64,000 nt of DNA, from positions 1,116,001 through 1,180,000 of the forward strand of contig NZ_BMDQ01000001.1 in the NCBI RefSeq assembly GCF_014635865.1, given 5' to 3'. Under the pieces are notes generated by a model. That model was given only the letters and a program-made list of their open reading frames with translations, was not told the DNA's origin and did not search any database. Positions 1-64,000 of this stretch are shown piece by piece. The stretch is from Winogradskyella haliclonae. GTDB lineage: Bacteria; Bacteroidota; Bacteroidia; Flavobacteriales; Flavobacteriaceae. Each line of letters starts with the position of its first letter. The stretch's first letter is position 1. Both the position numbers and the translations under genes were made by a program.

Positions 1-14
1 TGAGCTAAGGCACC
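1..14 (-). tRNA. 5' end of a tRNA gene, cut by window edge
   Basis: On the minus strand the last bases before the edge read GGTGCCT-TA-GCTC-A. This fits a tRNA acceptor strand of 7 nt, the T8-A9 pair and the first half of a D stem. A strong promoter lies about 25 nt upstream on the same strand. The anticodon lies outside the window, so the amino acid cannot be named. The reading rests on only 14 nt plus the promoter. Confidence 0.6.
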
Positions 15-39
15 AGTTGCTTCATTGCTAAAGCGGATG

Positions 40-69
40 CAAATATAAATTCATTTTTAGTATTACCAA
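40..69 (-). promoter_or_regulatory. Bacteroidota-type promoter for the edge tRNA
   Basis: On the minus strand TTG (67-69) is separated by exactly 19 nt from TATATTTG (40-47). This matches the Bacteroidota consensus of a -33 TTG and a -7 TAnnTTTG element. Transcription would run left into the partial tRNA. It is the cleanest promoter seen in the window. Confidence 0.75.
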
Positions 70-120
70 AAAGAAAATTGTAAAATTTGATTTTATAAAT
101 TTGTCTTTTCTCAAAAGCCT

Positions 121-849
121 ATGAATCTTATTGTTGATGTCGGAAATACCTTGGTAAAATTTGCCATATTCGAAAAGGATAATCTTATTTGTAAAGAAAG
201 TTTTAAGCTTTCTCAATTCAAAAAAGAATATAAAGCAATTAAAAAACAGTTTCCTAAATTAAAATCTGCGATTGTTTCTTCTGTTGGTCGACTTTCTGAT
301 CAGCAAATTGATTTAATTAAAGCAGATTTTAGTGTATTGGAGTTAAATTCAAAAGCCAAAGTACCTTTCACAAACAAATACAAAACGCCAGAAACTCTTG
401 GCGTAGATCGTATAGCTTTGGTTAGTGCATCTATGCTAAAGTATTCTGAAAAAAATGTACTTATAATTGATGTAGGAACATGCATTACATACGATTTTAT
501 TACCAACGAAAATGAATACTTAGGTGGTGCCATTTCACCAGGTTTAAGATTGCGTTATAAATCGCTGAATAATTTAACAGCAAATCTTCCGTTATTAGAA
601 ACCAAAGTGCCAAAAACTATAGTTGGAGATAGTACAGAAACATCCATACATTCAGGAGTGGTTTTAGGAACTATTAACGAGATTGATGGTGTAATTAACA
701 CTTATAAAGAAAAATATTCAGATTTAACAGTTATTTTAACAGGAGGCGATGCTAAAATGTTGTCTAAACAATTAAAAAGTAGCATATTTGCGAACTCGGA
801 TTTTCTGCTTGAAGGTCTAAATTATATTCTAGAATTTAATTCGAAATAA
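121..849 (+). CDS. coaX: Type III pantothenate kinase
   Basis: CoaX phosphorylates pantothenate with ATP, the first step of coenzyme A synthesis, in the cytosol. The 242-aa protein has the ASKHA-fold phosphate motif DVGNT at residues 6-10, the substrate-binding stretch TPETLGVDRIALV, a second phosphate motif IIDVGTCITYDF and a late TGGDA glycine loop. Length is normal for the family. The ATG start places DVGNT where the family has it. The stop overlaps the next start (TAATG), so translation is probably coupled to the downstream outer-membrane gene. A TAAATTTG box at 96-103 could be its -7 element. Confidence 0.95.
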   Translation: MNLIVDVGNTLVKFAIFEKDNLICKESFKLSQFKKEYKAIKKQFPKLKSAIVSSVGRLSDQQIDLIKADFSVLELNSKAKVPFTNKYKTPETLGVDRIALVSASMLKYSEKNVLIIDVGTCITYDFITNENEYLGGAISPGLRLRYKSLNNLTANLPLLETKVPKTIVGDSTETSIHSGVVLGTINEIDGVINTYKEKYSDLTVILTGGDAKMLSKQLKSSIFANSDFLLEGLNYILEFNSK

Positions 850-2171
850 TGATTAAAAAATTTGTTGTAATTCTTATTGCAATTATTGGCTGTCAAGTCT
901 ATGCCCAACAGGGGACAGCATCACCATATTCTTTTTATGGAATTGGGAGCTTAAAGTTTAGGGGTACAGTTGAGAGTAGAGGAATGGGTAGTATAGGTTC
1001 TTATATAGACAGTTTACACATTAATCTTAGAAATCCAGCATCTTATGCAGGTAAAAACCTTAAAGCCTCTCCTTATGATGGTGAGAGTAGGCCTGTAAAG
1101 TTTTCTGTTGCAGGGTCATATAGTAGTATTAGTCTAAATAGTGATACAGCATCAGAGAATGCAAGTGCTTCGGCATTTGATTATTTGGCGTTATCAATTC
1201 CTTTAGGAAGATTTGGAGCAGGATTAGGTTTGTTGCCATTTACATCTGTTGGATACAAATTACAAGATATCAATAGTGCTGAAAATAGAATTGATTATCG
1301 TTACGAAGGAGAGGGAGGACTTAATAAAGCTTTTTTTAGTTTAGGCTACTTAATTAATGATAATTTTTCTATCGGTATTGATGCTAATTATAATTTTGGT
1401 AATACTCAAAATAGTGCTATTCAGTTTTTGTATGATACAAATGGGAATATTGTGCAATTTGCAACTAAGGAAAACAATAGGTCAGACTTAAGTGGTCTTA
1501 ATTTTAATTTTGGAGCTGCTTATAAGGGTAAATTAACAGATAAGTTAGAATTATCGGCTACGGCTACATATTCACCAGAAAGTAGCTTAACTTCAAAAAA
1601 TGACCGATCAATTTCTACGGTAATAGTTTCAGTATTTGGGGATGAGTTTGTCCAAAACACTATTGACGCAGATTTATCTGGTACTGGACTAGAAGAAACA
1701 GATCTTAATTTACCAAACAGAATTTCTTTTGGATTAGGTATTGGTGAAACATCTAAGTGGTTTGCAGGTGCAGAATATGTTTCTCAGAATACCAGTGTTT
1801 TTGACAATCCTATTTTTAGTACAACCAACTCATCCTATGAAAACGCATCTTCTTTTGCTGTAGGTGGGTTTTATATTCCTAATCATAGATCTCTATCAAG
1901 TTACTTTAAGAGAGTGGTTTATAGAGCTGGTGCTCGTTTCGAAAATACGGGTTTAATTGTTAATAATCAATCAATAGATGAGTTTGGCATATCTTTTGGT
2001 TTAGGTTTACCAGTTGGCCCTTCAACGAATACATTTTCTGAAATTAATTTAGGTTTTGAGTTTGGCCAAAGAGGAACAAAGAACAGCAATTTAATTCAGG
2101 AAAATTTCTTTAATGTCAACGTAAGTCTATCTTTGAGCGATAGATGGTTTAAAAAACGAAAATATAACTAA
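849..2171 (+). CDS. Predicted outer-membrane beta-barrel protein
   Basis: A 440-aa protein with a signal peptide (cleavage likely after VYA, near residue 19). The rest is rich in alternating, glycine- and aromatic-containing segments typical of an outer-membrane barrel, and it ends in a strand with aromatic residues. The early GIGSLKFRGTVESRGMGS stretch resembles uncharacterised flavobacterial barrel proteins encoded next to coaX. It starts one base into the coaX stop codon and is followed 14 nt later by a TPR gene, so it is probably co-transcribed with both. No specific substrate can be assigned. A FadL/OmpP1-type transporter or an assembly factor are alternatives. Confidence 0.7.
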   Translation: MIKKFVVILIAIIGCQVYAQQGTASPYSFYGIGSLKFRGTVESRGMGSIGSYIDSLHINLRNPASYAGKNLKASPYDGESRPVKFSVAGSYSSISLNSDTASENASASAFDYLALSIPLGRFGAGLGLLPFTSVGYKLQDINSAENRIDYRYEGEGGLNKAFFSLGYLINDNFSIGIDANYNFGNTQNSAIQFLYDTNGNIVQFATKENNRSDLSGLNFNFGAAYKGKLTDKLELSATATYSPESSLTSKNDRSISTVIVSVFGDEFVQNTIDADLSGTGLEETDLNLPNRISFGLGIGETSKWFAGAEYVSQNTSVFDNPIFSTTNSSYENASSFAVGGFYIPNHRSLSSYFKRVVYRAGARFENTGLIVNNQSIDEFGISFGLGLPVGPSTNTFSEINLGFEFGQRGTKNSNLIQENFFNVNVSLSLSDRWFKKRKYN

Positions 2172-2185
2172 CAAAAATTTAAAAG

Positions 2186-3571
2186 ATGAAGACGAAGATT
2201 ACATTACTACTCATAGCTTTACTTGTTGGCTTTAGCAATAGTTATGCTCAGCAAGATGAAGAGTGTATGAACAACTTATCTATTTTTGATTCTTATGCTA
2301 AGAATAAAAAATATGATGAAGCCTATGAGTCTTGGATGAAAGTGAAGACTAAATGCCCTAAGTTTAATAGAGCTATTTATGTTAGAGGAGAAAAGATTTT
2401 GGAGCACAAAATCAAAAACAATACTGGAGCAGAAAAATTAGGTTTTGTAAAGGACTTATTAAGCTTATATGATGATTATAACAAGTACTATGCATCTAAA
2501 TTTCCGGCTGGTAAAATGTATGCTAAAAAAGGTAAATTATCATTTAAGTACAGAAAAGAATTAGGCTTATCAGATAATGATATTTATAAAATATTTGACG
2601 ATGCTTACAACAATCATTTGAATAGTTTTGACGACCCAGGAGCACTTTATAGATATTTTGATTTAAAGGTCAACGCATATGATGCTGGGAGTAAGTCTAC
2701 CCAAGAAACTCAATCTCTTTTTGATAAGTATGATGATATAAATGATAAGATTGAAGAAGAAGTAAGTAAAGCTTCTGAAGGCTTAAATAAACTCATTCAA
2801 AAAGAAGAATCAGGTGGGGCTCTAACAAAAAAAGAGGGTCAGTATAAGAAACGTTATGAAGGTTTGCTTAAGGCTTTTGACCAAATTTCAGGAAGTTTAG
2901 ATGGTATAATTAGTGAGAGAGCAACTTGCGATGTGTTGATCCCATTATATCAAAAGAATTTTGAAGAGAATAAGACTGATTCAAAATGGCTACAGCGTGC
3001 TATGAATAAGATGTATTCTAAAGATTGTACAGATGACCCAATGTTTATCAAAATCGTGCAACAGAAAAATTCTATTGAGCCAAATGCTGACACAGCATAT
3101 TACTTAGGTGTATTAAAAGAAAAAGAAGGTAAAACTTCTGAAGCAGAGCAATATTATAAGCAGTCAATGGACTTGCAAACGGATCCTTTAAAAAAGTGGA
3201 AGTTGGTATACCGTCTTGCAGAAAAGAACAGAAAGAAAGGGTCTTATGGTAAAGCTAGACAATTATATAGAGAAGCTTTAAAATTGAATCCTTCTAATGG
3301 AAATCCATACCTGAGAATTGCAGGTATGTATGCGAGTAGTGCTAATAGTTGTGGAAATGATGTCTTTAGTAAAAGAGCAGTATATTGGTTAGCAGCTTCA
3401 GAAGCGCGTAAAGCAGGTAATGTAGATGGTCGTTTAAAGAAAGCGGCATCACAAACTGCAGCCAGTTACGCAGCAAAAGCTCCAGACAAGAGTATGATTT
3501 TTACTAAAGGTAATTCTGGACAAACAATTAAAATTGGATGTTGGATTGGTGCATCTGTTAGAGTACCTTAA
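2186..3571 (+). CDS. Secreted tetratricopeptide-repeat protein
   Basis: A 461-aa protein with an N-terminal signal peptide (hydrophobic core about residues 4-20, cut near SYAQQ). It is mostly helical, with TPR-like repeats clearest around residues 300-375, for example a DTAYYLGVLKEKEGKTSEAE-type helix pair followed by a KARQLYREALKLNPS unit. A lysine- and glutamate-rich helical segment lies near residues 185-225. It sits between the barrel protein and lptC, so a role in envelope assembly or scaffolding is plausible but is only an inference from position. The TPR call is firm; the function is unknown. Confidence 0.75.
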   Translation: MKTKITLLLIALLVGFSNSYAQQDEECMNNLSIFDSYAKNKKYDEAYESWMKVKTKCPKFNRAIYVRGEKILEHKIKNNTGAEKLGFVKDLLSLYDDYNKYYASKFPAGKMYAKKGKLSFKYRKELGLSDNDIYKIFDDAYNNHLNSFDDPGALYRYFDLKVNAYDAGSKSTQETQSLFDKYDDINDKIEEEVSKASEGLNKLIQKEESGGALTKKEGQYKKRYEGLLKAFDQISGSLDGIISERATCDVLIPLYQKNFEENKTDSKWLQRAMNKMYSKDCTDDPMFIKIVQQKNSIEPNADTAYYLGVLKEKEGKTSEAEQYYKQSMDLQTDPLKKWKLVYRLAEKNRKKGSYGKARQLYREALKLNPSNGNPYLRIAGMYASSANSCGNDVFSKRAVYWLAASEARKAGNVDGRLKKAASQTAASYAAKAPDKSMIFTKGNSGQTIKIGCWIGASVRVP

Positions 3572-3578
3572 TAATTGA

Positions 3579-4133
3579 GTGAAAACAAACTATTTACATA
3601 TAATTTTTAACATAGTCACAGCAATTGCTGTGACTATGTTTTTTTCATGTAAAAACAACTTTAAAGATGTACAGCAAGTTGGTGTTTTGCAAAATGAGCC
3701 TATTGGTTTAGCAGATACCATAAACCTAAAGTATACAGATTCCTTTAAGTTAAAAGCCAATCTTTTAAGTCCTAAAATGCTAGATTACTCAAATCGTAAT
3801 TTTGCATTTTCAGAATTCCCAGAAGGTATAGAGCTTATTATTTATGATGATGATGGGAATAAAAGTAAAATCTTTGCGGATTATGCTATTATTTATAGCG
3901 AAACAGATTTAGTTGACCTTCGCGGTAATGTTATTTTGGCCACTCATAAAAAAGATTCTTTGTTTACACCACAAATGTATTTTGACCAAACAAACGAATG
4001 GGTGTTTACAAATAAAGAGTTTAGACTACGTTCTGAAGGTACAGATGTCTCTGGTAGAGGTTTTGATTCTGATAGAAATTTTGATGATTACGAAATGCTT
4101 GAATTCGCAGGCGATATCGAAGTCAATAATTAA
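3579..4133 (+). CDS. lptC: LPS export periplasmic protein LptC
   Basis: The 184-aa product starts at a GTG 7 nt after the TPR gene. It has a hydrophobic N-terminus with a lipobox-like FFSC, so it may be lipid-anchored rather than carry the plain membrane helix of E. coli LptC. The body matches the LptC/YrbK beta-jellyroll, including FADYAIIYSETDLVDLRGNV followed by a repeat with the sense of 'values with and without processing'. LptC forms part of the LptB2FGC-A bridge that carries LPS from the inner to the outer membrane. The call rests on fold pattern and on the conserved coaX-TPR-lptC neighbourhood. Confidence 0.8.
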   Translation: MKTNYLHIIFNIVTAIAVTMFFSCKNNFKDVQQVGVLQNEPIGLADTINLKYTDSFKLKANLLSPKMLDYSNRNFAFSEFPEGIELIIYDDDGNKSKIFADYAIIYSETDLVDLRGNVILATHKKDSLFTPQMYFDQTNEWVFTNKEFRLRSEGTDVSGRGFDSDRNFDDYEMLEFAGDIEVNN

Positions 4134-4134
4134 C

Positions 4135-4142
4135 TACCTTTG
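4135..4142 (+). promoter_or_regulatory. Possible internal -7 promoter element
   Basis: TACCTTTG followed by TGC fits TAnnTTTG and lies 22 nt before the ATG of the 64-aa membrane protein. No TTG is present at the expected -33 position, so this is a weak call. Confidence 0.35.
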
Positions 4143-4163
4143 TGCTACAATATGTAGATTATC

Positions 4164-4358
4164 ATGATTAAAGCACTTAAAATTTTTCAATACGCATATA
4201 TAATATTCGCAGTTCTATTTGCTTGGGACGCCATATCTAATTGGACTACAGATAGAAGTCGTAGTTATATATCCTTACTATTCACTGCACTCGCAGTATT
4301 TATGTTTTTCTTTCGTAAACGTTTTAGGAAAAAATTTCAAGATCGTCATAAAAAATAA
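4164..4358 (+). CDS. Small two-helix membrane protein
   Basis: The 64-aa protein has two hydrophobic segments (about residues 6-22 and 36-50) and a strongly basic C-terminus with FRKRFRKKFQDRHKK. It lies 30 nt after lptC and 4 nt before the CNNM/CBS gene and is co-directional with both. The high coding quality and tight spacing support a real gene despite its size. It has no recognised domain. It may help the neighbouring membrane protein, but nothing in the sequence shows this. Confidence 0.65.
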   Translation: MIKALKIFQYAYIIFAVLFAWDAISNWTTDRSRSYISLLFTALAVFMFFFRKRFRKKFQDRHKK

Positions 4359-4361
4359 TTT

Positions 4362-5648
4362 ATGTCTATTGATGCTGTAATTATTATTGTATCACTCTTA
4401 CTATCCGCGTTTTTTTCTGGGATGGAGATTGCGTATGTGTCTTCTAATAAAATTCATATAGAATTAGAGAAAAAACAAGGTGATTTTTTAGGTAAACTTC
4501 TTGCAAAACTTACTGCAAAACCTTCAAAGTTTATTACCACTATGCTTATTGGTAATAACATTGCATTGGTGATCTATGGTTTTAAGATGGGAGAGGTTTT
4601 GGTGCATTGGTTTCAGACGTTCTCTACTGATAATGCGATTGTTAATTATTTGTTTTTTGAACTTCAATTACTGTCTCAGACTATAATTTCTACAGCTATT
4701 ATTTTATTGACGGCAGAATTTTTGCCAAAAGTATTTTTTCAAATATATTCAAACACATTGCTTAAGTTTTTTGCGCTGCCAGCATACTTATTTTATTTGA
4801 TTTTTACACCAATTTCTGAGTTTGTTATATGGATTTCTGACTTTGTACTCAAGACCTTTTTTAAGACCGAAGGTGACGCAGTAGAGTTGGCGCTGACCAA
4901 AGTTGAGTTAGGGAATTTTATTACTGAGCAAATGGAGTCTGTTGAAGAGCATGATGAGGTCGATAGTGAGATACAAATTTTTCAGAATGCTTTAGAATTC
5001 TCAGAAGTAAAAGCTAGAGAAGTCATGGTGCCACGGACAGAAATCATGGCAATAGACATTTCAGAATCAATAGAAAATTTACGACAACTTTTTGTAGATA
5101 CAGGCTATACTAAAATAATAGTCTATAAAGAATCTATAGATGATATTATTGGCTATGTGCACTCTTTTGAGTTGTTTAAAAAACCTAAGACTATAAAATC
5201 GATTGTAATGCCTGTAGTTTTTGTACCAGAAACGATTCGTATTAAAGACGTACTTAATCTGCTCACAAAAAAAAGAAAAAGTATTGCAATAGTTATTGAT
5301 GAGTATGGTGGTACTTCAGGTATGATGACTGTAGAGGATATTATTGAAGAACTATTTGGCGAAATTGAAGATGAACATGATAGTATAGAACTTACAGAAG
5401 AACAGCTTACAGAAGATAGTTTTAACTTTTCTGCACGATTAGAAGTTGATTACATAAACGAGACATACAAAATCAACTTACCAGAAAGTGAAGCTTATGA
5501 AACTTTAGGTGGTTTAATAGTCAATTATACTGAAGATATTCCAGAGCTTGGAGAAACGATTATAATAGAAAATTTCAAGTTCAAAATAACAGAGGTATCA
5601 TTAACAAAAATAGATAGTGTTCATCTCAAATTAATACCCGAAGACTAA
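4362..5648 (+). CDS. CNNM-domain / CBS-pair / CorC_HlyC membrane protein (hemolysin-like)
   Basis: A 428-aa protein with the usual three-part layout. The DUF21/CNNM membrane domain covers about residues 1-190 with several helices and an early FFSGMEIAYVSSNK motif. A CBS pair lies at about 205-330 and includes VKAREVMVPRTEIMAID and VIDEYGGTSGMMTVEDIIEE. A C-terminal transporter-associated CorC_HlyC domain lies at about 345-428. Relatives are linked to magnesium or other divalent-cation efflux, with CBS domains sensing adenine nucleotides. In Flavobacteria a paralogue of the same layout is the gliding protein GldE, but gld neighbours are absent here, so I do not use that name. Confidence 0.85.
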   Translation: MSIDAVIIIVSLLLSAFFSGMEIAYVSSNKIHIELEKKQGDFLGKLLAKLTAKPSKFITTMLIGNNIALVIYGFKMGEVLVHWFQTFSTDNAIVNYLFFELQLLSQTIISTAIILLTAEFLPKVFFQIYSNTLLKFFALPAYLFYLIFTPISEFVIWISDFVLKTFFKTEGDAVELALTKVELGNFITEQMESVEEHDEVDSEIQIFQNALEFSEVKAREVMVPRTEIMAIDISESIENLRQLFVDTGYTKIIVYKESIDDIIGYVHSFELFKKPKTIKSIVMPVVFVPETIRIKDVLNLLTKKRKSIAIVIDEYGGTSGMMTVEDIIEELFGEIEDEHDSIELTEEQLTEDSFNFSARLEVDYINETYKINLPESEAYETLGGLIVNYTEDIPELGETIIIENFKFKITEVSLTKIDSVHLKLIPED

Positions 5649-5706
5649 TCCTATTCTTGTCAGTCAAAAAAGAGGCTTCATCCTTTTATTATTTGGTATA
5701 AAATGT

Positions 5707-5714
5707 TATTTTCG
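5707..5714 (+). promoter_or_regulatory. Probable -7 promoter element for the foldase gene
   Basis: TATTTTCG followed by CAC lies 33 nt before the ATG of the PpiD-like gene. It fits TAnnTTNG and matches, base for base in most positions, the elements before yqeY (TATCTTCGCAC) and surE (TATTTTAGCAC). Confidence 0.5.
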
Positions 5715-5747
5715 CACACTTAATTTCAACAAATTATATACCATAAA

Positions 5748-7892
5748 ATGGCAGTTTTAAATAAAATCAGGCAACGTTCGCTAGTATTAATTTTAGTAAT
5801 TGCAATGGCATTATTTGCCTTTGTAATTGGAGATGTTTTTAAAAATTCAGATTCATTTGGAACATCTCAAGATATTATTGCAACAATCAATGGCGAAGAC
5901 ATTAAAAGAGAACCATTTATGTTTGCGGTTCAGAACAGACAACAACGTTCTGGTCCAAATGCTACAGAAACTCAAATAAAAAATCAAGTTTACAACGAAG
6001 AGCTTAGACGTATTGTGATGAGTTCTGAATACGAAAAACTTGGGCTTTCTGTTGAAAAGGATAAAATGCGTGAGCTATTAGAAACTAGTTTTGGTGCTTA
6101 TCCAGAGTTTCAAAATCAGGATAGTATTTTTGATGTCAATAAGCTGAATGCTTTTATTGCAAATCTTAAAGACATCCAACCACAAGGTGCACCTTTAAGT
6201 ACGTTTACAATTAATTATGCGCAATGGACAAACAATGAGCAATCTCTTGCGAATGGTGCTTTAGCTCAGCAATACTATAACTTAGTAAAAGCTGGTGTTA
6301 ATGCTACTGTAGCTGAAGCAGAAGATGAGTATTTAGCAGATGCGCAAACTGTTGATGTAAGATATGTGCAAGTGCCTTATACAAGTATTGCAGATAGTTT
6401 GGTAGAAGTAAGTAAGTCAGAGATTAAGGCTTACATGGAGAAAAATAGAGATCTTTATGAGGTTGATGAAACTAGAGAGATATTATTTGTAGAGTTTAGA
6501 GAAGATGCATCAAAAGAAGATGAGGATGCATTAAAAGCTGAGTTATTAGGTCTTAAAGCTGATAAGTTTGAATTTAATACAGCAACTAAAGCTACTGATA
6601 CTATTTTAGGTTTCGATAATACTACTAATATTGAAGCTTTTGTTAATAGTAACTCAGACATTAAATTTTCTGATGACTATCTAAGATCTTCTCAATTAGG
6701 CGCAGCAAAAGATAGTTTGGCAAATACTGCAATTGGTGCCTATTACGGACCATATAAAGACGGCAATTTCTATAAGTATTCCAAAGTTTTAGATAGAGCT
6801 AGTAAAGCAGATTCTGTTAAAGTACGCCATATATTAATTCCTTATGTAGGCGCAACTAGAGCTGCTGCTGATGTCACAAAAACACCAGAAGAAGCAAAAG
6901 CAACTGCTGATAGTATTTTTAATGTACTTAAGGGTAACCGTTCTAAGTTCAAAGATTTGTTAGAATTATCTTCTGATAAAGTCAGTAACGAAAAAGAAGG
7001 TGTTATAGAATTTACATACAATCAAGGATTTGCACCAGAGTTTAAAGCGTTTTCTTTTGATAATAAGAAAGGCGATATGGATGTTGTAGAAACTAGCTTT
7101 GGTTATCATATTATCGAAGTATTAGATCAATCAGGATTTAGTAATACTACAAAATTAGCTACAGTGGCTCGTGAGATTGAGGCTTCAGAAAAAACAATTG
7201 ACGATGTCTTTAATGGAAAGCAAAAATTTGAAATCGCTGCTGAGTCTGGAGATTTTAGAGAATTAGCAGAAGAGCGTGGTTTAACTGCAAGACCAGTAAC
7301 TTTTAAAGAATTGGATGAAAACATACCAGGATTAGGTAGTCAAAGGCAAATAGTACGTTGGGCATATAATCAAGATACAAAGGTTGGTGATTATAAGAGT
7401 TTTACAGTTTCTGGAGTTGGTTATGTAGTTGTTCAATTAGTAGATGTTAATGATGAAGGTTTAATGAGTGTGGAAAATGCAACAACACCTGTTTTAGCAG
7501 CTGTAAGAAAAGAGAAGAAGGCAGAAATGATTCGTAATAAGATATCTGCAACAACCCTAGCTGACATTGCTAATAACCAAGGACAATCGGTTAAGACTGC
7601 AACTGGATTGACAATGAAAAACACAACACTCTCCGGGGCTGGTGTAGAGCCTAAAGTAATTGGTACAGCATTTGGTCTGCAACAAGGTGTGGTTTCTAAA
7701 CCAGTTGATGGAGAAAAAGGAGTTTATGTGGTAGAGGTTACGAAAATTAATGAAGCAACAAAACTTGATAACTACGCAGCAATTTTAGCGCGTTTAAGTA
7801 ATGCGCGTAAAAATACAGTACAAACTCAAGTGTATTCAGCATTAGAAAAGGCAGCTGATGTCGAGGATAATAGAGCAAAAACAGTTTACTAA
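5748..7892 (+). CDS. Membrane-anchored periplasmic peptidyl-prolyl isomerase, SurA/PpiD family
   Basis: A 714-aa protein. One N-terminal transmembrane helix (about residues 10-30, LVLILVIAMALFAFVIGDVF) anchors a large periplasmic part. A SurA_N-type chaperone region occupies roughly residues 35-240. A parvulin rotamase domain at about 355-460 contains VRHILIPYV, FKDLLELSSDK and FSFDNKKGDMDVVETSFGYH. A second PPIase-like region follows. It helps fold outer-membrane and secreted proteins, as PpiD does. It stands alone after its own promoter and is closed by a strong terminator. Confidence 0.9.
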   Translation: MAVLNKIRQRSLVLILVIAMALFAFVIGDVFKNSDSFGTSQDIIATINGEDIKREPFMFAVQNRQQRSGPNATETQIKNQVYNEELRRIVMSSEYEKLGLSVEKDKMRELLETSFGAYPEFQNQDSIFDVNKLNAFIANLKDIQPQGAPLSTFTINYAQWTNNEQSLANGALAQQYYNLVKAGVNATVAEAEDEYLADAQTVDVRYVQVPYTSIADSLVEVSKSEIKAYMEKNRDLYEVDETREILFVEFREDASKEDEDALKAELLGLKADKFEFNTATKATDTILGFDNTTNIEAFVNSNSDIKFSDDYLRSSQLGAAKDSLANTAIGAYYGPYKDGNFYKYSKVLDRASKADSVKVRHILIPYVGATRAAADVTKTPEEAKATADSIFNVLKGNRSKFKDLLELSSDKVSNEKEGVIEFTYNQGFAPEFKAFSFDNKKGDMDVVETSFGYHIIEVLDQSGFSNTTKLATVAREIEASEKTIDDVFNGKQKFEIAAESGDFRELAEERGLTARPVTFKELDENIPGLGSQRQIVRWAYNQDTKVGDYKSFTVSGVGYVVVQLVDVNDEGLMSVENATTPVLAAVRKEKKAEMIRNKISATTLADIANNQGQSVKTATGLTMKNTTLSGAGVEPKVIGTAFGLQQGVVSKPVDGEKGVYVVEVTKINEATKLDNYAAILARLSNARKNTVQTQVYSALEKAADVEDNRAKTVY

Positions 7893-7913
7893 AAATAGTT
7901 AGCTATAGAAATA

Positions 7914-7949
7914 AAAAAAGGCTTTGCAATTTTGCAAAGCCTTTTTTTA
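7914..7949. terminator. Bidirectional intrinsic terminator
   Basis: AGGCTTTGCAA, a short TTT loop and TTGCAAAGCCT form a long perfect hairpin flanked by A-runs on the left and T-runs on the right. It can end both the rightward foldase gene and the leftward GHMP kinase gene, whose stop codon sits in its right flank. Confidence 0.9.
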
Positions 7950-8855
7950 TTTTATCATATCAGAATACGAAAGAATAGTAGTGTAACCTTTGATTTTAAA
8001 ATAATCTATTGGATTGTTTTTAGAAGCCACTAAAACAAAGTCACCACCCCAAGCGCCTAGACTTTTGATAGCACCATCAAAATCTGCAAAAAGCCTAGAT
8101 TTTATAGGTGGCTGATTTATGATTTCAGAAATAATATAGTCGTGTTTTGTGATAAGTTTTTCAAAATCATTAAGGTTTTTACATAAAATAATAGCCTCGG
8201 TAATTGAATTAATATCATAAATTGAAGCTTTTAAATCTCCTTTAAACTTCCTGTAAGTGGCAATTCCATCACGACTGTTTTGTTTTTGATTTAAATAGAC
8301 AAAGTAAAGATGGTCCTTGAATTTAGGATTAAAGTCAACCTGAGATACTTGAGGGTGTTTATCAATCAGCTGGTATATAATAGGCGTATTATTTTGCGCG
8401 CAAGCAATATCATAACCACTACCTCCAAAAGTAAGCTCTAATAATTTGTAAGCGTCAATATTTGCCCAACTGGCAATATTATTTATTAAAGTAGATGATG
8501 TGCCTAATCCCCAAACTCTATTAAAATCTTGAGTCGTCGTAATAGTATAACCTTTGTTTGGTATAAAAAAACCAGGACTTAGCGTATTAATACTTTTAAA
8601 AATATCAATCAGTCTTTGGGAAATATCATTTTCTGAAGTAAATGAAGAAGAAAGGATATCATCTATTAAAAATGTATCCTCAAACCAGAGGTTACTATCT
8701 TCATCAAAGCTTTTCCAATCAATACAATTGCCTTCATTTTCAATAATAGAAAGTTCTTGCCCAAATTTGGTGGGTAATGCTAAGGATTTTGCACTATCGA
8801 GAACAAGGTACTCTCCTGTTAATAATAGCTTTCCGTTACTTCTATAGTTTACCAT
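7947..8855 (-). CDS. GYDIA-family GHMP kinase (mevalonate pathway)
   Basis: A 302-aa GHMP-fold kinase. The N-terminal GKLLLTGEYLVLDSAKSLALP is the substrate-side opening seen in mevalonate and phosphomevalonate kinases. The ATP loop appears as VWGLGTSSTLIN near residues 114-125, and the family-naming GSGYDIACAQ follows near 145-155. It begins 5 nt after the HMG-CoA reductase stop on the same strand, so the two enzymes are almost certainly co-expressed. It is likely to act as mevalonate or phosphomevalonate kinase in isoprenoid synthesis; which step cannot be told from sequence. Confidence 0.85.
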   Translation of the reverse strand: MVNYRSNGKLLLTGEYLVLDSAKSLALPTKFGQELSIIENEGNCIDWKSFDEDSNLWFEDTFLIDDILSSSFTSENDISQRLIDIFKSINTLSPGFFIPNKGYTITTTQDFNRVWGLGTSSTLINNIASWANIDAYKLLELTFGGSGYDIACAQNNTPIIYQLIDKHPQVSQVDFNPKFKDHLYFVYLNQKQNSRDGIATYRKFKGDLKASIYDINSITEAIILCKNLNDFEKLITKHDYIISEIINQPPIKSRLFADFDGAIKSLGAWGGDFVLVASKNNPIDYFKIKGYTTILSYSDMIK

Positions 8856-8860
8856 AGATA

Positions 8861-10162
8861 TTATGACCTTAGCTTTTCAATAGCTTCAACAACGGCGCTA
8901 TGAGTTACTGTATTCGTTTTAAAATGTTCAATCAATTCAGCTTTTTCGGTCGCATTAGCTTCAAATTGATTTAAGATATTCATCAAATGCATTTTCATAT
9001 GTCCCTGCTGAATACCAGTTGTGGTTAAGGATTTTAGAGCTGCAAAATTCTGTGCCAAGCCTGCAACCGCTACAATTTTCATTAAATCTTTGGCAGAAGG
9101 TTTGCTTAACATTTGTAATGCAAACTTTACTAATGGGTGTAGGCTCGTTAATCCGCCAACTGTTCCTAGAGCCAATGGTATTTCTAACCAAAAGCAAAAC
9201 TCGTCATTCTCAATAGTACAATGCGTTAGGCTAGAGTATATTCCGTTTTTTGAAGCGTAGGCATGTACACCAGCTTCAACCGCTCTAAAATCATTTCCAG
9301 TAGCTAAAACCACAGCATCTATACCGTTCATAATACCTTTATTATGTGTTACAGCACGATGTGGCTCAACCTCTGCAACAGCAACAGCTTGTTTGAATTT
9401 TTCGGCAAAGGCTTTAGGATTTGGAATGTCTTTGTCTTTTAAATCCTTGATATGACAACGTACTTCAGCTTTAACTAGACACTCTGGTACATAGTTAGAT
9501 AAAATACTCATTATAATGTCAATGCCTTTAATGTTATTTGCTATAGCTTCGTCTTTAAACGTTTGGGCAAATTGTTCTAAACAGGAGTTTATAAAATTTG
9601 CGCCCATAGCGTCAAGCGTCTCAAACGTGGCATGAAGTTGATAGTAGTTTTCTAGCGCTTCAGTTTTATCGCGTAACTCTATGTCTAAAATGCCACCACC
9701 ACGACGTTCCATATTTTTAGTGATAGCAGAGCTGTCAGAAATAAGCTTAGATTTTACAGATTCAAAATAGTTTTTCAAATCTGTTTTGTCACCAGGATAT
9801 GTGAAATGAACTTGACCAATTTTTGTAGTCGAGATTACTTCGGCTCTAAAACCACCACGTTTAAACCAAAATTTAGCAGCTTTACTAGCTGCCGCAACTA
9901 CAGAGCTTTCTTCAATGGCCATTGGTATCGTATACAATTTGTCATTGATTAAGAAGTTTGGTGCCACGCCAAGCGGGAGATAAAAATTTGTTATGGTATT
10001 TTCTATAAACTCATCGTGCAACTTTTGTAGTTTTTCATCTGTATTCCAATATTGAGTTATTAGATTTCTTGAAGTTTCATCATTATTGAAATATATTTTA
10101 AGTATCCAATTAACTTTTTCAATTTTGGTTAATTTAGAAAATCCAGAAATGGTGTTTTGCAT
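8861..10162 (-). CDS. Hydroxymethylglutaryl-CoA reductase, class II type
   Basis: A 433-aa enzyme that interconverts HMG-CoA and mevalonate using NAD(P)H. Class II features are visible: the active-site stretch ENTITNFYLPLGVAPNF, the DAMGANFINSCLE segment, the nucleotide and substrate region ATGNDFRAVEAGVHAYA, GTVGGLTSLHPLVKFAL, and the catalytic histidine region GHMKMHL near the C-terminus. The family is often labelled 'degradative', but in Flavobacteriaceae it feeds the mevalonate pathway, which the adjacent GHMP kinase supports. Its promoter faces away from the divergent peptidase gene. Confidence 0.93.
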   Translation of the reverse strand: MQNTISGFSKLTKIEKVNWILKIYFNNDETSRNLITQYWNTDEKLQKLHDEFIENTITNFYLPLGVAPNFLINDKLYTIPMAIEESSVVAAASKAAKFWFKRGGFRAEVISTTKIGQVHFTYPGDKTDLKNYFESVKSKLISDSSAITKNMERRGGGILDIELRDKTEALENYYQLHATFETLDAMGANFINSCLEQFAQTFKDEAIANNIKGIDIIMSILSNYVPECLVKAEVRCHIKDLKDKDIPNPKAFAEKFKQAVAVAEVEPHRAVTHNKGIMNGIDAVVLATGNDFRAVEAGVHAYASKNGIYSSLTHCTIENDEFCFWLEIPLALGTVGGLTSLHPLVKFALQMLSKPSAKDLMKIVAVAGLAQNFAALKSLTTTGIQQGHMKMHLMNILNQFEANATEKAELIEHFKTNTVTHSAVVEAIEKLRS

Positions 10163-10183
10163 GATTCATTTTCATTTAAAACA

Positions 10184-10191
10184 CAAAGATA
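10184..10191 (-). promoter_or_regulatory. -7 promoter element of the HMG-CoA reductase operon
   Basis: The minus strand reads TATCTTTG, a perfect TAnnTTTG match, 21 nt before the ATG at 10162. No TTG is found at the expected -33 spacing. Confidence 0.5.
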
Positions 10192-10311
10192 ATAGGATTG
10201 GTACAATATGTGTTGCATGTTCAGTAATATTGCCGATTTCCTGTTAATAATTCGGGTTTTTTGCATAATTTTTAGTAAACTTGGCATTGCTTTATTAAAT
10301 AACGAAGATTA

Positions 10312-12543
10312 ATGAGATTCACGCGTTTTCTTACCATTATTGGTTTTTTGGTTACAACTCTAGTAACTGCACAGAATAAACAAATTAGCTTAGAAGAAAT
10401 TTGGAACGGTACTTTTAGAACTGAAGGCATGCAAGCGCTTCATTCTATGAACAATGGAAAGCAGTATTCAGTTCTAAATTATGATAGAACAGCAAGAACA
10501 ACATCTATCGATATTTATGACTATAAAACATTAAAAAAAGTAAACACATTATTAAGCTCGTCAGATTTACCAGAAATCGGAGCTTTTTTTGATTATAGCT
10601 TTAGTAAAGATGAATCCAAAATATTACTAACCACAAAATCTGAGGCTGTATTTAGACGTTCAACTTTAGGGGAGTATTATATTTATGATAGGAATTCTAA
10701 AAAACTAATAAAGTTATCAGATGACTTGGTACAAGAGCCAACATTTTCTCCTGATGGCTCAAAGGTTGCTTATGGCTTTCAGAATAATTTATATATAAAA
10801 GATTTAAGTTCTGGAGCGATAAAACAATTCACTTTTGATGGCGTAAAGAATAGTATTATTAATGGTATTACAGACTGGGTTTATGAAGAAGAATTTAGTT
10901 TTGTCCGCGCTTTTGATTGGAATGCTGATGGCAATAAAATAGCATTCATAAGATTTGATGAATCTAACGTTCCTGAATTTTCAATGGATGTTTTTGGAAC
11001 CGGTTTATACCAAACACAACAAGTATTTAAATATCCAAAAGCAGGTGAAACCAACTCTAACGTGTCTTTACATTTATATGACTTAGATACAGATAAATTA
11101 TCTCAATTAACAGTTGATAAGGCCTACAATGATTTTTACATCCCAAGGCTAGAATGGACAAAGGAAGCTAATGTTTTAAGTGTTCAGTTTATGAACCGTC
11201 ATCAAAACGAATTAGATTTATGGATGATTGATGTTGCTCAAAATTCCTCTAAGTTGGTATTAGCTGAAACAGATGATGCATACATAGATGTAACGTTTAA
11301 CCTCACATTTTTAAAGGATAATAGTTTTATTTGGACTAGCGAAAAGGATGGTTATAATCATATTTATCATTATTCAAAAGATGGTCAATTAATTAATCAA
11401 GTCACTAATGGTAATTGGGAAGTCACCAATTATTATGGGTTTAACGAAAAAACAAATACAATTTTTTATCAGTCTGTAGAGAATGGTTCTATTAATAGGG
11501 ATGTGTATTCTGTTAAGCTCAATGGAAAAAGCAAAAAACGTTTAACTAAAAGAGATGGTACAAATAGAGCTTCTTTTAGTGCAGACTTTACGTATTTTAT
11601 TAATACACATTCTAGCGCAACTTCACCTCAGGAGTATACATTAAACGATGCTAAAAGTGGCAAGTTAGTTAAGAGCATTAAGGATAATGATAAATTGGCT
11701 AAAAAACTTACAGATTATAAGACTTCTAAAAAAGAGTTTAGTACCATTTCTGTAAACGGAAATGAGCTAAACATGTGGATGATAAAGCCTGCGGATTTCG
11801 ATGAGAATAAAACCTATCCACTGTTTATGTATCAGTATTCTGGCCCTGGTTCTCAGCAAGTTGCTAATCGTTGGAATGGCAGTAATGATTATTGGTATCA
11901 ACACTTGGCACAACAAGGCTATATTGTGGCGTGTGTAGACGGAAGAGGAACAGGTTTAAAAGGTGCTGCATTTAAAAAAGTGACTCAAAACGAATTAGGT
12001 AAATACGAGGTTGAAGATCAAATAGAAGCTGCAAAAAAATTAGGAGCTTTGCCATATGTTGATGCGTCTCGAATAGGAATTTGGGGATGGAGCTATGGTG
12101 GTTTTATGAGTAGCAATGCACTTTTTAAAGGTAATGATGTCTTTAAAATGGCAATAGCAGTTGCGCCAGTAACTAGTTGGAGATTTTACGATACAATATA
12201 TACGGAACGTTACATGACAACACCTCAGGAAAATCCTAGTGGTTATGATGAAAATTCACCAATTAATCATGTAGATAAATTAAAAGGCGACTTTTTATTA
12301 ATTCATGGGTCTGGTGATGATAATGTGCATTTGCAAAATACGATGCGTATGGTTGAGGCCTTAGTGCAAGCCAATAAACAATTTGATTGGATGATTTATC
12401 CAGACAAAAATCATGGTATCTATGGTGGTAACACAAGATTACATTTGTATAATAAAATGACGGATTTTATTCATAAAACTCTTGGTGATAAACGTGAAAA
12501 ATCAGAAGAAAAAGAGCAAATAAAGTCTAAAATAAAAGGATAA
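10312..12543 (+). CDS. Dipeptidyl-peptidase IV-type S9 serine peptidase
   Basis: A 743-aa secreted peptidase with a signal peptide (cut near VTAQ, residue 21). Residues of about 40-480 form an eight-bladed beta-propeller (DPPIV_N) with the YEEEFSFVRAFDWN substrate-helix motif. The C-terminal alpha/beta hydrolase carries the catalytic triad: Ser594 in GWSYGG, Asp669 or 670 in GSGDDNVH and His701 in KNHGIYGG. It removes N-terminal dipeptides, usually Xaa-Pro, from periplasmic peptides. It sits 31 nt upstream of a POT peptide transporter, giving a coherent peptide-scavenging unit. A lysine- and glutamate-rich C-terminal tail is unusual but short. Confidence 0.93.
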   Translation: MRFTRFLTIIGFLVTTLVTAQNKQISLEEIWNGTFRTEGMQALHSMNNGKQYSVLNYDRTARTTSIDIYDYKTLKKVNTLLSSSDLPEIGAFFDYSFSKDESKILLTTKSEAVFRRSTLGEYYIYDRNSKKLIKLSDDLVQEPTFSPDGSKVAYGFQNNLYIKDLSSGAIKQFTFDGVKNSIINGITDWVYEEEFSFVRAFDWNADGNKIAFIRFDESNVPEFSMDVFGTGLYQTQQVFKYPKAGETNSNVSLHLYDLDTDKLSQLTVDKAYNDFYIPRLEWTKEANVLSVQFMNRHQNELDLWMIDVAQNSSKLVLAETDDAYIDVTFNLTFLKDNSFIWTSEKDGYNHIYHYSKDGQLINQVTNGNWEVTNYYGFNEKTNTIFYQSVENGSINRDVYSVKLNGKSKKRLTKRDGTNRASFSADFTYFINTHSSATSPQEYTLNDAKSGKLVKSIKDNDKLAKKLTDYKTSKKEFSTISVNGNELNMWMIKPADFDENKTYPLFMYQYSGPGSQQVANRWNGSNDYWYQHLAQQGYIVACVDGRGTGLKGAAFKKVTQNELGKYEVEDQIEAAKKLGALPYVDASRIGIWGWSYGGFMSSNALFKGNDVFKMAIAVAPVTSWRFYDTIYTERYMTTPQENPSGYDENSPINHVDKLKGDFLLIHGSGDDNVHLQNTMRMVEALVQANKQFDWMIYPDKNHGIYGGNTRLHLYNKMTDFIHKTLGDKREKSEEKEQIKSKIKG

Positions 12544-12574
12544 AATAACTAAATACTAACTAATACAATTACAT

Positions 12575-14167
12575 ATGGAATTCAAATTTGGAGGTTCAGA
12601 AACTAATCAAAAGACTGTACTAGGTCATCCGTCAGGATTATTTGTACTCTTTTTTACAGAAATGTGGGAGCGTTTTTCTTACTACGGTATGCGTGCTCTG
12701 CTCGTACTTTTTTTAACAGCAGCTATTCTTGGTGAAGGTGGCTGGGGCTGGGAACGTTCTGAAGCATTAATTCTTTATGGATGGTATACAGGATTAGTTT
12801 ATATAACCCCAATAATTGGAGGTTTTATAGCTGATAAAATAATGGGATATAGAAAAGCTGTTGTGCTTGGAGCATTTTTAATGACTCTAGGTCATGCATC
12901 AATGGCACTTGAAGTTACGGCTGATATGTTCTTTTATTTAGGATTAGGATTGTTGATTATTGGAAATGGGCTTTTTAAGCCAAATATTTCTTCTATCGTT
13001 GGACAGTTATATAAGTCTCAAGGGAAAGAAAAAGATGCTGGATATACTATTTTCTATATGGGTATTAATGCAGGAGCGTTTTTAGGTATTCTTTTATGTG
13101 GTTATATAGGAGAAACTGTTGGTTGGCATTATGGTTTTGGATTAGCAGGGATTTTTATGTTCTTTGGAATGTTGCAATTCTATTTTGCTCAAAAAATATT
13201 CGGAAATATTGGATTATCACCTAAAAATGCTGAGGATTTAGATGATGCTATAGAGGATACATTAGAAGATACAAAAGATGCTATAGAAGCTGTTGCTGAC
13301 CATGCATCTAAGTCCAAGGTTACTGCAGATAGGTTAAAGGTTATTGGTGTATTTTCATTCTTTACCATATTTTTCTGGTGGGCATTTGAACAAGCTGGCG
13401 GTTCAATGACGATATTTGCTGCGGATTATACCGATCGCATTTTAACTGGAGATGGCGCAACCACCTTTAAAATATTTAATACATTATTGACTGTTGTTCC
13501 TATGCTAATAATTACATGGGTTTTATTAATGTTATTCAAGAAGACATTCAGTAAGTACGCATTATCAAATATCTTATTAGGAACGAGTTTTGTTATCATT
13601 TGGGGAATAGTAATCTGGATGTTAAATAAAGAGTTTAGTGAAGAAGTTGCTGAAGTGAAAGCATCATGGTTTGGTATCCTTAATTCTTTCTTTATCATAG
13701 CATTTGCTCCTTTATTCTCAAAAGTATGGGAAAGTAAATACAATCCTTCTGGCCCAGTAAAATTTGCTATAGGTTTGATGTTATTAGGTCTTGGATTTGG
13801 GATTTTAGCTTATGGTTCTATGGGAATTCCATTAGGCGCAAAAACAGCTTCAGTTAGTATGATATTCTTAATACTGGCATACTTATTCCACACATTAGGA
13901 GAATTATGTGTATCACCAGTTGGATTATCTTATGTTAGTAAACTAGCACCGTTAAAGTTAGTGGGAATGATGTTTGGTATTTGGTTTGTAGCAAACTTTA
14001 TTGCTAATCTTACTGCTGGTTGGACAGGTAGTTATATAGATCCAATTGTAGAAGAGTATGGAATGAGTACATTCTTCTTAATATTTACTGCTATACCGGT
14101 AGGTGCAGGTGTAATAATGTTGATTTTAAATAAAACATTAATTAGAATGATGCATGGCATCCGATAA
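12575..14167 (+). CDS. POT/PTR-family proton-coupled peptide transporter
   Basis: A 530-aa inner-membrane MFS protein with about 12-14 helices. The ExxERFxYY motif appears as EMWERFSYYGMRALL near residues 25-40, and the PTR2 signature is seen as FYMGINAGAFLG. A charged insert with repeated acidic residues (about 215-245, DDAIEDTLEDTKDAIEAV) lies in the central cytoplasmic loop. It imports di- and tripeptides with protons. Its position right after the DPP-IV-type peptidase suggests that it takes up the dipeptides released. An intrinsic terminator follows. Confidence 0.93.
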   Translation: MEFKFGGSETNQKTVLGHPSGLFVLFFTEMWERFSYYGMRALLVLFLTAAILGEGGWGWERSEALILYGWYTGLVYITPIIGGFIADKIMGYRKAVVLGAFLMTLGHASMALEVTADMFFYLGLGLLIIGNGLFKPNISSIVGQLYKSQGKEKDAGYTIFYMGINAGAFLGILLCGYIGETVGWHYGFGLAGIFMFFGMLQFYFAQKIFGNIGLSPKNAEDLDDAIEDTLEDTKDAIEAVADHASKSKVTADRLKVIGVFSFFTIFFWWAFEQAGGSMTIFAADYTDRILTGDGATTFKIFNTLLTVVPMLIITWVLLMLFKKTFSKYALSNILLGTSFVIIWGIVIWMLNKEFSEEVAEVKASWFGILNSFFIIAFAPLFSKVWESKYNPSGPVKFAIGLMLLGLGFGILAYGSMGIPLGAKTASVSMIFLILAYLFHTLGELCVSPVGLSYVSKLAPLKLVGMMFGIWFVANFIANLTAGWTGSYIDPIVEEYGMSTFFLIFTAIPVGAGVIMLILNKTLIRMMHGIR

Positions 14168-14188
14168 AAACAAATTGTTAAAATAACG

Positions 14189-14216
14189 AAAAGCTCCATT
14201 CGGAGCTTTTTTTATT
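14189..14216 (+). terminator. Intrinsic terminator after the peptide transporter
   Basis: AAAAGCTCC, an ATTC loop and GGAGCTTTT form a perfect hairpin followed by a T-rich tract. It ends the peptidase-transporter unit 22 nt after the transporter stop. Confidence 0.85.
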
Positions 14217-14252
14217 TTGTAAGTTTGGTATTGTAATTGCTACAAATCAGAT

Positions 14253-14810
14253 ATGATGAAAAAGATAATTTTAGGAGCGTTTATATTGCTATTAGCAATC
14301 AATGCATCAGCACAGGAAATAAATTGGGTAACTTTTGAAGAGGCTGTAGCTCTACAGAAGAAAAATCCTAAAAAGATAATGATGGACGTCTATACCAATT
14401 GGTGTGGTCCATGTAAGATGTTAGATCGTAATACCTTTAAAAATAAAGATGTTGTTAAGTATGTTAATGATAACTATTATGCTGTAAAGTTCAATGCAGA
14501 AGGTAATAAAAACGTTACATATAAAGACAATGTTTTTAAAAATCCAAGCTACGATCCTGCTAAAGCAAATAGAAGAAATAGTTCTCATGAGTTTGCTCGT
14601 TTTTTACAAGTGAGAGCATATCCTACAATTGCTTTTTTTGATGAAGAGTTACAATTAATAGCTCCAATTACGGGTTATCAAAAACCTCAACAATTAGAGT
14701 TATATTTAAAACTCTTTAAAGATGATAAGTACAAAACAATGACATCTCAAGAGGCATTTAATGAGTATTACAAAGCTTTTAAACCAACGTTTGGTCAAGA
14801 AGGTAAATAA
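14253..14810 (+). CDS. Secreted thioredoxin-fold protein
   Basis: A 185-aa protein with a signal peptide (cut near NASAQ). The thioredoxin-like domain has the redox pair Cys51-Cys54 in NWCGPCKML and the cis-proline stretch VRAYPTIAFFDEE. It contains a longer loop than classical TrxA between the active site and the next strand, as in the DUF255/thioredoxin_7 group. It probably reduces or isomerises disulfides of periplasmic proteins. It follows the transporter terminator and converges on comEC, with its stop 5 nt from the comEC stop. The exact client is unknown. Confidence 0.85.
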   Translation: MMKKIILGAFILLLAINASAQEINWVTFEEAVALQKKNPKKIMMDVYTNWCGPCKMLDRNTFKNKDVVKYVNDNYYAVKFNAEGNKNVTYKDNVFKNPSYDPAKANRRNSSHEFARFLQVRAYPTIAFFDEELQLIAPITGYQKPQQLELYLKLFKDDKYKTMTSQEAFNEYYKAFKPTFGQEGK

Positions 14811-14815
14811 TATCC

Positions 14816-16852
14816 TTACTTTAATATAAAAACTCCCTTTTCGTATGTGCTATGGAAAGGGATTTTTTTATGCATACAAGTTTGCTTCCATCGGTTTACA
14901 TAGGATTTATAATTACTAGCATCTGCAATAATTTGTTCTGGCTTAAGAGAATCAATTAATCTGTCTAAATTAATCTTCGGGGAATTTCTTAGTAGAATAA
15001 GATTAGGTTTAAAACCATTCACATTATAAATACCTAAACTATCTATAATTAAAATTATGTTGTTCTTATATGTATAAACAGTCTTCAAACTGTCATTAAA
15101 CGTAGTATTTATAAAACTACCGACTTGGTAGTTTTTTATTGTTTTGTCTTCTTTTGTTGTTAAACTATCTAAATCATGGTAGAGCATTAAACTCTGATTA
15201 GTTTTTTTAGCCAAAACGGTAGTTCTGTTCTTATTGAAAATAATAAACTCTTCACAAGTATTTTTGTATTTGGTGTGTAACAATACACAAGAAAAAAGTA
15301 GTAGACTCATTAAAGAATAATGCAATGACTTTAGAGTTCTTCGCTTCCATAGGTAAAGTCCAGTTATAATAATTAAGTAACTTGAAAACACATGGTAAAT
15401 GCTAAAAGAAATATCTCTTAGCAGAAAATCTTCAAACTGTGCAACCCAAGCAATAAAAGCATTTAACGTATTTATGATAAAGCTAAATACTGTAACTAAA
15501 ACTGAAGGTAATATGTTCAATAATGCTAATGCAATAACTAAAATACCTAAACCCAGAATTAATCCTAAAACAGGAATAATCACCAAATTTGAAACAAAGA
15601 ATAGACCTGGAAATTGATGAAAATAGAACAATCCTATAGGTGCAACACCTATTTGAGCGGCAACCGTAACCGTAAAAATCTCCCAAAACTTGTTTAAAAC
15701 CAGATTAGGGGCTTTCCATAAATTATATAATATGGGTTGAATGGATACAATTGCTAAAACTGCTAAATAACTCATTTGGAATCCTACATCGAACAAATAA
15801 ATAGGCTTAAATAGTAACATTAAAAATGCCGAAATTGTTAATGTGTTATAAATATTAGTTGGCCTTCTTAGATGTTGGGAAATAGCTATAATACTAAACA
15901 TAGTTACTGCTCTTGTCACTGAGGGTGATAAGCCCGCGATAAACGCAAAACACCATAATAACAAGACAATAAGTATTGGTTTTATAACATGTTTTCCATG
16001 CTTAATTCTATGTAGTGGTTTTAAAATCTGTGTTAAGATTAAAAATATAATGCCAACATGTAAACCCGAAACGGCCAGAATATGTATAGTCCCAGCATTA
16101 ACATAATTATTATAAATCTCTGGACTTATATCTTGTCTTTGTCCAAGAAGCAATGCATTAATAATAGCAAGGGCTTCTGGCTTAAAACCATTCTTTTTTA
16201 ATTTAAAATTTACGCTCTTTCTAAAAGCATGCGCATAGCCGGCAATAGATTTTGAATCGCTTTTTAATAGGATTAATTCATCTTGCTTAATGTAAATCTG
16301 GTGATTAACATTTCGTTGTTTTAAATAATTATGATAATCAAACTGAAAAGGATTTTTGGGTTTTACAACTTCGGAAAGCTTGGTATTTGTAAAATAGAGA
16401 TTATCAACTGTTAGCTCATTTTGTAATGAGTCTTTATCAAGATTAATTAAGATTTGCCCAATTGCTTTTTTTGCATTTAAACTTTCAATTTCAGCAATAT
16501 ACTTATGATTATAATTGTCTGATTTTAGGCGCTTTTTTATTCTGAAACTAAAGTCTTGATAGTTGGTGTATTCAATAGTTGAATTTACATAATGCAAGGA
16601 CCTATTGGTTTCGTCATAAATGGAAGTACTTAATATTCCTACTAAAATAAATACTGCAAAAGCAAAGCCAGTGAATAGTAAAGATGATTTTTTATAAGTT
16701 TCGCAATAGAAATAACTTACAATTAAACTGAGTGTAAATAGAGATAAAGATATGAGAATAGTCTTAATAGGAATGCTGAAGTAAAATCCTATAATAATAC
16801 CGCATATTAGGCAAATCGTAAGCTTTATGACTGCAAAATTAAGTAACTTCAT
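14816..16852 (-). CDS. comEC: ComEC/Rec2-family DNA-uptake channel, no visible metallo-beta-lactamase core
   Basis: A 678-aa polytopic membrane protein. The N-terminal part has two to three helices and a DUF4131-type periplasmic domain (about residues 30-200). The Competence domain follows, with ILAVSGLHVGIIFLIL near residue 255 and many helices up to about 510. It conducts single-stranded DNA across the inner membrane in natural transformation. The C-terminal soluble part (about 530-678) lacks the HxHxDH metal motif of the nuclease domain found in longer ComEC proteins and looks like a degenerate version. It is the last gene of the surE-lpxB operon, 60 nt after the NlpC/P60 gene. Confidence 0.88.
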   Translation of the reverse strand: MKLLNFAVIKLTICLICGIIIGFYFSIPIKTILISLSLFTLSLIVSYFYCETYKKSSLLFTGFAFAVFILVGILSTSIYDETNRSLHYVNSTIEYTNYQDFSFRIKKRLKSDNYNHKYIAEIESLNAKKAIGQILINLDKDSLQNELTVDNLYFTNTKLSEVVKPKNPFQFDYHNYLKQRNVNHQIYIKQDELILLKSDSKSIAGYAHAFRKSVNFKLKKNGFKPEALAIINALLLGQRQDISPEIYNNYVNAGTIHILAVSGLHVGIIFLILTQILKPLHRIKHGKHVIKPILIVLLLWCFAFIAGLSPSVTRAVTMFSIIAISQHLRRPTNIYNTLTISAFLMLLFKPIYLFDVGFQMSYLAVLAIVSIQPILYNLWKAPNLVLNKFWEIFTVTVAAQIGVAPIGLFYFHQFPGLFFVSNLVIIPVLGLILGLGILVIALALLNILPSVLVTVFSFIINTLNAFIAWVAQFEDFLLRDISFSIYHVFSSYLIIITGLYLWKRRTLKSLHYSLMSLLLFSCVLLHTKYKNTCEEFIIFNKNRTTVLAKKTNQSLMLYHDLDSLTTKEDKTIKNYQVGSFINTTFNDSLKTVYTYKNNIILIIDSLGIYNVNGFKPNLILLRNSPKINLDRLIDSLKPEQIIADASNYKSYVNRWKQTCMHKKIPFHSTYEKGVFILK

Positions 16853-16912
16853 GACAGAAAGTTACTACAAAATATTAAGATTTTTCTTATTTGGTAACTG
16901 ACGCTCTAGAAA

Positions 16913-17419
16913 CTACAAATAACGTCTGGCTTGAACGTAAGCAAAATACCAATAACGTTCTGAGATTTTTGATATCATCACACCTCGACTAGTTGAAGCA
17001 TGAATAAAAGAAACATCTCCTTTATTGACGTCTGTAACAATCCCTACATGATTTACTTTTCGGCTATTTTTTTTAGTGGCAAAAAACACCAAATCGCCTT
17101 CTTGTACTTGTTTTAAATCTACCCAGTCACCTTTAACAGCTAAATCTTTTGTTGTTCTTGGCATGGCGATATCATGAGCCCCAAAAGACGTATAAATAAG
17201 CCCAGAGCAATCCATGCCTTTTTTAGTAGTACCACCATATTTGTATTTAACGCCTTTAAACCGTTTTGCATAAGCTATAATGGAAGCTGCATCTTTAGAT
17301 ATGGATGTCTTAGTTTCGGTTTTAGCAATTTTATTAGTCCTGCGTTGAGATTTGTTTTTTGTGGATTTACAACTGCTTAAGGTTATTAGTAGGATTAGTA
17401 GTAGGTAAAGTTTCTTCAT
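16913..17419 (-). CDS. NlpC/P60 (C40) cell-wall peptidase lipoprotein
   Basis: A 168-aa lipoprotein with a lipobox at TLSSC (Cys17), a short basic linker rich in Lys, Arg and Thr, and a compact C40 domain. The catalytic Cys71 lies in GMDCSGLIY, His124 lies in KVNHVGIV, and a third polar residue is expected in the FIHASTSRG strand. Such enzymes cut D-gamma-glutamyl-diaminopimelate or related bonds in peptidoglycan stems. It begins 2 nt after lpxB ends, so it belongs to the surE-lpxB operon. Length and motifs are typical of single-domain members. Confidence 0.9.
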   Translation of the reverse strand: MKKLYLLLILLITLSSCKSTKNKSQRRTNKIAKTETKTSISKDAASIIAYAKRFKGVKYKYGGTTKKGMDCSGLIYTSFGAHDIAMPRTTKDLAVKGDWVDLKQVQEGDLVFFATKKNSRKVNHVGIVTDVNKGDVSFIHASTSRGVMISKISERYWYFAYVQARRYL

Positions 17420-17421
17420 AG

Positions 17422-18534
17422 TTATTTCTTAGTCGCTTCAAAAATCAATTTTGCTGTTTTTTTACTTGCGCCTTTTCCTCCTAATTTTTGTTCTAATTCA
17501 TAATAATCCAAAAACAATTGGTTGCGTTTTTCAGGATTTAAAATAGTCTCAAGTTCTTTCTTAAGGTGTTTGGTGTTTAAATCAGCTTGTATTAATTCTG
17601 TAACCACTTCACGGTCCATAATTAAGTTTACTAATGAAATATATTTTAAAGTAATAATACGTTTTGCAATCTGGTAAGAAATAGTATTTGCTTTATAACA
17701 AACAACTTGAGGTACTTTAAATAGAGCGGTTTCTAAAGTTGCGGTTCCAGAAGTGACTAAAGCAGCAAAAGAGACACTTAGTAAATCGTAAGTTTTGTTG
17801 TCTACAAATGCAATATTTCTATTTTTAATGATTGACTTATAAAAACTAAAATCTTGACTTGGCGCACCAGCAATAACAAATTGGTAATCGGTAAAGTCAT
17901 CAACAACACTGAGCATTACATCAAGCATCTTTTTTATTTCTTGCTTTCTACTTCCTGGTAAGAGTGCAATAATTGGCTTATTGCTTAATCCGTACTCTTT
18001 TCTAAAGGCATTTTCATCAACTAAGTTTCTATTAGTAATAGCATCTATTAATGGGTGGCCAACAAAATTAACAGCATACCCATAGTTGTCATAAAAAGGT
18101 TTTTCAAAAGGTAAAATGGTATACATCGCATCAACATCACGCTTTATCTTTTTAACTCTACCTGCACGAGATGCCCACACTTGTGGAGATATATAGTAAT
18201 GCGTTTTATAACCAACTTCTTTAGCCCATTTTGCAATACGTAAGTTAAAGCCTGAGTTGTCTATAAATACAATAACGTCGGGATTAAAAGCTTCAATATC
18301 TTTCTTACAGAATTTAATAAACCCTAGTATGGTTTTAAGGTTTAGTATCACTTCTGCAAAGCCCATAAAAGAACGTTCTTTGTAATGTGTAACTAAAGTA
18401 CCTCCAACACCTTGCATAAGGTCACCGCCCCAAAAGCGAATGTCAGCTTTTTTGTCCTCTTCAAAAAGCGCTTTCATTAAATTAGAGCCATGTAAGTCTC
18501 CAGAAGCTTCTCCAGCAATGATGTAGTACTTCAT
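17422..18534 (-). CDS. lpxB: Lipid-A-disaccharide synthase
   Basis: A 370-aa GT19 glycosyltransferase that joins UDP-2,3-diacylglucosamine to lipid X to form the lipid A disaccharide on the inner face of the inner membrane. Diagnostic stretches are the N-terminal IIAGEASGDLHGSNL, YYISPQVWASRAGRVKKI, VGHPLID, LLPGSRKQEIKKML and VTSGTATLETAL. Full length for the family. It is embedded between a 96-aa membrane protein (2 nt) and the NlpC/P60 gene (2 nt), so translation is probably coupled. Confidence 0.96.
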   Translation of the reverse strand: MKYYIIAGEASGDLHGSNLMKALFEEDKKADIRFWGGDLMQGVGGTLVTHYKERSFMGFAEVILNLKTILGFIKFCKKDIEAFNPDVIVFIDNSGFNLRIAKWAKEVGYKTHYYISPQVWASRAGRVKKIKRDVDAMYTILPFEKPFYDNYGYAVNFVGHPLIDAITNRNLVDENAFRKEYGLSNKPIIALLPGSRKQEIKKMLDVMLSVVDDFTDYQFVIAGAPSQDFSFYKSIIKNRNIAFVDNKTYDLLSVSFAALVTSGTATLETALFKVPQVVCYKANTISYQIAKRIITLKYISLVNLIMDREVVTELIQADLNTKHLKKELETILNPEKRNQLFLDYYELEQKLGGKGASKKTAKLIFEATKK

Positions 18535-18536
18535 GG

Positions 18537-18827
18537 TTATAATTTATTGATTAAAAATAAAATACCAACTAAAATTGTAGCTAGTAAAACGCCTTTTGCA
18601 ATATCCTCTTTCTTCTTATTTAAAAATAAATAGAATATGGGTAAGTTTATTAACACACCTATGCTGGCACGTTTGTCGAGAAGCGTGGTGCTAAAAGAAC
18701 GATTAATAATGCGATTAAAAGAGCTGCCTTTGTAAATGCCAATACAAATATCAAAAAAGAAAATACCAATTAATACTGCAATAATGCCAACAAAAAAACC
18801 AATAATGATATCTTTTTTATGCGCCAA
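18537..18827 (-). CDS. Small three-helix membrane protein
   Basis: A 96-aa protein with hydrophobic stretches at about residues 7-27, 56-70 and 78-94 and a basic middle segment. Its start overlaps the surE stop by 11 nt and its stop is 2 nt before lpxB, so it is a genuine operon member. No domain is recognised. A similarly placed small membrane protein is common between surE and lpxB in Flavobacteriaceae as far as I recall. Its role is unknown. Confidence 0.7.
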   Translation of the reverse strand: MAHKKDIIIGFFVGIIAVLIGIFFFDICIGIYKGSSFNRIINRSFSTTLLDKRASIGVLINLPIFYLFLNKKKEDIAKGVLLATILVGILFLINKL

Positions 18828-19593
18828 AATCCCAAGAGTTTAATTGTTGTATAGCATGATGAGCAGTCAAATCAAACTGAACAGGAACAATAGAAACATA
18901 ATTGTGCTCAAGAGCCCACTCGTCAGTGTCTTCTCCATTATCCATGTTTACAAACTTTCCTGTTAACCAATAATACTCACGTCCCATTGGATTGGTGCGC
19001 TTATCAAATTCTTCTTCCCAATTTGCACGTGCTTGCCTACAAACTTTAATGCCTTTGATATCTTTTTTTTCAACATTAGGGAGGTTGACATTTAGTACGA
19101 CACCATCAGGCAAGCCATGCTCTAAAACATTTGAGGTTATTGTTTTTACAAATGATTTGCAATGCTCAAAATTAGCACCCCAATTATAGTCTAATAAAGA
19201 AAAACCTATAGCGGGAATACTTTCTATGCCAGCTTCAAGAGCTGCACTCATGGTTCCGGAATATATAACATTAATTGAAGAGTTTGATCCGTGGTTTATG
19301 CCTGATACACAGAGGTCAGGTTTTCTATCTAAAACCTCTCTAACCGCCAGTTTTACACAATCAGCTGGTGTGCCAGAGCAACTGTATTCTATTTGAGAAC
19401 CATTGTCAATAACCACTTTTTCAACATGTAATGTAGAATTGATAGTTATAGCATGTCCCATAGCACTTTGTGGACTGTCAGGAGCTACGACTACAACGTC
19501 TCCAATCTCTTTCATTACTGAAATAAGTGTTCTTATTCCTGGAGCAGTGATGCCATCATCATTTGTAACTAAAATCAGCGGTCTTTTAGACAT
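18817..19593 (-). CDS. surE: 5'/3'-nucleotidase SurE
   Basis: A 258-aa metal-dependent phosphatase that acts on nucleoside 5'- and 3'-monophosphates and short polyphosphates. The N-terminal LVTNDDGITAPGI carries the Asp-Asp metal site. VAPDSPQSAMGHAIT, a CSGTPADCVKLAV stretch and the SGINHGSN motif complete the active site. Normal length. It is the first gene of a leftward operon (surE, 96-aa protein, lpxB, nlpC, comEC). A TATTTTAG box upstream at 19618-19625 is a candidate -7 element. Confidence 0.96.
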   Translation of the reverse strand: MSKRPLILVTNDDGITAPGIRTLISVMKEIGDVVVVAPDSPQSAMGHAITINSTLHVEKVVIDNGSQIEYSCSGTPADCVKLAVREVLDRKPDLCVSGINHGSNSSINVIYSGTMSAALEAGIESIPAIGFSLLDYNWGANFEHCKSFVKTITSNVLEHGLPDGVVLNVNLPNVEKKDIKGIKVCRQARANWEEEFDKRTNPMGREYYWLTGKFVNMDNGEDTDEWALEHNYVSIVPVQFDLTAHHAIQQLNSWDFGA

Positions 19594-19617
19594 TTTAGGT
19601 GTTTAAATTTTGTAGTG

Positions 19618-19625
19618 CTAAAATA
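19618..19625 (-). promoter_or_regulatory. Candidate -7 element of the surE-lpxB operon
   Basis: The minus strand reads TATTTTAG followed by CAC, 25 nt before the surE ATG. It differs from TAnnTTTG at one position and shares its downstream CAC with the foldase and yqeY elements. Confidence 0.4.
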
Positions 19626-19758
19626 CTAAAATAGCTAGTAAAAGCTACTATATGGTGGTTTAACAAAAAATTAGTAGCGCTTTGGTTTTTTGGCATGGTT
19701 TTTTCGTCTATTTTAGACAATTATTGATGAAAAAGCGTTTTCAAAAATTTAAAAACAT

Positions 19759-21894
19759 ATGAAAGGGAAATACAAATTCTTATTACTAGCATTACTTATA
19801 GCGTTTGCTTCATGCAGTTTTACAAGTAAAGTCGACGGAGAAGGTTCGGATAAAGACAAGTTACTTGTTCGAATAATTACATATTTGTTAGATCAAGGGC
19901 ATTATGCACCTCAAGATATTAATGATGACTTTTCAGGAAGAGTTTATGATGATTATATTAGACAATTAGACCCTTTTAAAAGGTATTTTTACAAGTCTGA
20001 CATCAAAGAGTTTGAATCTTACAAAAATCAGTTAGATGACCAATTAAAAGCTTACGATTTGGCGTTTTTCGATTTAACTCACAAGCGTTTACTACAACGA
20101 ATTGCTGAGTCTAAAGACGTTTATGCAAAAATTTTGGATAAACCTTTTGATTATGACAAGGAGGAAAGCTTTAATTCTAATTATGAATCTTTAGATTATG
20201 TAAAGAACAAGCGCGAAATGAAAGAGCGCTGGAGAAAGCAATTAAAGTTTTCTACTATTGCTAATTATGACGAAGCCATTGAGAATAACCTTTTAATGTC
20301 TCAAGAAGATGAGTCAATAGAAAAAAAATCTAAAAAAGAATTAGAAATAGAAGCTCGTGAAACAACTTTAAATTCTTTAACAGAGTTGTATACTTATATG
20401 GATGAGCGTCAACGAAAAGATTGGTTTGGTGTGTATATAAATGCAATTGTTAGAGAGTTTGATCCTCATACATTTTATTTTGAACCAGAAGATAAAGACC
20501 GTTTTGATGTGGAAATGTCTGGAAAATACCATGGTATTGGTGCGCGTTTACAACGTAGTTTAGATGTAATTTCTATTAGTGAACTGATTAGTGGTGGACC
20601 CGCTTGGAGACAAAACAAGCTAGAAACGGGTGACCAAATATTAAAAGTCACGCAAGAAGATGAAGAAGAGGGTGTAAATATTGTTGGTATGCGTTTAGAA
20701 GATGCTGTTAAATTTATCAAAGGACCAAAAGGAACCACAGTTACGCTTACTGTCAAAAAAGTAGATGGTGCTCTAGAAGATATTTCTATTGTCCGTGATG
20801 AAGTAGTATTAGAAGAGACTTATGCCAAGTCGTCTACAGTCATTAAAGATGGTAAAAAGTATGGTGTTATAAACCTTCCTAGTTTTTATGATAATTTTGA
20901 TCGTGATGATAGAGTTAGCTGTTCTATCGATGTTAAGCGTGAAATAGAGCGCTTAAAGAAAGAAGGTATCGAAGGTATTATTATGGATTTGAGAGATAAC
21001 CGTGGTGGCTCTTTAGGCGCTGTTGTAGATATGGCTGGTTTATTTATCGAAGAAGGTCCAATTGTTCAAGTTCAGAGTACTACTGAGCCAAAACGTATAT
21101 ATAGAGATAAGGATAAGTCTATTGTTTGGGATGGCCCATTAGTTATTATGGTTAATGAATTGTCGGCTTCTGCATCAGAAATTTTAGCTGCAGCCATGCA
21201 AGACTATAAAAGAGCAGTTATAATAGGTAGTGAGCAGACTTTTGGTAAAGGGACAGTGCAAAATGTTGTGGATTTAAATAGAGTTGTACGTAATAATACT
21301 AATGGAGATTTAGGTGCAATTAAATTTACAACTGATAAGTATTACAGAATTAATGGAGGTTCTACACAACTAGAAGGTGTTAAGAGTGATATTGTTGTGC
21401 CAGACCGTTATAAGTATATTGGTATTGGTGAGCGTACACAAGATAATCCATTAGCTTGGGACGAAATTGGTGCGGCAGATTATAATGTTTGGGAAAACTA
21501 TTATGATTATGATGCAGCTATAGCAAAAAGTAAGGAACGAATTGCTAACAACGAACAATTAAGATTAATTGATGAAAATGCAAAGTGGATAAACGAAATT
21601 AGAGATAATGAAACGTACTCGCTTAATTATAATAGTTACAAAAAGCGTCTAGAGCTTAACGAAGAAGAGGCAAAACGTTTCGAGAAAATATCAGATTACA
21701 CGACTAACTTAACGTTTAATTCATTACCATATGAAGTAAGCTTAATGGAAAAAGATTCTATTCTCAAAGAAAAGAGAAAACGCTGGCATGTGAGTTTAAG
21801 TAAGGATGTATATGTAGAAGAAGCTCTTAATGTGTTAAACGATCTAAAGCTGTCTTATGCAATTAAAAATAATGTAGCTAAGATGAAAAATTAA
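19759..21894 (+). CDS. C-terminal processing peptidase (Prc/Tsp type, S41)
   Basis: A 711-aa periplasmic protease with a lipobox-like FASCSF near residues 17-21, so it may be membrane-tethered. It has a helical N-terminal domain (about 30-230), a PDZ domain (about 250-345, including ISGGPAWRQNKLETGDQIL) and an S41 core with the catalytic serine in SASASE and the lysine in FGKGTVQ. A DUF3340-like helical tail of about 190 residues ends the chain. It trims or degrades periplasmic proteins from exposed C-termini and tunes cell-wall hydrolases in other bacteria. It stands 13 nt upstream of the permease gene. TATTTTAG at 19709-19716 may be its promoter. Confidence 0.93.
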   Translation: MKGKYKFLLLALLIAFASCSFTSKVDGEGSDKDKLLVRIITYLLDQGHYAPQDINDDFSGRVYDDYIRQLDPFKRYFYKSDIKEFESYKNQLDDQLKAYDLAFFDLTHKRLLQRIAESKDVYAKILDKPFDYDKEESFNSNYESLDYVKNKREMKERWRKQLKFSTIANYDEAIENNLLMSQEDESIEKKSKKELEIEARETTLNSLTELYTYMDERQRKDWFGVYINAIVREFDPHTFYFEPEDKDRFDVEMSGKYHGIGARLQRSLDVISISELISGGPAWRQNKLETGDQILKVTQEDEEEGVNIVGMRLEDAVKFIKGPKGTTVTLTVKKVDGALEDISIVRDEVVLEETYAKSSTVIKDGKKYGVINLPSFYDNFDRDDRVSCSIDVKREIERLKKEGIEGIIMDLRDNRGGSLGAVVDMAGLFIEEGPIVQVQSTTEPKRIYRDKDKSIVWDGPLVIMVNELSASASEILAAAMQDYKRAVIIGSEQTFGKGTVQNVVDLNRVVRNNTNGDLGAIKFTTDKYYRINGGSTQLEGVKSDIVVPDRYKYIGIGERTQDNPLAWDEIGAADYNVWENYYDYDAAIAKSKERIANNEQLRLIDENAKWINEIRDNETYSLNYNSYKKRLELNEEEAKRFEKISDYTTNLTFNSLPYEVSLMEKDSILKEKRKRWHVSLSKDVYVEEALNVLNDLKLSYAIKNNVAKMKN

Positions 21895-21907
21895 AACTTG
21901 ACAATAC

Positions 21908-23002
21908 ATGTCAAAAAACAATAATTCATTATCACAGTTAGCGCTCCAAAAATTCAAAAAGAATTTTTGGGGCGTTTTCAGTTTCTGGGTAGTAGTAGTT
22001 ATTGGTTTGGTTTCAATTTTTGCATATGTCTTGGTTCCTGATAACTCTAAGAATGCTAACCAGATGCATTTGTCTATTCACTCCAAATCACCAGGATTCA
22101 AGGTAAAAATTATAGAGATCCCTAATGAAATTAAAGAAGGAGATTCTTTTATATCTAAACTCTTTTTTGGTCAAAATAATACAACCACTGAAATCCCGAT
22201 TTCAGATTTTATAGTTAAAGACGAAACTCTAACTTATACAGAGTATGCTTCAGATGGATTGATTGGTCAAGAAAAATCAATTGACATTAATAGTTTTCCT
22301 AATAATGAATATGAAGATTTTATCAAAGAAAGACACTTCATTTTTGGCACAGATAAATATGGAAGAGATTATTTGAGTAGAATTCTAATAGGTGCTCGTA
22401 TTTCTTTTTTTATAGGCTTTGTGGCTGTTTTTATTTCTTTAATTGTTGGACTCTTTATGGGAAGTTTGGCGGGTTATTATGGTGGGAAAATAGATGCTTT
22501 TATCATGTGGATAATTAACATTACCTGGTCTATACCTACTTTACTTTTAGTGATTGCAATAACTCTAGCCTTAGGTAAAGGATTTTGGCAAGTATTTATT
22601 GCTGTTGGTTTAACGATGTGGGTCGAGGTAGCAAGAGTTGTTAGAGGACAAATAATAGGCGCAAAGGAGTTGCAATATGTTACTGCAGCAAGAGCTTTGG
22701 GTTTTAGAGATTTTAGGATAGTGACTAAACACATTCTGCCAAATATTATGGCGCCACTTATAGTAATTTCGGCGGCTAATTTTGCGGCAGCCATTTTAAT
22801 AGAAAGTGGTTTGAGCTTTTTAGGTATAGGTGCACAACCGCCAATGGCGAGTTGGGGTGCAATGATTAAAGACCATTATAATTATATCATACTTGGTAAG
22901 CCTTATCTTGCTTTAATTCCGGGTTTATGCATCATGATTTTGGTTATGGCATTTATGTTAATTGGTAATGCCTTACGTGATGCTTTGGATGTAAAAAATT
23001 AA
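21908..23002 (+). CDS. ABC transporter permease, DppC/OppC type
   Basis: A 364-aa inner-membrane permease. A first helix (about residues 20-40) and a long periplasmic insert (about 45-155) precede the BPD_transp_1 domain with five helices. The EAA loop that docks to the ATPase reads AARALGFRDFRIVTKHILPN (about residues 260-280). The preceding NFAAAILIESGLSFLGIG segment is typical of dipeptide/oligopeptide permeases. No ATPase or partner permease gene is adjacent, which is common for Bacteroidota. Substrate is probably peptides but is not proven. Its stop is 3 nt from the convergent engB stop. Confidence 0.85.
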   Translation: MSKNNNSLSQLALQKFKKNFWGVFSFWVVVVIGLVSIFAYVLVPDNSKNANQMHLSIHSKSPGFKVKIIEIPNEIKEGDSFISKLFFGQNNTTTEIPISDFIVKDETLTYTEYASDGLIGQEKSIDINSFPNNEYEDFIKERHFIFGTDKYGRDYLSRILIGARISFFIGFVAVFISLIVGLFMGSLAGYYGGKIDAFIMWIINITWSIPTLLLVIAITLALGKGFWQVFIAVGLTMWVEVARVVRGQIIGAKELQYVTAARALGFRDFRIVTKHILPNIMAPLIVISAANFAAAILIESGLSFLGIGAQPPMASWGAMIKDHYNYIILGKPYLALIPGLCIMILVMAFMLIGNALRDALDVKN

Positions 23003-23004
23003 AC

Positions 23005-23616
23005 CTAAGTACGTAATTTTTCTATCTCATCGTTTGTGTCGCTAATAAATTCTAAAACCTCATCTTTACCAATAGTTTTACTAGATGATGTAATAAAATG
23101 AAGTGGTAATTCTTCCCAATATTGCAATAAATTGTTGCAATAATCTTCAACATGTTTTTCTATGGCTTTTGGTTTTAACTTGTCAGCTTTTGTAAAAATG
23201 ATAGAAAACGGTATTTCTTTCTCACCCAGATATTGCATAAACTCTAAATCTACAGGTTGAGGTTTGTGACGTATGTCAATGAGAACAAATGCAGAAACAA
23301 GTTGTTTGCGTTGTTCAAAATAATTGGTGATAAACTTCTGAAACTTTTTCTTTGAAGATTTAGACACGCGAGCATAACCATAGCCAGGTAAGTCTACTAA
23401 AAACCAATTTTTATTTATTAAAAAATGATTTATCAGTTGTGTCTTTCCAGGTCTTCCAGATGTTTTTGCTAAGCTTTTACGGCTCGTTAACATGTTGATC
23501 AAAGAAGACTTTCCAACATTGCTACGACCAATAAAAGCATATTCAGGCAAAGACTGTGTAGGACATTTGCCGACATCGGAGTTGCTTATTATAAATTCAG
23601 CGGATTTTATTTTCAT
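23005..23616 (-). CDS. engB: Ribosome biogenesis GTPase EngB (YihA/YsxC)
   Basis: A 203-aa GTPase needed for maturation of the large ribosomal subunit. The G motifs are clear: G1 GRSNVGKSSLIN, a G2 threonine in GRPGKTQLIN, G3 DLPGYGYARV, G4 FTKADKL and G5 near TSSSKTIG. Length matches the family. It faces left, with the alpha/beta hydrolase 42 nt upstream on the same strand, so the two could share a transcript. Confidence 0.96.
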   Translation of the reverse strand: MKIKSAEFIISNSDVGKCPTQSLPEYAFIGRSNVGKSSLINMLTSRKSLAKTSGRPGKTQLINHFLINKNWFLVDLPGYGYARVSKSSKKKFQKFITNYFEQRKQLVSAFVLIDIRHKPQPVDLEFMQYLGEKEIPFSIIFTKADKLKPKAIEKHVEDYCNNLLQYWEELPLHFITSSSKTIGKDEVLEFISDTNDEIEKLRT

Positions 23617-23658
23617 CTTTTTAGTCCCGTGCGATGAGAAATTTAAATACTCTTTGGT

Positions 23659-24423
23659 TTAAAATCCTCTGGATTCTAACCAGCCATTTAAAATCTTATT
23701 AAATTCATTTGGGTGTTCCATCATAGCTGCATGACCACATTTATCTATCCAAAACAAGTCTGAATCTGGAAGTAATTCATGGAATTCATCAGCAACTTCT
23801 GGAGGTGTTACATTGTCATTTTTACCCCAAATAATACAAGTAGGCGTATGCATTTTTGGTAAGTCTTTTGCCATGTTATGCCTAATCGCACTTTTTGCAA
23901 TTGCTAATGTTTTAATAAGTTTATTTCTATCATTAACAGTTTCATATACCTCATCAACAATTTCTTTTGTAGCTACTTCTGGGTCATAAAAAACATCTTG
24001 AGCTTTTTTCTTAATAACCTCATAATCACTACGCTTTGTATACCCACTGCCCATAGCACTTTCGTAAAGGCCTGAGCTCCCAGTTATGACAAGACCTTTT
24101 ACTTTTTCAGGATAAAGTTTTGTGTGGTATAAACCAATATGTCCACCTAGAGAATTTCCTAATAAAATAACCTCATCAAAACCTTTAAATTCTATAAAAT
24201 TTTTAAGGTAATTGGCAAAACTTTTCACATTAGTCTTAAGTAGAGACATGGTATAAATAGGCAATTCTGGAATAAGAACTTTATAACCCTTATTGCTAAA
24301 AAAGTCAGTTACACCATCAAAATTACTAAGTCCACCCATAAGTCCGTGAAGCACAATAATAGGGTTGCCTTCACCAACTTCAATGTATCTAAAATCCTTT
24401 TCTTCCTTTAAAAGGTGTGCCAT
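23659..24423 (-). CDS. Alpha/beta hydrolase
   Basis: A 254-aa alpha/beta-hydrolase-fold protein without a signal peptide. The oxyanion HGLMGGLSNF stretch, the nucleophile elbow GNSLGG (Ser near residue 92), the acid in IWGKNDNVTPP and the catalytic histidine in CGHAAMMEHP are all present. It resembles the proline iminopeptidase and MhpC-like hydrolases, but no substrate can be fixed. It sits between the dcw promoter region and engB. A perfect TATATTTG on the minus strand at 24447-24454 lies 23 nt before the start. Confidence 0.88.
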   Translation of the reverse strand: MAHLLKEEKDFRYIEVGEGNPIIVLHGLMGGLSNFDGVTDFFSNKGYKVLIPELPIYTMSLLKTNVKSFANYLKNFIEFKGFDEVILLGNSLGGHIGLYHTKLYPEKVKGLVITGSSGLYESAMGSGYTKRSDYEVIKKKAQDVFYDPEVATKEIVDEVYETVNDRNKLIKTLAIAKSAIRHNMAKDLPKMHTPTCIIWGKNDNVTPPEVADEFHELLPDSDLFWIDKCGHAAMMEHPNEFNKILNGWLESRGF

Positions 24424-24446
24424 GCATTAGTTAGTATAGTTAAAAA

Positions 24447-24454
24447 CAAATATA
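24447..24454 (-). promoter_or_regulatory. -7 promoter element of the hydrolase gene
   Basis: The minus strand reads TATATTTG, a perfect TAnnTTTG match, shortly before the alpha/beta hydrolase ATG. No -33 TTG is seen. Confidence 0.45.
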
Positions 24455-24569
24455 GTTAAATACTTGGGATTTTAACTTTAATATCATGTAGCATTTTCAT
24501 CAAATTTTTAATGTTTCAATCGTCCTGATAAACACTGATTTTAGTCGATAAATAGAAAACTTATTAACA

Positions 24570-24599
24570 AAAGTGGTAAAAAGTGGTAAAATGTGGGTA
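24570..24599 (+). promoter_or_regulatory. Triple 10-bp repeat, probable MraZ operator
   Basis: AAAGTGGTAA, AAAGTGGTAA and AATGTGGGTA follow one another with an exact 10-nt period at 24570, 24580 and 24590. E. coli MraZ binds TGGG-type direct repeats separated by 5 nt, and Mollicute MraZ boxes read AAAGTG; both features are met here. The array lies 57-86 nt before the mraZ start and directly abuts the putative -7 box, which fits autoregulation of the dcw operon. Confidence 0.8.
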
Positions 24600-24608
24600 A
24601 TTTTTCAA

Positions 24609-24616
24609 TATATTTG
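24609..24616 (+). promoter_or_regulatory. -7 promoter element of the dcw cluster
   Basis: TATATTTG is a perfect TAnnTTTG match 40 nt before mraZ. Its -33 region would lie inside the last MraZ repeats and has no TTG, so bound MraZ would be expected to cover the polymerase site. Confidence 0.55.
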
Positions 24617-24655
24617 ATTTTAAAATTGTTTTGCAACCTTTTTTGACCCAATAGA

Positions 24656-25126
24656 TTGAACGCATTAATAGGAACATACGAAGTAAAAGCAGATGCCAAA
24701 GGAAGGCTTATGTTGCCAGCTGTTTTAAAAAAACAGTTGGCTCCTGTAATGCAATCTGGTTTTGTGATTAAGCGTGCAGTTTTTCAGCCTTGTCTAGAGC
24801 TATATCCAATGCCAGAATGGGAAAAATTAATGCAGAAAGTAAATAAGCTAAACCGTTTCAATAAAAAAAATGATGCTTTTATTCGTCGTTTTACTGCAGG
24901 AGTAAAAGTAGTAGAGGTAGATGCAACTGGTCGTTTGCTTATCCCAAAAGATTTATTGTCGTTTTCTGGAATTGTCAAGCAAACTGTACTAGCATCGGCT
25001 GTAAATATTGTTGAGATATGGGATAAGGATAAGTATGAGAAAGCTATCGATGATGCAGCATTAGACTTTGCAGATTTAGCTGAAGAGGTTATGGGACAAG
25101 ATGATGCGGTAGATGGAATATCATAA
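24656..25126 (+). CDS. mraZ: Transcriptional regulator MraZ
   Basis: A 156-aa AbrB-fold protein with two SpoVT/MraZ repeats. The first opens with IGTYEVKADAKGRLMLPAVL (residues 4-23) and the second with KVVEVDATGRLLIPKDLL. Members form rings and repress the division and cell-wall cluster by binding tandem boxes upstream of their own gene. The start is TTG, fixed by homology because the first repeat begins at residue 4 and no upstream ATG is in frame. The rsmH start lies 14 nt before the mraZ stop, so the two are translationally coupled. Confidence 0.95.
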   Translation: MNALIGTYEVKADAKGRLMLPAVLKKQLAPVMQSGFVIKRAVFQPCLELYPMPEWEKLMQKVNKLNRFNKKNDAFIRRFTAGVKVVEVDATGRLLIPKDLLSFSGIVKQTVLASAVNIVEIWDKDKYEKAIDDAALDFADLAEEVMGQDDAVDGIS

Positions 25127-26009
25127 TGCAGTTTTATTAAAAGAAACAGTTGATGGTTTAGATATAAAGCCAGATGGTGTATACGTGGATGTCACTTTTG
25201 GAGGTGGAGGTCATAGTCAAGAAATACTTAAGCGGCTTGGTCCAGAAGGGAAACTATATGCATTTGATCAAGATACTGATGCTTTAAATAATGCTATTGA
25301 TGACGATAGGTTTACGCTTATAAATGAAAACTTTAGATACATCAAGCGGTTTTTGAAATTTTACGGTGTAAAGGAAGTAGATGGTATTCTTGCTGATTTT
25401 GGCGTATCGTCACATCAATTTGATGTTGCAGAACGTGGTTTTTCAACAAGGTTTGAAGCGGACTTAGATATGAGGATGAATCAGGATAGTGAGCTGTCTG
25501 CTTTTGAGGTTGTCAATACTTATGATGAAGAAGAGTTAAAGCAAGTGTTTTTACAATATGGGGAATTGAGACAAGCGCCAGCAATGGCAAGAGTGATTGT
25601 TGAAGAAAGAGAAAATACAGAGATAAAAACAAGTCAACAATTAAAGACAGTCTTAAAACGATTTTTAAATCACAGAAAAGAAAATAAAGTGTTAGCTCAG
25701 ATTTATCAAGCGATAAGAATAGAGGTTAATCAAGAGATTGAAGTGTTAAAAGAATTGTTGCAGCAAACACCACAAGTTTTAAAAGTTGGTGGTCGCTTAA
25801 GTTTTATCTCCTATCATTCTTTAGAAGATAGATTGGTAAAACGCTATATAAGAAACGGAATGTTTGAAGGTGAGCCAGAGCGGGATATGTTTGGAAATTT
25901 TGAAGTGCCACTCAAGAAAGTTGGTGGACTGATAGTGCCAAGCAAAGAAGAAATTAAAATAAATAACAGAGCACGAAGTGCTAAACTCAGAATAGCAGAG
26001 AAATTGTGA
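25113..26009 (+). CDS. rsmH: 16S rRNA m4C1402 methyltransferase
   Basis: A 298-aa S-adenosylmethionine-dependent enzyme (MraW) that N4-methylates C1402 in the ribosomal P site. The SAM motif is VDVTFGGGGHSQEIL near residues 23-37. Other landmarks are LADFGVSSHQFD, DMRMNQDS and the C-terminal FISYHSLEDRLVKRYI. Full length. It starts inside mraZ and its TGA overlaps the ftsL start. Confidence 0.97.
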   Translation: MEYHNAVLLKETVDGLDIKPDGVYVDVTFGGGGHSQEILKRLGPEGKLYAFDQDTDALNNAIDDDRFTLINENFRYIKRFLKFYGVKEVDGILADFGVSSHQFDVAERGFSTRFEADLDMRMNQDSELSAFEVVNTYDEEELKQVFLQYGELRQAPAMARVIVEERENTEIKTSQQLKTVLKRFLNHRKENKVLAQIYQAIRIEVNQEIEVLKELLQQTPQVLKVGGRLSFISYHSLEDRLVKRYIRNGMFEGEPERDMFGNFEVPLKKVGGLIVPSKEEIKINNRARSAKLRIAEKL

Positions 26010-26323
26010 AAAAAAGTATCTACAGCTTATTAAGAGGTACATTTCTAATCAGTGATGATTCGTTCAAAAATTGGCGGGTCATTCTTTTTATTTCGGGGCT
26101 AGCCATAATCATGATTGCAAGTGCGCATAGTGCAGATAAAAAGGTTTATGAAATATCAAGAATGAGTAATGAGGTGAAGGAATTGCGTTCAGCATTTGTA
26201 GATGGTCGTTCAAAACTCATGAGATTAAAAATGGAATCAACCATTGTAAAAAAAGTAAAGGAAAAAGGATTGGAGATTTCAACAACTCCGCCAAGAAAAA
26301 TAAAAATTAAAGCACAAGAGTAA
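26006..26323 (+). CDS. ftsL: FtsL-like division protein
   Basis: A 105-aa bitopic protein. A short cytoplasmic part is followed by one transmembrane helix (about residues 27-43) and a periplasmic coiled coil with a heptad-like run (EISRMSNEVKELRSAFVDGR). This is the FtsL layout, and it sits in the normal FtsL slot between rsmH and ftsI. It should partner FtsB/FtsQ in the divisome. Sequence alone is too weak to prove FtsL, so the call leans on position. The start is GTG, overlapping the rsmH stop by 4 nt. Confidence 0.8.
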   Translation: MKKSIYSLLRGTFLISDDSFKNWRVILFISGLAIIMIASAHSADKKVYEISRMSNEVKELRSAFVDGRSKLMRLKMESTIVKKVKEKGLEISTTPPRKIKIKAQE

Positions 26324-26326
26324 GCT

Positions 26327-28339
26327 TTGGCAACAACAGAAACCAACATATTAAATAGATTGTACTTCGTCGCAGGCTGTATGTTTGTCTTTGCACTTGC
26401 CGTAGTTTTTAAGCTCTGTACTATTCAGTTTATTGATGGTGATAAGTATCGTGCTATGGCACAAAAGCGATCTATAAAGCCATTCGATATTCCAGCTAAT
26501 CGTGGTAATGTGTATTCGGCTGATGGAAGTCTTTTAGCGACATCCATCCCTAAGTATAATATTGCTATTGATGCAGTAACATCTTCGGATAAAAACTTCA
26601 AAAAATATATTAAGCCTTTATGTGATTCGTTAGCAGTTTTTACTGGTAAGTCTTCGGGAAGTATTGAGCAGAAAATTAAGAAAGCAAGAAATACAAAAGA
26701 TCAATATCTATTGCTGCTCAAAAATTTATCCTACTCAGAATTTATTCGTGTTCGAAATTTTCCACTTTTCGAGTTAGGTTCTATTCGTGGTGGTTTTGTA
26801 TATGATCAAATCACAAAACGTGAACATCCAATGGGCGGTATTGCCGAGCGTTCAATAGGCTATGAGCGTATAGATGAAAATGGTTATGCAACTCGTGTTG
26901 GTATTGATGGGGCATTTGGTAAAGATTACTTGAGAGGCGAAAATGGGAGGCGTTTAAAACAACGTATAGGTAAAGGCGAATGGAAACCTATAAGAGATGC
27001 TAATGAAATTGAACCTAAAAACGGTTTGGATATTTATACAACAATTGATGTAAACATTCAAGATATCGCTCACCATTCATTATTGGGACAGCTTGAAAAG
27101 TATGAGGCAGAGCATGGTTGTGTTGTTGTTATGGATGTAAAGACAGGAGAGATTAAAGCCATTTCAAACCTAGGAAGAAATAAAAGCGGAACATATTACG
27201 AGCGCCTTAATTATGCAGTAGGCGAAAGTCACGAGCCAGGTTCTACATTTAAGGTTATGGCGATGATGGCTGCTTTAGAAGATAAGGTTATTGACACATC
27301 AACGGTTGTAGATACAAAGAATGGACGTAAAATGTTTTACGGTAGACCAATAAATGATTCTGGAGCTGGTCATGGAAAAATCTCTGCGGCTAAAGCTTTA
27401 GAAGTTTCTTCTAACATTGGTTTAGCCACCATTATTGATGATAACTATAAAAATAATCCTGAGAAGTTCTTAAAAAGACTTCGCGCTTGGCGGTTAGATA
27501 AAACCTTAGGTGTTTCCATCATTGGTGAAGGTAAACCAGTGATTCCAAAACCTGGAGATAAAATATGGAGTCGTAATGCTTTGCCATCGATGGCTTATGG
27601 GTACAATATGCAATTAACACCGCTTCAGACACTGGCTTTTTACAATGCAATTGCTAATGATGGGCAGTTAATAAAGCCAAGATTTTTAAGAGCAGTAAAA
27701 GAGTTCGATAGGGAAGAAGAGGTTTTTGATAAGGAAGTACTCGTTAATAAAATTTGTTCGGATAATACACTTGCAAAAATCAAGGACATTTTAAAGAATA
27801 TAGTTATCAGAGGAACTGGAGAACGATTGTATTCTGAGACCTTCTCTATGGCTGGTAAAACCGGTACCGCACGTACGGATTATGCCAACTACGAAGAATG
27901 GCGTAAAGACCGAAAGTATGTGTCATCATTTGCTGGGTATTTTCCTGCAGAAAACCCAAAATATTCTTGCATTGTTGTAATTCATAAACCAAGTACAAAG
28001 GTTGGTTATTATGGGGCAGATGTTTCAGGACCTGTTTTTAAACGTATTGCACAAAAGATATATACAGATACGCCTTTAATAGATGAGATGCAATCTGTAG
28101 ACTATAAAAACCCTGAAGTTGTTCAGGATTTTGAAAAATTCAATTCAGTTTCCAATACCTATAAAACAATTATGCCAGACTTAATAGGTATGCCAGCTAT
28201 GGATGCCATTGCTTTTCTTGAGAATATGGAGGTAGATGTAAACGTAAAATTAAATGGAAGCGGAATTATTAAATCACAATCTATTGCTAAAAACATAAAA
28301 CTTAAGTCTAATCAAACCATTGTCCTAGAAGCATCTTGA
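26327..28339 (+). CDS. ftsI: Division transpeptidase (class B PBP, FtsI/PBP3) with PASTA domain
   Basis: A 670-aa inner-membrane enzyme that cross-links septal peptidoglycan. One anchor helix (about 12-32) precedes the PBP dimerisation domain. The transpeptidase carries SxxK at Ser306-Lys309 (EPGSTFK), SxN in SSNIG and KTG at 511-513 (AGKTGTA). A C-terminal PASTA domain begins near residue 617 (MPDLIGMPAMDA), as in many Bacteroidota. The start is TTG, 3 nt after ftsL. Its TGA overlaps the TTG start of murE. Confidence 0.95.
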   Translation: MATTETNILNRLYFVAGCMFVFALAVVFKLCTIQFIDGDKYRAMAQKRSIKPFDIPANRGNVYSADGSLLATSIPKYNIAIDAVTSSDKNFKKYIKPLCDSLAVFTGKSSGSIEQKIKKARNTKDQYLLLLKNLSYSEFIRVRNFPLFELGSIRGGFVYDQITKREHPMGGIAERSIGYERIDENGYATRVGIDGAFGKDYLRGENGRRLKQRIGKGEWKPIRDANEIEPKNGLDIYTTIDVNIQDIAHHSLLGQLEKYEAEHGCVVVMDVKTGEIKAISNLGRNKSGTYYERLNYAVGESHEPGSTFKVMAMMAALEDKVIDTSTVVDTKNGRKMFYGRPINDSGAGHGKISAAKALEVSSNIGLATIIDDNYKNNPEKFLKRLRAWRLDKTLGVSIIGEGKPVIPKPGDKIWSRNALPSMAYGYNMQLTPLQTLAFYNAIANDGQLIKPRFLRAVKEFDREEEVFDKEVLVNKICSDNTLAKIKDILKNIVIRGTGERLYSETFSMAGKTGTARTDYANYEEWRKDRKYVSSFAGYFPAENPKYSCIVVIHKPSTKVGYYGADVSGPVFKRIAQKIYTDTPLIDEMQSVDYKNPEVVQDFEKFNSVSNTYKTIMPDLIGMPAMDAIAFLENMEVDVNVKLNGSGIIKSQSIAKNIKLKSNQTIVLEAS

Positions 28340-29799
28340 AAGTTTTAAAAGACATATTGTATAAGGTTACTATTAATGCAGTCGTTGGAAGCACAAGTGT
28401 TGAGGTGAATAACATTGAATTCGATTCTCGAAATGTGAAAACCAATGACGTTTTTGTAGCTATTGTTGGCGCAGTAGCTAACGGTCATGATTATATATCC
28501 AAAGCCGTTAGTAATGGCGCTCGTGCTATTGTTTGTCAAAAATTACCAGACGATTTAGTTGATAATATTACATACATAGAAGTAGAAAATTCTAGTCAAG
28601 CATTAGCCTTTATGGCTGCTAATTACTATGAGAATCCTTCAGAAAATTTAAAGTTAGTCGGTACTACAGGAACTAACGGAAAAACCACGGTTAGTTCCTT
28701 ATTGTACCAGTTGTTTAAAAAAGCAGGCTACAAAGTAGGCTTACTATCAACTGTAAAAGTTATGGTAAATGATACCGAGTATAAGGCAACTCATACAACG
28801 CCAGATTCATTAACTATAAATAAATATTTGCAATTGATGAATAATGAAGGTGTTGAGTTTTGTTTTATGGAAGTAAGCTCGCATGGGATACATCAAAGCA
28901 GAACAGAAGGTTTGTTTTTTACTGGAGGGATTTTTACGAATCTATCTCATGATCATTTAGATTATCATAATTCATTTGCAGAATATAGAGATGTCAAAAA
29001 AGCGTTTTTCGATGACTTGCCAAAAACAGCATTTTGCCTCGTAAATACTGATGATAAAAATGGTGTAATAATGATGCAAAATACGAATGCTAAGAAATAC
29101 ACTTATGCATTAAAAACCTACGCAGATTACAAAGCACAAATTTTAGAGAATCAGTTTGGAGGATTGCTTTTAAAGTTAAATGAAAATGAAGTTTGGACAA
29201 AGCTTATTGGCAACTTCAATGCTTATAATTTATTAGCCATTTATGCTACTTCAGAACTATTAGGCCTAGACAAAGAAGAGAGTTTAAGATACATAAGTGA
29301 GCTTGAAAGCGTGAGTGGCCGTTTCGAATATTTTGTTTCAGAAGAAAAAATAACAGCTATTGTTGATTATGCGCATACCCCCGATGCATTAAAAAATGTA
29401 TTAGAGACTATAAATACTATACGTACAAAAAATGAAGAATTAATTACAGTTGTTGGTTGTGGAGGTGATAGAGATGCGGCAAAGAGACCAAAAATGGGAC
29501 ATATAGCATCGGCCTTAAGTACAAAAGTCATTTTTACAAGTGATAATCCAAGAACGGAAAATCCACAATCGATAATTGATGATATCGAAGCTGGTGTCGA
29601 AGCTCAAAATTTCAAAAAAGTGATTTCAATTTTAGATAGGAAACAAGCGATAAAGACGGCTTGTCAAATGGCACAACCTAACGATATTATTCTTATCGCA
29701 GGTAAAGGGCACGAAACCTATCAAGAAGTAAATGGTGAGCGCACCGATTTTGATGATTATAAAATAGTGGGAGAACTATTAAACCAATTGCAAAAGTAA
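28336..29799 (+). CDS. murE: UDP-MurNAc-tripeptide ligase
   Basis: A 487-aa cytosolic Mur ligase that adds the third amino acid to UDP-MurNAc-L-Ala-D-Glu. The ATP loop is [13 protein letters not shown] (about residues 111-123), the carbamylated-lysine region is visible, and the C-terminal DNPRTENP motif is the meso-diaminopimelate specificity signature (DNPR). That points to diaminopimelate in the cell wall. The start is TTG, overlapping the ftsI stop. Full length. Confidence 0.96.
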
Positions 29800-29803
29800 A
29801 ACT

Positions 29804-31045
29804 ATGTTATACTATCTATTCGATTATTTAGAAAAGCAGTTTCAGTTTCCTGGAGCAACACTCTTTGGGTATTTAACATTTAGGGCAGCAATTGCTATGA
29901 TTTTGTCTTTACTTATCTCAATTGTATATGGAAAGCGAATTATTAGATTTTTACAAAAAAAGCAAGTTGGTGAGACGATTAGGGATTTAGGTTTAGAAGG
30001 TCAGGCTGAAAAAGCAGGTACGCCAACGATGGGAGGTTTAATCATCATCTTGGCAACGTTAATTCCAGTATTATTGTTGGCTAAAATTGCAAACGTCTAC
30101 ATTATTCTTCTGATTGTAACTACACTTTGGATGGGTGCAATAGGATTCCTAGATGACTACATCAAAAAATTCAAAAACAATAAAGAAGGATTAAAAGGTA
30201 GGTTTAAAGTGCTAGGTCAAGTAGGCTTAGGTATTATCGTAGGTGCCACACTATATTTTCATCAGGATGTCACAATGAAAGAGAAACTGCCTATTGAGCA
30301 GCAGAAAGTTTTACTTGCCGAAAACCCAGATATAGAAGCTTCAAAATTATTTGCAGCTGAAGAAAAGTCTACAAAAACAACAATTCCATTTGTAAAAAAT
30401 AACGAGTTCGATTATGCAGATTTAATTACTTGGATTAGTCCAAGTTTAGGAAAATATGCCTGGCTTATTTTTATCTTGGCAGCAATTATTATTATAACTG
30501 CTGTTTCAAATGGCGCAAACCTTACCGATGGTATTGATGGTCTCGCAGCAGGGACTTCAGCAATAATAGTTCTCACTTTAGGAATTTTTGCTTGGGTTTC
30601 AGGTAACATCATTTTCTCAGAATATCTCAACATTATGTACATCCCAAGAGTTTCTGAGATTACAATTTATATCGCAGCATTTGTTGGTGCTTTAATAGGT
30701 TTCTTATGGTACAATACTTATCCAGCTCAAGTGTTTATGGGTGATACAGGGAGCTTGACTATTGGTGGAATTATTGCGGTAATCGCTATTGCGACTCGTA
30801 AAGAATGGCTAATTCCAATACTGTGTGGCATATTCTTAGCAGAAAATTTATCGGTAATCATGCAGGTAAGTTATTTCAAATACACAAGAAAGAAATTTGG
30901 TGAAGGTCGACGCATTTTTAAGATGTCACCTCTACACCATCATTATCAAAAATCAGGATATCACGAAAGTAAAATAGTTACAAGATTTTGGATTATTGGA
31001 ATTCTATTAGCCATTTTAACTATCGTGACATTGAAAATTAGATAG
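29804..31045 (+). CDS. mraY: Phospho-MurNAc-pentapeptide transferase
   Basis: A 413-aa polytopic enzyme that forms lipid I by transferring phospho-MurNAc-pentapeptide to undecaprenyl phosphate. Motifs include GTPTMGGL, the [10 protein letters not shown] aspartate pair, the [12 protein letters not shown] active-site segment and the MSPLHHHYQ histidines. A roughly 60-residue insert around residues 155-205, in a periplasmic loop ([18 protein letters not shown]), makes it longer than E. coli MraY (360 aa), a known trait of Bacteroidota. The stop is immediately followed by the murD ATG. Confidence 0.97.
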
Positions 31046-32377
31046 ATGAAAAGGCTTGCGATTCTTGGTGGAGGTGAAAGTGGTGTAGGGACAGCACTGT
31101 TAGGAAAAGCAAAAGGATACGATGTTTTTGTTTCGGATAAAGGCGAAATAAAAAAAGAATATAAGGACGTTCTTAGACATAATGAGATTACATGGGAAGA
31201 TAAACAGCATACTGCATCAAAAATTCTGAATGCAGATATCGTAATGAAAAGCCCAGGAATTCCAGATAAAGTGCCTTTAGTAAAACAAATTCGCAAAGCT
31301 GGGATACCAATTGTTTCTGAAATTGAATTTGCTTCAAAATACACAGATGCAACTTTGGTAGCAATTACAGGAAGTAATGGTAAAACAACTACTGCAAGTC
31401 TCGCATATCACTTATTAAAGCAAGATTTAGATATTGGTTTAGCAGGTAATATTGGAGATAGTTTTGCAAAACAAATTCTGGAAGAAGATTACAAAAACTA
31501 TGTGTTAGAAATTAGCAGTTTTCAGTTAGATGATATTAAAGATTTTAGGCCAAAAATTGCAATACTAACCAATATTACACCAGACCATTTGGACCGCTAC
31601 GATTATAAGTTTGAAAACTACATCGCTTCAAAATTTAGAATAGTAGAAAATCAGACAGAAGATGATTTTTTTATTTACGATGCTGATGACCCAGTTATAG
31701 AAAACAGGATGAAAGCAAATACCATAAAATCTCAAAAACTACCATTTTCATTAACAAAAATAATTGAAAATGGTGCATACATAAAAGACGAAGAAATAAT
31801 AATAACAATTGATAACAATCAAATAATTATGCCAATAAAAAAACTAGCATTAGACGGAAAACATAACGTTAAAAATGCAATGGCTGCATCAACAGCCGCA
31901 CACCTGCTTAAAATTAGAAAGCAGACCATTAGGGAAAGTTTAGAAAACTTTCAAGGTGTTGAACACCGCCTAGAAAATGTACTCAGAATTAACAAAGTAC
32001 AGTACATCAATGACTCCAAAGCTACCAATGTAAATGCCACTTATTTTGCTTTAGAAAGTATGCAGGCACCTACGGTTTGGATTGTTGGAGGCGAAGATAA
32101 AGGTAACGATTACAGAGAACTTTTTCCATTTGTAAACGAAAAAGTAAAAGCCATTATCTGTCTTGGAGTTGATAATGCAAAATTGATGGAAACTTTTGGG
32201 AGTATGGTGGATGTAATTATCGAAACTCAGTTTATGAGCGAAGCCGTAAAAATTGCATACAAGATTGCAAGTGCTGGCGATAATGTGTTGTTATCTCCAG
32301 CTTGTGCAAGTTTCGATTTGTTCGAGAATTATGAAGATAGAGGACGTCAGTTTAAAGATTCAGTTCGTAAGTTATAA
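31046..32377 (+). CDS. murD: UDP-MurNAc-L-alanine:D-glutamate ligase
   Basis: A 443-aa Mur ligase that adds D-glutamate to UDP-MurNAc-L-Ala. It has an N-terminal Rossmann domain (LAILGGGESGVGTALL), the ATP loop ITGSNGKTTTASL near residues 108-120, the YINDSKATNVNAT motif and a C-terminal LLSPACASFDLFENYEDRG typical of MurD. It directly abuts mraY and precedes ftsW by 7 nt. Confidence 0.96.
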   Translation: MKRLAILGGGESGVGTALLGKAKGYDVFVSDKGEIKKEYKDVLRHNEITWEDKQHTASKILNADIVMKSPGIPDKVPLVKQIRKAGIPIVSEIEFASKYTDATLVAITGSNGKTTTASLAYHLLKQDLDIGLAGNIGDSFAKQILEEDYKNYVLEISSFQLDDIKDFRPKIAILTNITPDHLDRYDYKFENYIASKFRIVENQTEDDFFIYDADDPVIENRMKANTIKSQKLPFSLTKIIENGAYIKDEEIIITIDNNQIIMPIKKLALDGKHNVKNAMAASTAAHLLKIRKQTIRESLENFQGVEHRLENVLRINKVQYINDSKATNVNATYFALESMQAPTVWIVGGEDKGNDYRELFPFVNEKVKAIICLGVDNAKLMETFGSMVDVIIETQFMSEAVKIAYKIASAGDNVLLSPACASFDLFENYEDRGRQFKDSVRKL

Positions 32378-32384
32378 TTGATAG

Positions 32385-33581
32385 ATGCATGCATTGTTTC
32401 AAAATATAAAAGGTGATAGGCTCATTTGGGCAATAGCAACTTTGTTGGCTATTTTCTCATTTTTGCCTGTGTATTCAGCGGCTAGTAATTTGGCATATAC
32501 TGGTGGCTCGGGTAACACTTTTGCTTATTTGTTGAAGCACTTTATGCATTTGTTTTTAGGATTTGCAATAATGTATGGCGTACATAAAATACCATACAGA
32601 TATTTTAGAGGTTTATCAATGGTAATGATACCTGTAGTTATAGTGCTACTTGCGGTTACTGTATTACAAGGCACGACAATTGATGGCGCTAATGCAAGTC
32701 GATGGATTAAGATTCCGATTGTAAATATGTCCTTTCAGACATCAACACTAGCTTCGGTAGTTTTAATGGTGTATGTAGCACGTTACTTATCAAAAATTAA
32801 GGATAAGAAGGTGTCTTTTAAAGAAACTATCTTGCCATTGTGGATACCTGTTTTTATAGTTTTAGCTTTAATATTACCAGCTAATTTTTCAACCACAGCA
32901 ATTATATTTTTAATGGTTGTCTTGTTAACCTTTATTGGTGGTTATCCTATTCGTTATTTAATACTAATAATAGGGTCTGGGATAATGGCACTGGTATTTT
33001 TTGTTTTGGTAGCAAAATCTTTTCCAGATATAATGCCTAATCGTGTAGATACTTGGATGAGCAGAATAGAGAATTTTGCTAACGGAGAAGATACTGTTGA
33101 AGATTATCAGATTGAAAATGCAAAAATTGCTATTGCAGTTGGTATTAAACCTTTAGGACCAGGAAAGAGTATTCAAAAAAATGTATTGCCGCAATCATCT
33201 TCAGATTTCATTTTTGCAATCATTATTGAAGAATACGGATTGTTCGGTGGCTTATTTCTCTTGGTAATGTATTCCTGGTTACTATTCAGAATTGTAATTG
33301 TATCTCAAAAATCAGATACAATTTTCGGCAAACTTTTGGTGCTTGGCGTAGGTTTACCAATTGTGTTTCAAGCGTTAATAAATATGGCAGTTGCAGTAGA
33401 ATTATTCCCTGTGACTGGACAAACCCTACCGTTGATAAGTAGTGGCGGGACATCCATCTGGATGACATGCATGGCAATAGGAATCATATTAAGTGTTAGT
33501 GCAAAACGTGAAGAAATAAAAGCGCAAGAAGGTCAAGAAATAGAAGACAATCCATTAGATATTTTATCAGAAACAATTTAA
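32385..33581 (+). CDS. ftsW: Septal peptidoglycan glycosyltransferase FtsW
   Basis: A 398-aa SEDS-family protein with about ten helices that polymerises lipid II together with FtsI. The SEDS landmarks are the [10 protein letters not shown] loop, an extracellular acidic loop including the catalytic-type aspartate near [14 protein letters not shown], the [16 protein letters not shown] segment and the terminal [10 protein letters not shown]. It is shorter than some FtsW proteins but complete. It is separated from murG by 4 nt. Confidence 0.95.
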
Positions 33582-33585
33582 AAAA

Positions 33586-34701
33586 TTGAACAAGAGTAAA
33601 CAGACATATAAATTCATTTTATCAGGTGGCGGAACAGGTGGGCACATTTATCCTGCAATAGCCATTGCAAATGAATTAAAGTCGCGTTATAATGGCTCCG
33701 AGTTCCTTTTTGTAGGTGCAAAAGACCGGATGGAAATGGAGAAAGTACCACAAGCAGGTTATAACATTGAGGGGCTTTGGATTTCTGGTATTCAGCGTAA
33801 ACTGACGTTAAAAAATCTAATGTTTCCTTTTAAACTAATGTCTAGTTTATTTAAATCAAGACGAATTATTAGTAAGTTCAAACCTGATGTAGCCATAGGA
33901 ACTGGAGGATTTGCAAGCGGACCTTTGTTGCAAGTTGCAAATTCAAAAGGCATCCCAACATTGATTCAAGAGCAGAATTCATATCCAGGAATCACCAATA
34001 AATTGTTAAGTAAAAAGGCAAATCGTATTTGTGTGGCGTATGAAGGTTTGGAGCGCTTTTTCCCTAAAGAAAAAATTGTTTTAACAGGGAACCCAATCCG
34101 AAAAGATTTAATAGAAATTAAAAGCAAAAAGGCTGAAGCTTTAATTGAATTTGGTTTGGAAGAAAACAAACTAACACTTCTGGTTTTAGGAGGAAGTTTA
34201 GGTGCAAGGCGTGTGAATCAACTTATTGAAAGCAAACTTGATTTTTTCAAAAATCATGAAATCCAACTTATTTGGCAATGTGGGAAATTATATCAAGAAC
34301 AATATAGTACATATAATGCTAACGATAATGTGCAAGTGCATGCGTTTTTGAATACTATGGATTTGGCTTATGCAGCAGCAGATATCATTATATCAAGAGC
34401 TGGTGCAAGTTCAGTGTCTGAACTTTGCGTGGTTGGCAAGCCAGTAATTTTTATTCCATCACCAAATGTTGCTGAAGACCACCAAACAAAAAATGCGCAA
34501 GCCATTGTGGATAAAGCTGCGGCAATTTTGGTAAAAGAATCGCAACTCGATTCTGACTTTAATAAGGTTTTTGAGCAGCTTCTAAAATCAGAAGACACTA
34601 GAAAATCCCTAGAGACAAATATTAAAAAAATGGCATTGGTTAATGCAACAAAAGATATAGTAGACGAAGTAGAAAAGCTTTTAAAGGTAAATGAACAGTA
34701 A
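33586..34701 (+). CDS. murG: Lipid II synthase MurG
   Basis: A 371-aa GT28 glycosyltransferase that transfers GlcNAc to lipid I on the cytoplasmic membrane face. The N-terminal glycine loop [17 protein letters not shown] (residues 9-25), the [13 protein letters not shown] loop, the [15 protein letters not shown] donor loop and the [17 protein letters not shown] motif are all present. The TTG start is required to keep the complete first glycine loop. The gene overlaps murC by 11 nt. Confidence 0.97.
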
Positions 34702-36037
34702 AGAAAATATTTATTTCATAGGAATTGGCGGTATAGGCATGAGCGCTTTGGCGCGCTATTTTGTGGCTAATGGAAATAAGGTTGCTGGTTATGATAAAAC
34801 ACCAACGGATATTACAAAAGCTTTAGAAGATTTGGGTATAGCAATTCACTTCAAAGATGATGTAAATGCCATTCCAACAGTATTCAAAAACCCATCTTCA
34901 ACTCTTGTGATTTATACGCCAGCAATTCCAAAATCACATTCTGAATACAATTACTTTTTAGAGAATAACTTTGAAGTCAAGAAGCGTTCAGAAGTTCTTG
35001 GAGATATCACAGAAAATACATTTTGTTTTGCTGTTGCAGGTACTCATGGAAAAACGACAACTACAAGTATTCTAGGTCATTTACTCAATGAATGTCGCGT
35101 AGATATGACCGCTTTTTTAGGAGGGATTAGCGAAAATTATAATTCTAACCTAATTATAAACGGGACTGAAGTTACTGCAGTCGAAGCTGATGAGTTTGAC
35201 CGTTCGTTTTTAACGCTTTCTCCTGACTACGCCTGTATTACATCAATGGATGCCGATCATTTAGATATATATGGAGATGCATCAGAATTGACAAAGTCTT
35301 TTGAGGATTTTACAAAAAAAATGAAGCCAAATGGGAAATTATTTATTAAAAATGGTTTGCCAATTAAAGGAATAACATATGGTATTGAAGATGATTCAGA
35401 CTATACTGCGAAAAATATAAGAATAGAAAACGGGACATACATTTTTGATGTAAAAACACCAGAAGCTATTTTAGAAGATTTCAGATTTAACCTACCTGGT
35501 AGACACAATTTGTCTAATGCATTAGTAGCATTGGCGATGTCTGTAGAATATGGCCTCCCTCGGCCACAGCTCGCCAAAGCTTTAGCATCTTATAAAGGTG
35601 TTAAGCGTAGATTTACCTATCAGATTAAGACTGATGATTTAGTATTTATTGATGATTATGCACATCATCCAGAAGAAATTAATGCAGTGCATCAAGCTGT
35701 AAGAGAAATGTACCCAGACGAAAAGATTTTGGCTGTATTTCAACCACATCTATTTTCAAGAACTAAAGATTTTGCTGATGAGTTTGCTGAGGCCTTATCT
35801 CAATTTGATGAAATCGTATTATTGGACATTTATCCTGCAAGAGAATTACCAATTGAAGGAGTAAATTCTTCATGGTTAATGGAGAAAATTTCAAATCCTA
35901 ATAAAGTATTATCTGGCAAAACAGAATTAATAAAAACTATAAAAGCGAGTTCTGCTAAAGTTATTTTAACTATAGGAGCTGGAGATATTGGAGAAGAAGT
36001 GAAAACAATTAAAAAAGCATTGAGTATTGCGAGTTAA
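34691..36037 (+). CDS. murC: UDP-MurNAc:L-alanine ligase
   Basis: A 448-aa Mur ligase that starts the stem peptide by adding L-alanine to UDP-MurNAc. The N-terminal [16 protein letters not shown] loop, the ATP loop [13 protein letters not shown] near residues 116-128, the [10 protein letters not shown] motif and the [19 protein letters not shown] region are typical of MurC. The start lies inside murG, and the ftsQ start lies 11 nt before the murC stop, so all three are tightly coupled. Confidence 0.96.
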
Positions 36038-36746
36038 TTATGGCTACATAAAAGTGTTGGTTTTACTAGTAATAGTAGGGTTTCTGTATGCGTTTACAAA
36101 TGCCAGAAATAAGTCTAGAGTTATTGCTAAGCCTAAAGTAGAATTTGTAGGTTCTGACAATCTATTTTTAACCCAAGACAATGTTAGTAAATTGTTAATA
36201 CAAAATCCTAGTGGTCTTAATAACGACAAAAAAGATATTATAGATTTGAATGTATTAGAATCTGCCCTAAATTCTAATCCAATGGTTAAAAATGCTGAGG
36301 TCTTTATGTCCGTAAATGGTGAGCTTTCGGCAGAAATCGAACAAAAAAGGCCTATAGCAAGAGTGCATACAAACGCTTCATATTATGTAGACGATGAAGG
36401 GTCTTATATGCCTTTGTCGGAAAATTACTCAGCGAGAGTACCTCTTGTAACAGGTACGGTTTATAAAACCAAGCTAGATAAAATTTACAAAATCGCTAGA
36501 GTTGTAGATGAAGACGAATTTTTGAAACAGCATGTTATCGAAATTCATCAAGATGCAAGTCAAAATATAAGTCTAAGGTTACGTAAATACGATTTTAGCA
36601 TAAAGATTGGAAGCTTAAACAAGCTTCAAAAGAAGATAAATAATTTTAAAGCTTTTTATAAAAAAGCAATAAAAGATAAGACAATAAACACATATAGTAG
36701 TGTAAACTTAAGGTTTGATAACCAAGTGATATGCACCAAAAAATAG
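36027..36746 (+). CDS. ftsQ: FtsQ-type division protein
   Basis: A 239-aa bitopic protein with one N-terminal helix (about residues 6-23) and a periplasmic part holding a POTRA-like region (VEFVGSDNLFLTQDNVSKLL) and a beta-rich domain. FtsQ links early and late division proteins with FtsB and FtsL. Bacteroidota FtsQ proteins diverge strongly, so position between murC and ftsA carries much of the call. The start used is TTG inside murC; a GTG at 36054 is a less likely alternative because it would trim the cytoplasmic lead before the helix. Confidence 0.85.
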   Translation: MRVNYGYIKVLVLLVIVGFLYAFTNARNKSRVIAKPKVEFVGSDNLFLTQDNVSKLLIQNPSGLNNDKKDIIDLNVLESALNSNPMVKNAEVFMSVNGELSAEIEQKRPIARVHTNASYYVDDEGSYMPLSENYSARVPLVTGTVYKTKLDKIYKIARVVDEDEFLKQHVIEIHQDASQNISLRLRKYDFSIKIGSLNKLQKKINNFKAFYKKAIKDKTINTYSSVNLRFDNQVICTKK

Positions 36747-36749
36747 ATT

Positions 36750-38072
36750 ATGGAAAAGCATAATATTTCGGTAGGATTAGATATTGGAACCACAAAGATT
36801 GTAGCTATGATAGGCCGCAAAAATGAGTATGGTAAAGTAGAAATTTTAGGTGTTGGCAAATCTAAAAGCCTAGGAGTACATCGTGGTGTTGTAAATAATA
36901 TTACGCAAACTATTCAATCTATTCAGCAAGCTGTTCAAGAAGCAGAAGCCACTGCTTCTGAGAAAATATCAGAAGTTACTGTTGGTATTGCAGGACAGCA
37001 TATTAGAAGTTTGCAACACAGTGATTACATCACTAGAGCAAATTCTGAATTAGTAATTGATGAAGCAGATATTGATCGCTTAATTAACCAAGTGCACAAA
37101 TTAGTAATGCTTCCTGGTGAAGAAATTATCCATGTTCTACCGCAAGAATTTAAAGTTGATGGTCAAGCTGAAATCAAAGAACCAATTGGGATGTATGGTG
37201 GTAGATTAGAGGCTAACTTTCATGTTGTAGTTGGTCAAGTATCTTCGATAAGAAATATTGGCCGTTGTGTAAAAAGCTCTGATCTAGAGTTAGAAGGGAT
37301 AACACTAGAACCTTTAGCTTCTGCAAATGCAGTATTAAGCCAAGAGGAAAAAGAAGCGGGTGTCGCATTGATTGATATAGGTGGCGGAACAACAGATTTA
37401 GCGGTTTTTAAAGATGGTATTATACGCCATACAGCAGTAATACCTTTTGGAGGTAATGTCATTACTGAAGACATCAAGGAAGGATGCTCAATAATAGAAA
37501 AACAAGCAGAATTATTAAAAATGAAATTTGGTTCAGCTTGGCCTGGAGAAAATAAAGACAATGAGATTGTTTCTATTCCTGGTTTAAGAGGTCGGGACCC
37601 GAAAGAAATTACATTGAAAAACTTGTCCAAGATTATTCATGCAAGAGTTGTAGAAATAATAGAGCAGGTTTATGTGGAAATAAAAAACTACGGGCACGAA
37701 GAACAAAAGAAAAAATTAATTGCTGGTATTGTTTTAACTGGTGGAGGAAGTCAGTTGAAACATTTAAAGCAACTAGTAGAATATATTACAGGGATGGATA
37801 CCAGAATTGGTTATCCTAACGAACATTTAGCAGGAGGAAGCGATGAAGAAATTGCAAGTCCTCTATTTGCAACTGCTGTAGGTTTGGTCATGGATGGCCT
37901 AAAACGTCAAGACAGAAAAATGGCAGAAGAAACAGTTGAAGAGACTATAAATGAAAATGAAGCTAGTGAAGAAGACATAAAAGAAGTTGTTAATGAAGTA
38001 CAAAAAGAACGCCGCTCGTTTTTAGATAAACTAACAGAGCGTGTTAAGGACTTTTTAGACAACGCAGAATAG
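36750..38072 (+). CDS. ftsA: Cell division actin-like protein FtsA
   Basis: A 440-aa actin-fold ATPase that tethers FtsZ to the membrane. Phosphate 1 is LDIGTTKIVAMIGRK (residues 9-23), phosphate 2 is LIDIGGGTTDLAVF and the adenosine motif is GIVLTGGGSQLKHL. The SHS2/1C subdomain lies between. The C-terminus ends in a basic-amphipathic helix (RRSFLDKLTERVKDFL) that should bind the membrane, preceded by an acidic linker. It lies between ftsQ and ftsZ, as expected. Confidence 0.97.
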   Translation: MEKHNISVGLDIGTTKIVAMIGRKNEYGKVEILGVGKSKSLGVHRGVVNNITQTIQSIQQAVQEAEATASEKISEVTVGIAGQHIRSLQHSDYITRANSELVIDEADIDRLINQVHKLVMLPGEEIIHVLPQEFKVDGQAEIKEPIGMYGGRLEANFHVVVGQVSSIRNIGRCVKSSDLELEGITLEPLASANAVLSQEEKEAGVALIDIGGGTTDLAVFKDGIIRHTAVIPFGGNVITEDIKEGCSIIEKQAELLKMKFGSAWPGENKDNEIVSIPGLRGRDPKEITLKNLSKIIHARVVEIIEQVYVEIKNYGHEEQKKKLIAGIVLTGGGSQLKHLKQLVEYITGMDTRIGYPNEHLAGGSDEEIASPLFATAVGLVMDGLKRQDRKMAEETVEETINENEASEEDIKEVVNEVQKERRSFLDKLTERVKDFLDNAE

Positions 38073-38123
38073 AAAATTTAATTAATCAATCCAAAAAATA
38101 TAAAACCCCATAACAAAGTTAAT

Positions 38124-40046
38124 ATGAGCAACAACAACGAATTTGGGAATATAGCTTTCGACTTACCAAAAAATCAATCTAATGTTATTAAAGTCATTGG
38201 TGTTGGCGGCGGCGGAAGCAATGCCATAAATCATATGTTTCAACAAGGCATCAAAGGTGTAGATTTTGTCATCTGTAACACTGATGCTCAAGCCCTACAA
38301 AATAGCGGTGTTCCAAACAAAATTCAGTTAGGAGTCAATCTTACCGAAGGTCTTGGTGCAGGTGCAAATCCAGATGTTGGTGAGCAATCCGCGGTTGAGA
38401 GTTTAGAAGACATCAGACGCATGCTAGATACTAACACAAAAATGGTTTTCATTACAGCTGGAATGGGTGGTGGTACTGGAACCGGAGCCGCGCCAATCAT
38501 AGCAAAAATGGCACGCGAGTTAGATATCTTAACCGTTGGAATCGTAACAATGCCGTTTCAGTTTGAAGGCAAAATGCGTAATGAGCAGGCGCAACGAGGT
38601 GTTGAAAAACTTAGAGAGCATGTAGATTCTCTTATTGTAATAAATAATAATAAACTTCGCGAGGTTTATGGTAATCTTGGTTTTAAAGCAGGATTCTCAA
38701 AAGCAGATGAAGTATTATCAACAGCTTCTAGAGGAATTGCTGAAGTCATAACACATCATTACACACAAAATATTGATTTACGTGATGCAAAAACAGTATT
38801 GAGTAAAAGTGGAACTGCAATTATGGGGTCAGCAACAGCTTCAGGACAAACAAGAGCTCAAGAAGCTATCATGAAAGCATTAGATTCTCCATTATTAAAC
38901 GATAATAAGATTACTGGAGCTAAAAACGTATTGTTGCTTATCGTTTCTGGCTCACAGGAAATTACTATTGATGAGATAGGAGAAATCAATGACCATATAC
39001 AAACTGAAGCTGGACATGGCGCTAACATTATCATGGGTGTTGGAGAGGATGAATCTTTACAAGAATCTATTTCTGTAACCATTATTGCTACAGGTTTTGA
39101 TATTGATCAGCAAAACGAAATTTCTAATACAGAAGCTAAGAAAGTTATACATGCCTTAGAAGATGATGATTATAAGGAAGATGTAGAAGTTCAAGGTGTT
39201 GAACCAGCAATTATTACACCAGATATTGTTTTAGAGAATGAAGTTGAAGCACCAATTATTCATACTTTGACTGATGATGATTTTGAAGAAGAAACCCAAG
39301 TTATAGAGAATGAACTCATAAAAACAACAGAAGCTATTAGAAATATCAATGTTATTTATGATGAAGTTTTAGATGCCAAACCAGTAACTGAAGATGATTT
39401 TATAATTACACCAGTTCAGGAGTTAGAAACAGAGGTTAATGACGAAAAAGAAGAAGAACAAATTACGCTAACTTTTGATTTACCACTATCTCAATTTGAT
39501 GGCGAAAAAATTGAAGAGCCTGAAACAGGAGATGAGAAAATGTTATTTCAGCTCGAAGAAGAAGTTAAAGAGATTGATGTTACAGATCCAATAGAACTAA
39601 TCTCTGTGACAGAAGTTAATGAAGAAGGAGAAAAACGTTATGCATTAGACGATTTTTCAACTTCCCAGACAGGGACATCAACACAAGCAAAAACGGAAAA
39701 AGAGGTAAACGAAGAGATTGTTTTTGAAAAGAAAACACTTCCAGTTGAAGAAATAGATGAGGAAGTTTCGGGAGAAATAGACCCAATGAATAGCCCAATT
39801 TCTGAAATCTTAAAAGCTAGAGCAGATGAACGTCGTAAGAAGATGAAAGATTTTAACTATAAGTTTAATAATGCAAAAATTGACGAAATAGAAAAAGAAC
39901 CTGCATACAAAAGACAAGGCGTAAATCTTGAAGACACTCAGCATTCTTCAGAGACCAATGCGTCACGTATGTCTGTAGGAACTGATGATAACGATGATAT
40001 ACAATTAAGAAGTAACAATTCTTTTTTACATGATAATGTCGATTAA
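38124..40046 (+). CDS. ftsZ: Tubulin-like division GTPase FtsZ with long acidic C-terminal region
   Basis: A 640-aa FtsZ that polymerises into the Z ring. The GTPase part (about 1-325) has GVGGGGSNAINHM, the tubulin signature GMGGGTGTGAAP (about 112-123) and the T7-loop region. The extra ~315 residues form a very acidic, Glu/Asp-rich linker, far longer than the roughly 60-residue linker of E. coli. It ends with a basic segment (KARADERRKKMKDFNYKF) and a short tail. A long C-terminal region is usual for Flavobacteriaceae. The gene closes the dcw cluster and is followed by a strong terminator. Confidence 0.97.
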   Translation: MSNNNEFGNIAFDLPKNQSNVIKVIGVGGGGSNAINHMFQQGIKGVDFVICNTDAQALQNSGVPNKIQLGVNLTEGLGAGANPDVGEQSAVESLEDIRRMLDTNTKMVFITAGMGGGTGTGAAPIIAKMARELDILTVGIVTMPFQFEGKMRNEQAQRGVEKLREHVDSLIVINNNKLREVYGNLGFKAGFSKADEVLSTASRGIAEVITHHYTQNIDLRDAKTVLSKSGTAIMGSATASGQTRAQEAIMKALDSPLLNDNKITGAKNVLLLIVSGSQEITIDEIGEINDHIQTEAGHGANIIMGVGEDESLQESISVTIIATGFDIDQQNEISNTEAKKVIHALEDDDYKEDVEVQGVEPAIITPDIVLENEVEAPIIHTLTDDDFEEETQVIENELIKTTEAIRNINVIYDEVLDAKPVTEDDFIITPVQELETEVNDEKEEEQITLTFDLPLSQFDGEKIEEPETGDEKMLFQLEEEVKEIDVTDPIELISVTEVNEEGEKRYALDDFSTSQTGTSTQAKTEKEVNEEIVFEKKTLPVEEIDEEVSGEIDPMNSPISEILKARADERRKKMKDFNYKFNNAKIDEIEKEPAYKRQGVNLEDTQHSSETNASRMSVGTDDNDDIQLRSNNSFLHDNVD

Positions 40047-40084
40047 TGGTTAATCTATTGAAGTACTAATTAAGTACATTTTTT

Positions 40085-40122
40085 AAACCCGAAAAGCCCC
40101 TCAGCTTTTCGGGTTTTGTTTT
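40085..40122 (+). terminator. Intrinsic terminator of the dcw cluster
   Basis: AAACCCGAAAAGC, a short loop and GCTTTTCGGGTTT form a perfect 13-bp hairpin followed by a T-rich tract, 38 nt after the ftsZ stop. Confidence 0.9.
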
Positions 40123-40132
40123 AATAGTTTAG

Positions 40133-40140
40133 TATCTTCG
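40133..40140 (+). promoter_or_regulatory. Probable -7 promoter element of yqeY
   Basis: TATCTTCG followed by CAC lies 23 nt before the yqeY ATG, right after the dcw terminator. It is one base from TAnnTTTG. Confidence 0.5.
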
Positions 40141-40163
40141 CACTCCATATAAATAATACGATT

Positions 40164-40613
40164 ATGAGTTTACAAGCAGATATAATGACCGCGATGAAAG
40201 CGGCAATGAAAGATAAAGATCAAACTGCTTTAGCGGCGTTAAGGGCAGTAAAATCTGAAATTTTATTAGCTCAGACATCAGGTGGTGATGGTAAATTAAC
40301 TAATGACGATGAAATAAAAATCTTATCTAAATTAGTTAAACAGCGTAAAGATAGTGCTGCGATTTTCACAGAACAGAATAGAAATGATTTGGCTGAGCCA
40401 GAATTAGCCCAAGCAGAAGTTATAAGTCAGTTTTTGCCAGAGCAATTAGATGAAGCTGCTATTACTGTAGCTGTTGAAAAAGCAATTGCTAATACTGGAG
40501 CTGAAGGTATGAAAGACATGGGTAAAGTCATGGGTATTGTCAATAAGCAACTAGCAGGCCAAGCAGATGGAAAAACCATTTCTACAATAGTTAAGGCAAA
40601 ACTAATGTCATAA
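40164..40613 (+). CDS. yqeY: GatB/YqeY domain protein
   Basis: A 149-aa YqeY-family protein related to the C-terminal tRNA-binding tail of GatB. The family pattern is clear: LQADIMTAMKAAMKDKDQTALAALRAVKSEI at the start, ILSKLVKQRKDSAAIFTEQNR in the middle and the GMKDMGKVMGIVNKQLAGQADG finish. Full length. The molecular role is not settled; a tRNA-linked function is inferred from the GatB relationship. It commonly follows ftsZ in Flavobacteriaceae. A tRNA-Arg gene starts 8 nt after its stop. Confidence 0.93.
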   Translation: MSLQADIMTAMKAAMKDKDQTALAALRAVKSEILLAQTSGGDGKLTNDDEIKILSKLVKQRKDSAAIFTEQNRNDLAEPELAQAEVISQFLPEQLDEAAITVAVEKAIANTGAEGMKDMGKVMGIVNKQLAGQADGKTISTIVKAKLMS

Positions 40614-40620
40614 TATATTA

Positions 40621-40694
40621 GGCCTCGTAGTTCAACTGGATAGAATATCAGATTTCGGCTCTGAGGGTTGGGGGTTCGAATCCCTTCGAGGTCA
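40621..40694 (+). tRNA. tRNA-Arg (anticodon TCG)
   Basis: The 74 nt fold as a standard tRNA. The acceptor strands GGCCTCG and CGAGGTC pair with one G-U. The D stem is GTTC/GAAT. The anticodon stem TCAGA/TCTGA closes the loop TTTCGGC with anticodon TCG. A 5-nt variable loop and a T arm with loop TTCGAAT follow, and A is the discriminator. CCA is not encoded. Its last 12 nt plus the next base recur at 55144-55156, which makes it the likely attachment site of the following island. Confidence 0.95.
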
Positions 40695-40695
40695 C
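40683..40695 (+). repeat. Left attachment-like repeat (tRNA-Arg 3' end)
   Basis: The 13 bases CCTTCGAGGTCAC, covering the tRNA 3' acceptor strand and one following base, are identical to 55144-55156 in the same orientation. With a one-base gap the similarity extends further left (AATCCCTTCG against AATCCTTCG). Integration into tRNA 3' ends is a standard route for islands using tyrosine recombinases. Confidence 0.6.
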
Positions 40696-40924
40696 TAGGA
40701 AAATTATAACTCATTAATATTTAATAAGTTAGAATTTTTGTTTTTGTCGCGTGACCAATTTGTGATCAAAATTTATCTCTATACAAGATATAAATTTTAA
40801 TTGATTACCATTCATAAATCACTTATCCATAGTAAATGTAGAGTTATTCACTAAAGTACTTATGTTTTGAGAAAAGGTATTGAATGATATTAAGAATATT
40901 ATAAACAAACTGAATTTTCTTACA
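40696..40924. other. Non-coding stretch at the left end of the island
   Basis: No convincing gene is seen. At about 40751-40772 there is an imperfect tandem pair, TGACCAATTT then TGATCAAAATTT, and GTGACC here is the inverse of GGTCAC at the tRNA end. These could be remains of recombinase arm sites, but the sequence is too short to decide. The rest is AT-rich with no hairpin that I can support. Confidence 0.3.
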
Positions 40925-41431
40925 TTAATTTGATTTAGTTAATTGTATTTCACCTCCGGTATGAAATCCTTCACAATCAGTTCCAATGAAATTTATAGTC
41001 ATCGTATTAAATGTAAATAAACCTGTCCCAGTCAAGGTGCCTTGACAGATAACATTGTTAATACTCGACGTTTGTTGAATAACTGCATTACTTAACTTTC
41101 CATCATCAAAATATTGTGCCGTAATCTGCCCATCATTTTCTTGTCCACAGCAGGATGTTATAGTGTCAGAGAAATAAATTTTTCCAATGATATAATCACC
41201 AGGAACATTACCGTCATCAATAATTAATTGTTGCTTGACATCAATTGTGAAATTTATACCATTTGGATAGCCAGTATTTTCATTGTAAAAGCTATCTTTA
41301 AGATTACCGTTCCATATACCAATTAAATTAGTTTGTTGCTCATTTAGTGTTACAGTATCATCATCATTGTTACATGAAGACATACAGATAGACACAAGGA
41401 ATATTAAAAAAAGTAAAAAGGAATTTTTCAT
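40925..41431 (-). CDS. Hypothetical lipoprotein
   Basis: A 168-aa protein with a lipoprotein signal: hydrophobic MKNSFLLFLIFLVSI followed by CMSSC, then an Asn/Asp run (CNNDDD). Bacteroidota lipoproteins with acidic residues after the cysteine are often surface-exposed, so export to the outer surface is possible. The mature part is predicted beta-rich with a repeated GxW/GxL pattern (LIGIWNGNL, GKIYFSD, GTLTGTGLFTF), suggesting a small lipocalin- or META-like barrel. Four further cysteines include a CC pair. No family is recognised. Motif site 1 lies 57 nt upstream. Confidence 0.6.
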   Translation of the reverse strand: MKNSFLLFLIFLVSICMSSCNNDDDTVTLNEQQTNLIGIWNGNLKDSFYNENTGYPNGINFTIDVKQQLIIDDGNVPGDYIIGKIYFSDTITSCCGQENDGQITAQYFDDGKLSNAVIQQTSSINNVICQGTLTGTGLFTFNTMTINFIGTDCEGFHTGGEIQLTKSN

Positions 41432-41488
41432 ATTAATATGATTTGATTAATGATTACCTCTAAATAATCAAAAATTGGTATGTAAAGA

Positions 41489-41504
41489 GTAGTGATTATT
41501 GCTT
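41489..41504 (-). promoter_or_regulatory. Island motif, site 1
   Basis: The minus strand reads AAGCAATAATCACTAC. It points toward the lipoprotein gene that begins 57 nt downstream on the same strand. Confidence 0.6.
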
Positions 41505-41542
41505 GTTATTTAATGCCAGAAAGTTTTAACAATCGCAGTCAT

Positions 41543-42946
41543 TTATTTGGAAATTTCATCACTATCTTTTTCCAACATGTAGGCATCTGTAACGCCATTG
41601 TATATCCATAGACATTTACCTTTTTCAGAAAAATCTAATTGTAAATCATAGTTTTTGGAGAAGAAATAATTGGGTTTATAGAGAAAAAGTTCTTCTAATG
41701 GCTCGTTATTGGAAAACACAAATACTCTTGCATCTTTAATGATTATTTCAAAAAAATCTTCAACATCGTCAGGATACATATATTTGCCTTTAATGAAATT
41801 ATAGCTTGAGATATCTTCTATAGGAATTTCACTTCTAATTTTAGGATTATAAATCTTTTTCTCGTCCACAATAGCGCTCATGGTTCTACTAACATTAAAG
41901 ACATCTGTATTTTGATGATTATTTAAAGCAATGATACTTCTATTTTTATCCAAATATCTATACATAACAGACTCAAAACCATTAGAAACTCCAGAGCAAT
42001 AAGACAAAACACCGTTAGTTTTCGTTTCAACATTTAACCAACTTCCCAGTGTATATTCCGAATTAGGTAACTTACTAAGCATTAATTGGGTAGAAGACTC
42101 ATTAAGTAATGTTTTATTTTTTAAGGCCAAATGATAGCTATATAAGTCTTCAACTGTTGAATAAGCTGAGGCCTGTCCTTTAAGATTGGGAGTAAAAACA
42201 TATTGAGCTTCTATATTTGTATTGTAACCATCCTTTCCTTCTCCGTATTGATAACCAGAAGCAAAGTTTTCGTATGTTTCTTGAGGATTAAAAACAGCTC
42301 CAGTGTTTTTCATCTTTGCAGGAGAGAAAATGTATTTTTTGCAATACTCTTGATATGTTAACCCAGACACTTGTTCTATAATTTTGGTCAACAAGGCATA
42401 CCCTCCATTAGAATATTCTTCAGAGGTTCCCGGCTCAAAAATCAGTTTTTGATTACTAATAATTTGAATTATACTATCAAAATCAAACACTCTTCTTTCA
42501 TGCCAATTCTCTCTCCAACCTTGAGGAAGTCCTGAACTGTGGTTGAGTAGATGTTTAATTTGTATATTTTGAGAATTAGGAAAATCAGTTAAAAACTTGG
42601 AAAGTTTATCTTCAATAGACAGTTGACCTTTTTCATGTAATTGCAAAATAGCTACTGCAGTAAATGTTTTTGTGATTGATCCTATTTTGAATTTTGTGTC
42701 TTTATTATTTACTATTTGTTGTTCTCGATTAGCAAAGCCAAAACCTTTAGAAAAAATAACAGAATCATTTCTTGCTACTAATACAGTTCCACTATATGAT
42801 GCTGTTTGTGATCTAAGATTTAGATAATCATACATTTGAAGCCTCTCTCCTTTGTATATATTTTGATTGTTTTTAGTATTAGAATTACAGTTTATCAGTA
42901 ATATCGAAAATATTAATACTATAAAAATCTTAGAGTTGTAATTCAT
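41543..42946 (-). CDS. Serine hydrolase lipoprotein, beta-lactamase/PBP4* fold
   Basis: A 467-aa class-C-like serine hydrolase exported as a lipoprotein (LINC lipobox near residue 20). The catalytic SxxK is SITK in FKIGSITKTFTAVAIL, the second motif is YSNGGY, and the HSSGL stretch precedes it. A C-terminal domain of about 110 residues resembles the non-catalytic beta domain of esterase/D-aminopeptidase relatives. Possible substrates are D-amino-acid peptides, esters or beta-lactams; sequence cannot separate them. It appears to be co-transcribed with the small membrane protein upstream (54 nt gap). Confidence 0.85.
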   Translation of the reverse strand: MNYNSKIFIVLIFSILLINCNSNTKNNQNIYKGERLQMYDYLNLRSQTASYSGTVLVARNDSVIFSKGFGFANREQQIVNNKDTKFKIGSITKTFTAVAILQLHEKGQLSIEDKLSKFLTDFPNSQNIQIKHLLNHSSGLPQGWRENWHERRVFDFDSIIQIISNQKLIFEPGTSEEYSNGGYALLTKIIEQVSGLTYQEYCKKYIFSPAKMKNTGAVFNPQETYENFASGYQYGEGKDGYNTNIEAQYVFTPNLKGQASAYSTVEDLYSYHLALKNKTLLNESSTQLMLSKLPNSEYTLGSWLNVETKTNGVLSYCSGVSNGFESVMYRYLDKNRSIIALNNHQNTDVFNVSRTMSAIVDEKKIYNPKIRSEIPIEDISSYNFIKGKYMYPDDVEDFFEIIIKDARVFVFSNNEPLEELFLYKPNYFFSKNYDLQLDFSEKGKCLWIYNGVTDAYMLEKDSDEISK

Positions 42947-42999
42947 TATTTTTTGCCTTGAAAAGTTATTTAGTAGGTGTAGAGTTAGTGGAGTATAGA

Positions 43000-43437
43000 T
43001 TATGACTCATGAGGTGTACTTTCATCAATAGCCATACTTCCAATTATTGCTCCAGCAATAATCCAAGCTATTACGATTTGAAATAATCCAACCATGTATA
43101 AAGTGAAATCGTGTAGAGGTGAAAATACATAAGGATAAGATACTAGAGGAATCCCAAAACCTATAGCCGCTTTGATGCTGGCTTTAATTCCGCCTTTAAA
43201 TCCAGATAGACCTTGTAATCTAACCATTAAACCAAGTCCCCAAGAAATAAATAATGAAATCAAAATTCCGCCTAAATACCAAAGCGGACTATTATTAGCG
43301 TAATCTTCTGGTGTATATCTATGTGCTTCTACTTGAACATCACTAAACCACCAACCATACCAAACCCCTCCAAATATGCTTAGAAAAAGTGCAGATAAAA
43401 TAATCGAAATTGGACGAATTTTTATTTTTTTTTTCAT
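43000..43437 (-). CDS. Hypothetical four-helix membrane protein
   Basis: Taken from the ATG at 43437 the product is 145 aa; an in-frame TTG at 43464 would add 9 residues and is less likely. Hydrophobic segments fall at about residues 8-25, 50-65, 85-105 and 110-135. A short extracytoplasmic loop after the first helix is rich in Trp and His (YGWWFSDVQVEAHRYTPEDY). No known domain. It precedes the serine hydrolase and follows motif site 2 by 53 nt. Function unknown. Confidence 0.6.
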   Translation of the reverse strand: MKKKIKIRPISIILSALFLSIFGGVWYGWWFSDVQVEAHRYTPEDYANNSPLWYLGGILISLFISWGLGLMVRLQGLSGFKGGIKASIKAAIGFGIPLVSYPYVFSPLHDFTLYMVGLFQIVIAWIIAGAIIGSMAIDESTPHES

Positions 43438-43490
43438 GAATATCTTATTTATAATTCCAATCAAAATTGAGATTATTCATTTCTACTAAT

Positions 43491-43506
43491 GTGGTTAAAG
43501 TTGCTT
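43491..43506 (-). promoter_or_regulatory. Island motif, site 2
   Basis: The minus strand reads AAGCAACTTTAACCAC. It lies just after the amidohydrolase stop and 53 nt before the ATG of the membrane protein gene, same strand. It is the most divergent copy in the central bases. Confidence 0.5.
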
Positions 43507-43507
43507 T

Positions 43508-45103
43508 TTATTCTAAATTCTGAGCAGATAATAAAACTCTATCTATTAGTCTCCCTTTTACAATCACTGTTTCAATTGAATTATAAGCATTAATATCTTC
43601 TAAAGGGTTTTTATTCAAAATAAGCAGGTTTGCTTTTTTACCTGTTTTGATACTACCGATTTCATCAATTAAATTAAAAGCTTTAGCATTATTTATAGTC
43701 ACCGCTTTAAAAATTGTTTCTAAAGAAATGCCCGCGTTATCCCAATGAGTCAATTCAAGAAAACCATTATAGCCAGGTGGATTAGTATACATGTTCATTG
43801 CCACACCGTCTGAACCAAATAACAAATTGGCATTATTATCAGATAAAAACTTAGCTATAATCTCTAATCTTTTTTTTACTGCTTCTGTTAGTTTTTGCCT
43901 CATTTCTTCATCGCTTTCAAAATTTGCCCTTGCTTGCTTGTATAATTCAGGATTAACTTTTTTAATAAAATTGATTCTATTTAAGAGCCGTTTTTTTATC
44001 CATTGGGTCTCTTCGGTGTGTAACCAGTCTATGAATATTTTCGGAAGCACATTTTTCATTTCTTCATCTCTAAGAAGGCTTTCTGTTAAAACATCATCTT
44101 CTGCAAACAGGGTTCTAAAAGTAGGCTGATAACCTATTTTTTTATTTGAAATACTTTTCAATAAATCCTGATGAGCTTTTGGTAATTTTGTGTGTTCCAG
44201 CTCTTTTGGATTTGATGTCCAGTTCCACATGCCATGAGCAATAATATCTACATCTACACTTTCAGCGAATGATTGGCCTTCAAAGGATGTGGCATGTAAT
44301 ATGACAGGTAAATTTTCATTATGAGCCTCATCAATGAGTTCTTTCATTATATGTTTTGTTGGTGACTCCCAGAATTTTTTAAATCCAGTGGTTTCATCTT
44401 CATATAATGTTTTTACACATATAGCATTTTCTTTACCTAGGTTCTCAATTACTTTTCTTGGTGTATGCTGCTTTAAATCTATAGAATCGGGAAACTCAAC
44501 ATTCTCATTGTAACTGTCATACAAAAAAGAACTTTGATATCTATGTCTTAATGGCAATTCTTCCATTTCCATCATAAAATCATTCATAACCTGAACTTGT
44601 TCTCCGCAGGTATAGATATCAGGTTTAAATGAAGCAGTGTTAATTCTATCTATAATGTTAGGAGCAAAATTATTTAGGTCTATTAGAGCAGTAAAACCAT
44701 AATATAAAAAGCTTTTGGGAAGCTGTTCAAAATAAACACTAACTAATTCAGGATTGTTTTTACGCTGCTTAAAATTAAGTCCAGGTATGTTAGCTAAATG
44801 AACATGACTATCAATTAATCCAGGTATGATATATTTACCTTTAACATCTATTGTATTGTATTTACCTTTAACATCTATTGTATTGTATTTACCTTTTATT
44901 TGGGGAGCTTTTTCTCCAACATAAACTATAGAATCACTTTGAACTATAAGATGGCTCTGGTTATTTATAATTTCTCCGTGCTGATTGGCTGTTATGATGG
45001 TTGCATTTTTGAAATAAATAGCATCGTCTAATAGTAAATAACTATTTTCATGGTTGCATCCCAATAGAAGTATCCCGAAAATTAAAACTATGCATTTTTT
45101 CAT
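43508..45103 (-). CDS. Exported amidohydrolase lipoprotein
   Basis: A 531-aa amidohydrolase-superfamily protein with a lipobox LLGC near residue 16. The metal site opens with IDSHVHLAN (HxH) near residue 97, continues with a histidine in PVILHATSFEG and IIAHGMW, and closes with the aspartate in LLFGSDGVAM. The C-terminal KKANLLILNKNPLEDI is the typical beta-sandwich return. It resembles imidazolonepropionase-like or prolidase-like enzymes that hydrolyse amide or cyclic substrates. A 9-residue unit (NTIDVKGKY) is duplicated just before the metal motif. It follows an NTF2-like gene by 80 nt on the same strand. Confidence 0.85.
   Translation of the reverse strand: MKKCIVLIFGILLLGCNHENSYLLLDDAIYFKNATIITANQHGEIINNQSHLIVQSDSIVYVGEKAPQIKGKYNTIDVKGKYNTIDVKGKYIIPGLIDSHVHLANIPGLNFKQRKNNPELVSVYFEQLPKSFLYYGFTALIDLNNFAPNIIDRINTASFKPDIYTCGEQVQVMNDFMMEMEELPLRHRYQSSFLYDSYNENVEFPDSIDLKQHTPRKVIENLGKENAICVKTLYEDETTGFKKFWESPTKHIMKELIDEAHNENLPVILHATSFEGQSFAESVDVDIIAHGMWNWTSNPKELEHTKLPKAHQDLLKSISNKKIGYQPTFRTLFAEDDVLTESLLRDEEMKNVLPKIFIDWLHTEETQWIKKRLLNRINFIKKVNPELYKQARANFESDEEMRQKLTEAVKKRLEIIAKFLSDNNANLLFGSDGVAMNMYTNPPGYNGFLELTHWDNAGISLETIFKAVTINNAKAFNLIDEIGSIKTGKKANLLILNKNPLEDINAYNSIETVIVKGRLIDRVLLSAQNLE
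44832..44885 (-). repeat. 27-bp perfect tandem duplication inside the amidohydrolase
   Basis: Two exact 27-bp copies (44832-44858 and 44859-44885) are followed by the first 10-12 bases of a third. The frame is kept and nine residues are repeated ahead of the metal-binding motif. It looks like recent slippage. Confidence 0.9.
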
Positions 45104-45183
45104 ATTTGTTGGATTATTTTTATAAAAAATTCTAAAACTATTCCAGGATTAGGAATTAGTTCTACGCACATTGTATCAAATCA

Positions 45184-45690
45184 CTATTTATGCATTAAAC
45201 TCTCAGGTATTTTATTATTTATAGACTCATCTTCCCAAAGTAAACTGGTAATCCACCAGCACCCTTTTTCTTTTACAAGTTGAATGCAATTGATTCCTCT
45301 AGCTTCAATTTTACCATCTTTTGAAAACTTATATTGAAAAGCACTATATACCATTGCCACACCTCCAAACCTCATTACTCTTCTTCCAATTTCTTCTTCA
45401 TAAAAATCGCTTTTCTTTAAAAAAGCATCATTGTTTAAAATATATTGGTCTACCGTAAAACCATAAAAAGTTCTTTTACCATCTTGCCCCAAAATAGTAG
45501 CTCCCATTTTAGCTGATTCATGAAAAAGTGATTTGAAGCTTTCCCAATCACGTTCTCCCGCTTCTCCAGAGAGAATATCATATGTGGCATTTATGACATC
45601 ATCTATAGATTGGTTATTATATATTATTTGAGAATGTGAGTCGGTTAGGCTTATTAGAATTAGCAATAGCGCTAAGGGTAGTCTTTTCAT
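45184..45690 (-). CDS. Secreted NTF2/SnoaL-like protein
   Basis: A 168-aa protein with a signal peptide (cut near SHSQ, residue 20). The mature part fits a cone-shaped NTF2-like fold: an opening helix (DVINATYDILSGEAGERDWE), FKSLFHESAKM, and closing strands MVYSAFQYKFSKDGKIEARG and CWWITSLLWEDES. Such domains bind small ligands or act as simple enzymes; no catalytic set can be assigned. It is the first gene of a leftward unit that includes the amidohydrolase, and motif site 3 lies 98 nt upstream. Confidence 0.7.
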   Translation of the reverse strand: MKRLPLALLLILISLTDSHSQIIYNNQSIDDVINATYDILSGEAGERDWESFKSLFHESAKMGATILGQDGKRTFYGFTVDQYILNNDAFLKKSDFYEEEIGRRVMRFGGVAMVYSAFQYKFSKDGKIEARGINCIQLVKEKGCWWITSLLWEDESINNKIPESLMHK

Positions 45691-45788
45691 AATTATTGTT
45701 AAAGTTTTTATAATATATGTTACGAATTGTACTTTTTAGCGTTAGATAAGATTAAATAACCAAGATTATTGTATTGCATATAAATTAT

Positions 45789-45804
45789 GTGGTCATTATT
45801 GCTT
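45789..45804 (-). promoter_or_regulatory. Island motif, site 3, between divergent genes
   Basis: The minus strand reads AAGCAATAATGACCAC. It points to the NTF2-like gene (98 nt away) and ends only 7 nt before the ATG of the AraC-family gene on the other strand. About 24 nt downstream on the minus strand is TAATCTTG, one base from TAnnTTTG. Confidence 0.6.
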
Positions 45805-45811
45805 TTTATTT

Positions 45812-46717
45812 ATGAAAACACTTAGAATATATACATATAGAGGAGAAAAGGTTAGAAATGACAAAGAAATTAAGTCTTCTAATAGTGTTGTATACTCTGA
45901 ATTAAAGACTTTTGAAGCACAGTTGTATTCTGGTCATTATGGAATAAAACTACCTTTAGAAGGTAATGAAAGCTATGTCGTAAATGGTAAAAAGTTTAAT
46001 GTAAAAGAAGGTCATTACCTATTAACAAATCCTGGTCTTAAAACTGAGGTGTCAGTAAACTCAAATAAACTTGTAAAAGGCATATGTATCGGGTTTACTG
46101 AAGATTTCTTAAAAAGCCTATATGCAAATATGAATTCTGATTTTAAAAGCGCTTTAGAATTAAAAGAAGATTCATCAGATTTTATGTTGGTCAGTCACAA
46201 TTATGCTATTAAAAACAGCCATCTTTCTTGTTTTCTTGGAACGTTAAAATCAAATTTTATGGCTAATCATTTAACTCAGGATTATAATGAAGAACTTTTT
46301 TTCTTAGATCTTGGGGAAACACTTATTAATGATCAACTAGAACTTAGATTAAAAATTAACAATTTAAATCAAACTAAATTTTCTACTCAAGAGGAAATAT
46401 ATAGAAGAATTGATTTGATGAATCAATATATTCATGATAATTATTACAATAATATTTCTTTAGAAAAATTAGCTAAAATCGCTTGTTTATCTAAGTATCA
46501 TGCTGTTAGGTGTTACCAAAAAATTGAAGGCATTTCTCCTTATAAAAAAATCATGAACCTTAGACTTAGCAAAGCTGAGGAGCTTTTGTTAAAGGGTTAC
46601 AGTATTAACGAGGTTTCAGATTCCTGCGGATTTGCAGATTATAGAGCTTTTTCTAAATTGTTTAAAAAGGTTTATAATACAACACCTTCTAAATACAAAC
46701 AAATCATTAAGCAATAA
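45812..46717 (+). CDS. AraC-family transcriptional regulator
   Basis: A 301-aa regulator. The N-terminal part (about 1-170) is a sensor region with beta strands and a cupin-like hint (HYGIKLPLEGNESYVVNGKKF and EGHYLLTNPG). The C-terminal AraC/XylS domain (about 200-300) has two helix-turn-helix motifs, one around LEKLAKIACLSKYHAVRCYQ and the second at INEVSDSCGFADYRAFSKLF, closed by KKVYNTTPSKYK. It lies near the centre of the island, divergent from the left arm. Motif site 3 sits just before its start and site 4 overlaps its stop codon, so it is the leading candidate to bind the repeated motif. Confidence 0.9.
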   Translation: MKTLRIYTYRGEKVRNDKEIKSSNSVVYSELKTFEAQLYSGHYGIKLPLEGNESYVVNGKKFNVKEGHYLLTNPGLKTEVSVNSNKLVKGICIGFTEDFLKSLYANMNSDFKSALELKEDSSDFMLVSHNYAIKNSHLSCFLGTLKSNFMANHLTQDYNEELFFLDLGETLINDQLELRLKINNLNQTKFSTQEEIYRRIDLMNQYIHDNYYNNISLEKLAKIACLSKYHAVRCYQKIEGISPYKKIMNLRLSKAEELLLKGYSINEVSDSCGFADYRAFSKLFKKVYNTTPSKYKQIIKQ

Positions 46718-46724
46718 TTTCCAC
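46709..46724 (+). promoter_or_regulatory. Island motif, site 4, overlapping the AraC stop
   Basis: AAGCAATAATTTCCAC on the plus strand. Its first half encodes the last residues and the stop of the AraC-family gene. It points toward the small open frame at 46751. Confidence 0.5.
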
Positions 46725-46750
46725 GCATTTTTTGATGATACACTTCAATT

Positions 46751-46894
46751 TTGAGTATCATCAAAAAAATCACAGAAAAAGAGTTTATAGAATTATCTGG
46801 AGACGCCATAGAGTTTTCAGTAATCATAAAAAAGGAAAATGACGAAATTCAATCTTCTGTTTGCTTAAAAAAAAGCTTATTAGTTACCTGTTAG
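46751..46894 (+). pseudogene. Short open frame, possibly frameshifted small gene
   Basis: From a TTG the frame codes 47 residues, a charged, regular stretch (KKITEKEFIELSGDAIEFSV), and then ends in SLLVTC. A run of eight A bases at 46867-46874 precedes the end. One extra A would switch to a frame reading KKLISYLLGIISEIKNKS, which looks more protein-like and stops at 46923-46925. It may be a small gene broken in a homopolymer, a sequencing slip, or chance. No homologue is recognised. Confidence 0.3.
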
Positions 46895-47006
46895 GTATTA
46901 TTAGTGAAATTAAAAATAAATCATAGCTATATTATTTTAATGATTTAGAATAAATGTAATGAATGTATAGGACTAATGTTAAAACAGGATTTCCTTTTTG
47001 ACTTTT

Positions 47007-47022
47007 AAGCAACAATTACCAC
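47007..47022 (+). promoter_or_regulatory. Island motif, site 5
   Basis: AAGCAACAATTACCAC on the plus strand, 70 nt before the ATG of the LolA-like/NTF2-like gene. The rest of the 46.9-47.09 kb gap is AT-rich with no other clear signal. Confidence 0.6.
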
Positions 47023-47092
47023 ATCACTATTAAAGTATTTCTTTTTTATTGTGTATTAATACTATTAAGAATTAAATATAATATAGTAAAAT

Positions 47093-48220
47093 ATGAAAAA
47101 AGCTATTTTTTTATTATTAGTGTTAATAAGCTTCAACTTACAAGCACAAGACTCAAAAGTAAGCGATATATTAAATAAACATTTTAAAGCTGTAAATCAA
47201 TCCAAATTAAATAATATAAATAGCTTAAGCATAGATGGATTATTTACACAAAACGGCATAGAATTAAGCCTGAAAATATTTAAGCAACGTCCTGATAAGT
47301 GGTATCAAAAAATAGAGCTAAACGATACTAAAATGGTAGTAGTCATGAATGAAAATTCTGGTTGGGAAATCAATCAATTTTCAGGGATTATTAACCCAGT
47401 AGATTTTAATCAAGCCAAAATAAACACCTACAGCAGAAGTGCTTCAATAGATAATCAACTATGGTACTTAAAACAAAATAATGCTAAATTTAAAAATCTT
47501 GGTAATGATACTGTTAACAATAAAAAATCTATAAAACTTAAAGTTACAAATGAATTTGGAGGTGTATCGTACATTTGGATTGATACTAAAACCTATTTAA
47601 TTAATCAAACTGAAGATATTGTTACAAAACAAAAGTTATTTTATGAAGAATATCAGGTTATAGATGGCATGTTATTCCCTAAAAAAGTAAACGCAGGAGC
47701 ATATCAATTAGAGTTTATTAAGATTGAACTTAACCCTAAAATAGACGCCTCGCTATTTACTAAAGGAGATATAAAGTCGGTTAAAGATATTGCAAAAGCA
47801 TACCTAAAGACTTTTTATAATCTCGATTATAAGAAACTAGAAACTTACTATACCGATGAGTCTTTTTGGTTCGATCCGTCAACTTCCGTGATAATACCAA
47901 ACCCTCAAAAGAGTATAGGTAAGAATAAAATCATTGCTAGTTTGAAAAGTGGGTTTAATGGGGTCCAAGATGCCAAATATACTTTTGAAAAAGAGTTTTA
48001 TTCTGGTTCACATGCAGCCATTTGGGGGAATTACTTTTATCGAATACCAGCTAAATATTTTCAAGGAATGAAACATTCAGATGCTATTTTTGAGTTTAAT
48101 ATACCTATGGTAACTAATTTGGTAATTAAAGATGGAAAGGTTTTAGAACATTTTGAGCACGCTGATTGGACAGAATGGGCAAAACAAGCGCAGACTAATG
48201 CCCAAAAGGCCAATAAATAA
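47093..48220 (+). CDS. Secreted protein with LolA-like and NTF2-like domains
   Basis: A 375-aa protein with a signal peptide (cut near LQAQ, residue 18). Residues of about 20-230 resemble LolA/LolB-type sheets found in many Bacteroidota periplasmic proteins: LSIDGLFTQNGIELSLKIFK, MVVVMNENSGWEINQFSG and the FEEYQVIDGMLFPKKVNAG type of strand. Residues of about 240-355 fit an NTF2/SnoaL fold (DIAKAYLKTFYNLDYKKLE and HAAIWGNYFYRIP). The two folds joined in one exported chain suggest binding of a hydrophobic ligand, but this is inference. It follows motif site 5. Confidence 0.65.
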   Translation: MKKAIFLLLVLISFNLQAQDSKVSDILNKHFKAVNQSKLNNINSLSIDGLFTQNGIELSLKIFKQRPDKWYQKIELNDTKMVVVMNENSGWEINQFSGIINPVDFNQAKINTYSRSASIDNQLWYLKQNNAKFKNLGNDTVNNKKSIKLKVTNEFGGVSYIWIDTKTYLINQTEDIVTKQKLFYEEYQVIDGMLFPKKVNAGAYQLEFIKIELNPKIDASLFTKGDIKSVKDIAKAYLKTFYNLDYKKLETYYTDESFWFDPSTSVIIPNPQKSIGKNKIIASLKSGFNGVQDAKYTFEKEFYSGSHAAIWGNYFYRIPAKYFQGMKHSDAIFEFNIPMVTNLVIKDGKVLEHFEHADWTEWAKQAQTNAQKANK

Positions 48221-48227
48221 TAGTAAA

Positions 48228-48374
48228 ATGAATGGCTTTTCAATAGGTCTAAATGAAGGTAAAAGTAAATTCATTGAACAAACAGAAAAGTTTATTAAGT
48301 ATCCTATTAATAGCTTAGTTGTGGATATCGAAGTAGCTGATTTTAATGATGATTCTAAACCAGATATCTTTTAG
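48228..48374 (+). pseudogene. Fragment of an FG-GAP/VCBS-type protein
   Basis: A 48-codon open frame starting at ATG just after the preceding stop. Its end, VADFNDDSKPDIF, matches the calcium-binding FG-GAP/VCBS repeat pattern (DFNxDGxPDI), and it stops right there. There is no signal peptide. It is best read as a small remnant of a larger repeat protein. Confidence 0.4.
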
Positions 48375-48470
48375 AGCGTTTTGGGAGTAATGATAAGTTC
48401 CTTTTAAGTAGTCCATAGTCAAGATGACTAACATTTTTTTGTTACCCTCTTATGTAAAATATAAAATTAA

Positions 48471-49133
48471 ATGGCTCGCTTTAAAAAAATAATTTCTGCA
48501 AAGAATGTTAAGTATTTTATATTAGAAGTAGCTCTAATATTTATAGGATTAACTCTTGCTATATGGTTTAATAATTGGAATGAGAACAGAAAGACAAACA
48601 TCTCCAAAGATATTGTCCTGTCAAAAATTCGAAATGAAATAAATAATAATTATCATGAAATTGAAGATAACATTCAAGATTTAGATACCGTAATTAAAAC
48701 AATTGAGGATTTTAAAAGATTAAGTGGTTTAAATAATACTTTTAAAGCTTCATTAGAAGAATTAAACATATTTCAGAAAATAAATCCCAATTTTTTTACA
48801 ATAAAAAAATCTAAAAAGCTCAATGAAGGCAAACTATATGAATTCAATGGTTCAATAACGTTACGTTTTGAAATAACGAATCTTAAATTTATAGCATTCG
48901 AAACAGCAAAGTCCACTAACATTTTAAGTAAGATTAAATATAATTGTCTTTATGAATTAGAAGACTTATATAGCCAAAAATATCGTATCTCCAGACTTCT
49001 TGATAAAGCGGTGGAATTACTACAAGAAGGGAAATTTCAAGAGCTAATGAGAAACTTAAAACAAGTAAATCTGTTACAAATACAATTATTAGAACAACGT
49101 ATAAAATATAAAACTAATTTAAATGATTGTTAA
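48471..49133 (+). CDS. DUF6090-like membrane protein
   Basis: A 220-aa protein. The N-terminus has a basic lead, one transmembrane helix (about residues 14-33) and then FNNWNENRKT, the hallmark of DUF6090 proteins that abound in marine Flavobacteriaceae. The remaining part is helical and charged, with coiled-coil character (HEIEDNIQDLDTVIKTIEDF). Function of the family is unknown. It overlaps the next gene by 11 nt (ATGATTGTTAA junction), so it is the first member of a coupled trio. Confidence 0.75.
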   Translation: MARFKKIISAKNVKYFILEVALIFIGLTLAIWFNNWNENRKTNISKDIVLSKIRNEINNNYHEIEDNIQDLDTVIKTIEDFKRLSGLNNTFKASLEELNIFQKINPNFFTIKKSKKLNEGKLYEFNGSITLRFEITNLKFIAFETAKSTNILSKIKYNCLYELEDLYSQKYRISRLLDKAVELLQEGKFQELMRNLKQVNLLQIQLLEQRIKYKTNLNDC

Positions 49134-50118
49134 AAGCATATTCTCCAAACCATATTATTTAATGTTATTATTAAGTATTAATCTTTATGGACAAACGGGC
49201 ACTGTCGAAGCCGAGTTAGAAGAAGATTTTAAGTACGAGTTTAAATCTTTAAAAAAAGAGCATGACAAAACGGTTTTAATAGATAGTATTCATAACACCA
49301 TCTATTCAAAGCCTTATGGTAAAGAAACTGCACGAGAGATGTTGCGAATTATTAAGGCAGATGGTTTTAACATTAAGTTTTCTGGTGATAAATTGTTAGA
49401 AAAGCAGCTAAATACAGAAAGTACCGACTTATTGGTAATTCACGGAATACCAAATAATAAGCTGATTTTAAATAACGAAAACAGTAATGAAACTTTATAT
49501 ACTTCGCCTTTAACCACAGACGAGATAGTCAACATAGGTAAGTTTGTATATAATGGTGGTGGACTATTTTTATTCCTATCTCATTTCCCAGAAGGCAGTG
49601 GTGCACTTCCTCTTTTAGAAGCCTTTGAAATAAAATTTAGAGATGGGTACGCTTTTCATTCGCAGTATCACACAAGTGAAGATGGACTTTGTGGGCACTT
49701 TATGATGAACCAGCAAAATGAAATGTTAAATACTGAACATCAAATTTTTAGTAATACCATAGATAAAAATACTATTCCTGAAAATATTCGTTTTTACTGT
49801 GGTGCAGCTGTATTTAGAAATCCTGAGGATGTTATTCTACCTTTTCCTAAAAATACTATTAATTATACACCTAAAACCAATTATCAACCCAATTCAGGTG
49901 AGATAAAATACATAGAAGAAAGTTCAAACAATTATGCAGGCATGATTGGTTTTGAATATGGAGAAGGAAGAATTGTAGTCTGCACTGATCAAGGCATTTT
50001 TAGAAGTATGAATTTAATTATTAAAGACAAAAAAATACCAGTAACTATTCATGATCCTGAAGCAGATAATGCTGGCCTATTTTTAAATATATTAAGATGG
50101 CTAACAAAACTTCAATAA
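49123..50118 (+). CDS. Secreted ThuA/DUF4350-like protein (glutamine-amidotransferase-like fold)
   Basis: A 331-aa protein with a signal peptide (cut near NLYGQ). The body has the order expected of the class-I glutamine-amidotransferase-like fold used by ThuA and DUF4350 proteins: STDLLVIHGIPNNKLILN, EIVNIGKFVYNGGGLFLFLS, an HPE-like SHFPEGSG, then FEYGEGRIVVCTDQGIFR and the terminal NAGLFLNILRWL. The catalytic cysteine of true amidotransferases is not evident at the nucleophile elbow, so a binding role is as likely as catalysis. It is coupled on both sides by overlaps. Confidence 0.65.
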   Translation: MIVKSIFSKPYYLMLLLSINLYGQTGTVEAELEEDFKYEFKSLKKEHDKTVLIDSIHNTIYSKPYGKETAREMLRIIKADGFNIKFSGDKLLEKQLNTESTDLLVIHGIPNNKLILNNENSNETLYTSPLTTDEIVNIGKFVYNGGGLFLFLSHFPEGSGALPLLEAFEIKFRDGYAFHSQYHTSEDGLCGHFMMNQQNEMLNTEHQIFSNTIDKNTIPENIRFYCGAAVFRNPEDVILPFPKNTINYTPKTNYQPNSGEIKYIEESSNNYAGMIGFEYGEGRIVVCTDQGIFRSMNLIIKDKKIPVTIHDPEADNAGLFLNILRWLTKLQ

Positions 50119-51287
50119 TGTTAGTCAAGAAGATAAAACTAATCTTAATTTGTTTGATGCTCTCTTTTGTTGCCCCAGCTCAAAATGAAGATTCATTAAT
50201 GTTAAAGTTCAATGAGCTAAACAATAAATTATATAGTAGACCTGTAAATTACATTAAAGGTAACCAATTGTTATATGAGTATAAAGATTACTTTGTTCAT
50301 ACAAGCCTTGAATCTTTCTTTCATCAAGCTTCTGCAACTTTCTATGCTGCTTCAGGTAATCAGTTTAAGGCGAAAAAACATTATTGGTTATCAAAAGGTA
50401 AAAAAATGGACAGCTTAAAAGTGGTTTTTGGTTCTCTTGAAAACTATAGAAATATTTTCCGGTATACTGAGAATAAGAAAGTGGTAATGATCAATGAAAA
50501 TCATGCGTTTCCTGAGCACAGAGTATTTACGACAAGCCTTTTGGATAGCTTATTTAAGCAAGGTTTTAGATATTTAGCATTAGAAGATTTATTAAGCGCA
50601 AAAATAATTAACCAACGCTCAACTCCATATTTATCAGATGGGCTATATATTAACGAAGTTATGTACTCCGAAATGGTTAGAAAGGCTCTGGATATTGGTT
50701 TTACCATGGTTGCATATGACAATAATGACGCTTGGGATATTAGAGAAAGGGATTCATTGGCAACTCAAGAATTGAAAAAGGTTTTTGAAAAAGACCTAAA
50801 TGCGAAAATGATAATTCATTGTGGGTTTGGACATATTGATGAATCAAAAAAAGTATTAGCATCTTTCATTAAATCTAAATTGGGTATAGATCCATTAACG
50901 ATTTCTCAAACTAGTCTACAACCAGTTATAGTAGAGAAATTTATTGAAGAACCTAAACTAATTTTAGGAACATTAAACCCAAAACTATTTGAAACTAAAT
51001 CGGATTTTCAAGTCATTCATCCTAATTACGATTATGCCATTAGACCTGAGTATCTATTCGTTAACGAACGACAAAAAGTTCAATTAGAGTTAAACTTTGA
51101 CGTTTCTGAAGAATTAATTTTAGAAGTTTATCAAAATAAACAATCAGACGGAGCAGTTCCCTATGATCGAATTATCATAGAACCTAAGACAAAAAGCATT
51201 GATATTTCTGCACCCAGAGGGCTACTCAAAATTCTATTTAAAAACCAGAATGATGAAATAGTTAAACGAATGAAAATATCTAATTAA
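50118..51287 (+). CDS. Secreted EreA/ChaN/TraB-superfamily-like protein
   Basis: I take the ATG at 50118, which overlaps the previous stop (TAATG) and opens a good signal peptide (MLVKKIKLILICLML, cut near APAQ); a longer reading from 50097 would bury it. The product is 389 aa. The core shows the spaced motifs of the erythromycin-esterase/ChaN/TIKI clan: NENHAFPEHR, FRYLALEDLL and an IIHCGFGHIDE histidine loop. A C-terminal beta domain follows. Members include haem-binding proteins, metalloproteases and macrolide esterases, so the activity cannot be fixed. Confidence 0.6.
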   Translation: MLVKKIKLILICLMLSFVAPAQNEDSLMLKFNELNNKLYSRPVNYIKGNQLLYEYKDYFVHTSLESFFHQASATFYAASGNQFKAKKHYWLSKGKKMDSLKVVFGSLENYRNIFRYTENKKVVMINENHAFPEHRVFTTSLLDSLFKQGFRYLALEDLLSAKIINQRSTPYLSDGLYINEVMYSEMVRKALDIGFTMVAYDNNDAWDIRERDSLATQELKKVFEKDLNAKMIIHCGFGHIDESKKVLASFIKSKLGIDPLTISQTSLQPVIVEKFIEEPKLILGTLNPKLFETKSDFQVIHPNYDYAIRPEYLFVNERQKVQLELNFDVSEELILEVYQNKQSDGAVPYDRIIIEPKTKSIDISAPRGLLKILFKNQNDEIVKRMKISN

Positions 51288-51373
51288 CGATTTACAACAA
51301 AATTTCCTGTTTTAACTACTTTAAAATTATAATTTCTGTGTGTATTACTAAGTTATTTGGCGTCCCTTTAATC

Positions 51374-51389
51374 GAGCAATAATTACCAC
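51374..51389 (+). promoter_or_regulatory. Island motif, site 6
   Basis: GAGCAATAATTACCAC on the plus strand, 43 nt before the ATG of the redoxin lipoprotein gene. Confidence 0.6.
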
Positions 51390-51432
51390 AATTATTAATT
51401 ATATTCTTAGTCTTTTTAAGAAAACTTAATTA

Positions 51433-52731
51433 ATGAAAGGAATAAAAAACCTGGCTTTTATAATTGTATCAATAATTTCACTGGCAAGTTGTCGTCAAGA
51501 AAAAATGCAAACCACAAAGCAAGAAACAAATCTGAAAGCAACTCAAGAAACAACTGAAAAAGCTGAAGTTACTAAAGAGATAAGCGAATTAACTGCTGAG
51601 GATGTATTGACAAAGTCTATCGAAAAATGTAAATCAATTTCTTCGATTGAATACACCATTAACCAAAAAGGAGTGTCTGGCAAATATGGTTATGGACAAC
51701 CTAAAATAAAAGCTACAATAATTCAGAAAAAAGAAGCTAGTGCTATAGATATTGGTTTTGATAAAGCATTTATAAAAGCATCAGGTGTTATTACCGATAA
51801 CCAAAAGAAAACTCCTTTTTCATTTAGTTATGATGGGGACAATTTTATGTATAATAAAGGTAATACCAGGCAAAAAAGCGTTTCTGACCCAACAAGAAAA
51901 GTAACGATGGGGAAATTACAACAATATTTATTTATGATTCGAATTTTCCCTTTTGTAGAAGATGAACCTTATAAAATGCCAGCCAAAAGCAATGAATATG
52001 ATATAAAACTCTTAGATAAAGAAGAAAAACAAGGTTTGTCTTGCTATAAAATAGAAACTTCAGTCACATTTAAAGCACCTAACGGAAAAGACTTAATTAC
52101 TAAGAATATATGGTGGATTAGTGAGTTAGATTATCTACCAAGAGCTTATTCTGATGGTTTTGTATATAAAGACATTGTCTATAAAAAGATGAATGAAGCA
52201 ATACCAAAATCTTTTTTTTCATTGGAAAATAAAAACACATCTATAGACTACTTAACCAGTAATCAAGTAGAAAGTGAACTTGCAAAAGCCTATTTACTTC
52301 CCGAAGGAACAATACCTTCTAGATGGTATTCAAATGACCAGTTTGGTAAGGAATATGATTCAGATAAATTAAAAGGAAAAGTAATACTTATAGATTTTTG
52401 GGGAAGTTGGTGTACACCATGCATTCTTGCAATGCCAGATATTCAAAAACTGCAAGATCATTATAAAAACAACCCGAATGTAGCCATTATTGGTATTTCG
52501 GCAGGCGAAAGAGATAAAGAAGCATCTCTTAAACTATTTAATAAAAAACGCTACAATTACGTACTTATACCTAATGGCGATAGCATTGCAAAATCTATTT
52601 ATAAAGTGAAAGACTACCCATCATTATACATTTTAGACAGGCAAGGAAAAATTGTTAGCGCAGAAAAGGGCTTTACGCCTGATAGTTTTGAACGTTGGCG
52701 GGAAATTATAGATGAACAGTTAAAAATGTGA
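51433..52731 (+). CDS. TlpA-like redoxin lipoprotein with LolA-like N-terminal domain
   Basis: A 432-aa lipoprotein (lipobox LASC near residue 20). After a Thr/Glu-rich linker, residues of about 55-275 form a LolA-like sheet (SIEYTINQKGVSGKYGYGQP, FSYDGDNFMYNKG and KNIWWISELDYLPRAYSDG). The C-terminal TlpA/ResA-type thioredoxin domain carries Cys327-Thr-Pro-Cys330 in GSWCTPCILAMPD and a cis-proline in KDYPSLYILD. It is likely to be a membrane-tethered disulfide reductase coupled to a ligand- or client-binding domain. Motif site 6 precedes it. Confidence 0.85.
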   Translation: MKGIKNLAFIIVSIISLASCRQEKMQTTKQETNLKATQETTEKAEVTKEISELTAEDVLTKSIEKCKSISSIEYTINQKGVSGKYGYGQPKIKATIIQKKEASAIDIGFDKAFIKASGVITDNQKKTPFSFSYDGDNFMYNKGNTRQKSVSDPTRKVTMGKLQQYLFMIRIFPFVEDEPYKMPAKSNEYDIKLLDKEEKQGLSCYKIETSVTFKAPNGKDLITKNIWWISELDYLPRAYSDGFVYKDIVYKKMNEAIPKSFFSLENKNTSIDYLTSNQVESELAKAYLLPEGTIPSRWYSNDQFGKEYDSDKLKGKVILIDFWGSWCTPCILAMPDIQKLQDHYKNNPNVAIIGISAGERDKEASLKLFNKKRYNYVLIPNGDSIAKSIYKVKDYPSLYILDRQGKIVSAEKGFTPDSFERWREIIDEQLKM

Positions 52732-52891
52732 TTAATATAAAATTTTGAATCATTATTTGAGTAATATTGAACGACATTTATATATTTATATAGCTTTGAT
52801 AAATAATAGAAATTTCCATATTATATGATTGCTTATCCTGGCTATATAAATAGTACTTGAAAGAGAAGATAGTTAGTAATATTCAAAGTAG

Positions 52892-53749
52892 ATGATTTCT
52901 GTAAAAAAAGCCTTTAATCAAAAAAAAGCAAGGATTTTAGAGCCAGTAATATTAGGTGTTTCAGCGAACATTTTAATAAATTTTTTATTCAATCCCACTA
53001 GTCCTGATTTCCTTTTAAAAGAGTTTATTGTTGCTATAATTTTTGCTTTTATAATAACAGAGCTCAATAGATTTATTTATTTGAAAATAGAAAATACAAT
53101 TGACTGGAAATCAAGCTTCAAATCAAAATTAGTATTAAATTTTTTCACTGTCAGTACTCTTTTGATAATTATACTTAATACCATAGGTAATTTATATATA
53201 TGGCTTTCTGGAGATAGTTTTCATTCCTTAGAAGAATTGTTATTGATAAATTTAATAGTCTTGAGCATAGTATTAATACTATCACTTACTAGGTGGTGTA
53301 TGTTTCTTCATAATAAATGGGTATTAACTCAAAAAGATTTAACGAATAATAAAAAGGAAAATTTAAACCTAAAACAACTCATTCATAAATCTTCTAAAAA
53401 AATAAAACTCTCAAAAAGGAATTCAATATTTATGGTTGAAGCAGCTAATATTAAATTGGCTATTTTGGAATATGGCAATATAAAAATCTACGATAATAAA
53501 GACATATTAGGAGTTTTTGAAGGCTCCTTAGCCAACTTAGAATCACAATTACCAAAAGCATTTTTTTTCAAAGTATCTAGACAAGTTATTATACATAGAG
53601 AAGAAGTTAAAAAAATGTCACCATCTAATTATGGTAAAATAGAACTTGAGCTTCATAATAAATCAGCAAAAAATCCATTTGTGATGATTAGTAGATTAAA
53701 AGCCTCTAAATTTAGGCAGTGGTATTATAGCAATTCAAGTATAGATTGA
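52892..53749 (+). CDS. Membrane-anchored LytTR-family DNA-binding protein
   Basis: A 285-aa protein with about four N-terminal helices (residues 20-135), a linker and a C-terminal LytTR domain (about 185-280). The LytTR pattern shows as IFMVEAANIKLAILEYGNIK, GSLANLESQLPKAFFFKVSR and QVIIHREEVKKM. No receiver domain is present, so it may sense through the membrane part. This architecture is common in Bacteroidota, often beside the genes it controls. It lies between the redoxin and a serine hydrolase, in the right arm of the island. No island motif is found upstream. Confidence 0.85.
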   Translation: MISVKKAFNQKKARILEPVILGVSANILINFLFNPTSPDFLLKEFIVAIIFAFIITELNRFIYLKIENTIDWKSSFKSKLVLNFFTVSTLLIIILNTIGNLYIWLSGDSFHSLEELLLINLIVLSIVLILSLTRWCMFLHNKWVLTQKDLTNNKKENLNLKQLIHKSSKKIKLSKRNSIFMVEAANIKLAILEYGNIKIYDNKDILGVFEGSLANLESQLPKAFFFKVSRQVIIHREEVKKMSPSNYGKIELELHNKSAKNPFVMISRLKASKFRQWYYSNSSID

Positions 53750-53822
53750 TAGCAGTTCGTTAATGTTATCTAACTAAAAGCAAAAATTTTCTCTTGTATG
53801 CTTTTTTTTTGAAGAAAAAATC

Positions 53823-54962
53823 ATGAAGCATTTTACAACAAAGAAACTGGCCATAGTTTTTAGTCTAATAGTAAGCATTTCTTACACGGCATTGGCTCTC
53901 CAAACACCAAGTTCAAAACTAAATAAAATTCAATCTATAATAGATAAAGCAACTCAAGGTAAACTACAAGGTGTTTTAGTATCTATAGAAAGTCCAGAAC
54001 ATGGTAAGTGGATTGTTAAATCTGGTTTTGCAAATGCAGAAACTAAAACTTTAATTGATAAAAAAGCGATATTCAGCTTGGCAAGTATAGGTAAAACTTA
54101 TACAGCTGTAACTGTTTTAAAGTTAGTGGAGGAAGGTAAATTGCAACTGGATGATAAAATTCAAAAATACTTACCAAAGGAGATTATAAATGGCTTGCCA
54201 AACGCTGAAAAAGTTACAGTAAAGCAATTATTAGGACATACTTCGGGCTTTTATAATTATAATGCTAACCCTGAGCTTAACGAATTATATCTTTCTGGAA
54301 GTTTAAAGCTTGATACATTATCACATATTAATGCATTAAGGAGATATGCATATGGTAAAACATATCCAAGAGCTATTTATGGTATGTATAATTATTGTAG
54401 TACCAACTATTTATTATTGGCCATGATTATGGATAACATATTGCCAGAAGGACATATAAAATTTGTTAGAGACTTATTAAAGCAGCATAATTTTAAAAAC
54501 ACCTATTATAAGCAATTACCTAAATTTAGTGATTTACAATACTATGGAGATATTGACTTAGATGAAAAATTAGAAAATTTAACTAAGCAAACAATAGAAA
54601 CCACTAACTGGTATTGCGGTGATGATGGTATGTATGCAACTATTGATGATGCAACGAGCTTTTTGAAAAAACTTATGAAAGGCAAAATTCTAGGTAAGAA
54701 AGTACTAAAAGAAATGATGATGTGGAATGATGATAAGAATCCTGATTACGGTTTAGGGTTAATGGCAGATAAAGGATTTCCATATAAACTATCAATCGGT
54801 CATTCTGGACGAGGGATTGGAATAACGACCGATTTGTATTATTTCCCAGATAAGGAGATGACTATAGCAATATTCTGTAATACAGGTTTGCGTTCAGCGT
54901 CACCAGTATTCAAAAAGGAATATAATAAAATGAGAAACAAAATTATTAAAAGGCTCTTTTAA
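53823..54962 (+). CDS. Secreted serine hydrolase, beta-lactamase/D-aminopeptidase fold
   Basis: A 379-aa serine hydrolase with a signal peptide (cut near TALAL, about residue 25) and no lipobox. The SxxK motif is SIGK in FSLASIGKTYTAVTVL, the tyrosine motif is YCSTNY, and the third motif lies in GHSGRGIG. It is shorter than the island's other serine hydrolase because it lacks the C-terminal beta domain. Potential substrates are D-amino-acid peptides, esters or beta-lactams. It is the last intact gene of the island. Confidence 0.87.
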   Translation: MKHFTTKKLAIVFSLIVSISYTALALQTPSSKLNKIQSIIDKATQGKLQGVLVSIESPEHGKWIVKSGFANAETKTLIDKKAIFSLASIGKTYTAVTVLKLVEEGKLQLDDKIQKYLPKEIINGLPNAEKVTVKQLLGHTSGFYNYNANPELNELYLSGSLKLDTLSHINALRRYAYGKTYPRAIYGMYNYCSTNYLLLAMIMDNILPEGHIKFVRDLLKQHNFKNTYYKQLPKFSDLQYYGDIDLDEKLENLTKQTIETTNWYCGDDGMYATIDDATSFLKKLMKGKILGKKVLKEMMMWNDDKNPDYGLGLMADKGFPYKLSIGHSGRGIGITTDLYYFPDKEMTIAIFCNTGLRSASPVFKKEYNKMRNKIIKRLF

Positions 54963-54972
54963 TTTAACTATT

Positions 54973-54988
54973 AAGCAATAATCACTAC
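54973..54988 (+). promoter_or_regulatory. Island motif, site 7
   Basis: AAGCAATAATCACTAC on the plus strand, 11 nt after the serine hydrolase stop. It points toward the open remnant at the right end of the island and matches site 1 at all 16 bases. Confidence 0.55.
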
Positions 54989-55166
54989 ATGCCTACTGAA
55001 ACCTATTTTGGAAGTTTATGATTTGAAAAATCTTCCTAACGAAGGGGGACTAGGTATAGGTGTATCGCGTGGAGGAGCTTATTTCGCATATTTTTCTTAT
55101 GAAAAATTGAAAAACCAACAATTTTTGACACATCAAAAACAATCCTTCGAGGTCACAAATAAATAG
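54975..55166 (+). pseudogene. Open remnant without a start, right island end
   Basis: A frame of 63 codons runs open from just after a stop at 54972 to TAG at 55164-55166 with no plausible start. It contains LKNLPNEGGLGIGVSRGGAY and passes straight through the attachment-like repeat. I recognise no family, and in particular no recombinase C-terminus. It may be the 3' remains of a gene whose front was lost, or chance. Confidence 0.25.
55144..55156 (+). repeat. Right attachment-like repeat
   Basis: CCTTCGAGGTCAC, identical to 40683-40695 at the tRNA-Arg 3' end and in the same orientation. It is followed 23 nt later by a hairpin terminator that has no gene of its own, as expected if the tRNA's terminator was pushed away by an insertion. 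Confidence 0.6.
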
Positions 55167-55177
55167 TTTAATTAGAA

Positions 55178-55212
55178 AGAACGCCAAGCTTGCTTGAGCG
55201 TTTTTTTGTTTT
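55178..55212 (+). terminator. Orphan intrinsic terminator
   Basis: AACGCCAAGC, a TT loop and GCTTGAGCGTT form a hairpin with one bulged A, followed by a T tract. It lies just beyond the right repeat and has no intact gene directly upstream. It is probably the original tRNA-Arg terminator. Confidence 0.75.
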
Positions 55213-55264
55213 ATAAGAGTATATTTCTCACTTATTTTAAAAGGCTCTATATTTACAACTAACA

Positions 55265-56104
55265 ATGTCCCAAAATCTTATGACTAACTCTAGTCTAATC
55301 TTCAATATAATTTTTTTATCAATAATTGGATTATTAGTATTGAAGTATACATTCCGTTTTATTGAACAATCATATGCCGAATCTAAAAAGAAACCTTTAA
55401 TGTTAAATTTTGTTCTTTTAAAAAAAAGTTTGACTGAAAAGCAAATACGAATTTTAGAAAAGCAGTTTACATTTTATAGTAGGTTGTCTCGTAAAGAGCA
55501 ATTAATCTTTAGACACCGTTTAGCAACATTTATTGATAATAAGAGCTTTTATGGGAGAGATGGTTTAGAATTAACAGACGAGATAATTGTATTAATATCG
55601 GCTACTGCCGTAAAACTAACTTTTGGATTTAGAGATTATTCCCTATCTATCATAAAAACTTTATTAGTCTATCCAGAGGCTTTCTACTCTAAAATTAACG
55701 AACAATTACATAAAGGCGAGGTTAATCCTATGCTAGGTATTTTAGCATTGTCATGGAAAGATTTTAAACAAGGATATGATATAGACAACGACAATTTAAA
55801 TCTTGGTATTCATGAGTTTAGTCATGCTATACACTTAAATAGTTTTAAAAATAATGATATCAGTTCATTAATTTTTAGAGATGGTTTTAAGGCTTTAAAA
55901 AGATATTTAAAAGATAATGAGACCAAAAGACAACAATTAATTTCTACCAAATACTTTAGGGCTTATGCCTATACAAATGAATATGAGTTCATGGCCGTGT
56001 TAATTGAATGTTTTATTGAAACACCTCAAGAGTTTAAATCAAAATTCCCGAAAATGTATAAGTATGTCAAAGAAATGCTCAACTTTAATTTTGCAGATTA
56101 TTAG
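55265..56104 (+). CDS. MtfA-like zinc metallopeptidase
   Basis: A 279-aa protein with one N-terminal helix (about residues 10-30) and a gluzincin domain related to MtfA (glucose-regulated metallopeptidase). The zinc site is His183-Glu-Phe-Ser-His187 in LGIHEFSHAIHL, and a downstream glutamate lies in AYTNEYEFMAVLIECF, giving the third ligand. E. coli MtfA binds the Mlc repressor, but a membrane-anchored Bacteroidota version may have other targets. It has its own spacing after the orphan terminator and is the first gene outside the island. TATATTTA at about 55249 may be its -7 box. Confidence 0.85.
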   Translation: MSQNLMTNSSLIFNIIFLSIIGLLVLKYTFRFIEQSYAESKKKPLMLNFVLLKKSLTEKQIRILEKQFTFYSRLSRKEQLIFRHRLATFIDNKSFYGRDGLELTDEIIVLISATAVKLTFGFRDYSLSIIKTLLVYPEAFYSKINEQLHKGEVNPMLGILALSWKDFKQGYDIDNDNLNLGIHEFSHAIHLNSFKNNDISSLIFRDGFKALKRYLKDNETKRQQLISTKYFRAYAYTNEYEFMAVLIECFIETPQEFKSKFPKMYKYVKEMLNFNFADY

Positions 56105-56251
56105 AGATTGATTAGTTCCAAGTATTTTATGTTTCATTCCCAATAAAAGCTGTTTTAAGACACAAAATCGGACTTTTATGACATTTAATCGATTATTTGT
56201 CAGATTTTTCTATATATTAGATGATTATTAACCCTTAAATCTTAAGAAATT

Positions 56252-56668
56252 ATGCCAGGAATAATTAATGTTACTATTTCACAAATTGATGACGGAGAAA
56301 ATTTTCAAAGTCCAGAAACCCCTTTAGCTTACTGTAGTTCTCTAGCAGAGGATAAAGTTAATGTAACAGTCATTGCACCGTTTCATAATAATGTATATGC
56401 AAATCAGATGCCATCAATTGAGGTGTCAGGAGGAGAAGATGGCAATGATGTATCCATTACTCCAATATATAATCATAGTACTCCACTAAGTGCTGTATAC
56501 ACACAAGTAATCAAAATTTCATTTACTTTGACAAGCCCAGTTTTAGATGGTAATGGTAATGTAGTTATTAATATTTCTGTTGATGAAGAAGGTTTGACAG
56601 TGACTAATCCAGGAGAGTTGGGTGATCCAATACGTAAGACAAAAGTGATTACTAACGGAGAAGGATAA
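56252..56668 (+). CDS. Unassigned 138-aa beta-rich protein
   Basis: No signal peptide and no membrane helix. The sequence alternates hydrophobic and polar residues with many Val, Ile, Thr and Asn (INVTISQIDD, VNVTVIAPFHNN, VVINISVDEEGLTV), suggesting one immunoglobulin-like or jelly-roll beta domain. It has one cysteine. It lies 51 nt before a TPR histidine kinase, on the same strand. I recognise no family. Position suggests a link to the sensor system, but nothing proves it. Confidence 0.6.
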   Translation: MPGIINVTISQIDDGENFQSPETPLAYCSSLAEDKVNVTVIAPFHNNVYANQMPSIEVSGGEDGNDVSITPIYNHSTPLSAVYTQVIKISFTLTSPVLDGNGNVVINISVDEEGLTVTNPGELGDPIRKTKVITNGEG

Positions 56669-56719
56669 ATTCAATAGAAACAATTCTTTTTTTTAGCAGA
56701 TATAGCCTATTTTAGTGTT

Positions 56720-58471
56720 ATGTCTGCTAAATTTTTACTCCCTCTATCTTTTTTAGTATGCTTTTTTTTTAGCGGTTTTTCTCAACATAAACCTTGCAAA
56801 AAAAAAGAGTTTATTGAATCTTTATGTAATTCTGATAAATTACACAAAGCACATTTATTACTATCAAATAATTCTCTTGAAGAATCTTATGAGCTTATCG
56901 AAAATTTAAAATTAGGTTCAGAAGCAAAACTAGATAAAGATTTTGAAGCTTTAATTCTTTTCTTGGAAGGCGAACTACACAGAAGAAATAATTCTTTTAA
57001 AAAAAGTGTTGAAACATATGAATTATCTCTCTCAAAAAACACCACAAATAATGATTTAGCGTTTTATGCTTACATAGCACTAGGTGATATCTATATTTCT
57101 GGAATAAGAGACTTTGACAAAGTTATACCATACTATAAAAAAGCAGAATTATTATTAGATAAAGAATCTTGCCCTGAAAAACAAACACTTTTATATAATG
57201 CGCTAGGTAATATTAACCTGTTAAGCAAAAACTATGATGAAGCTGAGAAATATTATATAAAAGGATTAGAATTATACTTAAATAATAATAAAACTACACA
57301 AGCTGCAATAAATTACAGTAATCTTGGGAACTTGTATTTTGAACAGTATAAGGATGCAAAAGCAGAAGAATATTTCTTAAAGGCAATTAATACATTTCAA
57401 AAAAAGGATAGCACAAATATTAATGTTAGACAACAAATAAATTATAATCTATTTGCAGTTAATGAGGCTAAAGGAGATTATAAAACAGCAATTAAGTATT
57501 TAGAAACATCTAATACCTTAAAAGATTCTATTTGGAATAGAGATAAGGTCTGGGAAATTGCAGATTTAGGTAAAAAGCTTGCCGTTGAAAAAAAGAACCA
57601 AGAACTTCAAGTTCTAGAAGCAGAAAATAAATTGAAATCTGCTCAGAGAAATGGTATTTTAGTTTCAGCATTAGTACTTTTAGCATTACTAGGCGTTAGT
57701 ATTTATTACTACAAAGAAAAGGTAAAGACTAACAAAATTATTACTTCTCAAAACGAAACTTTAGATACTCTCAATGCTACTAAAGATAAGTTGTTCTCTA
57801 TTGTTAGTCATGACTTAAGATCGTCTGTAAATACTTTAAAAAGTAGTAATCGAGCTTTAGTTAGTAATCTAGAGACTAAGAATATCGAAAAACTAGATCA
57901 GCTTCTGAATACGAATAGTAGTATAGTTAATGGCGCCTATAATTTGCTAGATAACTTACTTAATTGGGCCATGCTTCAGACCAAGCAAACTTATTTTAAT
58001 ATCGAGGAGCATCGTATATATATGTTGGTTGAGCATGTGGTTTTTAATTATCAAGGTTTATTTGCAGAAAAGGAGATAAAGTTTGAGAATAACGTTTCAA
58101 AAAAAGACAAAATTTTAGCTGATCAAGAATCTTTGAAAATTATTATTCGTAATCTTATTGATAATGCTATAAAGTTCACCGAAACTAACGATGCTATTTC
58201 GGTTTACAGTAAAGTTGAAGACGAAAATTATATTCAATTAATTATTGAAGATAGCGGGCTGGGCATGAGTGATACCACACGATTAGAGTTGCTTAAAGAA
58301 ACAAGTTTACTGTCGAAAAAAGAAAACGAACAGATTATAGGTACAGGTTTGGGAATACAACTTTGTAAGTCTATGATTAAAAAGAATAATGGAAAATTTT
58401 CTATTGAGAGTCAATTAGGCAAAGGCACAAAAATGATTGTATCTTTACCAAAAGTGGGTGAGAATGGATAA
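56720..58471 (+). CDS. TPR-containing sensor histidine kinase
   Basis: A 583-aa kinase. A signal peptide leads a periplasmic TPR region (about residues 30-290), with repeat units such as LYNALGNINLLSKNYDEAEK and AINYSNLGNLYFEQYKDAKA. A coiled coil (VEKKNQELQVLEAENKLKSA) and one transmembrane helix (about 311-331) follow. The HisKA-type segment has His364 in SIVSHDLRSS. The ATPase domain carries the N box IIRNLIDNAIKF, the G1 box EDSGLGM and the G2 region GTGLGIQLCKSM. The gene overlaps the response-regulator start by 8 nt. Confidence 0.92.
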   Translation: MSAKFLLPLSFLVCFFFSGFSQHKPCKKKEFIESLCNSDKLHKAHLLLSNNSLEESYELIENLKLGSEAKLDKDFEALILFLEGELHRRNNSFKKSVETYELSLSKNTTNNDLAFYAYIALGDIYISGIRDFDKVIPYYKKAELLLDKESCPEKQTLLYNALGNINLLSKNYDEAEKYYIKGLELYLNNNKTTQAAINYSNLGNLYFEQYKDAKAEEYFLKAINTFQKKDSTNINVRQQINYNLFAVNEAKGDYKTAIKYLETSNTLKDSIWNRDKVWEIADLGKKLAVEKKNQELQVLEAENKLKSAQRNGILVSALVLLALLGVSIYYYKEKVKTNKIITSQNETLDTLNATKDKLFSIVSHDLRSSVNTLKSSNRALVSNLETKNIEKLDQLLNTNSSIVNGAYNLLDNLLNWAMLQTKQTYFNIEEHRIYMLVEHVVFNYQGLFAEKEIKFENNVSKKDKILADQESLKIIIRNLIDNAIKFTETNDAISVYSKVEDENYIQLIIEDSGLGMSDTTRLELLKETSLLSKKENEQIIGTGLGIQLCKSMIKKNNGKFSIESQLGKGTKMIVSLPKVGENG

Positions 58472-59207
58472 TATAAATGTTCTAGTTGTTGAGGATACTG
58501 TGTCAGAGAGTGATGTTTTAATTGCTTCTTTAGAGGCGAATAATTTTAATGTAGTAGGTTTGGCTACTAATTTTAAGGATGCAATTTCACTTTATCATAG
58601 TACAAATCCAGATGTACTTATTGTCGATATTTTTCTTAACGGTTTTCCAGAAGGAATTAATGTTGCGGAGGCAATTTCTGTAAATCCAGATAAAGCTAAA
58701 CCTTTTGTGTTTTTAACTAGTTCTAGTGACCGACAGATATTTGAACGTGCTAAACTTACGCGCCCCTTTAGCTATTTGCTAAAGCCCTTTAATGAGCTAG
58801 AATTATTTTATGCTATAGAAATGGCACTTGAAAAATTCTACAAGCAAAAAGATGTATTTTTAAGTGATAATGAAGATACCGTAATAACGGATAACTATCT
58901 TTTTATTAAAAAAGGAAAGGCTTTAAAAAAGGTTCTTGTAGAGGATATTATTTATATTGAGGTTGAAGATAAGTACTGTAATATTATTACTGAGAAAGAG
59001 AAATTTGTTATTAATATATCATTAATAAAAGTTTCCAAGCTATTAAATCCAAATCAATTTTTTAGAACACACAGAAGATTTATTGTCAATGTTGAAAAAG
59101 TTGAAGAGATTATTCTTTCAGACAATTTAATTCTTTTATCAAGTGGACACAAAGCCGATTTGAGTGACAATTATCGTGAAATCATAAAACGAGTCAAAAC
59201 CCTCTAG
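58464..59207 (+). CDS. LytTR-family response regulator
   Basis: From the ATG at 58464, which overlaps the kinase stop (ATGGATAA), the product is 247 aa; an earlier TTG at 58437 would add nine unlikely residues. The receiver domain (about 1-120) has the acidic pair in VVEDT, phospho-acceptor Asp55 in LIVDIFLNG, the Thr/Ser in FLTSSSD and Lys in LLKPFNE. A LytTR DNA-binding domain (about 145-247) follows: DIIYIEVEDKYCNIIT and FFRTHRRFIVNVEKV. It is the cognate partner of the TPR kinase. Confidence 0.93.
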   Translation: MDNINVLVVEDTVSESDVLIASLEANNFNVVGLATNFKDAISLYHSTNPDVLIVDIFLNGFPEGINVAEAISVNPDKAKPFVFLTSSSDRQIFERAKLTRPFSYLLKPFNELELFYAIEMALEKFYKQKDVFLSDNEDTVITDNYLFIKKGKALKKVLVEDIIYIEVEDKYCNIITEKEKFVINISLIKVSKLLNPNQFFRTHRRFIVNVEKVEEIILSDNLILLSSGHKADLSDNYREIIKRVKTL

Positions 59208-59325
59208 TTTTTCGTTACCTTTTTTTTCTGCTTCACGGTTTAGAATTCCGCTTCCATTACATTTTGTAAGCATAGTATGTATATGTGGTCTACATTTACA
59301 CTGAGTTAGAAAATAAACCCCCATT

Positions 59326-59628
59326 ATGTCTAAGTGTAAATTCAAAGTCCATTCTGCAATATATTCTTGCGATGCTTCAAGTTCTACAACGATAGCAGGA
59401 TACGATGTCACACAAAGAGTACAAGGGTTGTTAAGAGATAACAATAAAGAAGGTGTTTTAAAGATAGATAGCAAAATAATTGAGAACTCAAATACTTATA
59501 GCAAAAAGTGTTTTGCCATTTTGGTTACCGTAGTATACCCAGATGGAAAAATCTTAACAAGATTTAGCTCATGCTCAGAAGGAAGCACTATAGATTTAAA
59601 AATGTCGGGAGTGGTATGCTCCTTTTAA
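59326..59628 (+). CDS. Small Cys-rich protein, DUF3395-like pattern
   Basis: A 100-aa protein with no signal peptide and five cysteines (two near the N-terminus, one central, two in the last third). The order AIYSCDA, then GYDVTQRVQGLL, VLKIDS, NSNTYSKKCFAILVTVVY and DGKILTRFSS resembles the DVTxxV / K-LxVxY pattern of DUF3395-type domains. That comparison is from memory and weak. It follows the response regulator by 118 nt on the same strand and ends before a strong terminator. Confidence 0.55.
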   Translation: MSKCKFKVHSAIYSCDASSSTTIAGYDVTQRVQGLLRDNNKEGVLKIDSKIIENSNTYSKKCFAILVTVVYPDGKILTRFSSCSEGSTIDLKMSGVVCSF

Positions 59629-59725
59629 ATAATAAAATAAAATTACCTTTCATAAGTAGGTGAAGCCAAAATTGTAGTAATTACTATTGGGGGATTTAAT
59701 TAAACTTCAATTATTCACCAAAACT

Positions 59726-59757
59726 GACCAGAGGAGAAGTCCTCTGGTTTTTTTTAT
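59726..59757 (+). terminator. Intrinsic terminator before wecB
   Basis: CCAGAGGA, a GAAG loop and TCCTCTGG form a perfect hairpin followed by eight T bases. It ends the sensor cluster transcript. Confidence 0.88.
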
Positions 59758-59804
59758 TAATACTATTTCTAAAAGTGTAAATTTGAATAGATTCAAATAG
59801 GCAT

Positions 59805-60905
59805 ATGTATAGAATTACAATAGTAGCAGGGGCACGTCCAAATTTTATAAAGATTGCACCAATTATAAGTGCTTTAACTAAAGCAAAAGACGATGGCGTC
59901 GATTTAAGTTGTCGATTGATACATACAGGGCAGCATTACGATAAAAACATGTCCCATAGTTTTTTTGAGCAACTAGCTATTCCAGAACCTGACATTAATC
60001 TGGAATGTGCAGGCGGAACTCAAGCTGAGCAAACTGCTAGTATAGTATTAGCTTTTGAAAAAGAGTTGAATAGCTTTCCTGCAGATTTGGTCATAGTTGT
60101 TGGTGATGTGACCTCTACCATGGCATGTACTCTTGTGGCTAAAAAGCTTAATATGGAAGTAGCTCATGTCGAAGGAGGAATTCGTTCTGGTGATATGACT
60201 ATGCCTGAGGAAGTAAATAGAATTGTGACTGATAGCATTGCTGATTACTTTTTTACAACTTCAGAGTTGGCAAATAAGAATTTATTACAAGAAGGTAAAA
60301 CCAAGAGTCAATTGTTTTTGGTTGGAAACACCATGATAGATACACTCTTGAATAATAAAAATAGGTTTTACAAACCTTCAATTTGGAATGCCTTAAATCT
60401 TGAAGCTCATAAGTATATTGTTTTAACCATGCACCGTCCAGCAAATGTTGATCAAGAACGCAATCTCGAAGTGATGTTGAATGAAATTTTAAGCCAGACA
60501 AGAGACTTGCCAATTATATTTCCAGCTCACCCAAGAACACAAAAAATATTATCGCAGTTAGATGTGAATACTAAGCGTCTCTTCATTGTTGAGCCTTTAA
60601 GCTATTTAGAGTTTAATTATTTAGTTCAGCATTCTAAAGCAGTGATTACGGATTCTGGAGGTATAACAGAAGAAACTTCTATTCTGAATATACCGTGTTT
60701 AACACTTAGGGACAACACAGAACGACCAGAAACAATTGAATTAGGCACTAACGAGTTGGTAGGCACAAATCCTGAAAATTTAAAGCCTTATTTAGATATG
60801 CTTTTTAGGGGTAAATGGAAACAAGGGCAATCCATTCCGTTTTGGGATGGTAAAACGGCTGAGCGTATTGTTAATGTGATTACTGAAAAACTAATTAAGA
60901 ATTAG
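59805..60905 (+). CDS. wecB: UDP-N-acetylglucosamine 2-epimerase (non-hydrolysing)
   Basis: A 366-aa enzyme that interconverts UDP-GlcNAc and UDP-ManNAc for surface polysaccharide synthesis. Family landmarks are the N-terminal VAGARPNFIKIAPII, LIHTGQHYD, the HVEGGIRSGDMTMPEEVNR catalytic stretch, FPAHPRT and the C-terminal nucleotide motif ITDSGGITEETSIL. Full length. It stands alone, with its stop overlapping the convergent rpe stop by 11 nt. TAAATTTG at about 59781 is a possible -7 box. Confidence 0.94.
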   Translation: MYRITIVAGARPNFIKIAPIISALTKAKDDGVDLSCRLIHTGQHYDKNMSHSFFEQLAIPEPDINLECAGGTQAEQTASIVLAFEKELNSFPADLVIVVGDVTSTMACTLVAKKLNMEVAHVEGGIRSGDMTMPEEVNRIVTDSIADYFFTTSELANKNLLQEGKTKSQLFLVGNTMIDTLLNNKNRFYKPSIWNALNLEAHKYIVLTMHRPANVDQERNLEVMLNEILSQTRDLPIIFPAHPRTQKILSQLDVNTKRLFIVEPLSYLEFNYLVQHSKAVITDSGGITEETSILNIPCLTLRDNTERPETIELGTNELVGTNPENLKPYLDMLFRGKWKQGQSIPFWDGKTAERIVNVITEKLIKN

Positions 60906-61557
60906 CCAAACGCTTTAAATTAGAGATAGTTTTTGGCTGATTGTCACTTTTAAAAACATGACTTCCAGCAACAAAAACATTGGCCCCAGCATCAGCTAGT
61001 TTTTTTATATTTTGGTCTGTTACACCGCCATCAATCTCTATTAATGTATCCAAACCTTGCTCGTCAATCATTTTACGAAGCTTCTTTACACGGTTATAAG
61101 TGATGTCTTCAAATTTTTGACCACCAAAACCAGGGTTTATAGACATTAATAATACCATATAACATTCTGGTAAAATGTCTTCTAAAACAGAAACAGGTGT
61201 GGTTAGATTCAAAACAATTCCGGCTTTGCAGCCTACAGCTTTTATTTGTCTAAGAGTACGGTGAAGGTGTACAGTACTTTCATGATGCACAGTAATAATA
61301 TCTGCACCAACTTTAGCAAACTCTTCAATATAACGCTCAGGTTTTTCTATCATTAAGTGGACATCTAATGGCTTTGTAGCATGCTTTTTAATAGCCGCTA
61401 TTACTGGCATTCCGTAAGAAATATTAGGTACAAAATGTCCGTCCATAACATCAATATGAAACCAATCGGCATCACTATTATTAACCATTTCTGTGTCACG
61501 TTGAAGATTACCGAAATCAGAGGCAAGCATCGAAGGAGCTATTAAACATTTACTCAT
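60895..61557 (-). CDS. rpe: Ribulose-phosphate 3-epimerase
   Basis: A 220-aa TIM-barrel enzyme of the pentose phosphate pathway that interconverts ribulose-5-phosphate and xylulose-5-phosphate. It has the PSMLASDFGNL opening, the metal and catalytic WFHIDVMDGHFVPN motif, MSINPGFGGQ and the phosphate loop region EIDGGVTDQN with AGSHVFK. Full length. The start overlaps the stop of the BLUF gene by 4 nt, so the two are translationally coupled. Confidence 0.96.
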   Translation of the reverse strand: MSKCLIAPSMLASDFGNLQRDTEMVNNSDADWFHIDVMDGHFVPNISYGMPVIAAIKKHATKPLDVHLMIEKPERYIEEFAKVGADIITVHHESTVHLHRTLRQIKAVGCKAGIVLNLTTPVSVLEDILPECYMVLLMSINPGFGGQKFEDITYNRVKKLRKMIDEQGLDTLIEIDGGVTDQNIKKLADAGANVFVAGSHVFKSDNQPKTISNLKRLANS

Positions 61558-61964
61558 TTGTTATTGTTTAAAAAATTGGTAGTTAATTTAATTATTTCAT
61601 CAGCAGGCAAATAGTCTGCATTTTTTATCCAATTGAAGTACAAATATAACTTTTTCATGTCTGAGAATTTTTGAAAAACTTCAAATTCTCCGCTATTATA
61701 GTCTTTAAAAAGTCTTCCCTCAATTTTTGTATCTAACAATTTGATAACTCCAGTATGCCTTGAATCAGTTTTAATTTTTTTATATAAATGATTAGTCTTT
61801 TCTTCTTCTCCTTCTAAAATTTGAAAAAAGTGTTTGTTTTTAATGATTAAAAGACCAGTAACATCGTGAATCTTATTTTTTTTATTGACGTCATACACTA
61901 GGTTGTCAATACTTTTCTTATCTAAATCTTTAGAAAAGTTACTAATGTAGCAAATAGCTTTCAT
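61554..61964 (-). CDS. Short BLUF-domain blue-light sensor
   Basis: Taken from the ATG at 61964 the product is 136 aa. An upstream in-frame ATG at 62048 would place the start inside the rpoD terminator hairpin and add residues foreign to the fold. BLUF domains bind FAD and respond to blue light. Tyr6, Asn30 and Gln48 have exactly the spacing of the AppA triad Tyr21, Asn45 and Gln63, within VTGLLIIKNKHFFQILEG. At the positions of AppA Trp104 and Met106 this protein has Tyr and Ser. It has no output domain, as in single-domain BLUF proteins. It is coupled to rpe. Confidence 0.88.
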   Translation of the reverse strand: MKAICYISNFSKDLDKKSIDNLVYDVNKKNKIHDVTGLLIIKNKHFFQILEGEEEKTNHLYKKIKTDSRHTGVIKLLDTKIEGRLFKDYNSGEFEVFQKFSDMKKLYLYFNWIKNADYLPADEIIKLTTNFLNNNK

Positions 61965-62006
61965 TATTGGTTGGGGTGGGGGTTTATTAAACCCGAAGTT
62001 ACATAA

Positions 62007-62040
62007 AAAAGTGAACCCACGGTAATCAGCCGTGGGTTCT
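62007..62040 (-). terminator. Intrinsic terminator of rpoD
   Basis: On the minus strand GAACCCACGG, a 7-nt loop and CCGTGGGTTC are followed by AC and six T bases. It lies about 115 nt after the rpoD stop and isolates rpoD from the BLUF gene. Confidence 0.85.
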
Positions 62041-62153
62041 TTCATCAATCAAAAAACGAACAGTTATGTTTTGTAACTGTTGTTACCGTAATTTAGTCGT
62101 AAATCGTGTTGTAATCTAACAAAAATTAATTGAATATTAAAATAACGATATTA

Positions 62154-63017
62154 CTATCCTAAATAAGTCTTTAATATTTTACTTCGTGAGGTGTGTTTTA
62201 ACCTACGAATAGCTTTCTCTTTTATCTGTCTTACACGTTCACGAGTAAGATCAAATGTTTCGCCTATTTCTTCTAGAGTCATTGGGTGTTGATTCCCTAA
62301 ACCAAAGTACAAACGAATAACATCCGCTTCACGAGGTGTTAATGTTTCTAGTGCTCGCTCAATCTCTGTTCTAAGAGATTCATGTAATAAATCTCTGTCA
62401 GGATTAGGAGACTCACCACTACGCAATACATCATAAAGATTAGAATCTTCTCCTTCAACAAGTGGAGCATCCATTGATACATGGCGACCAGAATTTTTCA
62501 TAGACTCCTTAACATCGTTAATAGTCATGTCTAATTCTTTAGCAATCTCTTCAGCTGATGGAGGGCGCTCATGACTTTGCTCTAAAAAGGCAAATGTCTT
62601 ATTGATTTTGTTAATAGAACCAATCTTATTAAGCGGTAAACGTACAATACGAGATTGTTCCGCTAATGCTTGTAGGATTGATTGTCTAATCCACCAAACA
62701 GCGTATGATATAAATTTAAAACCACGAGTTTCATCAAAACGTTGTGCAGCTTTAATCAAACCTAAGTTACCTTCGTTAATTAAATCAGGTAAAGTTAAAC
62801 CTTGATTTTGGTATTGCTTAGCCACAGATACAACAAAACGTAAGTTTGCCTTTGTCAACTTCTCTAAAGCAATTTGATCACCAGCTTTAATGCGCTGAGC
62901 CAATTCTACTTCTTCATCTGCTGTAATAAGGTCTACCTTACCAATTTCTTGTAAATATTTGTCTAATGAAGCGGTTTCTCTATTAGTAACCTGCTTGGTA
63001 ATTTTAAGTTGTCTCAT
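62154..63017 (-). CDS. rpoD: Principal sigma factor RpoD
   Basis: A 287-aa sigma-70 factor, the short housekeeping type of Bacteroidota, which lacks region 1.1 and the large non-conserved insert of E. coli RpoD. Region 1.2 is at [16 protein letters not shown]. Region 2 holds [20 protein letters not shown] with the [10 protein letters not shown] recognition of the -7 element. Region 3 is around [16 protein letters not shown]. Region 4 ends with [20 protein letters not shown] and KAIRRLKH. It is transcribed left and ends at a strong hairpin. The unusual promoter consensus seen in this window fits this sigma factor. Confidence 0.97.
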
Positions 63018-63117
63018 GTAATTTTATGTGTGCAATTTTTATAACAACGTTATGTTGTGCTATAGTTATACGTAACAAACACAAAAAATGTTACAATTTT
63101 TTTAAAGAATTGAAAAA

Positions 63118-64000
63118 TTATTCAAAATCTAATACTTCAGTTGCTTCTATAAGTTGAAATAGAGCATCTATTTTTGAATAAATTTTATTGAAAAAAGTAT
63201 TCCGTTCTTTCTCGCCAGCAGCATTTAATAATTTAGAATTTTGTAGTTGCTTATTTAAGAACACCTCAGCTTCAGCGCAAGTATACTTGTTACTTGTTTT
63301 GTAATAGGAGAGTAATGTGAAAGGCACATACAACGATTGCAAATTTGGTGCACTAACCAGTACATTATTGTTCATTAAATGTAATTCGTTGTAGTATAGC
63401 TTAAAATTAGTATTAGTTAGTTTTAATTCTATATGGTTTATGAGTTGCTTTAATTCTAAACACATTTTTAATGCTGTCTTAGAGCTTACATGAGCTGCTT
63501 GTGTATAAAAATGAATTTGTTTTAGCGTGCTATTTACAGTTGTAATGTCCCAAATTTCTGAAGTATTTAAGTCACTATACAAGCCTCCCAATTGTTTTCC
63601 AGCTTCAATTAATGTAGGTTTAGGAGCAAAATTTTCAAAGCTTTTGTTTGCAAAAGAGGGGTCTAATAACTTGAGCCAAACGTAATATTTAAAATGGCTA
63701 AGTGTATCTCCCGATAAATTATAAAACAGTGGAATGTCCTTTGCTGAATACAAAATACTACTGTCTTTTTGTGTGAGCAGCGGAAGTAAAGACTCATAAG
63801 ACTCTATAAAGTACTGCTGCAACTCTTGTTCGCTTTCGATATGCTTTGTTTTTTCTACAGCGACTACATTGAGGTCAGAGGTTTCAAATAGTTTATCTAA
63901 CGATAGGTTGTAATAATTTGCTAACAATACGCTTTCATCTATAGAGAGTTTACTCTTTAAGCTAACACGTCTATGAGCGGCGTCATAACTAATGTCTAGT
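63118..64000 (-). CDS. HTH-type regulator, N-terminus cut by window edge
   Basis: The frame stays open to the right edge, so the true start lies outside the window; the visible part is 294 codons. The edge side reads ISYDAAHRRVSLKSKLSIDE followed by SVLLANYYNLSLDKLFE, which fits the second half of a helix-turn-helix DNA-binding domain of the Cro/BetR kind. The rest (about 250 residues) is helical, Leu- and Asn-rich, with a conserved-looking FYNLSGDTLSHFKYYVWLK, and matches no domain I know. It lies 100 nt upstream of rpoD on the same strand. Confidence 0.7.
   Translation of the reverse strand, partial: LDISYDAAHRRVSLKSKLSIDESVLLANYYNLSLDKLFETSDLNVVAVEKTKHIESEQELQQYFIESYESLLPLLTQKDSSILYSAKDIPLFYNLSGDTLSHFKYYVWLKLLDPSFANKSFENFAPKPTLIEAGKQLGGLYSDLNTSEIWDITTVNSTLKQIHFYTQAAHVSSKTALKMCLELKQLINHIELKLTNTNFKLYYNELHLMNNNVLVSAPNLQSLYVPFTLLSYYKTSNKYTCAEAEVFLNKQLQNSKLLNAAGEKERNTFFNKIYSKIDALFQLIEATEVLDFE

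Follow-up and report, generated by a model that had tools for sequence, protein, structure and literature searches.

A 14.5-kb genomic island lacking a detectable integrase is bounded by a duplicated tRNA-Arg 3′ end in Winogradskyella haliclonae

A block of 14,461 bp (positions 40696-55156, counted from the end of the tRNA), which carries about 13 accessory genes, separates the tRNA-Arg(TCG) gene of Winogradskyella haliclonae from a second copy of the 3′ end of that gene. A close relative (G023) possesses the corresponding empty site, the block is absent from the compared relatives, and a colinear gene cluster occupies a different location in the genome of an uncultured Psychroserpens (G388). 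Very probably, the block was acquired by site-specific integration into the tRNA gene and subsequently lost its integrase, so that what is left is a remnant resembling a CIME, bounded by attL and attR. It is a clear but fairly ordinary decayed genomic island, of a kind that is already known.

The window, i.e., the whole stretch of 64,000 nucleotides that was analyzed, comes from a marine-type flavobacterium and contains a single tRNA gene according to ARAGORN. The 13-mer CCTTCGAGGTCAC that ends this gene has a single further exact copy in the 3.05-Mb genome, on the same strand at the far edge of the island (Table 1), which confirms the first-pass annotation on this point; the further similarity that the annotation reported with one base gapped is also apparent by eye (the right copy reads AATCC-TTCGAGGTCAC). 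A mononucleotide model predicts 0.014 copies of the 13-mer for the two strands of the genome together and about 5e-5 for 20 kb read on a single strand, in line with the view that a chance match is unlikely. When one mismatch is tolerated, a 12-base part of the repeat occurs twice in the window, against an expectation of 0.04. When the tRNA is aligned locally to the rest of the window, the match ranking after the repeat scores 11, vs 13 for the repeat. The proposal that a duplicated tRNA-Arg 3′ end bounds an island is supported, and the reported shift in gene content at the tRNA is borne out. GC content amounts to 0.344 over about 20 kb on the left, 0.294 within the island and 0.314 over the 8.8 kb on the right, so that composition alone would not show the right edge and was rejected as its marker. 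An open frame of the right arm, without an assigned family or a match in the searches run, continues through the right repeat to 55166. The left arm offers only a weak indication of a terminator (fold z -1.13), and a terminator pattern scan listed neither this candidate nor the native hairpin.

In G023, a tRNA identical letter for letter is followed by AAATAAATAGTTTAAT..., and the post-tRNA sequence matches the sequence after the right repeat of the island at 902 of 997 aligned bases, compared to 564 of 873 in the control alignment with the left arm. This is the arrangement that had been predicted for an unoccupied site, namely, tRNA-Arg, the terminator near 55178 and the MtfA-like M90 gene. 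Relatives that keep the same genes at this place without the repeat, which had been named as potential evidence against an island, did not emerge from the tRNA-to-M90 intervals of 17 other genomes: the only homologs of island genes detected among open frames of at least 60 aa (E 1e-5) were serine hydrolases of G032, with at most 30% identity, and no match to the island DNA exceeded 178 bp in 17 further members of the genus whose genomes were searched.

The same tRNA gene is scarred in G013, G032, G066, G020 and G067. In G020 and G067, only the bare scar is present, the far end of which lies 107 bp beyond the tRNA, whereas G013 contains an 8.9-kb integrase-bearing insert with the same kind of scar, in which the recombinase lies about 210 bp from the right repeat; no relatives of this integrase were found in viral contigs. 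Scarred inserts of at least 8 kb at tRNA-Arg were identified in G000, G013, G032 and G066, and with the profiles used, only that of G013 revealed a recombinase. Another potential supporting case, G060, was dropped, the 10-bp match beside its integrase not being followed by the native flank.

These observations suggest a scenario in which a circular molecule that carried a tRNA 3′ end of its own underwent site-specific recombination with the chromosome, so that the block was inserted into the 3′ part of tRNA-Arg(TCG). The tRNA gene would have remained intact (attL), and the scrap of its former 3′ end, displaced together with the native terminator, would have come to lie 14.5 kb away (attR). The reaction was probably catalyzed by a tyrosine recombinase because, according to the Islander paper (PMC4383910), this is the only family known to target tRNA genes, and the G013 insert encodes such an enzyme. 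The integrase gene would have been lost afterwards, leaving a remnant that could move only with an integrase supplied. Excision today is doubtful given that no integrase is left.

A six-frame search of the whole genome with PF00589 yielded six places, all outside the window. Likewise, no integrase was found among island frames of at least 30 aa with a profile of 20 integrases from the genus and a broader profile. Both profiles are weighted toward the G013 family. The G013 enzyme escaped a motif pattern and also a profile built solely from viral integrases and those of this genome, and for the island the six-frame search is the firmer negative. A single-sequence search with the integrases of this genome was blank everywhere, even for the G013 enzyme, and was discounted.

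The left arm contains GTGACCAATTTGTGATCAAA, two near-copies with an 11-base period, which may be a former arm-type binding site of the integrase. This sequence is the sole exact match among 68 genomes of the genus. The generalized motif (with W and Y), which was defined after the left arm had been seen, occurs in 9 viral contigs, vs 0 for the reversed pattern, and a stricter version in 6 contigs, all within the 9. In four of the six distinct viral loci, the motif lies beside a tRNA end or an integrase, and neither a tRNA end nor a PF00589 gene is close to it in the other two; in one locus (L192), it is on the strand opposite to the tRNA. The G013 insert has no copy of the motif. A search for a viral element combining the tRNA-Arg end with the motif gave three matches, all in one phage coding region, which were rejected.

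The gene content resembles a module of the envelope or periplasm: it includes two regulators, two serine hydrolases, a lipoprotein with a thioredoxin domain and an amidohydrolase (best other relative at 49% among 298 other genomes of the family). No relaxase, conjugation or phage families were detected by Pfam in any of the 13 main proteins, and none of these matched a PADLOC defense system, so the block does not qualify as a defense island as defined by known defense-system proteins. There were no PHROGs matches for the 6 of the 13 main proteins scanned, no matches of the island to plasmid and phage DNA in a near-identity search, and no relatives of the second serine hydrolase were found in viral contigs.

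Table 1. Features of the island and its flanks (window coordinates).
Feature	Positions	Strand	Evidence or relative
tRNA-Arg(TCG), intact; target gene, 3′ end = attL	40621-40695	+	ARAGORN; identical gene in G023
13-bp direct repeat, left copy	40683-40695	+	genome-wide exact search
Left arm, 129 bp, tRNA to start of Psychroserpens DNA homology	40696-40824		homology starts at 40825
Candidate integrase arm-type site	40751-40770	+	putative
168-aa lipoprotein-like protein, no Pfam family	40925-41431	-	95% in G388
Serine hydrolase, Beta-lactamase family PF00144	41543-42946	-	95% in G388
DUF1761 protein	43000-43464	-	Pfam; 52-aa fragment in G388
Amidohydrolase (PF01979)	43508-45103	-	Pfam; 72-aa fragment in G388
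168-aa protein, no Pfam family	45184-45690	-	86% in G388
AraC-type regulator	45812-46717	+	Pfam; 91% in G388
375-aa protein, weak DUF4440/SnoaL-like similarity only	47093-48220	+	71% in G388
220-aa protein, weak DUF6090 similarity only	48471-49133	+	62% in G388
331-aa protein of unknown family	49123-50118	+	73% in G388
396-aa protein of unknown family	50097-51287	+	no relative in G388 cluster
Lipoprotein-like protein, C-terminal thioredoxin (TlpA/ResA-like) domain	51433-52731	+	70% in G388
LytTR regulator	52892-53749	+	56% in G388
Second serine hydrolase, PF00144	53823-54962	+	77% in G388
Right arm, 185 bp, no G388-cluster homology except a 24-bp match	54959-55143		
13-bp repeat, right copy; displaced tRNA 3′ scrap (attR), one base lost upstream	55144-55156	+	
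Native tRNA 3′ flank and terminator hairpin, displaced by island	55157-55215	+	fold z -3.38; adjoins tRNA in G023
M90 (MtfA-like) peptidase gene, native right neighbor	55265-56104	+	adjoins tRNA in G023, G019, G020

Ten of the 13 main genes have relatives with 56-95% identity, in the same order, in the G388 cluster, which contains fragments of two further island genes, and the homology spans 40825-54958, i.e., nearly the entire island. The G388 cluster is larger than the island and is not located at tRNA-Arg: the tRNA-Arg of G388 is about 506 kb away and has no island DNA behind it. At the DNA level, the left half of the island is 94.7% (2161 bp) and 90.5% (1837 bp) identical to G388, compared to 71.8% and 70.7% for the flanking core; therefore, the left half has been exchanged between genera. 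This comparison opposes its vertical descent and is at odds with vertical inheritance of all island genes, the other potential counterevidence named by the first-pass annotation. The right half (71-76%) is at the level of core genes and gives no sign of intergeneric transfer, so the island need not have arrived as one piece.

The lack of an integrase, the core-level divergence of the right half and the location of the G388 cluster away from tRNA-Arg all count against the integration scenario, as do the caveats on the motif given above. The scar could stem from an earlier, different element, the present genes having come later, stepwise, by homologous recombination or transformation, in which case the att repeats would not date the cargo. 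The unequal divergence of the two halves and the turnover of elements at this tRNA, with only the scar kept in G020 and G067, fit such a history; however, just a single scrap is present, precisely at the far boundary, and nearly the whole island is homologous to one colinear cluster, so we consider this sequence of events unlikely. It is quite improbable that the block is a cargo-only mobile unit, that is, a paralog-rich envelope cluster that would move between flavobacterial genera with only its own att sites and arm-type repeats, served in trans by integrases of phages or other elements. Should this be the case, the inserts of G000, G032 and G066 would be functioning passenger islands as a class, not decayed remnants.

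A chance match, in DNA between yqeY and the M90 gene that varies among strains in the ordinary way, could be argued from the tRNA-to-M90 intervals, which reach at least 3 kb in 14 of 27 genomes, with no far-end repeat in 11 of the 14 (four exact patterns tried). A pair of conserved genes (about 740 and 535 aa) recurs in several of these long intervals, and interval length was accordingly rejected as a sign of an island. The low expectation for the repeat and the exact resumption of the native flank after its right copy contradict the chance reading, and the empty site of G023 refutes it, making it extremely unlikely. We attach hardly any probability to an ancestral block lost by G023, G019 and G020. 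Absence alone would be compatible with gain and loss alike, but loss in G023 would require base-exact restoration of the tRNA and the terminator, which amounts to att-site excision itself; furthermore, similarity to another genus is much higher in the left half than in core genes, and the block is found in none of the 17 intervals compared.

The locus provides a worked case that combines a terminal repeat, an exact empty site, an integrase-bearing insert in a relative, bare scars and the same genes in another genus. Such blocks would escape island-finding tools that require an integrase; with the profiles used, three of the four scarred inserts of at least 8 kb have no detected recombinase. 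A demonstration that islands without an integrase move in trans would open much of the exchange of accessory genes among marine flavobacteria to testing.

As in the tRNA-borne islands described in the Islander paper (PMC4383910), an intact tRNA gene is accompanied by a downstream 3′ fragment in the same orientation, and the spacing of 14,461 bp falls within the 2-200 kb specified there; by that account, however, an integrase is required inside, and Islander would therefore filter this island out. The more general hallmark of tRNA-targeted islands, an empty site in a close relative, is present in G023. The G013 insert shares the target gene, the kind of 3′ scrap and the native flank after the scrap, and differs in its 439-aa tyrosine recombinase, HTH_17 gene and cargo. 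CIMEs, as portrayed in PMC5704250 and PMC7563491, derive from ICEs or IMEs and are mobilized in cis after accretion, whereas no conjugation relic was seen in the island, no parent element was found and there is no accretion in this genome. Like CIMEs in these accounts, the island keeps attL and attR and lacks integration genes, which presumably were once present, as well as transfer genes (13 main proteins, Pfam); its target is a tRNA 3′ end, and other elements or scars occupy the same target in relatives. The tycheposons of Methylophilaceae (PMC10872708) carry a tyrosine recombinase, unlike the island, and the systems described there belong to another phylum and have different cargo; the additive flexible island with tRNA-Lys end repeats from the same account similarly displays recurring tRNA-end repeats and cargo beside a tRNA gene.

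The 3′-terminal 13 bases of the tRNA-Arg(TCG) gene of Winogradskyella haliclonae recur on the same strand 14.4 kb downstream, with no third copy in the 3.05-Mb genome; by chance, this 13-mer would be expected 0.014 times in the genome and about 5e-5 times in 20 kb of one strand. An empty site is present in a relative, G023, which shares 92% protein identity in the M90 (MtfA-like) peptidase to the right of the island and 97% in YqeY, encoded on the tRNA side. In this genome, the tRNA gene is identical letter for letter and is directly followed by the sequence that in W. haliclonae comes after the right repeat. The right flanks match at 902 of 997 aligned bases, compared with 564 of 873 in a control in which the left arm of the island was aligned at the same place, and the yqeY sides at 415 of 457. 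Both the repeat reported in the first-pass annotation and its interpretation as the edge of an island inserted at tRNA-Arg hold. In two further relatives, yqeY and the M90 gene closely flank the tRNA gene, with tRNA-to-M90 distances of 147 bp (G019) and 205 bp (G020) and right-flank matches of 794/997 (control 564/876) and 691/977 (control 558/855), respectively. With the island DNA as query, no match longer than 178 bp was found in 17 other genomes of the genus.

The tRNA-Arg gene of G019 and G020 is another allele than that of W. haliclonae and G023; the two alleles, which occupy one locus (L112-L114), are just 72% identical. The 25 bases upstream of the gene differ at one position between W. 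haliclonae and G019, so the tRNA gene appears to have been replaced cleanly in its entirety.

Features of the island (coordinates in the window, G000:C1:1116001-1180000) and database loci carrying the generalised left-arm motif
Feature or locus	Position	Description
tRNA-Arg(TCG) gene	40621-40695	tRNA gene call in window
Island	40696-55156	14,461 bp
Right repeat	55144-55156	13-base copy of tRNA 3′ end
GTGACCAATTTGTGATCAAA	40751-40770	55 bases past tRNA; two near-copies, 11-base period
Homology to Psychroserpens cluster	40825-54958	
3′ end of first serine hydrolase gene	41492-41682	about 190 bp; 87% identical to G000:C2:336062-336254 (same genome)
L192		motif 56 bases from tRNA-His 3′ end, on strand opposite to tRNA-His
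L191		motif adjoins tRNA-Ser-like end (by eye; no ARAGORN call); PF00589 protein about 820 bp off
L196, L199		motif within start of PF00589 open frame
L197		PF00589 gene about 20-30 bases from motif
L194		small gene with sub-cut-off HTH_17 similarity about 750 bp from motif
L193, L195, L198		motif within phage coding region; no link to tRNA end or integrase

Among the 31 genomes with M90 at a comparable locus (W. haliclonae included; weaker, distant M90 matches excluded), 27 carry M90 and tRNA-Arg on one contig, separated by less than 600 bp in 12 genomes, 1.4 kb in one and at least 3 kb in 14, W. haliclonae among them. Interval length by itself was rejected as a sign of an island because two conserved genes (about 740 and 535 aa) are common to several long intervals. 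Ten bases of the tRNA end recur exactly at a far place in three of the 14 long intervals, those of W. haliclonae, G013 and G032; G066 also has a far copy (48 kb), and G020 and G067 have a nearby scar ending 107 bp from the tRNA end. G060 was dropped as a supporting case since the native flank is absent after its 10-base match. In both G032 and G066, CCCTTCGAGGTCAC stands in the displaced scrap where the present tRNA has CCTCTCGAGGTCAC, a difference that would be expected if an element imported its own tRNA 3′ end; alternatively, the tRNA may have been swapped later.

Several other arrangements were observed at this locus. The G066 (48 kb, L183-L185) and G032 (46 kb, L105-L107) inserts at the same tRNA are alike in gene layout and carry a tRNA scrap at the far end; a recombinase was not found in either with the profiles used. 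In G067 (L186) and G020 (L114), tRNA-Arg is separated on its 3′ side from a 17-base scrap, AATCCCTTCGAGGTCAC, by a short insert that has a terminator-like hairpin of its own, and the native flank follows the scrap; in G020, scrap and tRNA are different alleles. Just upstream of tRNA-Arg, G011 (L109), G012 (L046) and G067 (L186) each have a small gene for a GIY-YIG endonuclease; all three proteins, with sequences typed by eye, match PF01541. The gene has the intact tRNA on one side and, on the other, a 5′ half-copy of the tRNA interrupted by a GC-rich palindrome; in G012 the unit occurs twice in tandem. This arrangement looks like a homing unit that would restore the 5′ half of the tRNA, and the literature search found nothing relevant on such a unit.

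A comparable insert at the same tRNA, that of G013 (8.9 kb), carries a gene for a tyrosine recombinase of 439 aa (PF00589, PF13102), which lies about 210 bp from the right repeat, and a small HTH_17 gene. A six-frame PF00589 search of the whole W. haliclonae genome gave six places, none in the window; the genome has no homologue of the G013 enzyme at E 0.001, and Pfam assigned none of the 13 main island proteins to a recombinase, relaxase or phage family. A profile of 20 integrases of the genus and a broader one detected recombinases solely in the G013, G060 and G082 stretches and none in the island or in the G032 and G066 stretches, a limited result for the latter two given that both profiles lean on one family.

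The left arm of the island contains GTGACCAATTTGTGATCAAA, the only match in the window at up to three mismatches (0.05 expected); across 68 genomes of the genus, at up to one mismatch, the sole other match is one place in G033, and the G013 insert lacks the motif. A generalised form, GTGACCAAWTTGTGAYCAAA, made after GTGACCAATTTGTGATCAAA was seen, matched nine IMG/VR contigs (none for the reversed pattern) that collapse to six distinct loci, four of which have a tRNA end or integrase near the motif. The two near-copies in the left arm are candidate arm-type sites of an integrase.

The island encodes two PF00144 serine hydrolases (both far under the NCBI class C beta-lactamase cut-offs), an amidohydrolase, a thioredoxin-domain protein, AraC and LytTR regulators, and proteins without a known family; none of the 13 main proteins matches a defence model. 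Judging by the N-termini, export of cargo proteins is predicted, and a role in the envelope or periplasm is our guess. In a scan of genome contigs that reaches close relatives only, the 331-aa protein matched a single locus, NZ_CANMRL010000001.1 of an uncultured Psychroserpens (G388). There, a cluster of about 25.6 kb contains complete or almost complete counterparts of 10 of the 13 island genes, ordered and oriented as in the island; additional genes, several of which are paralogues, are interspersed among them. Protein identities are 95% (lipoprotein-like protein), 95% and 77% (first and second serine hydrolase), 91% (AraC), 86% (168-aa protein), 73% (331-aa), 71% (375-aa), 70% (thioredoxin-domain), 62% (220-aa) and 56% (LytTR); the amidohydrolase (72 aa, 92%) and DUF1761 (52 aa, 87%) are present as fragments, and the 396-aa protein was not found in the cluster. 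Relatives of the amidohydrolase, at most 49% identical, occur in 12 of 298 other family genomes (E 1e-60). The left half of the island is 94.7% (2161 bp) and 90.5% (1837 bp) identical to G388 DNA, compared with 71.8% (823 bp) and 70.7% (348 bp) for the flanking core; exchange of this half between the lineages therefore postdates core divergence. For the right half, which aligns in colinear pieces at 71-76%, DNA identity gives no sign of exchange either way. The 129 bp and 185 bp outside the homology are candidate element ends. In G388, tRNA-Arg and the cluster are about 506 kb apart, and no island DNA follows the tRNA gene.

The G388 cluster (L181, L165, L182) runs well past the part shared with the island, with proteins that look exported and many paralogues of the thioredoxin-domain, serine hydrolase and AraC genes. 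The segment of the first serine hydrolase gene that has a match elsewhere in the genome may reflect a paralogue or a patch of recombination.

In sum, this is a genuine island of a known and ordinary type that most likely cannot move by itself. No title on such an island was found for Winogradskyella or Psychroserpens in a literature search whose coverage mostly excludes subscription journals. For tRNA-Arg islands in Flavobacteriaceae, PMC4961963 and PMC8694125 came up; the former describes a 43-kb stretch of Elizabethkingia DNA in which an integrase lies close to a tRNA-Arg gene. Other systems for comparison appear in PMC10872708 and PMC11389934. The island shows the tRNA-island signature of Islander but lacks the integrase gene, which is obligatory in the Islander definition as given in PMC4383910. 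Among known kinds, it fits best a CIME, as that class is presented in PMC7563491, with a putative ICE or IME ancestry; microCIMEs, a term used in the same source, may be what the short scars in G020 and G067 represent.
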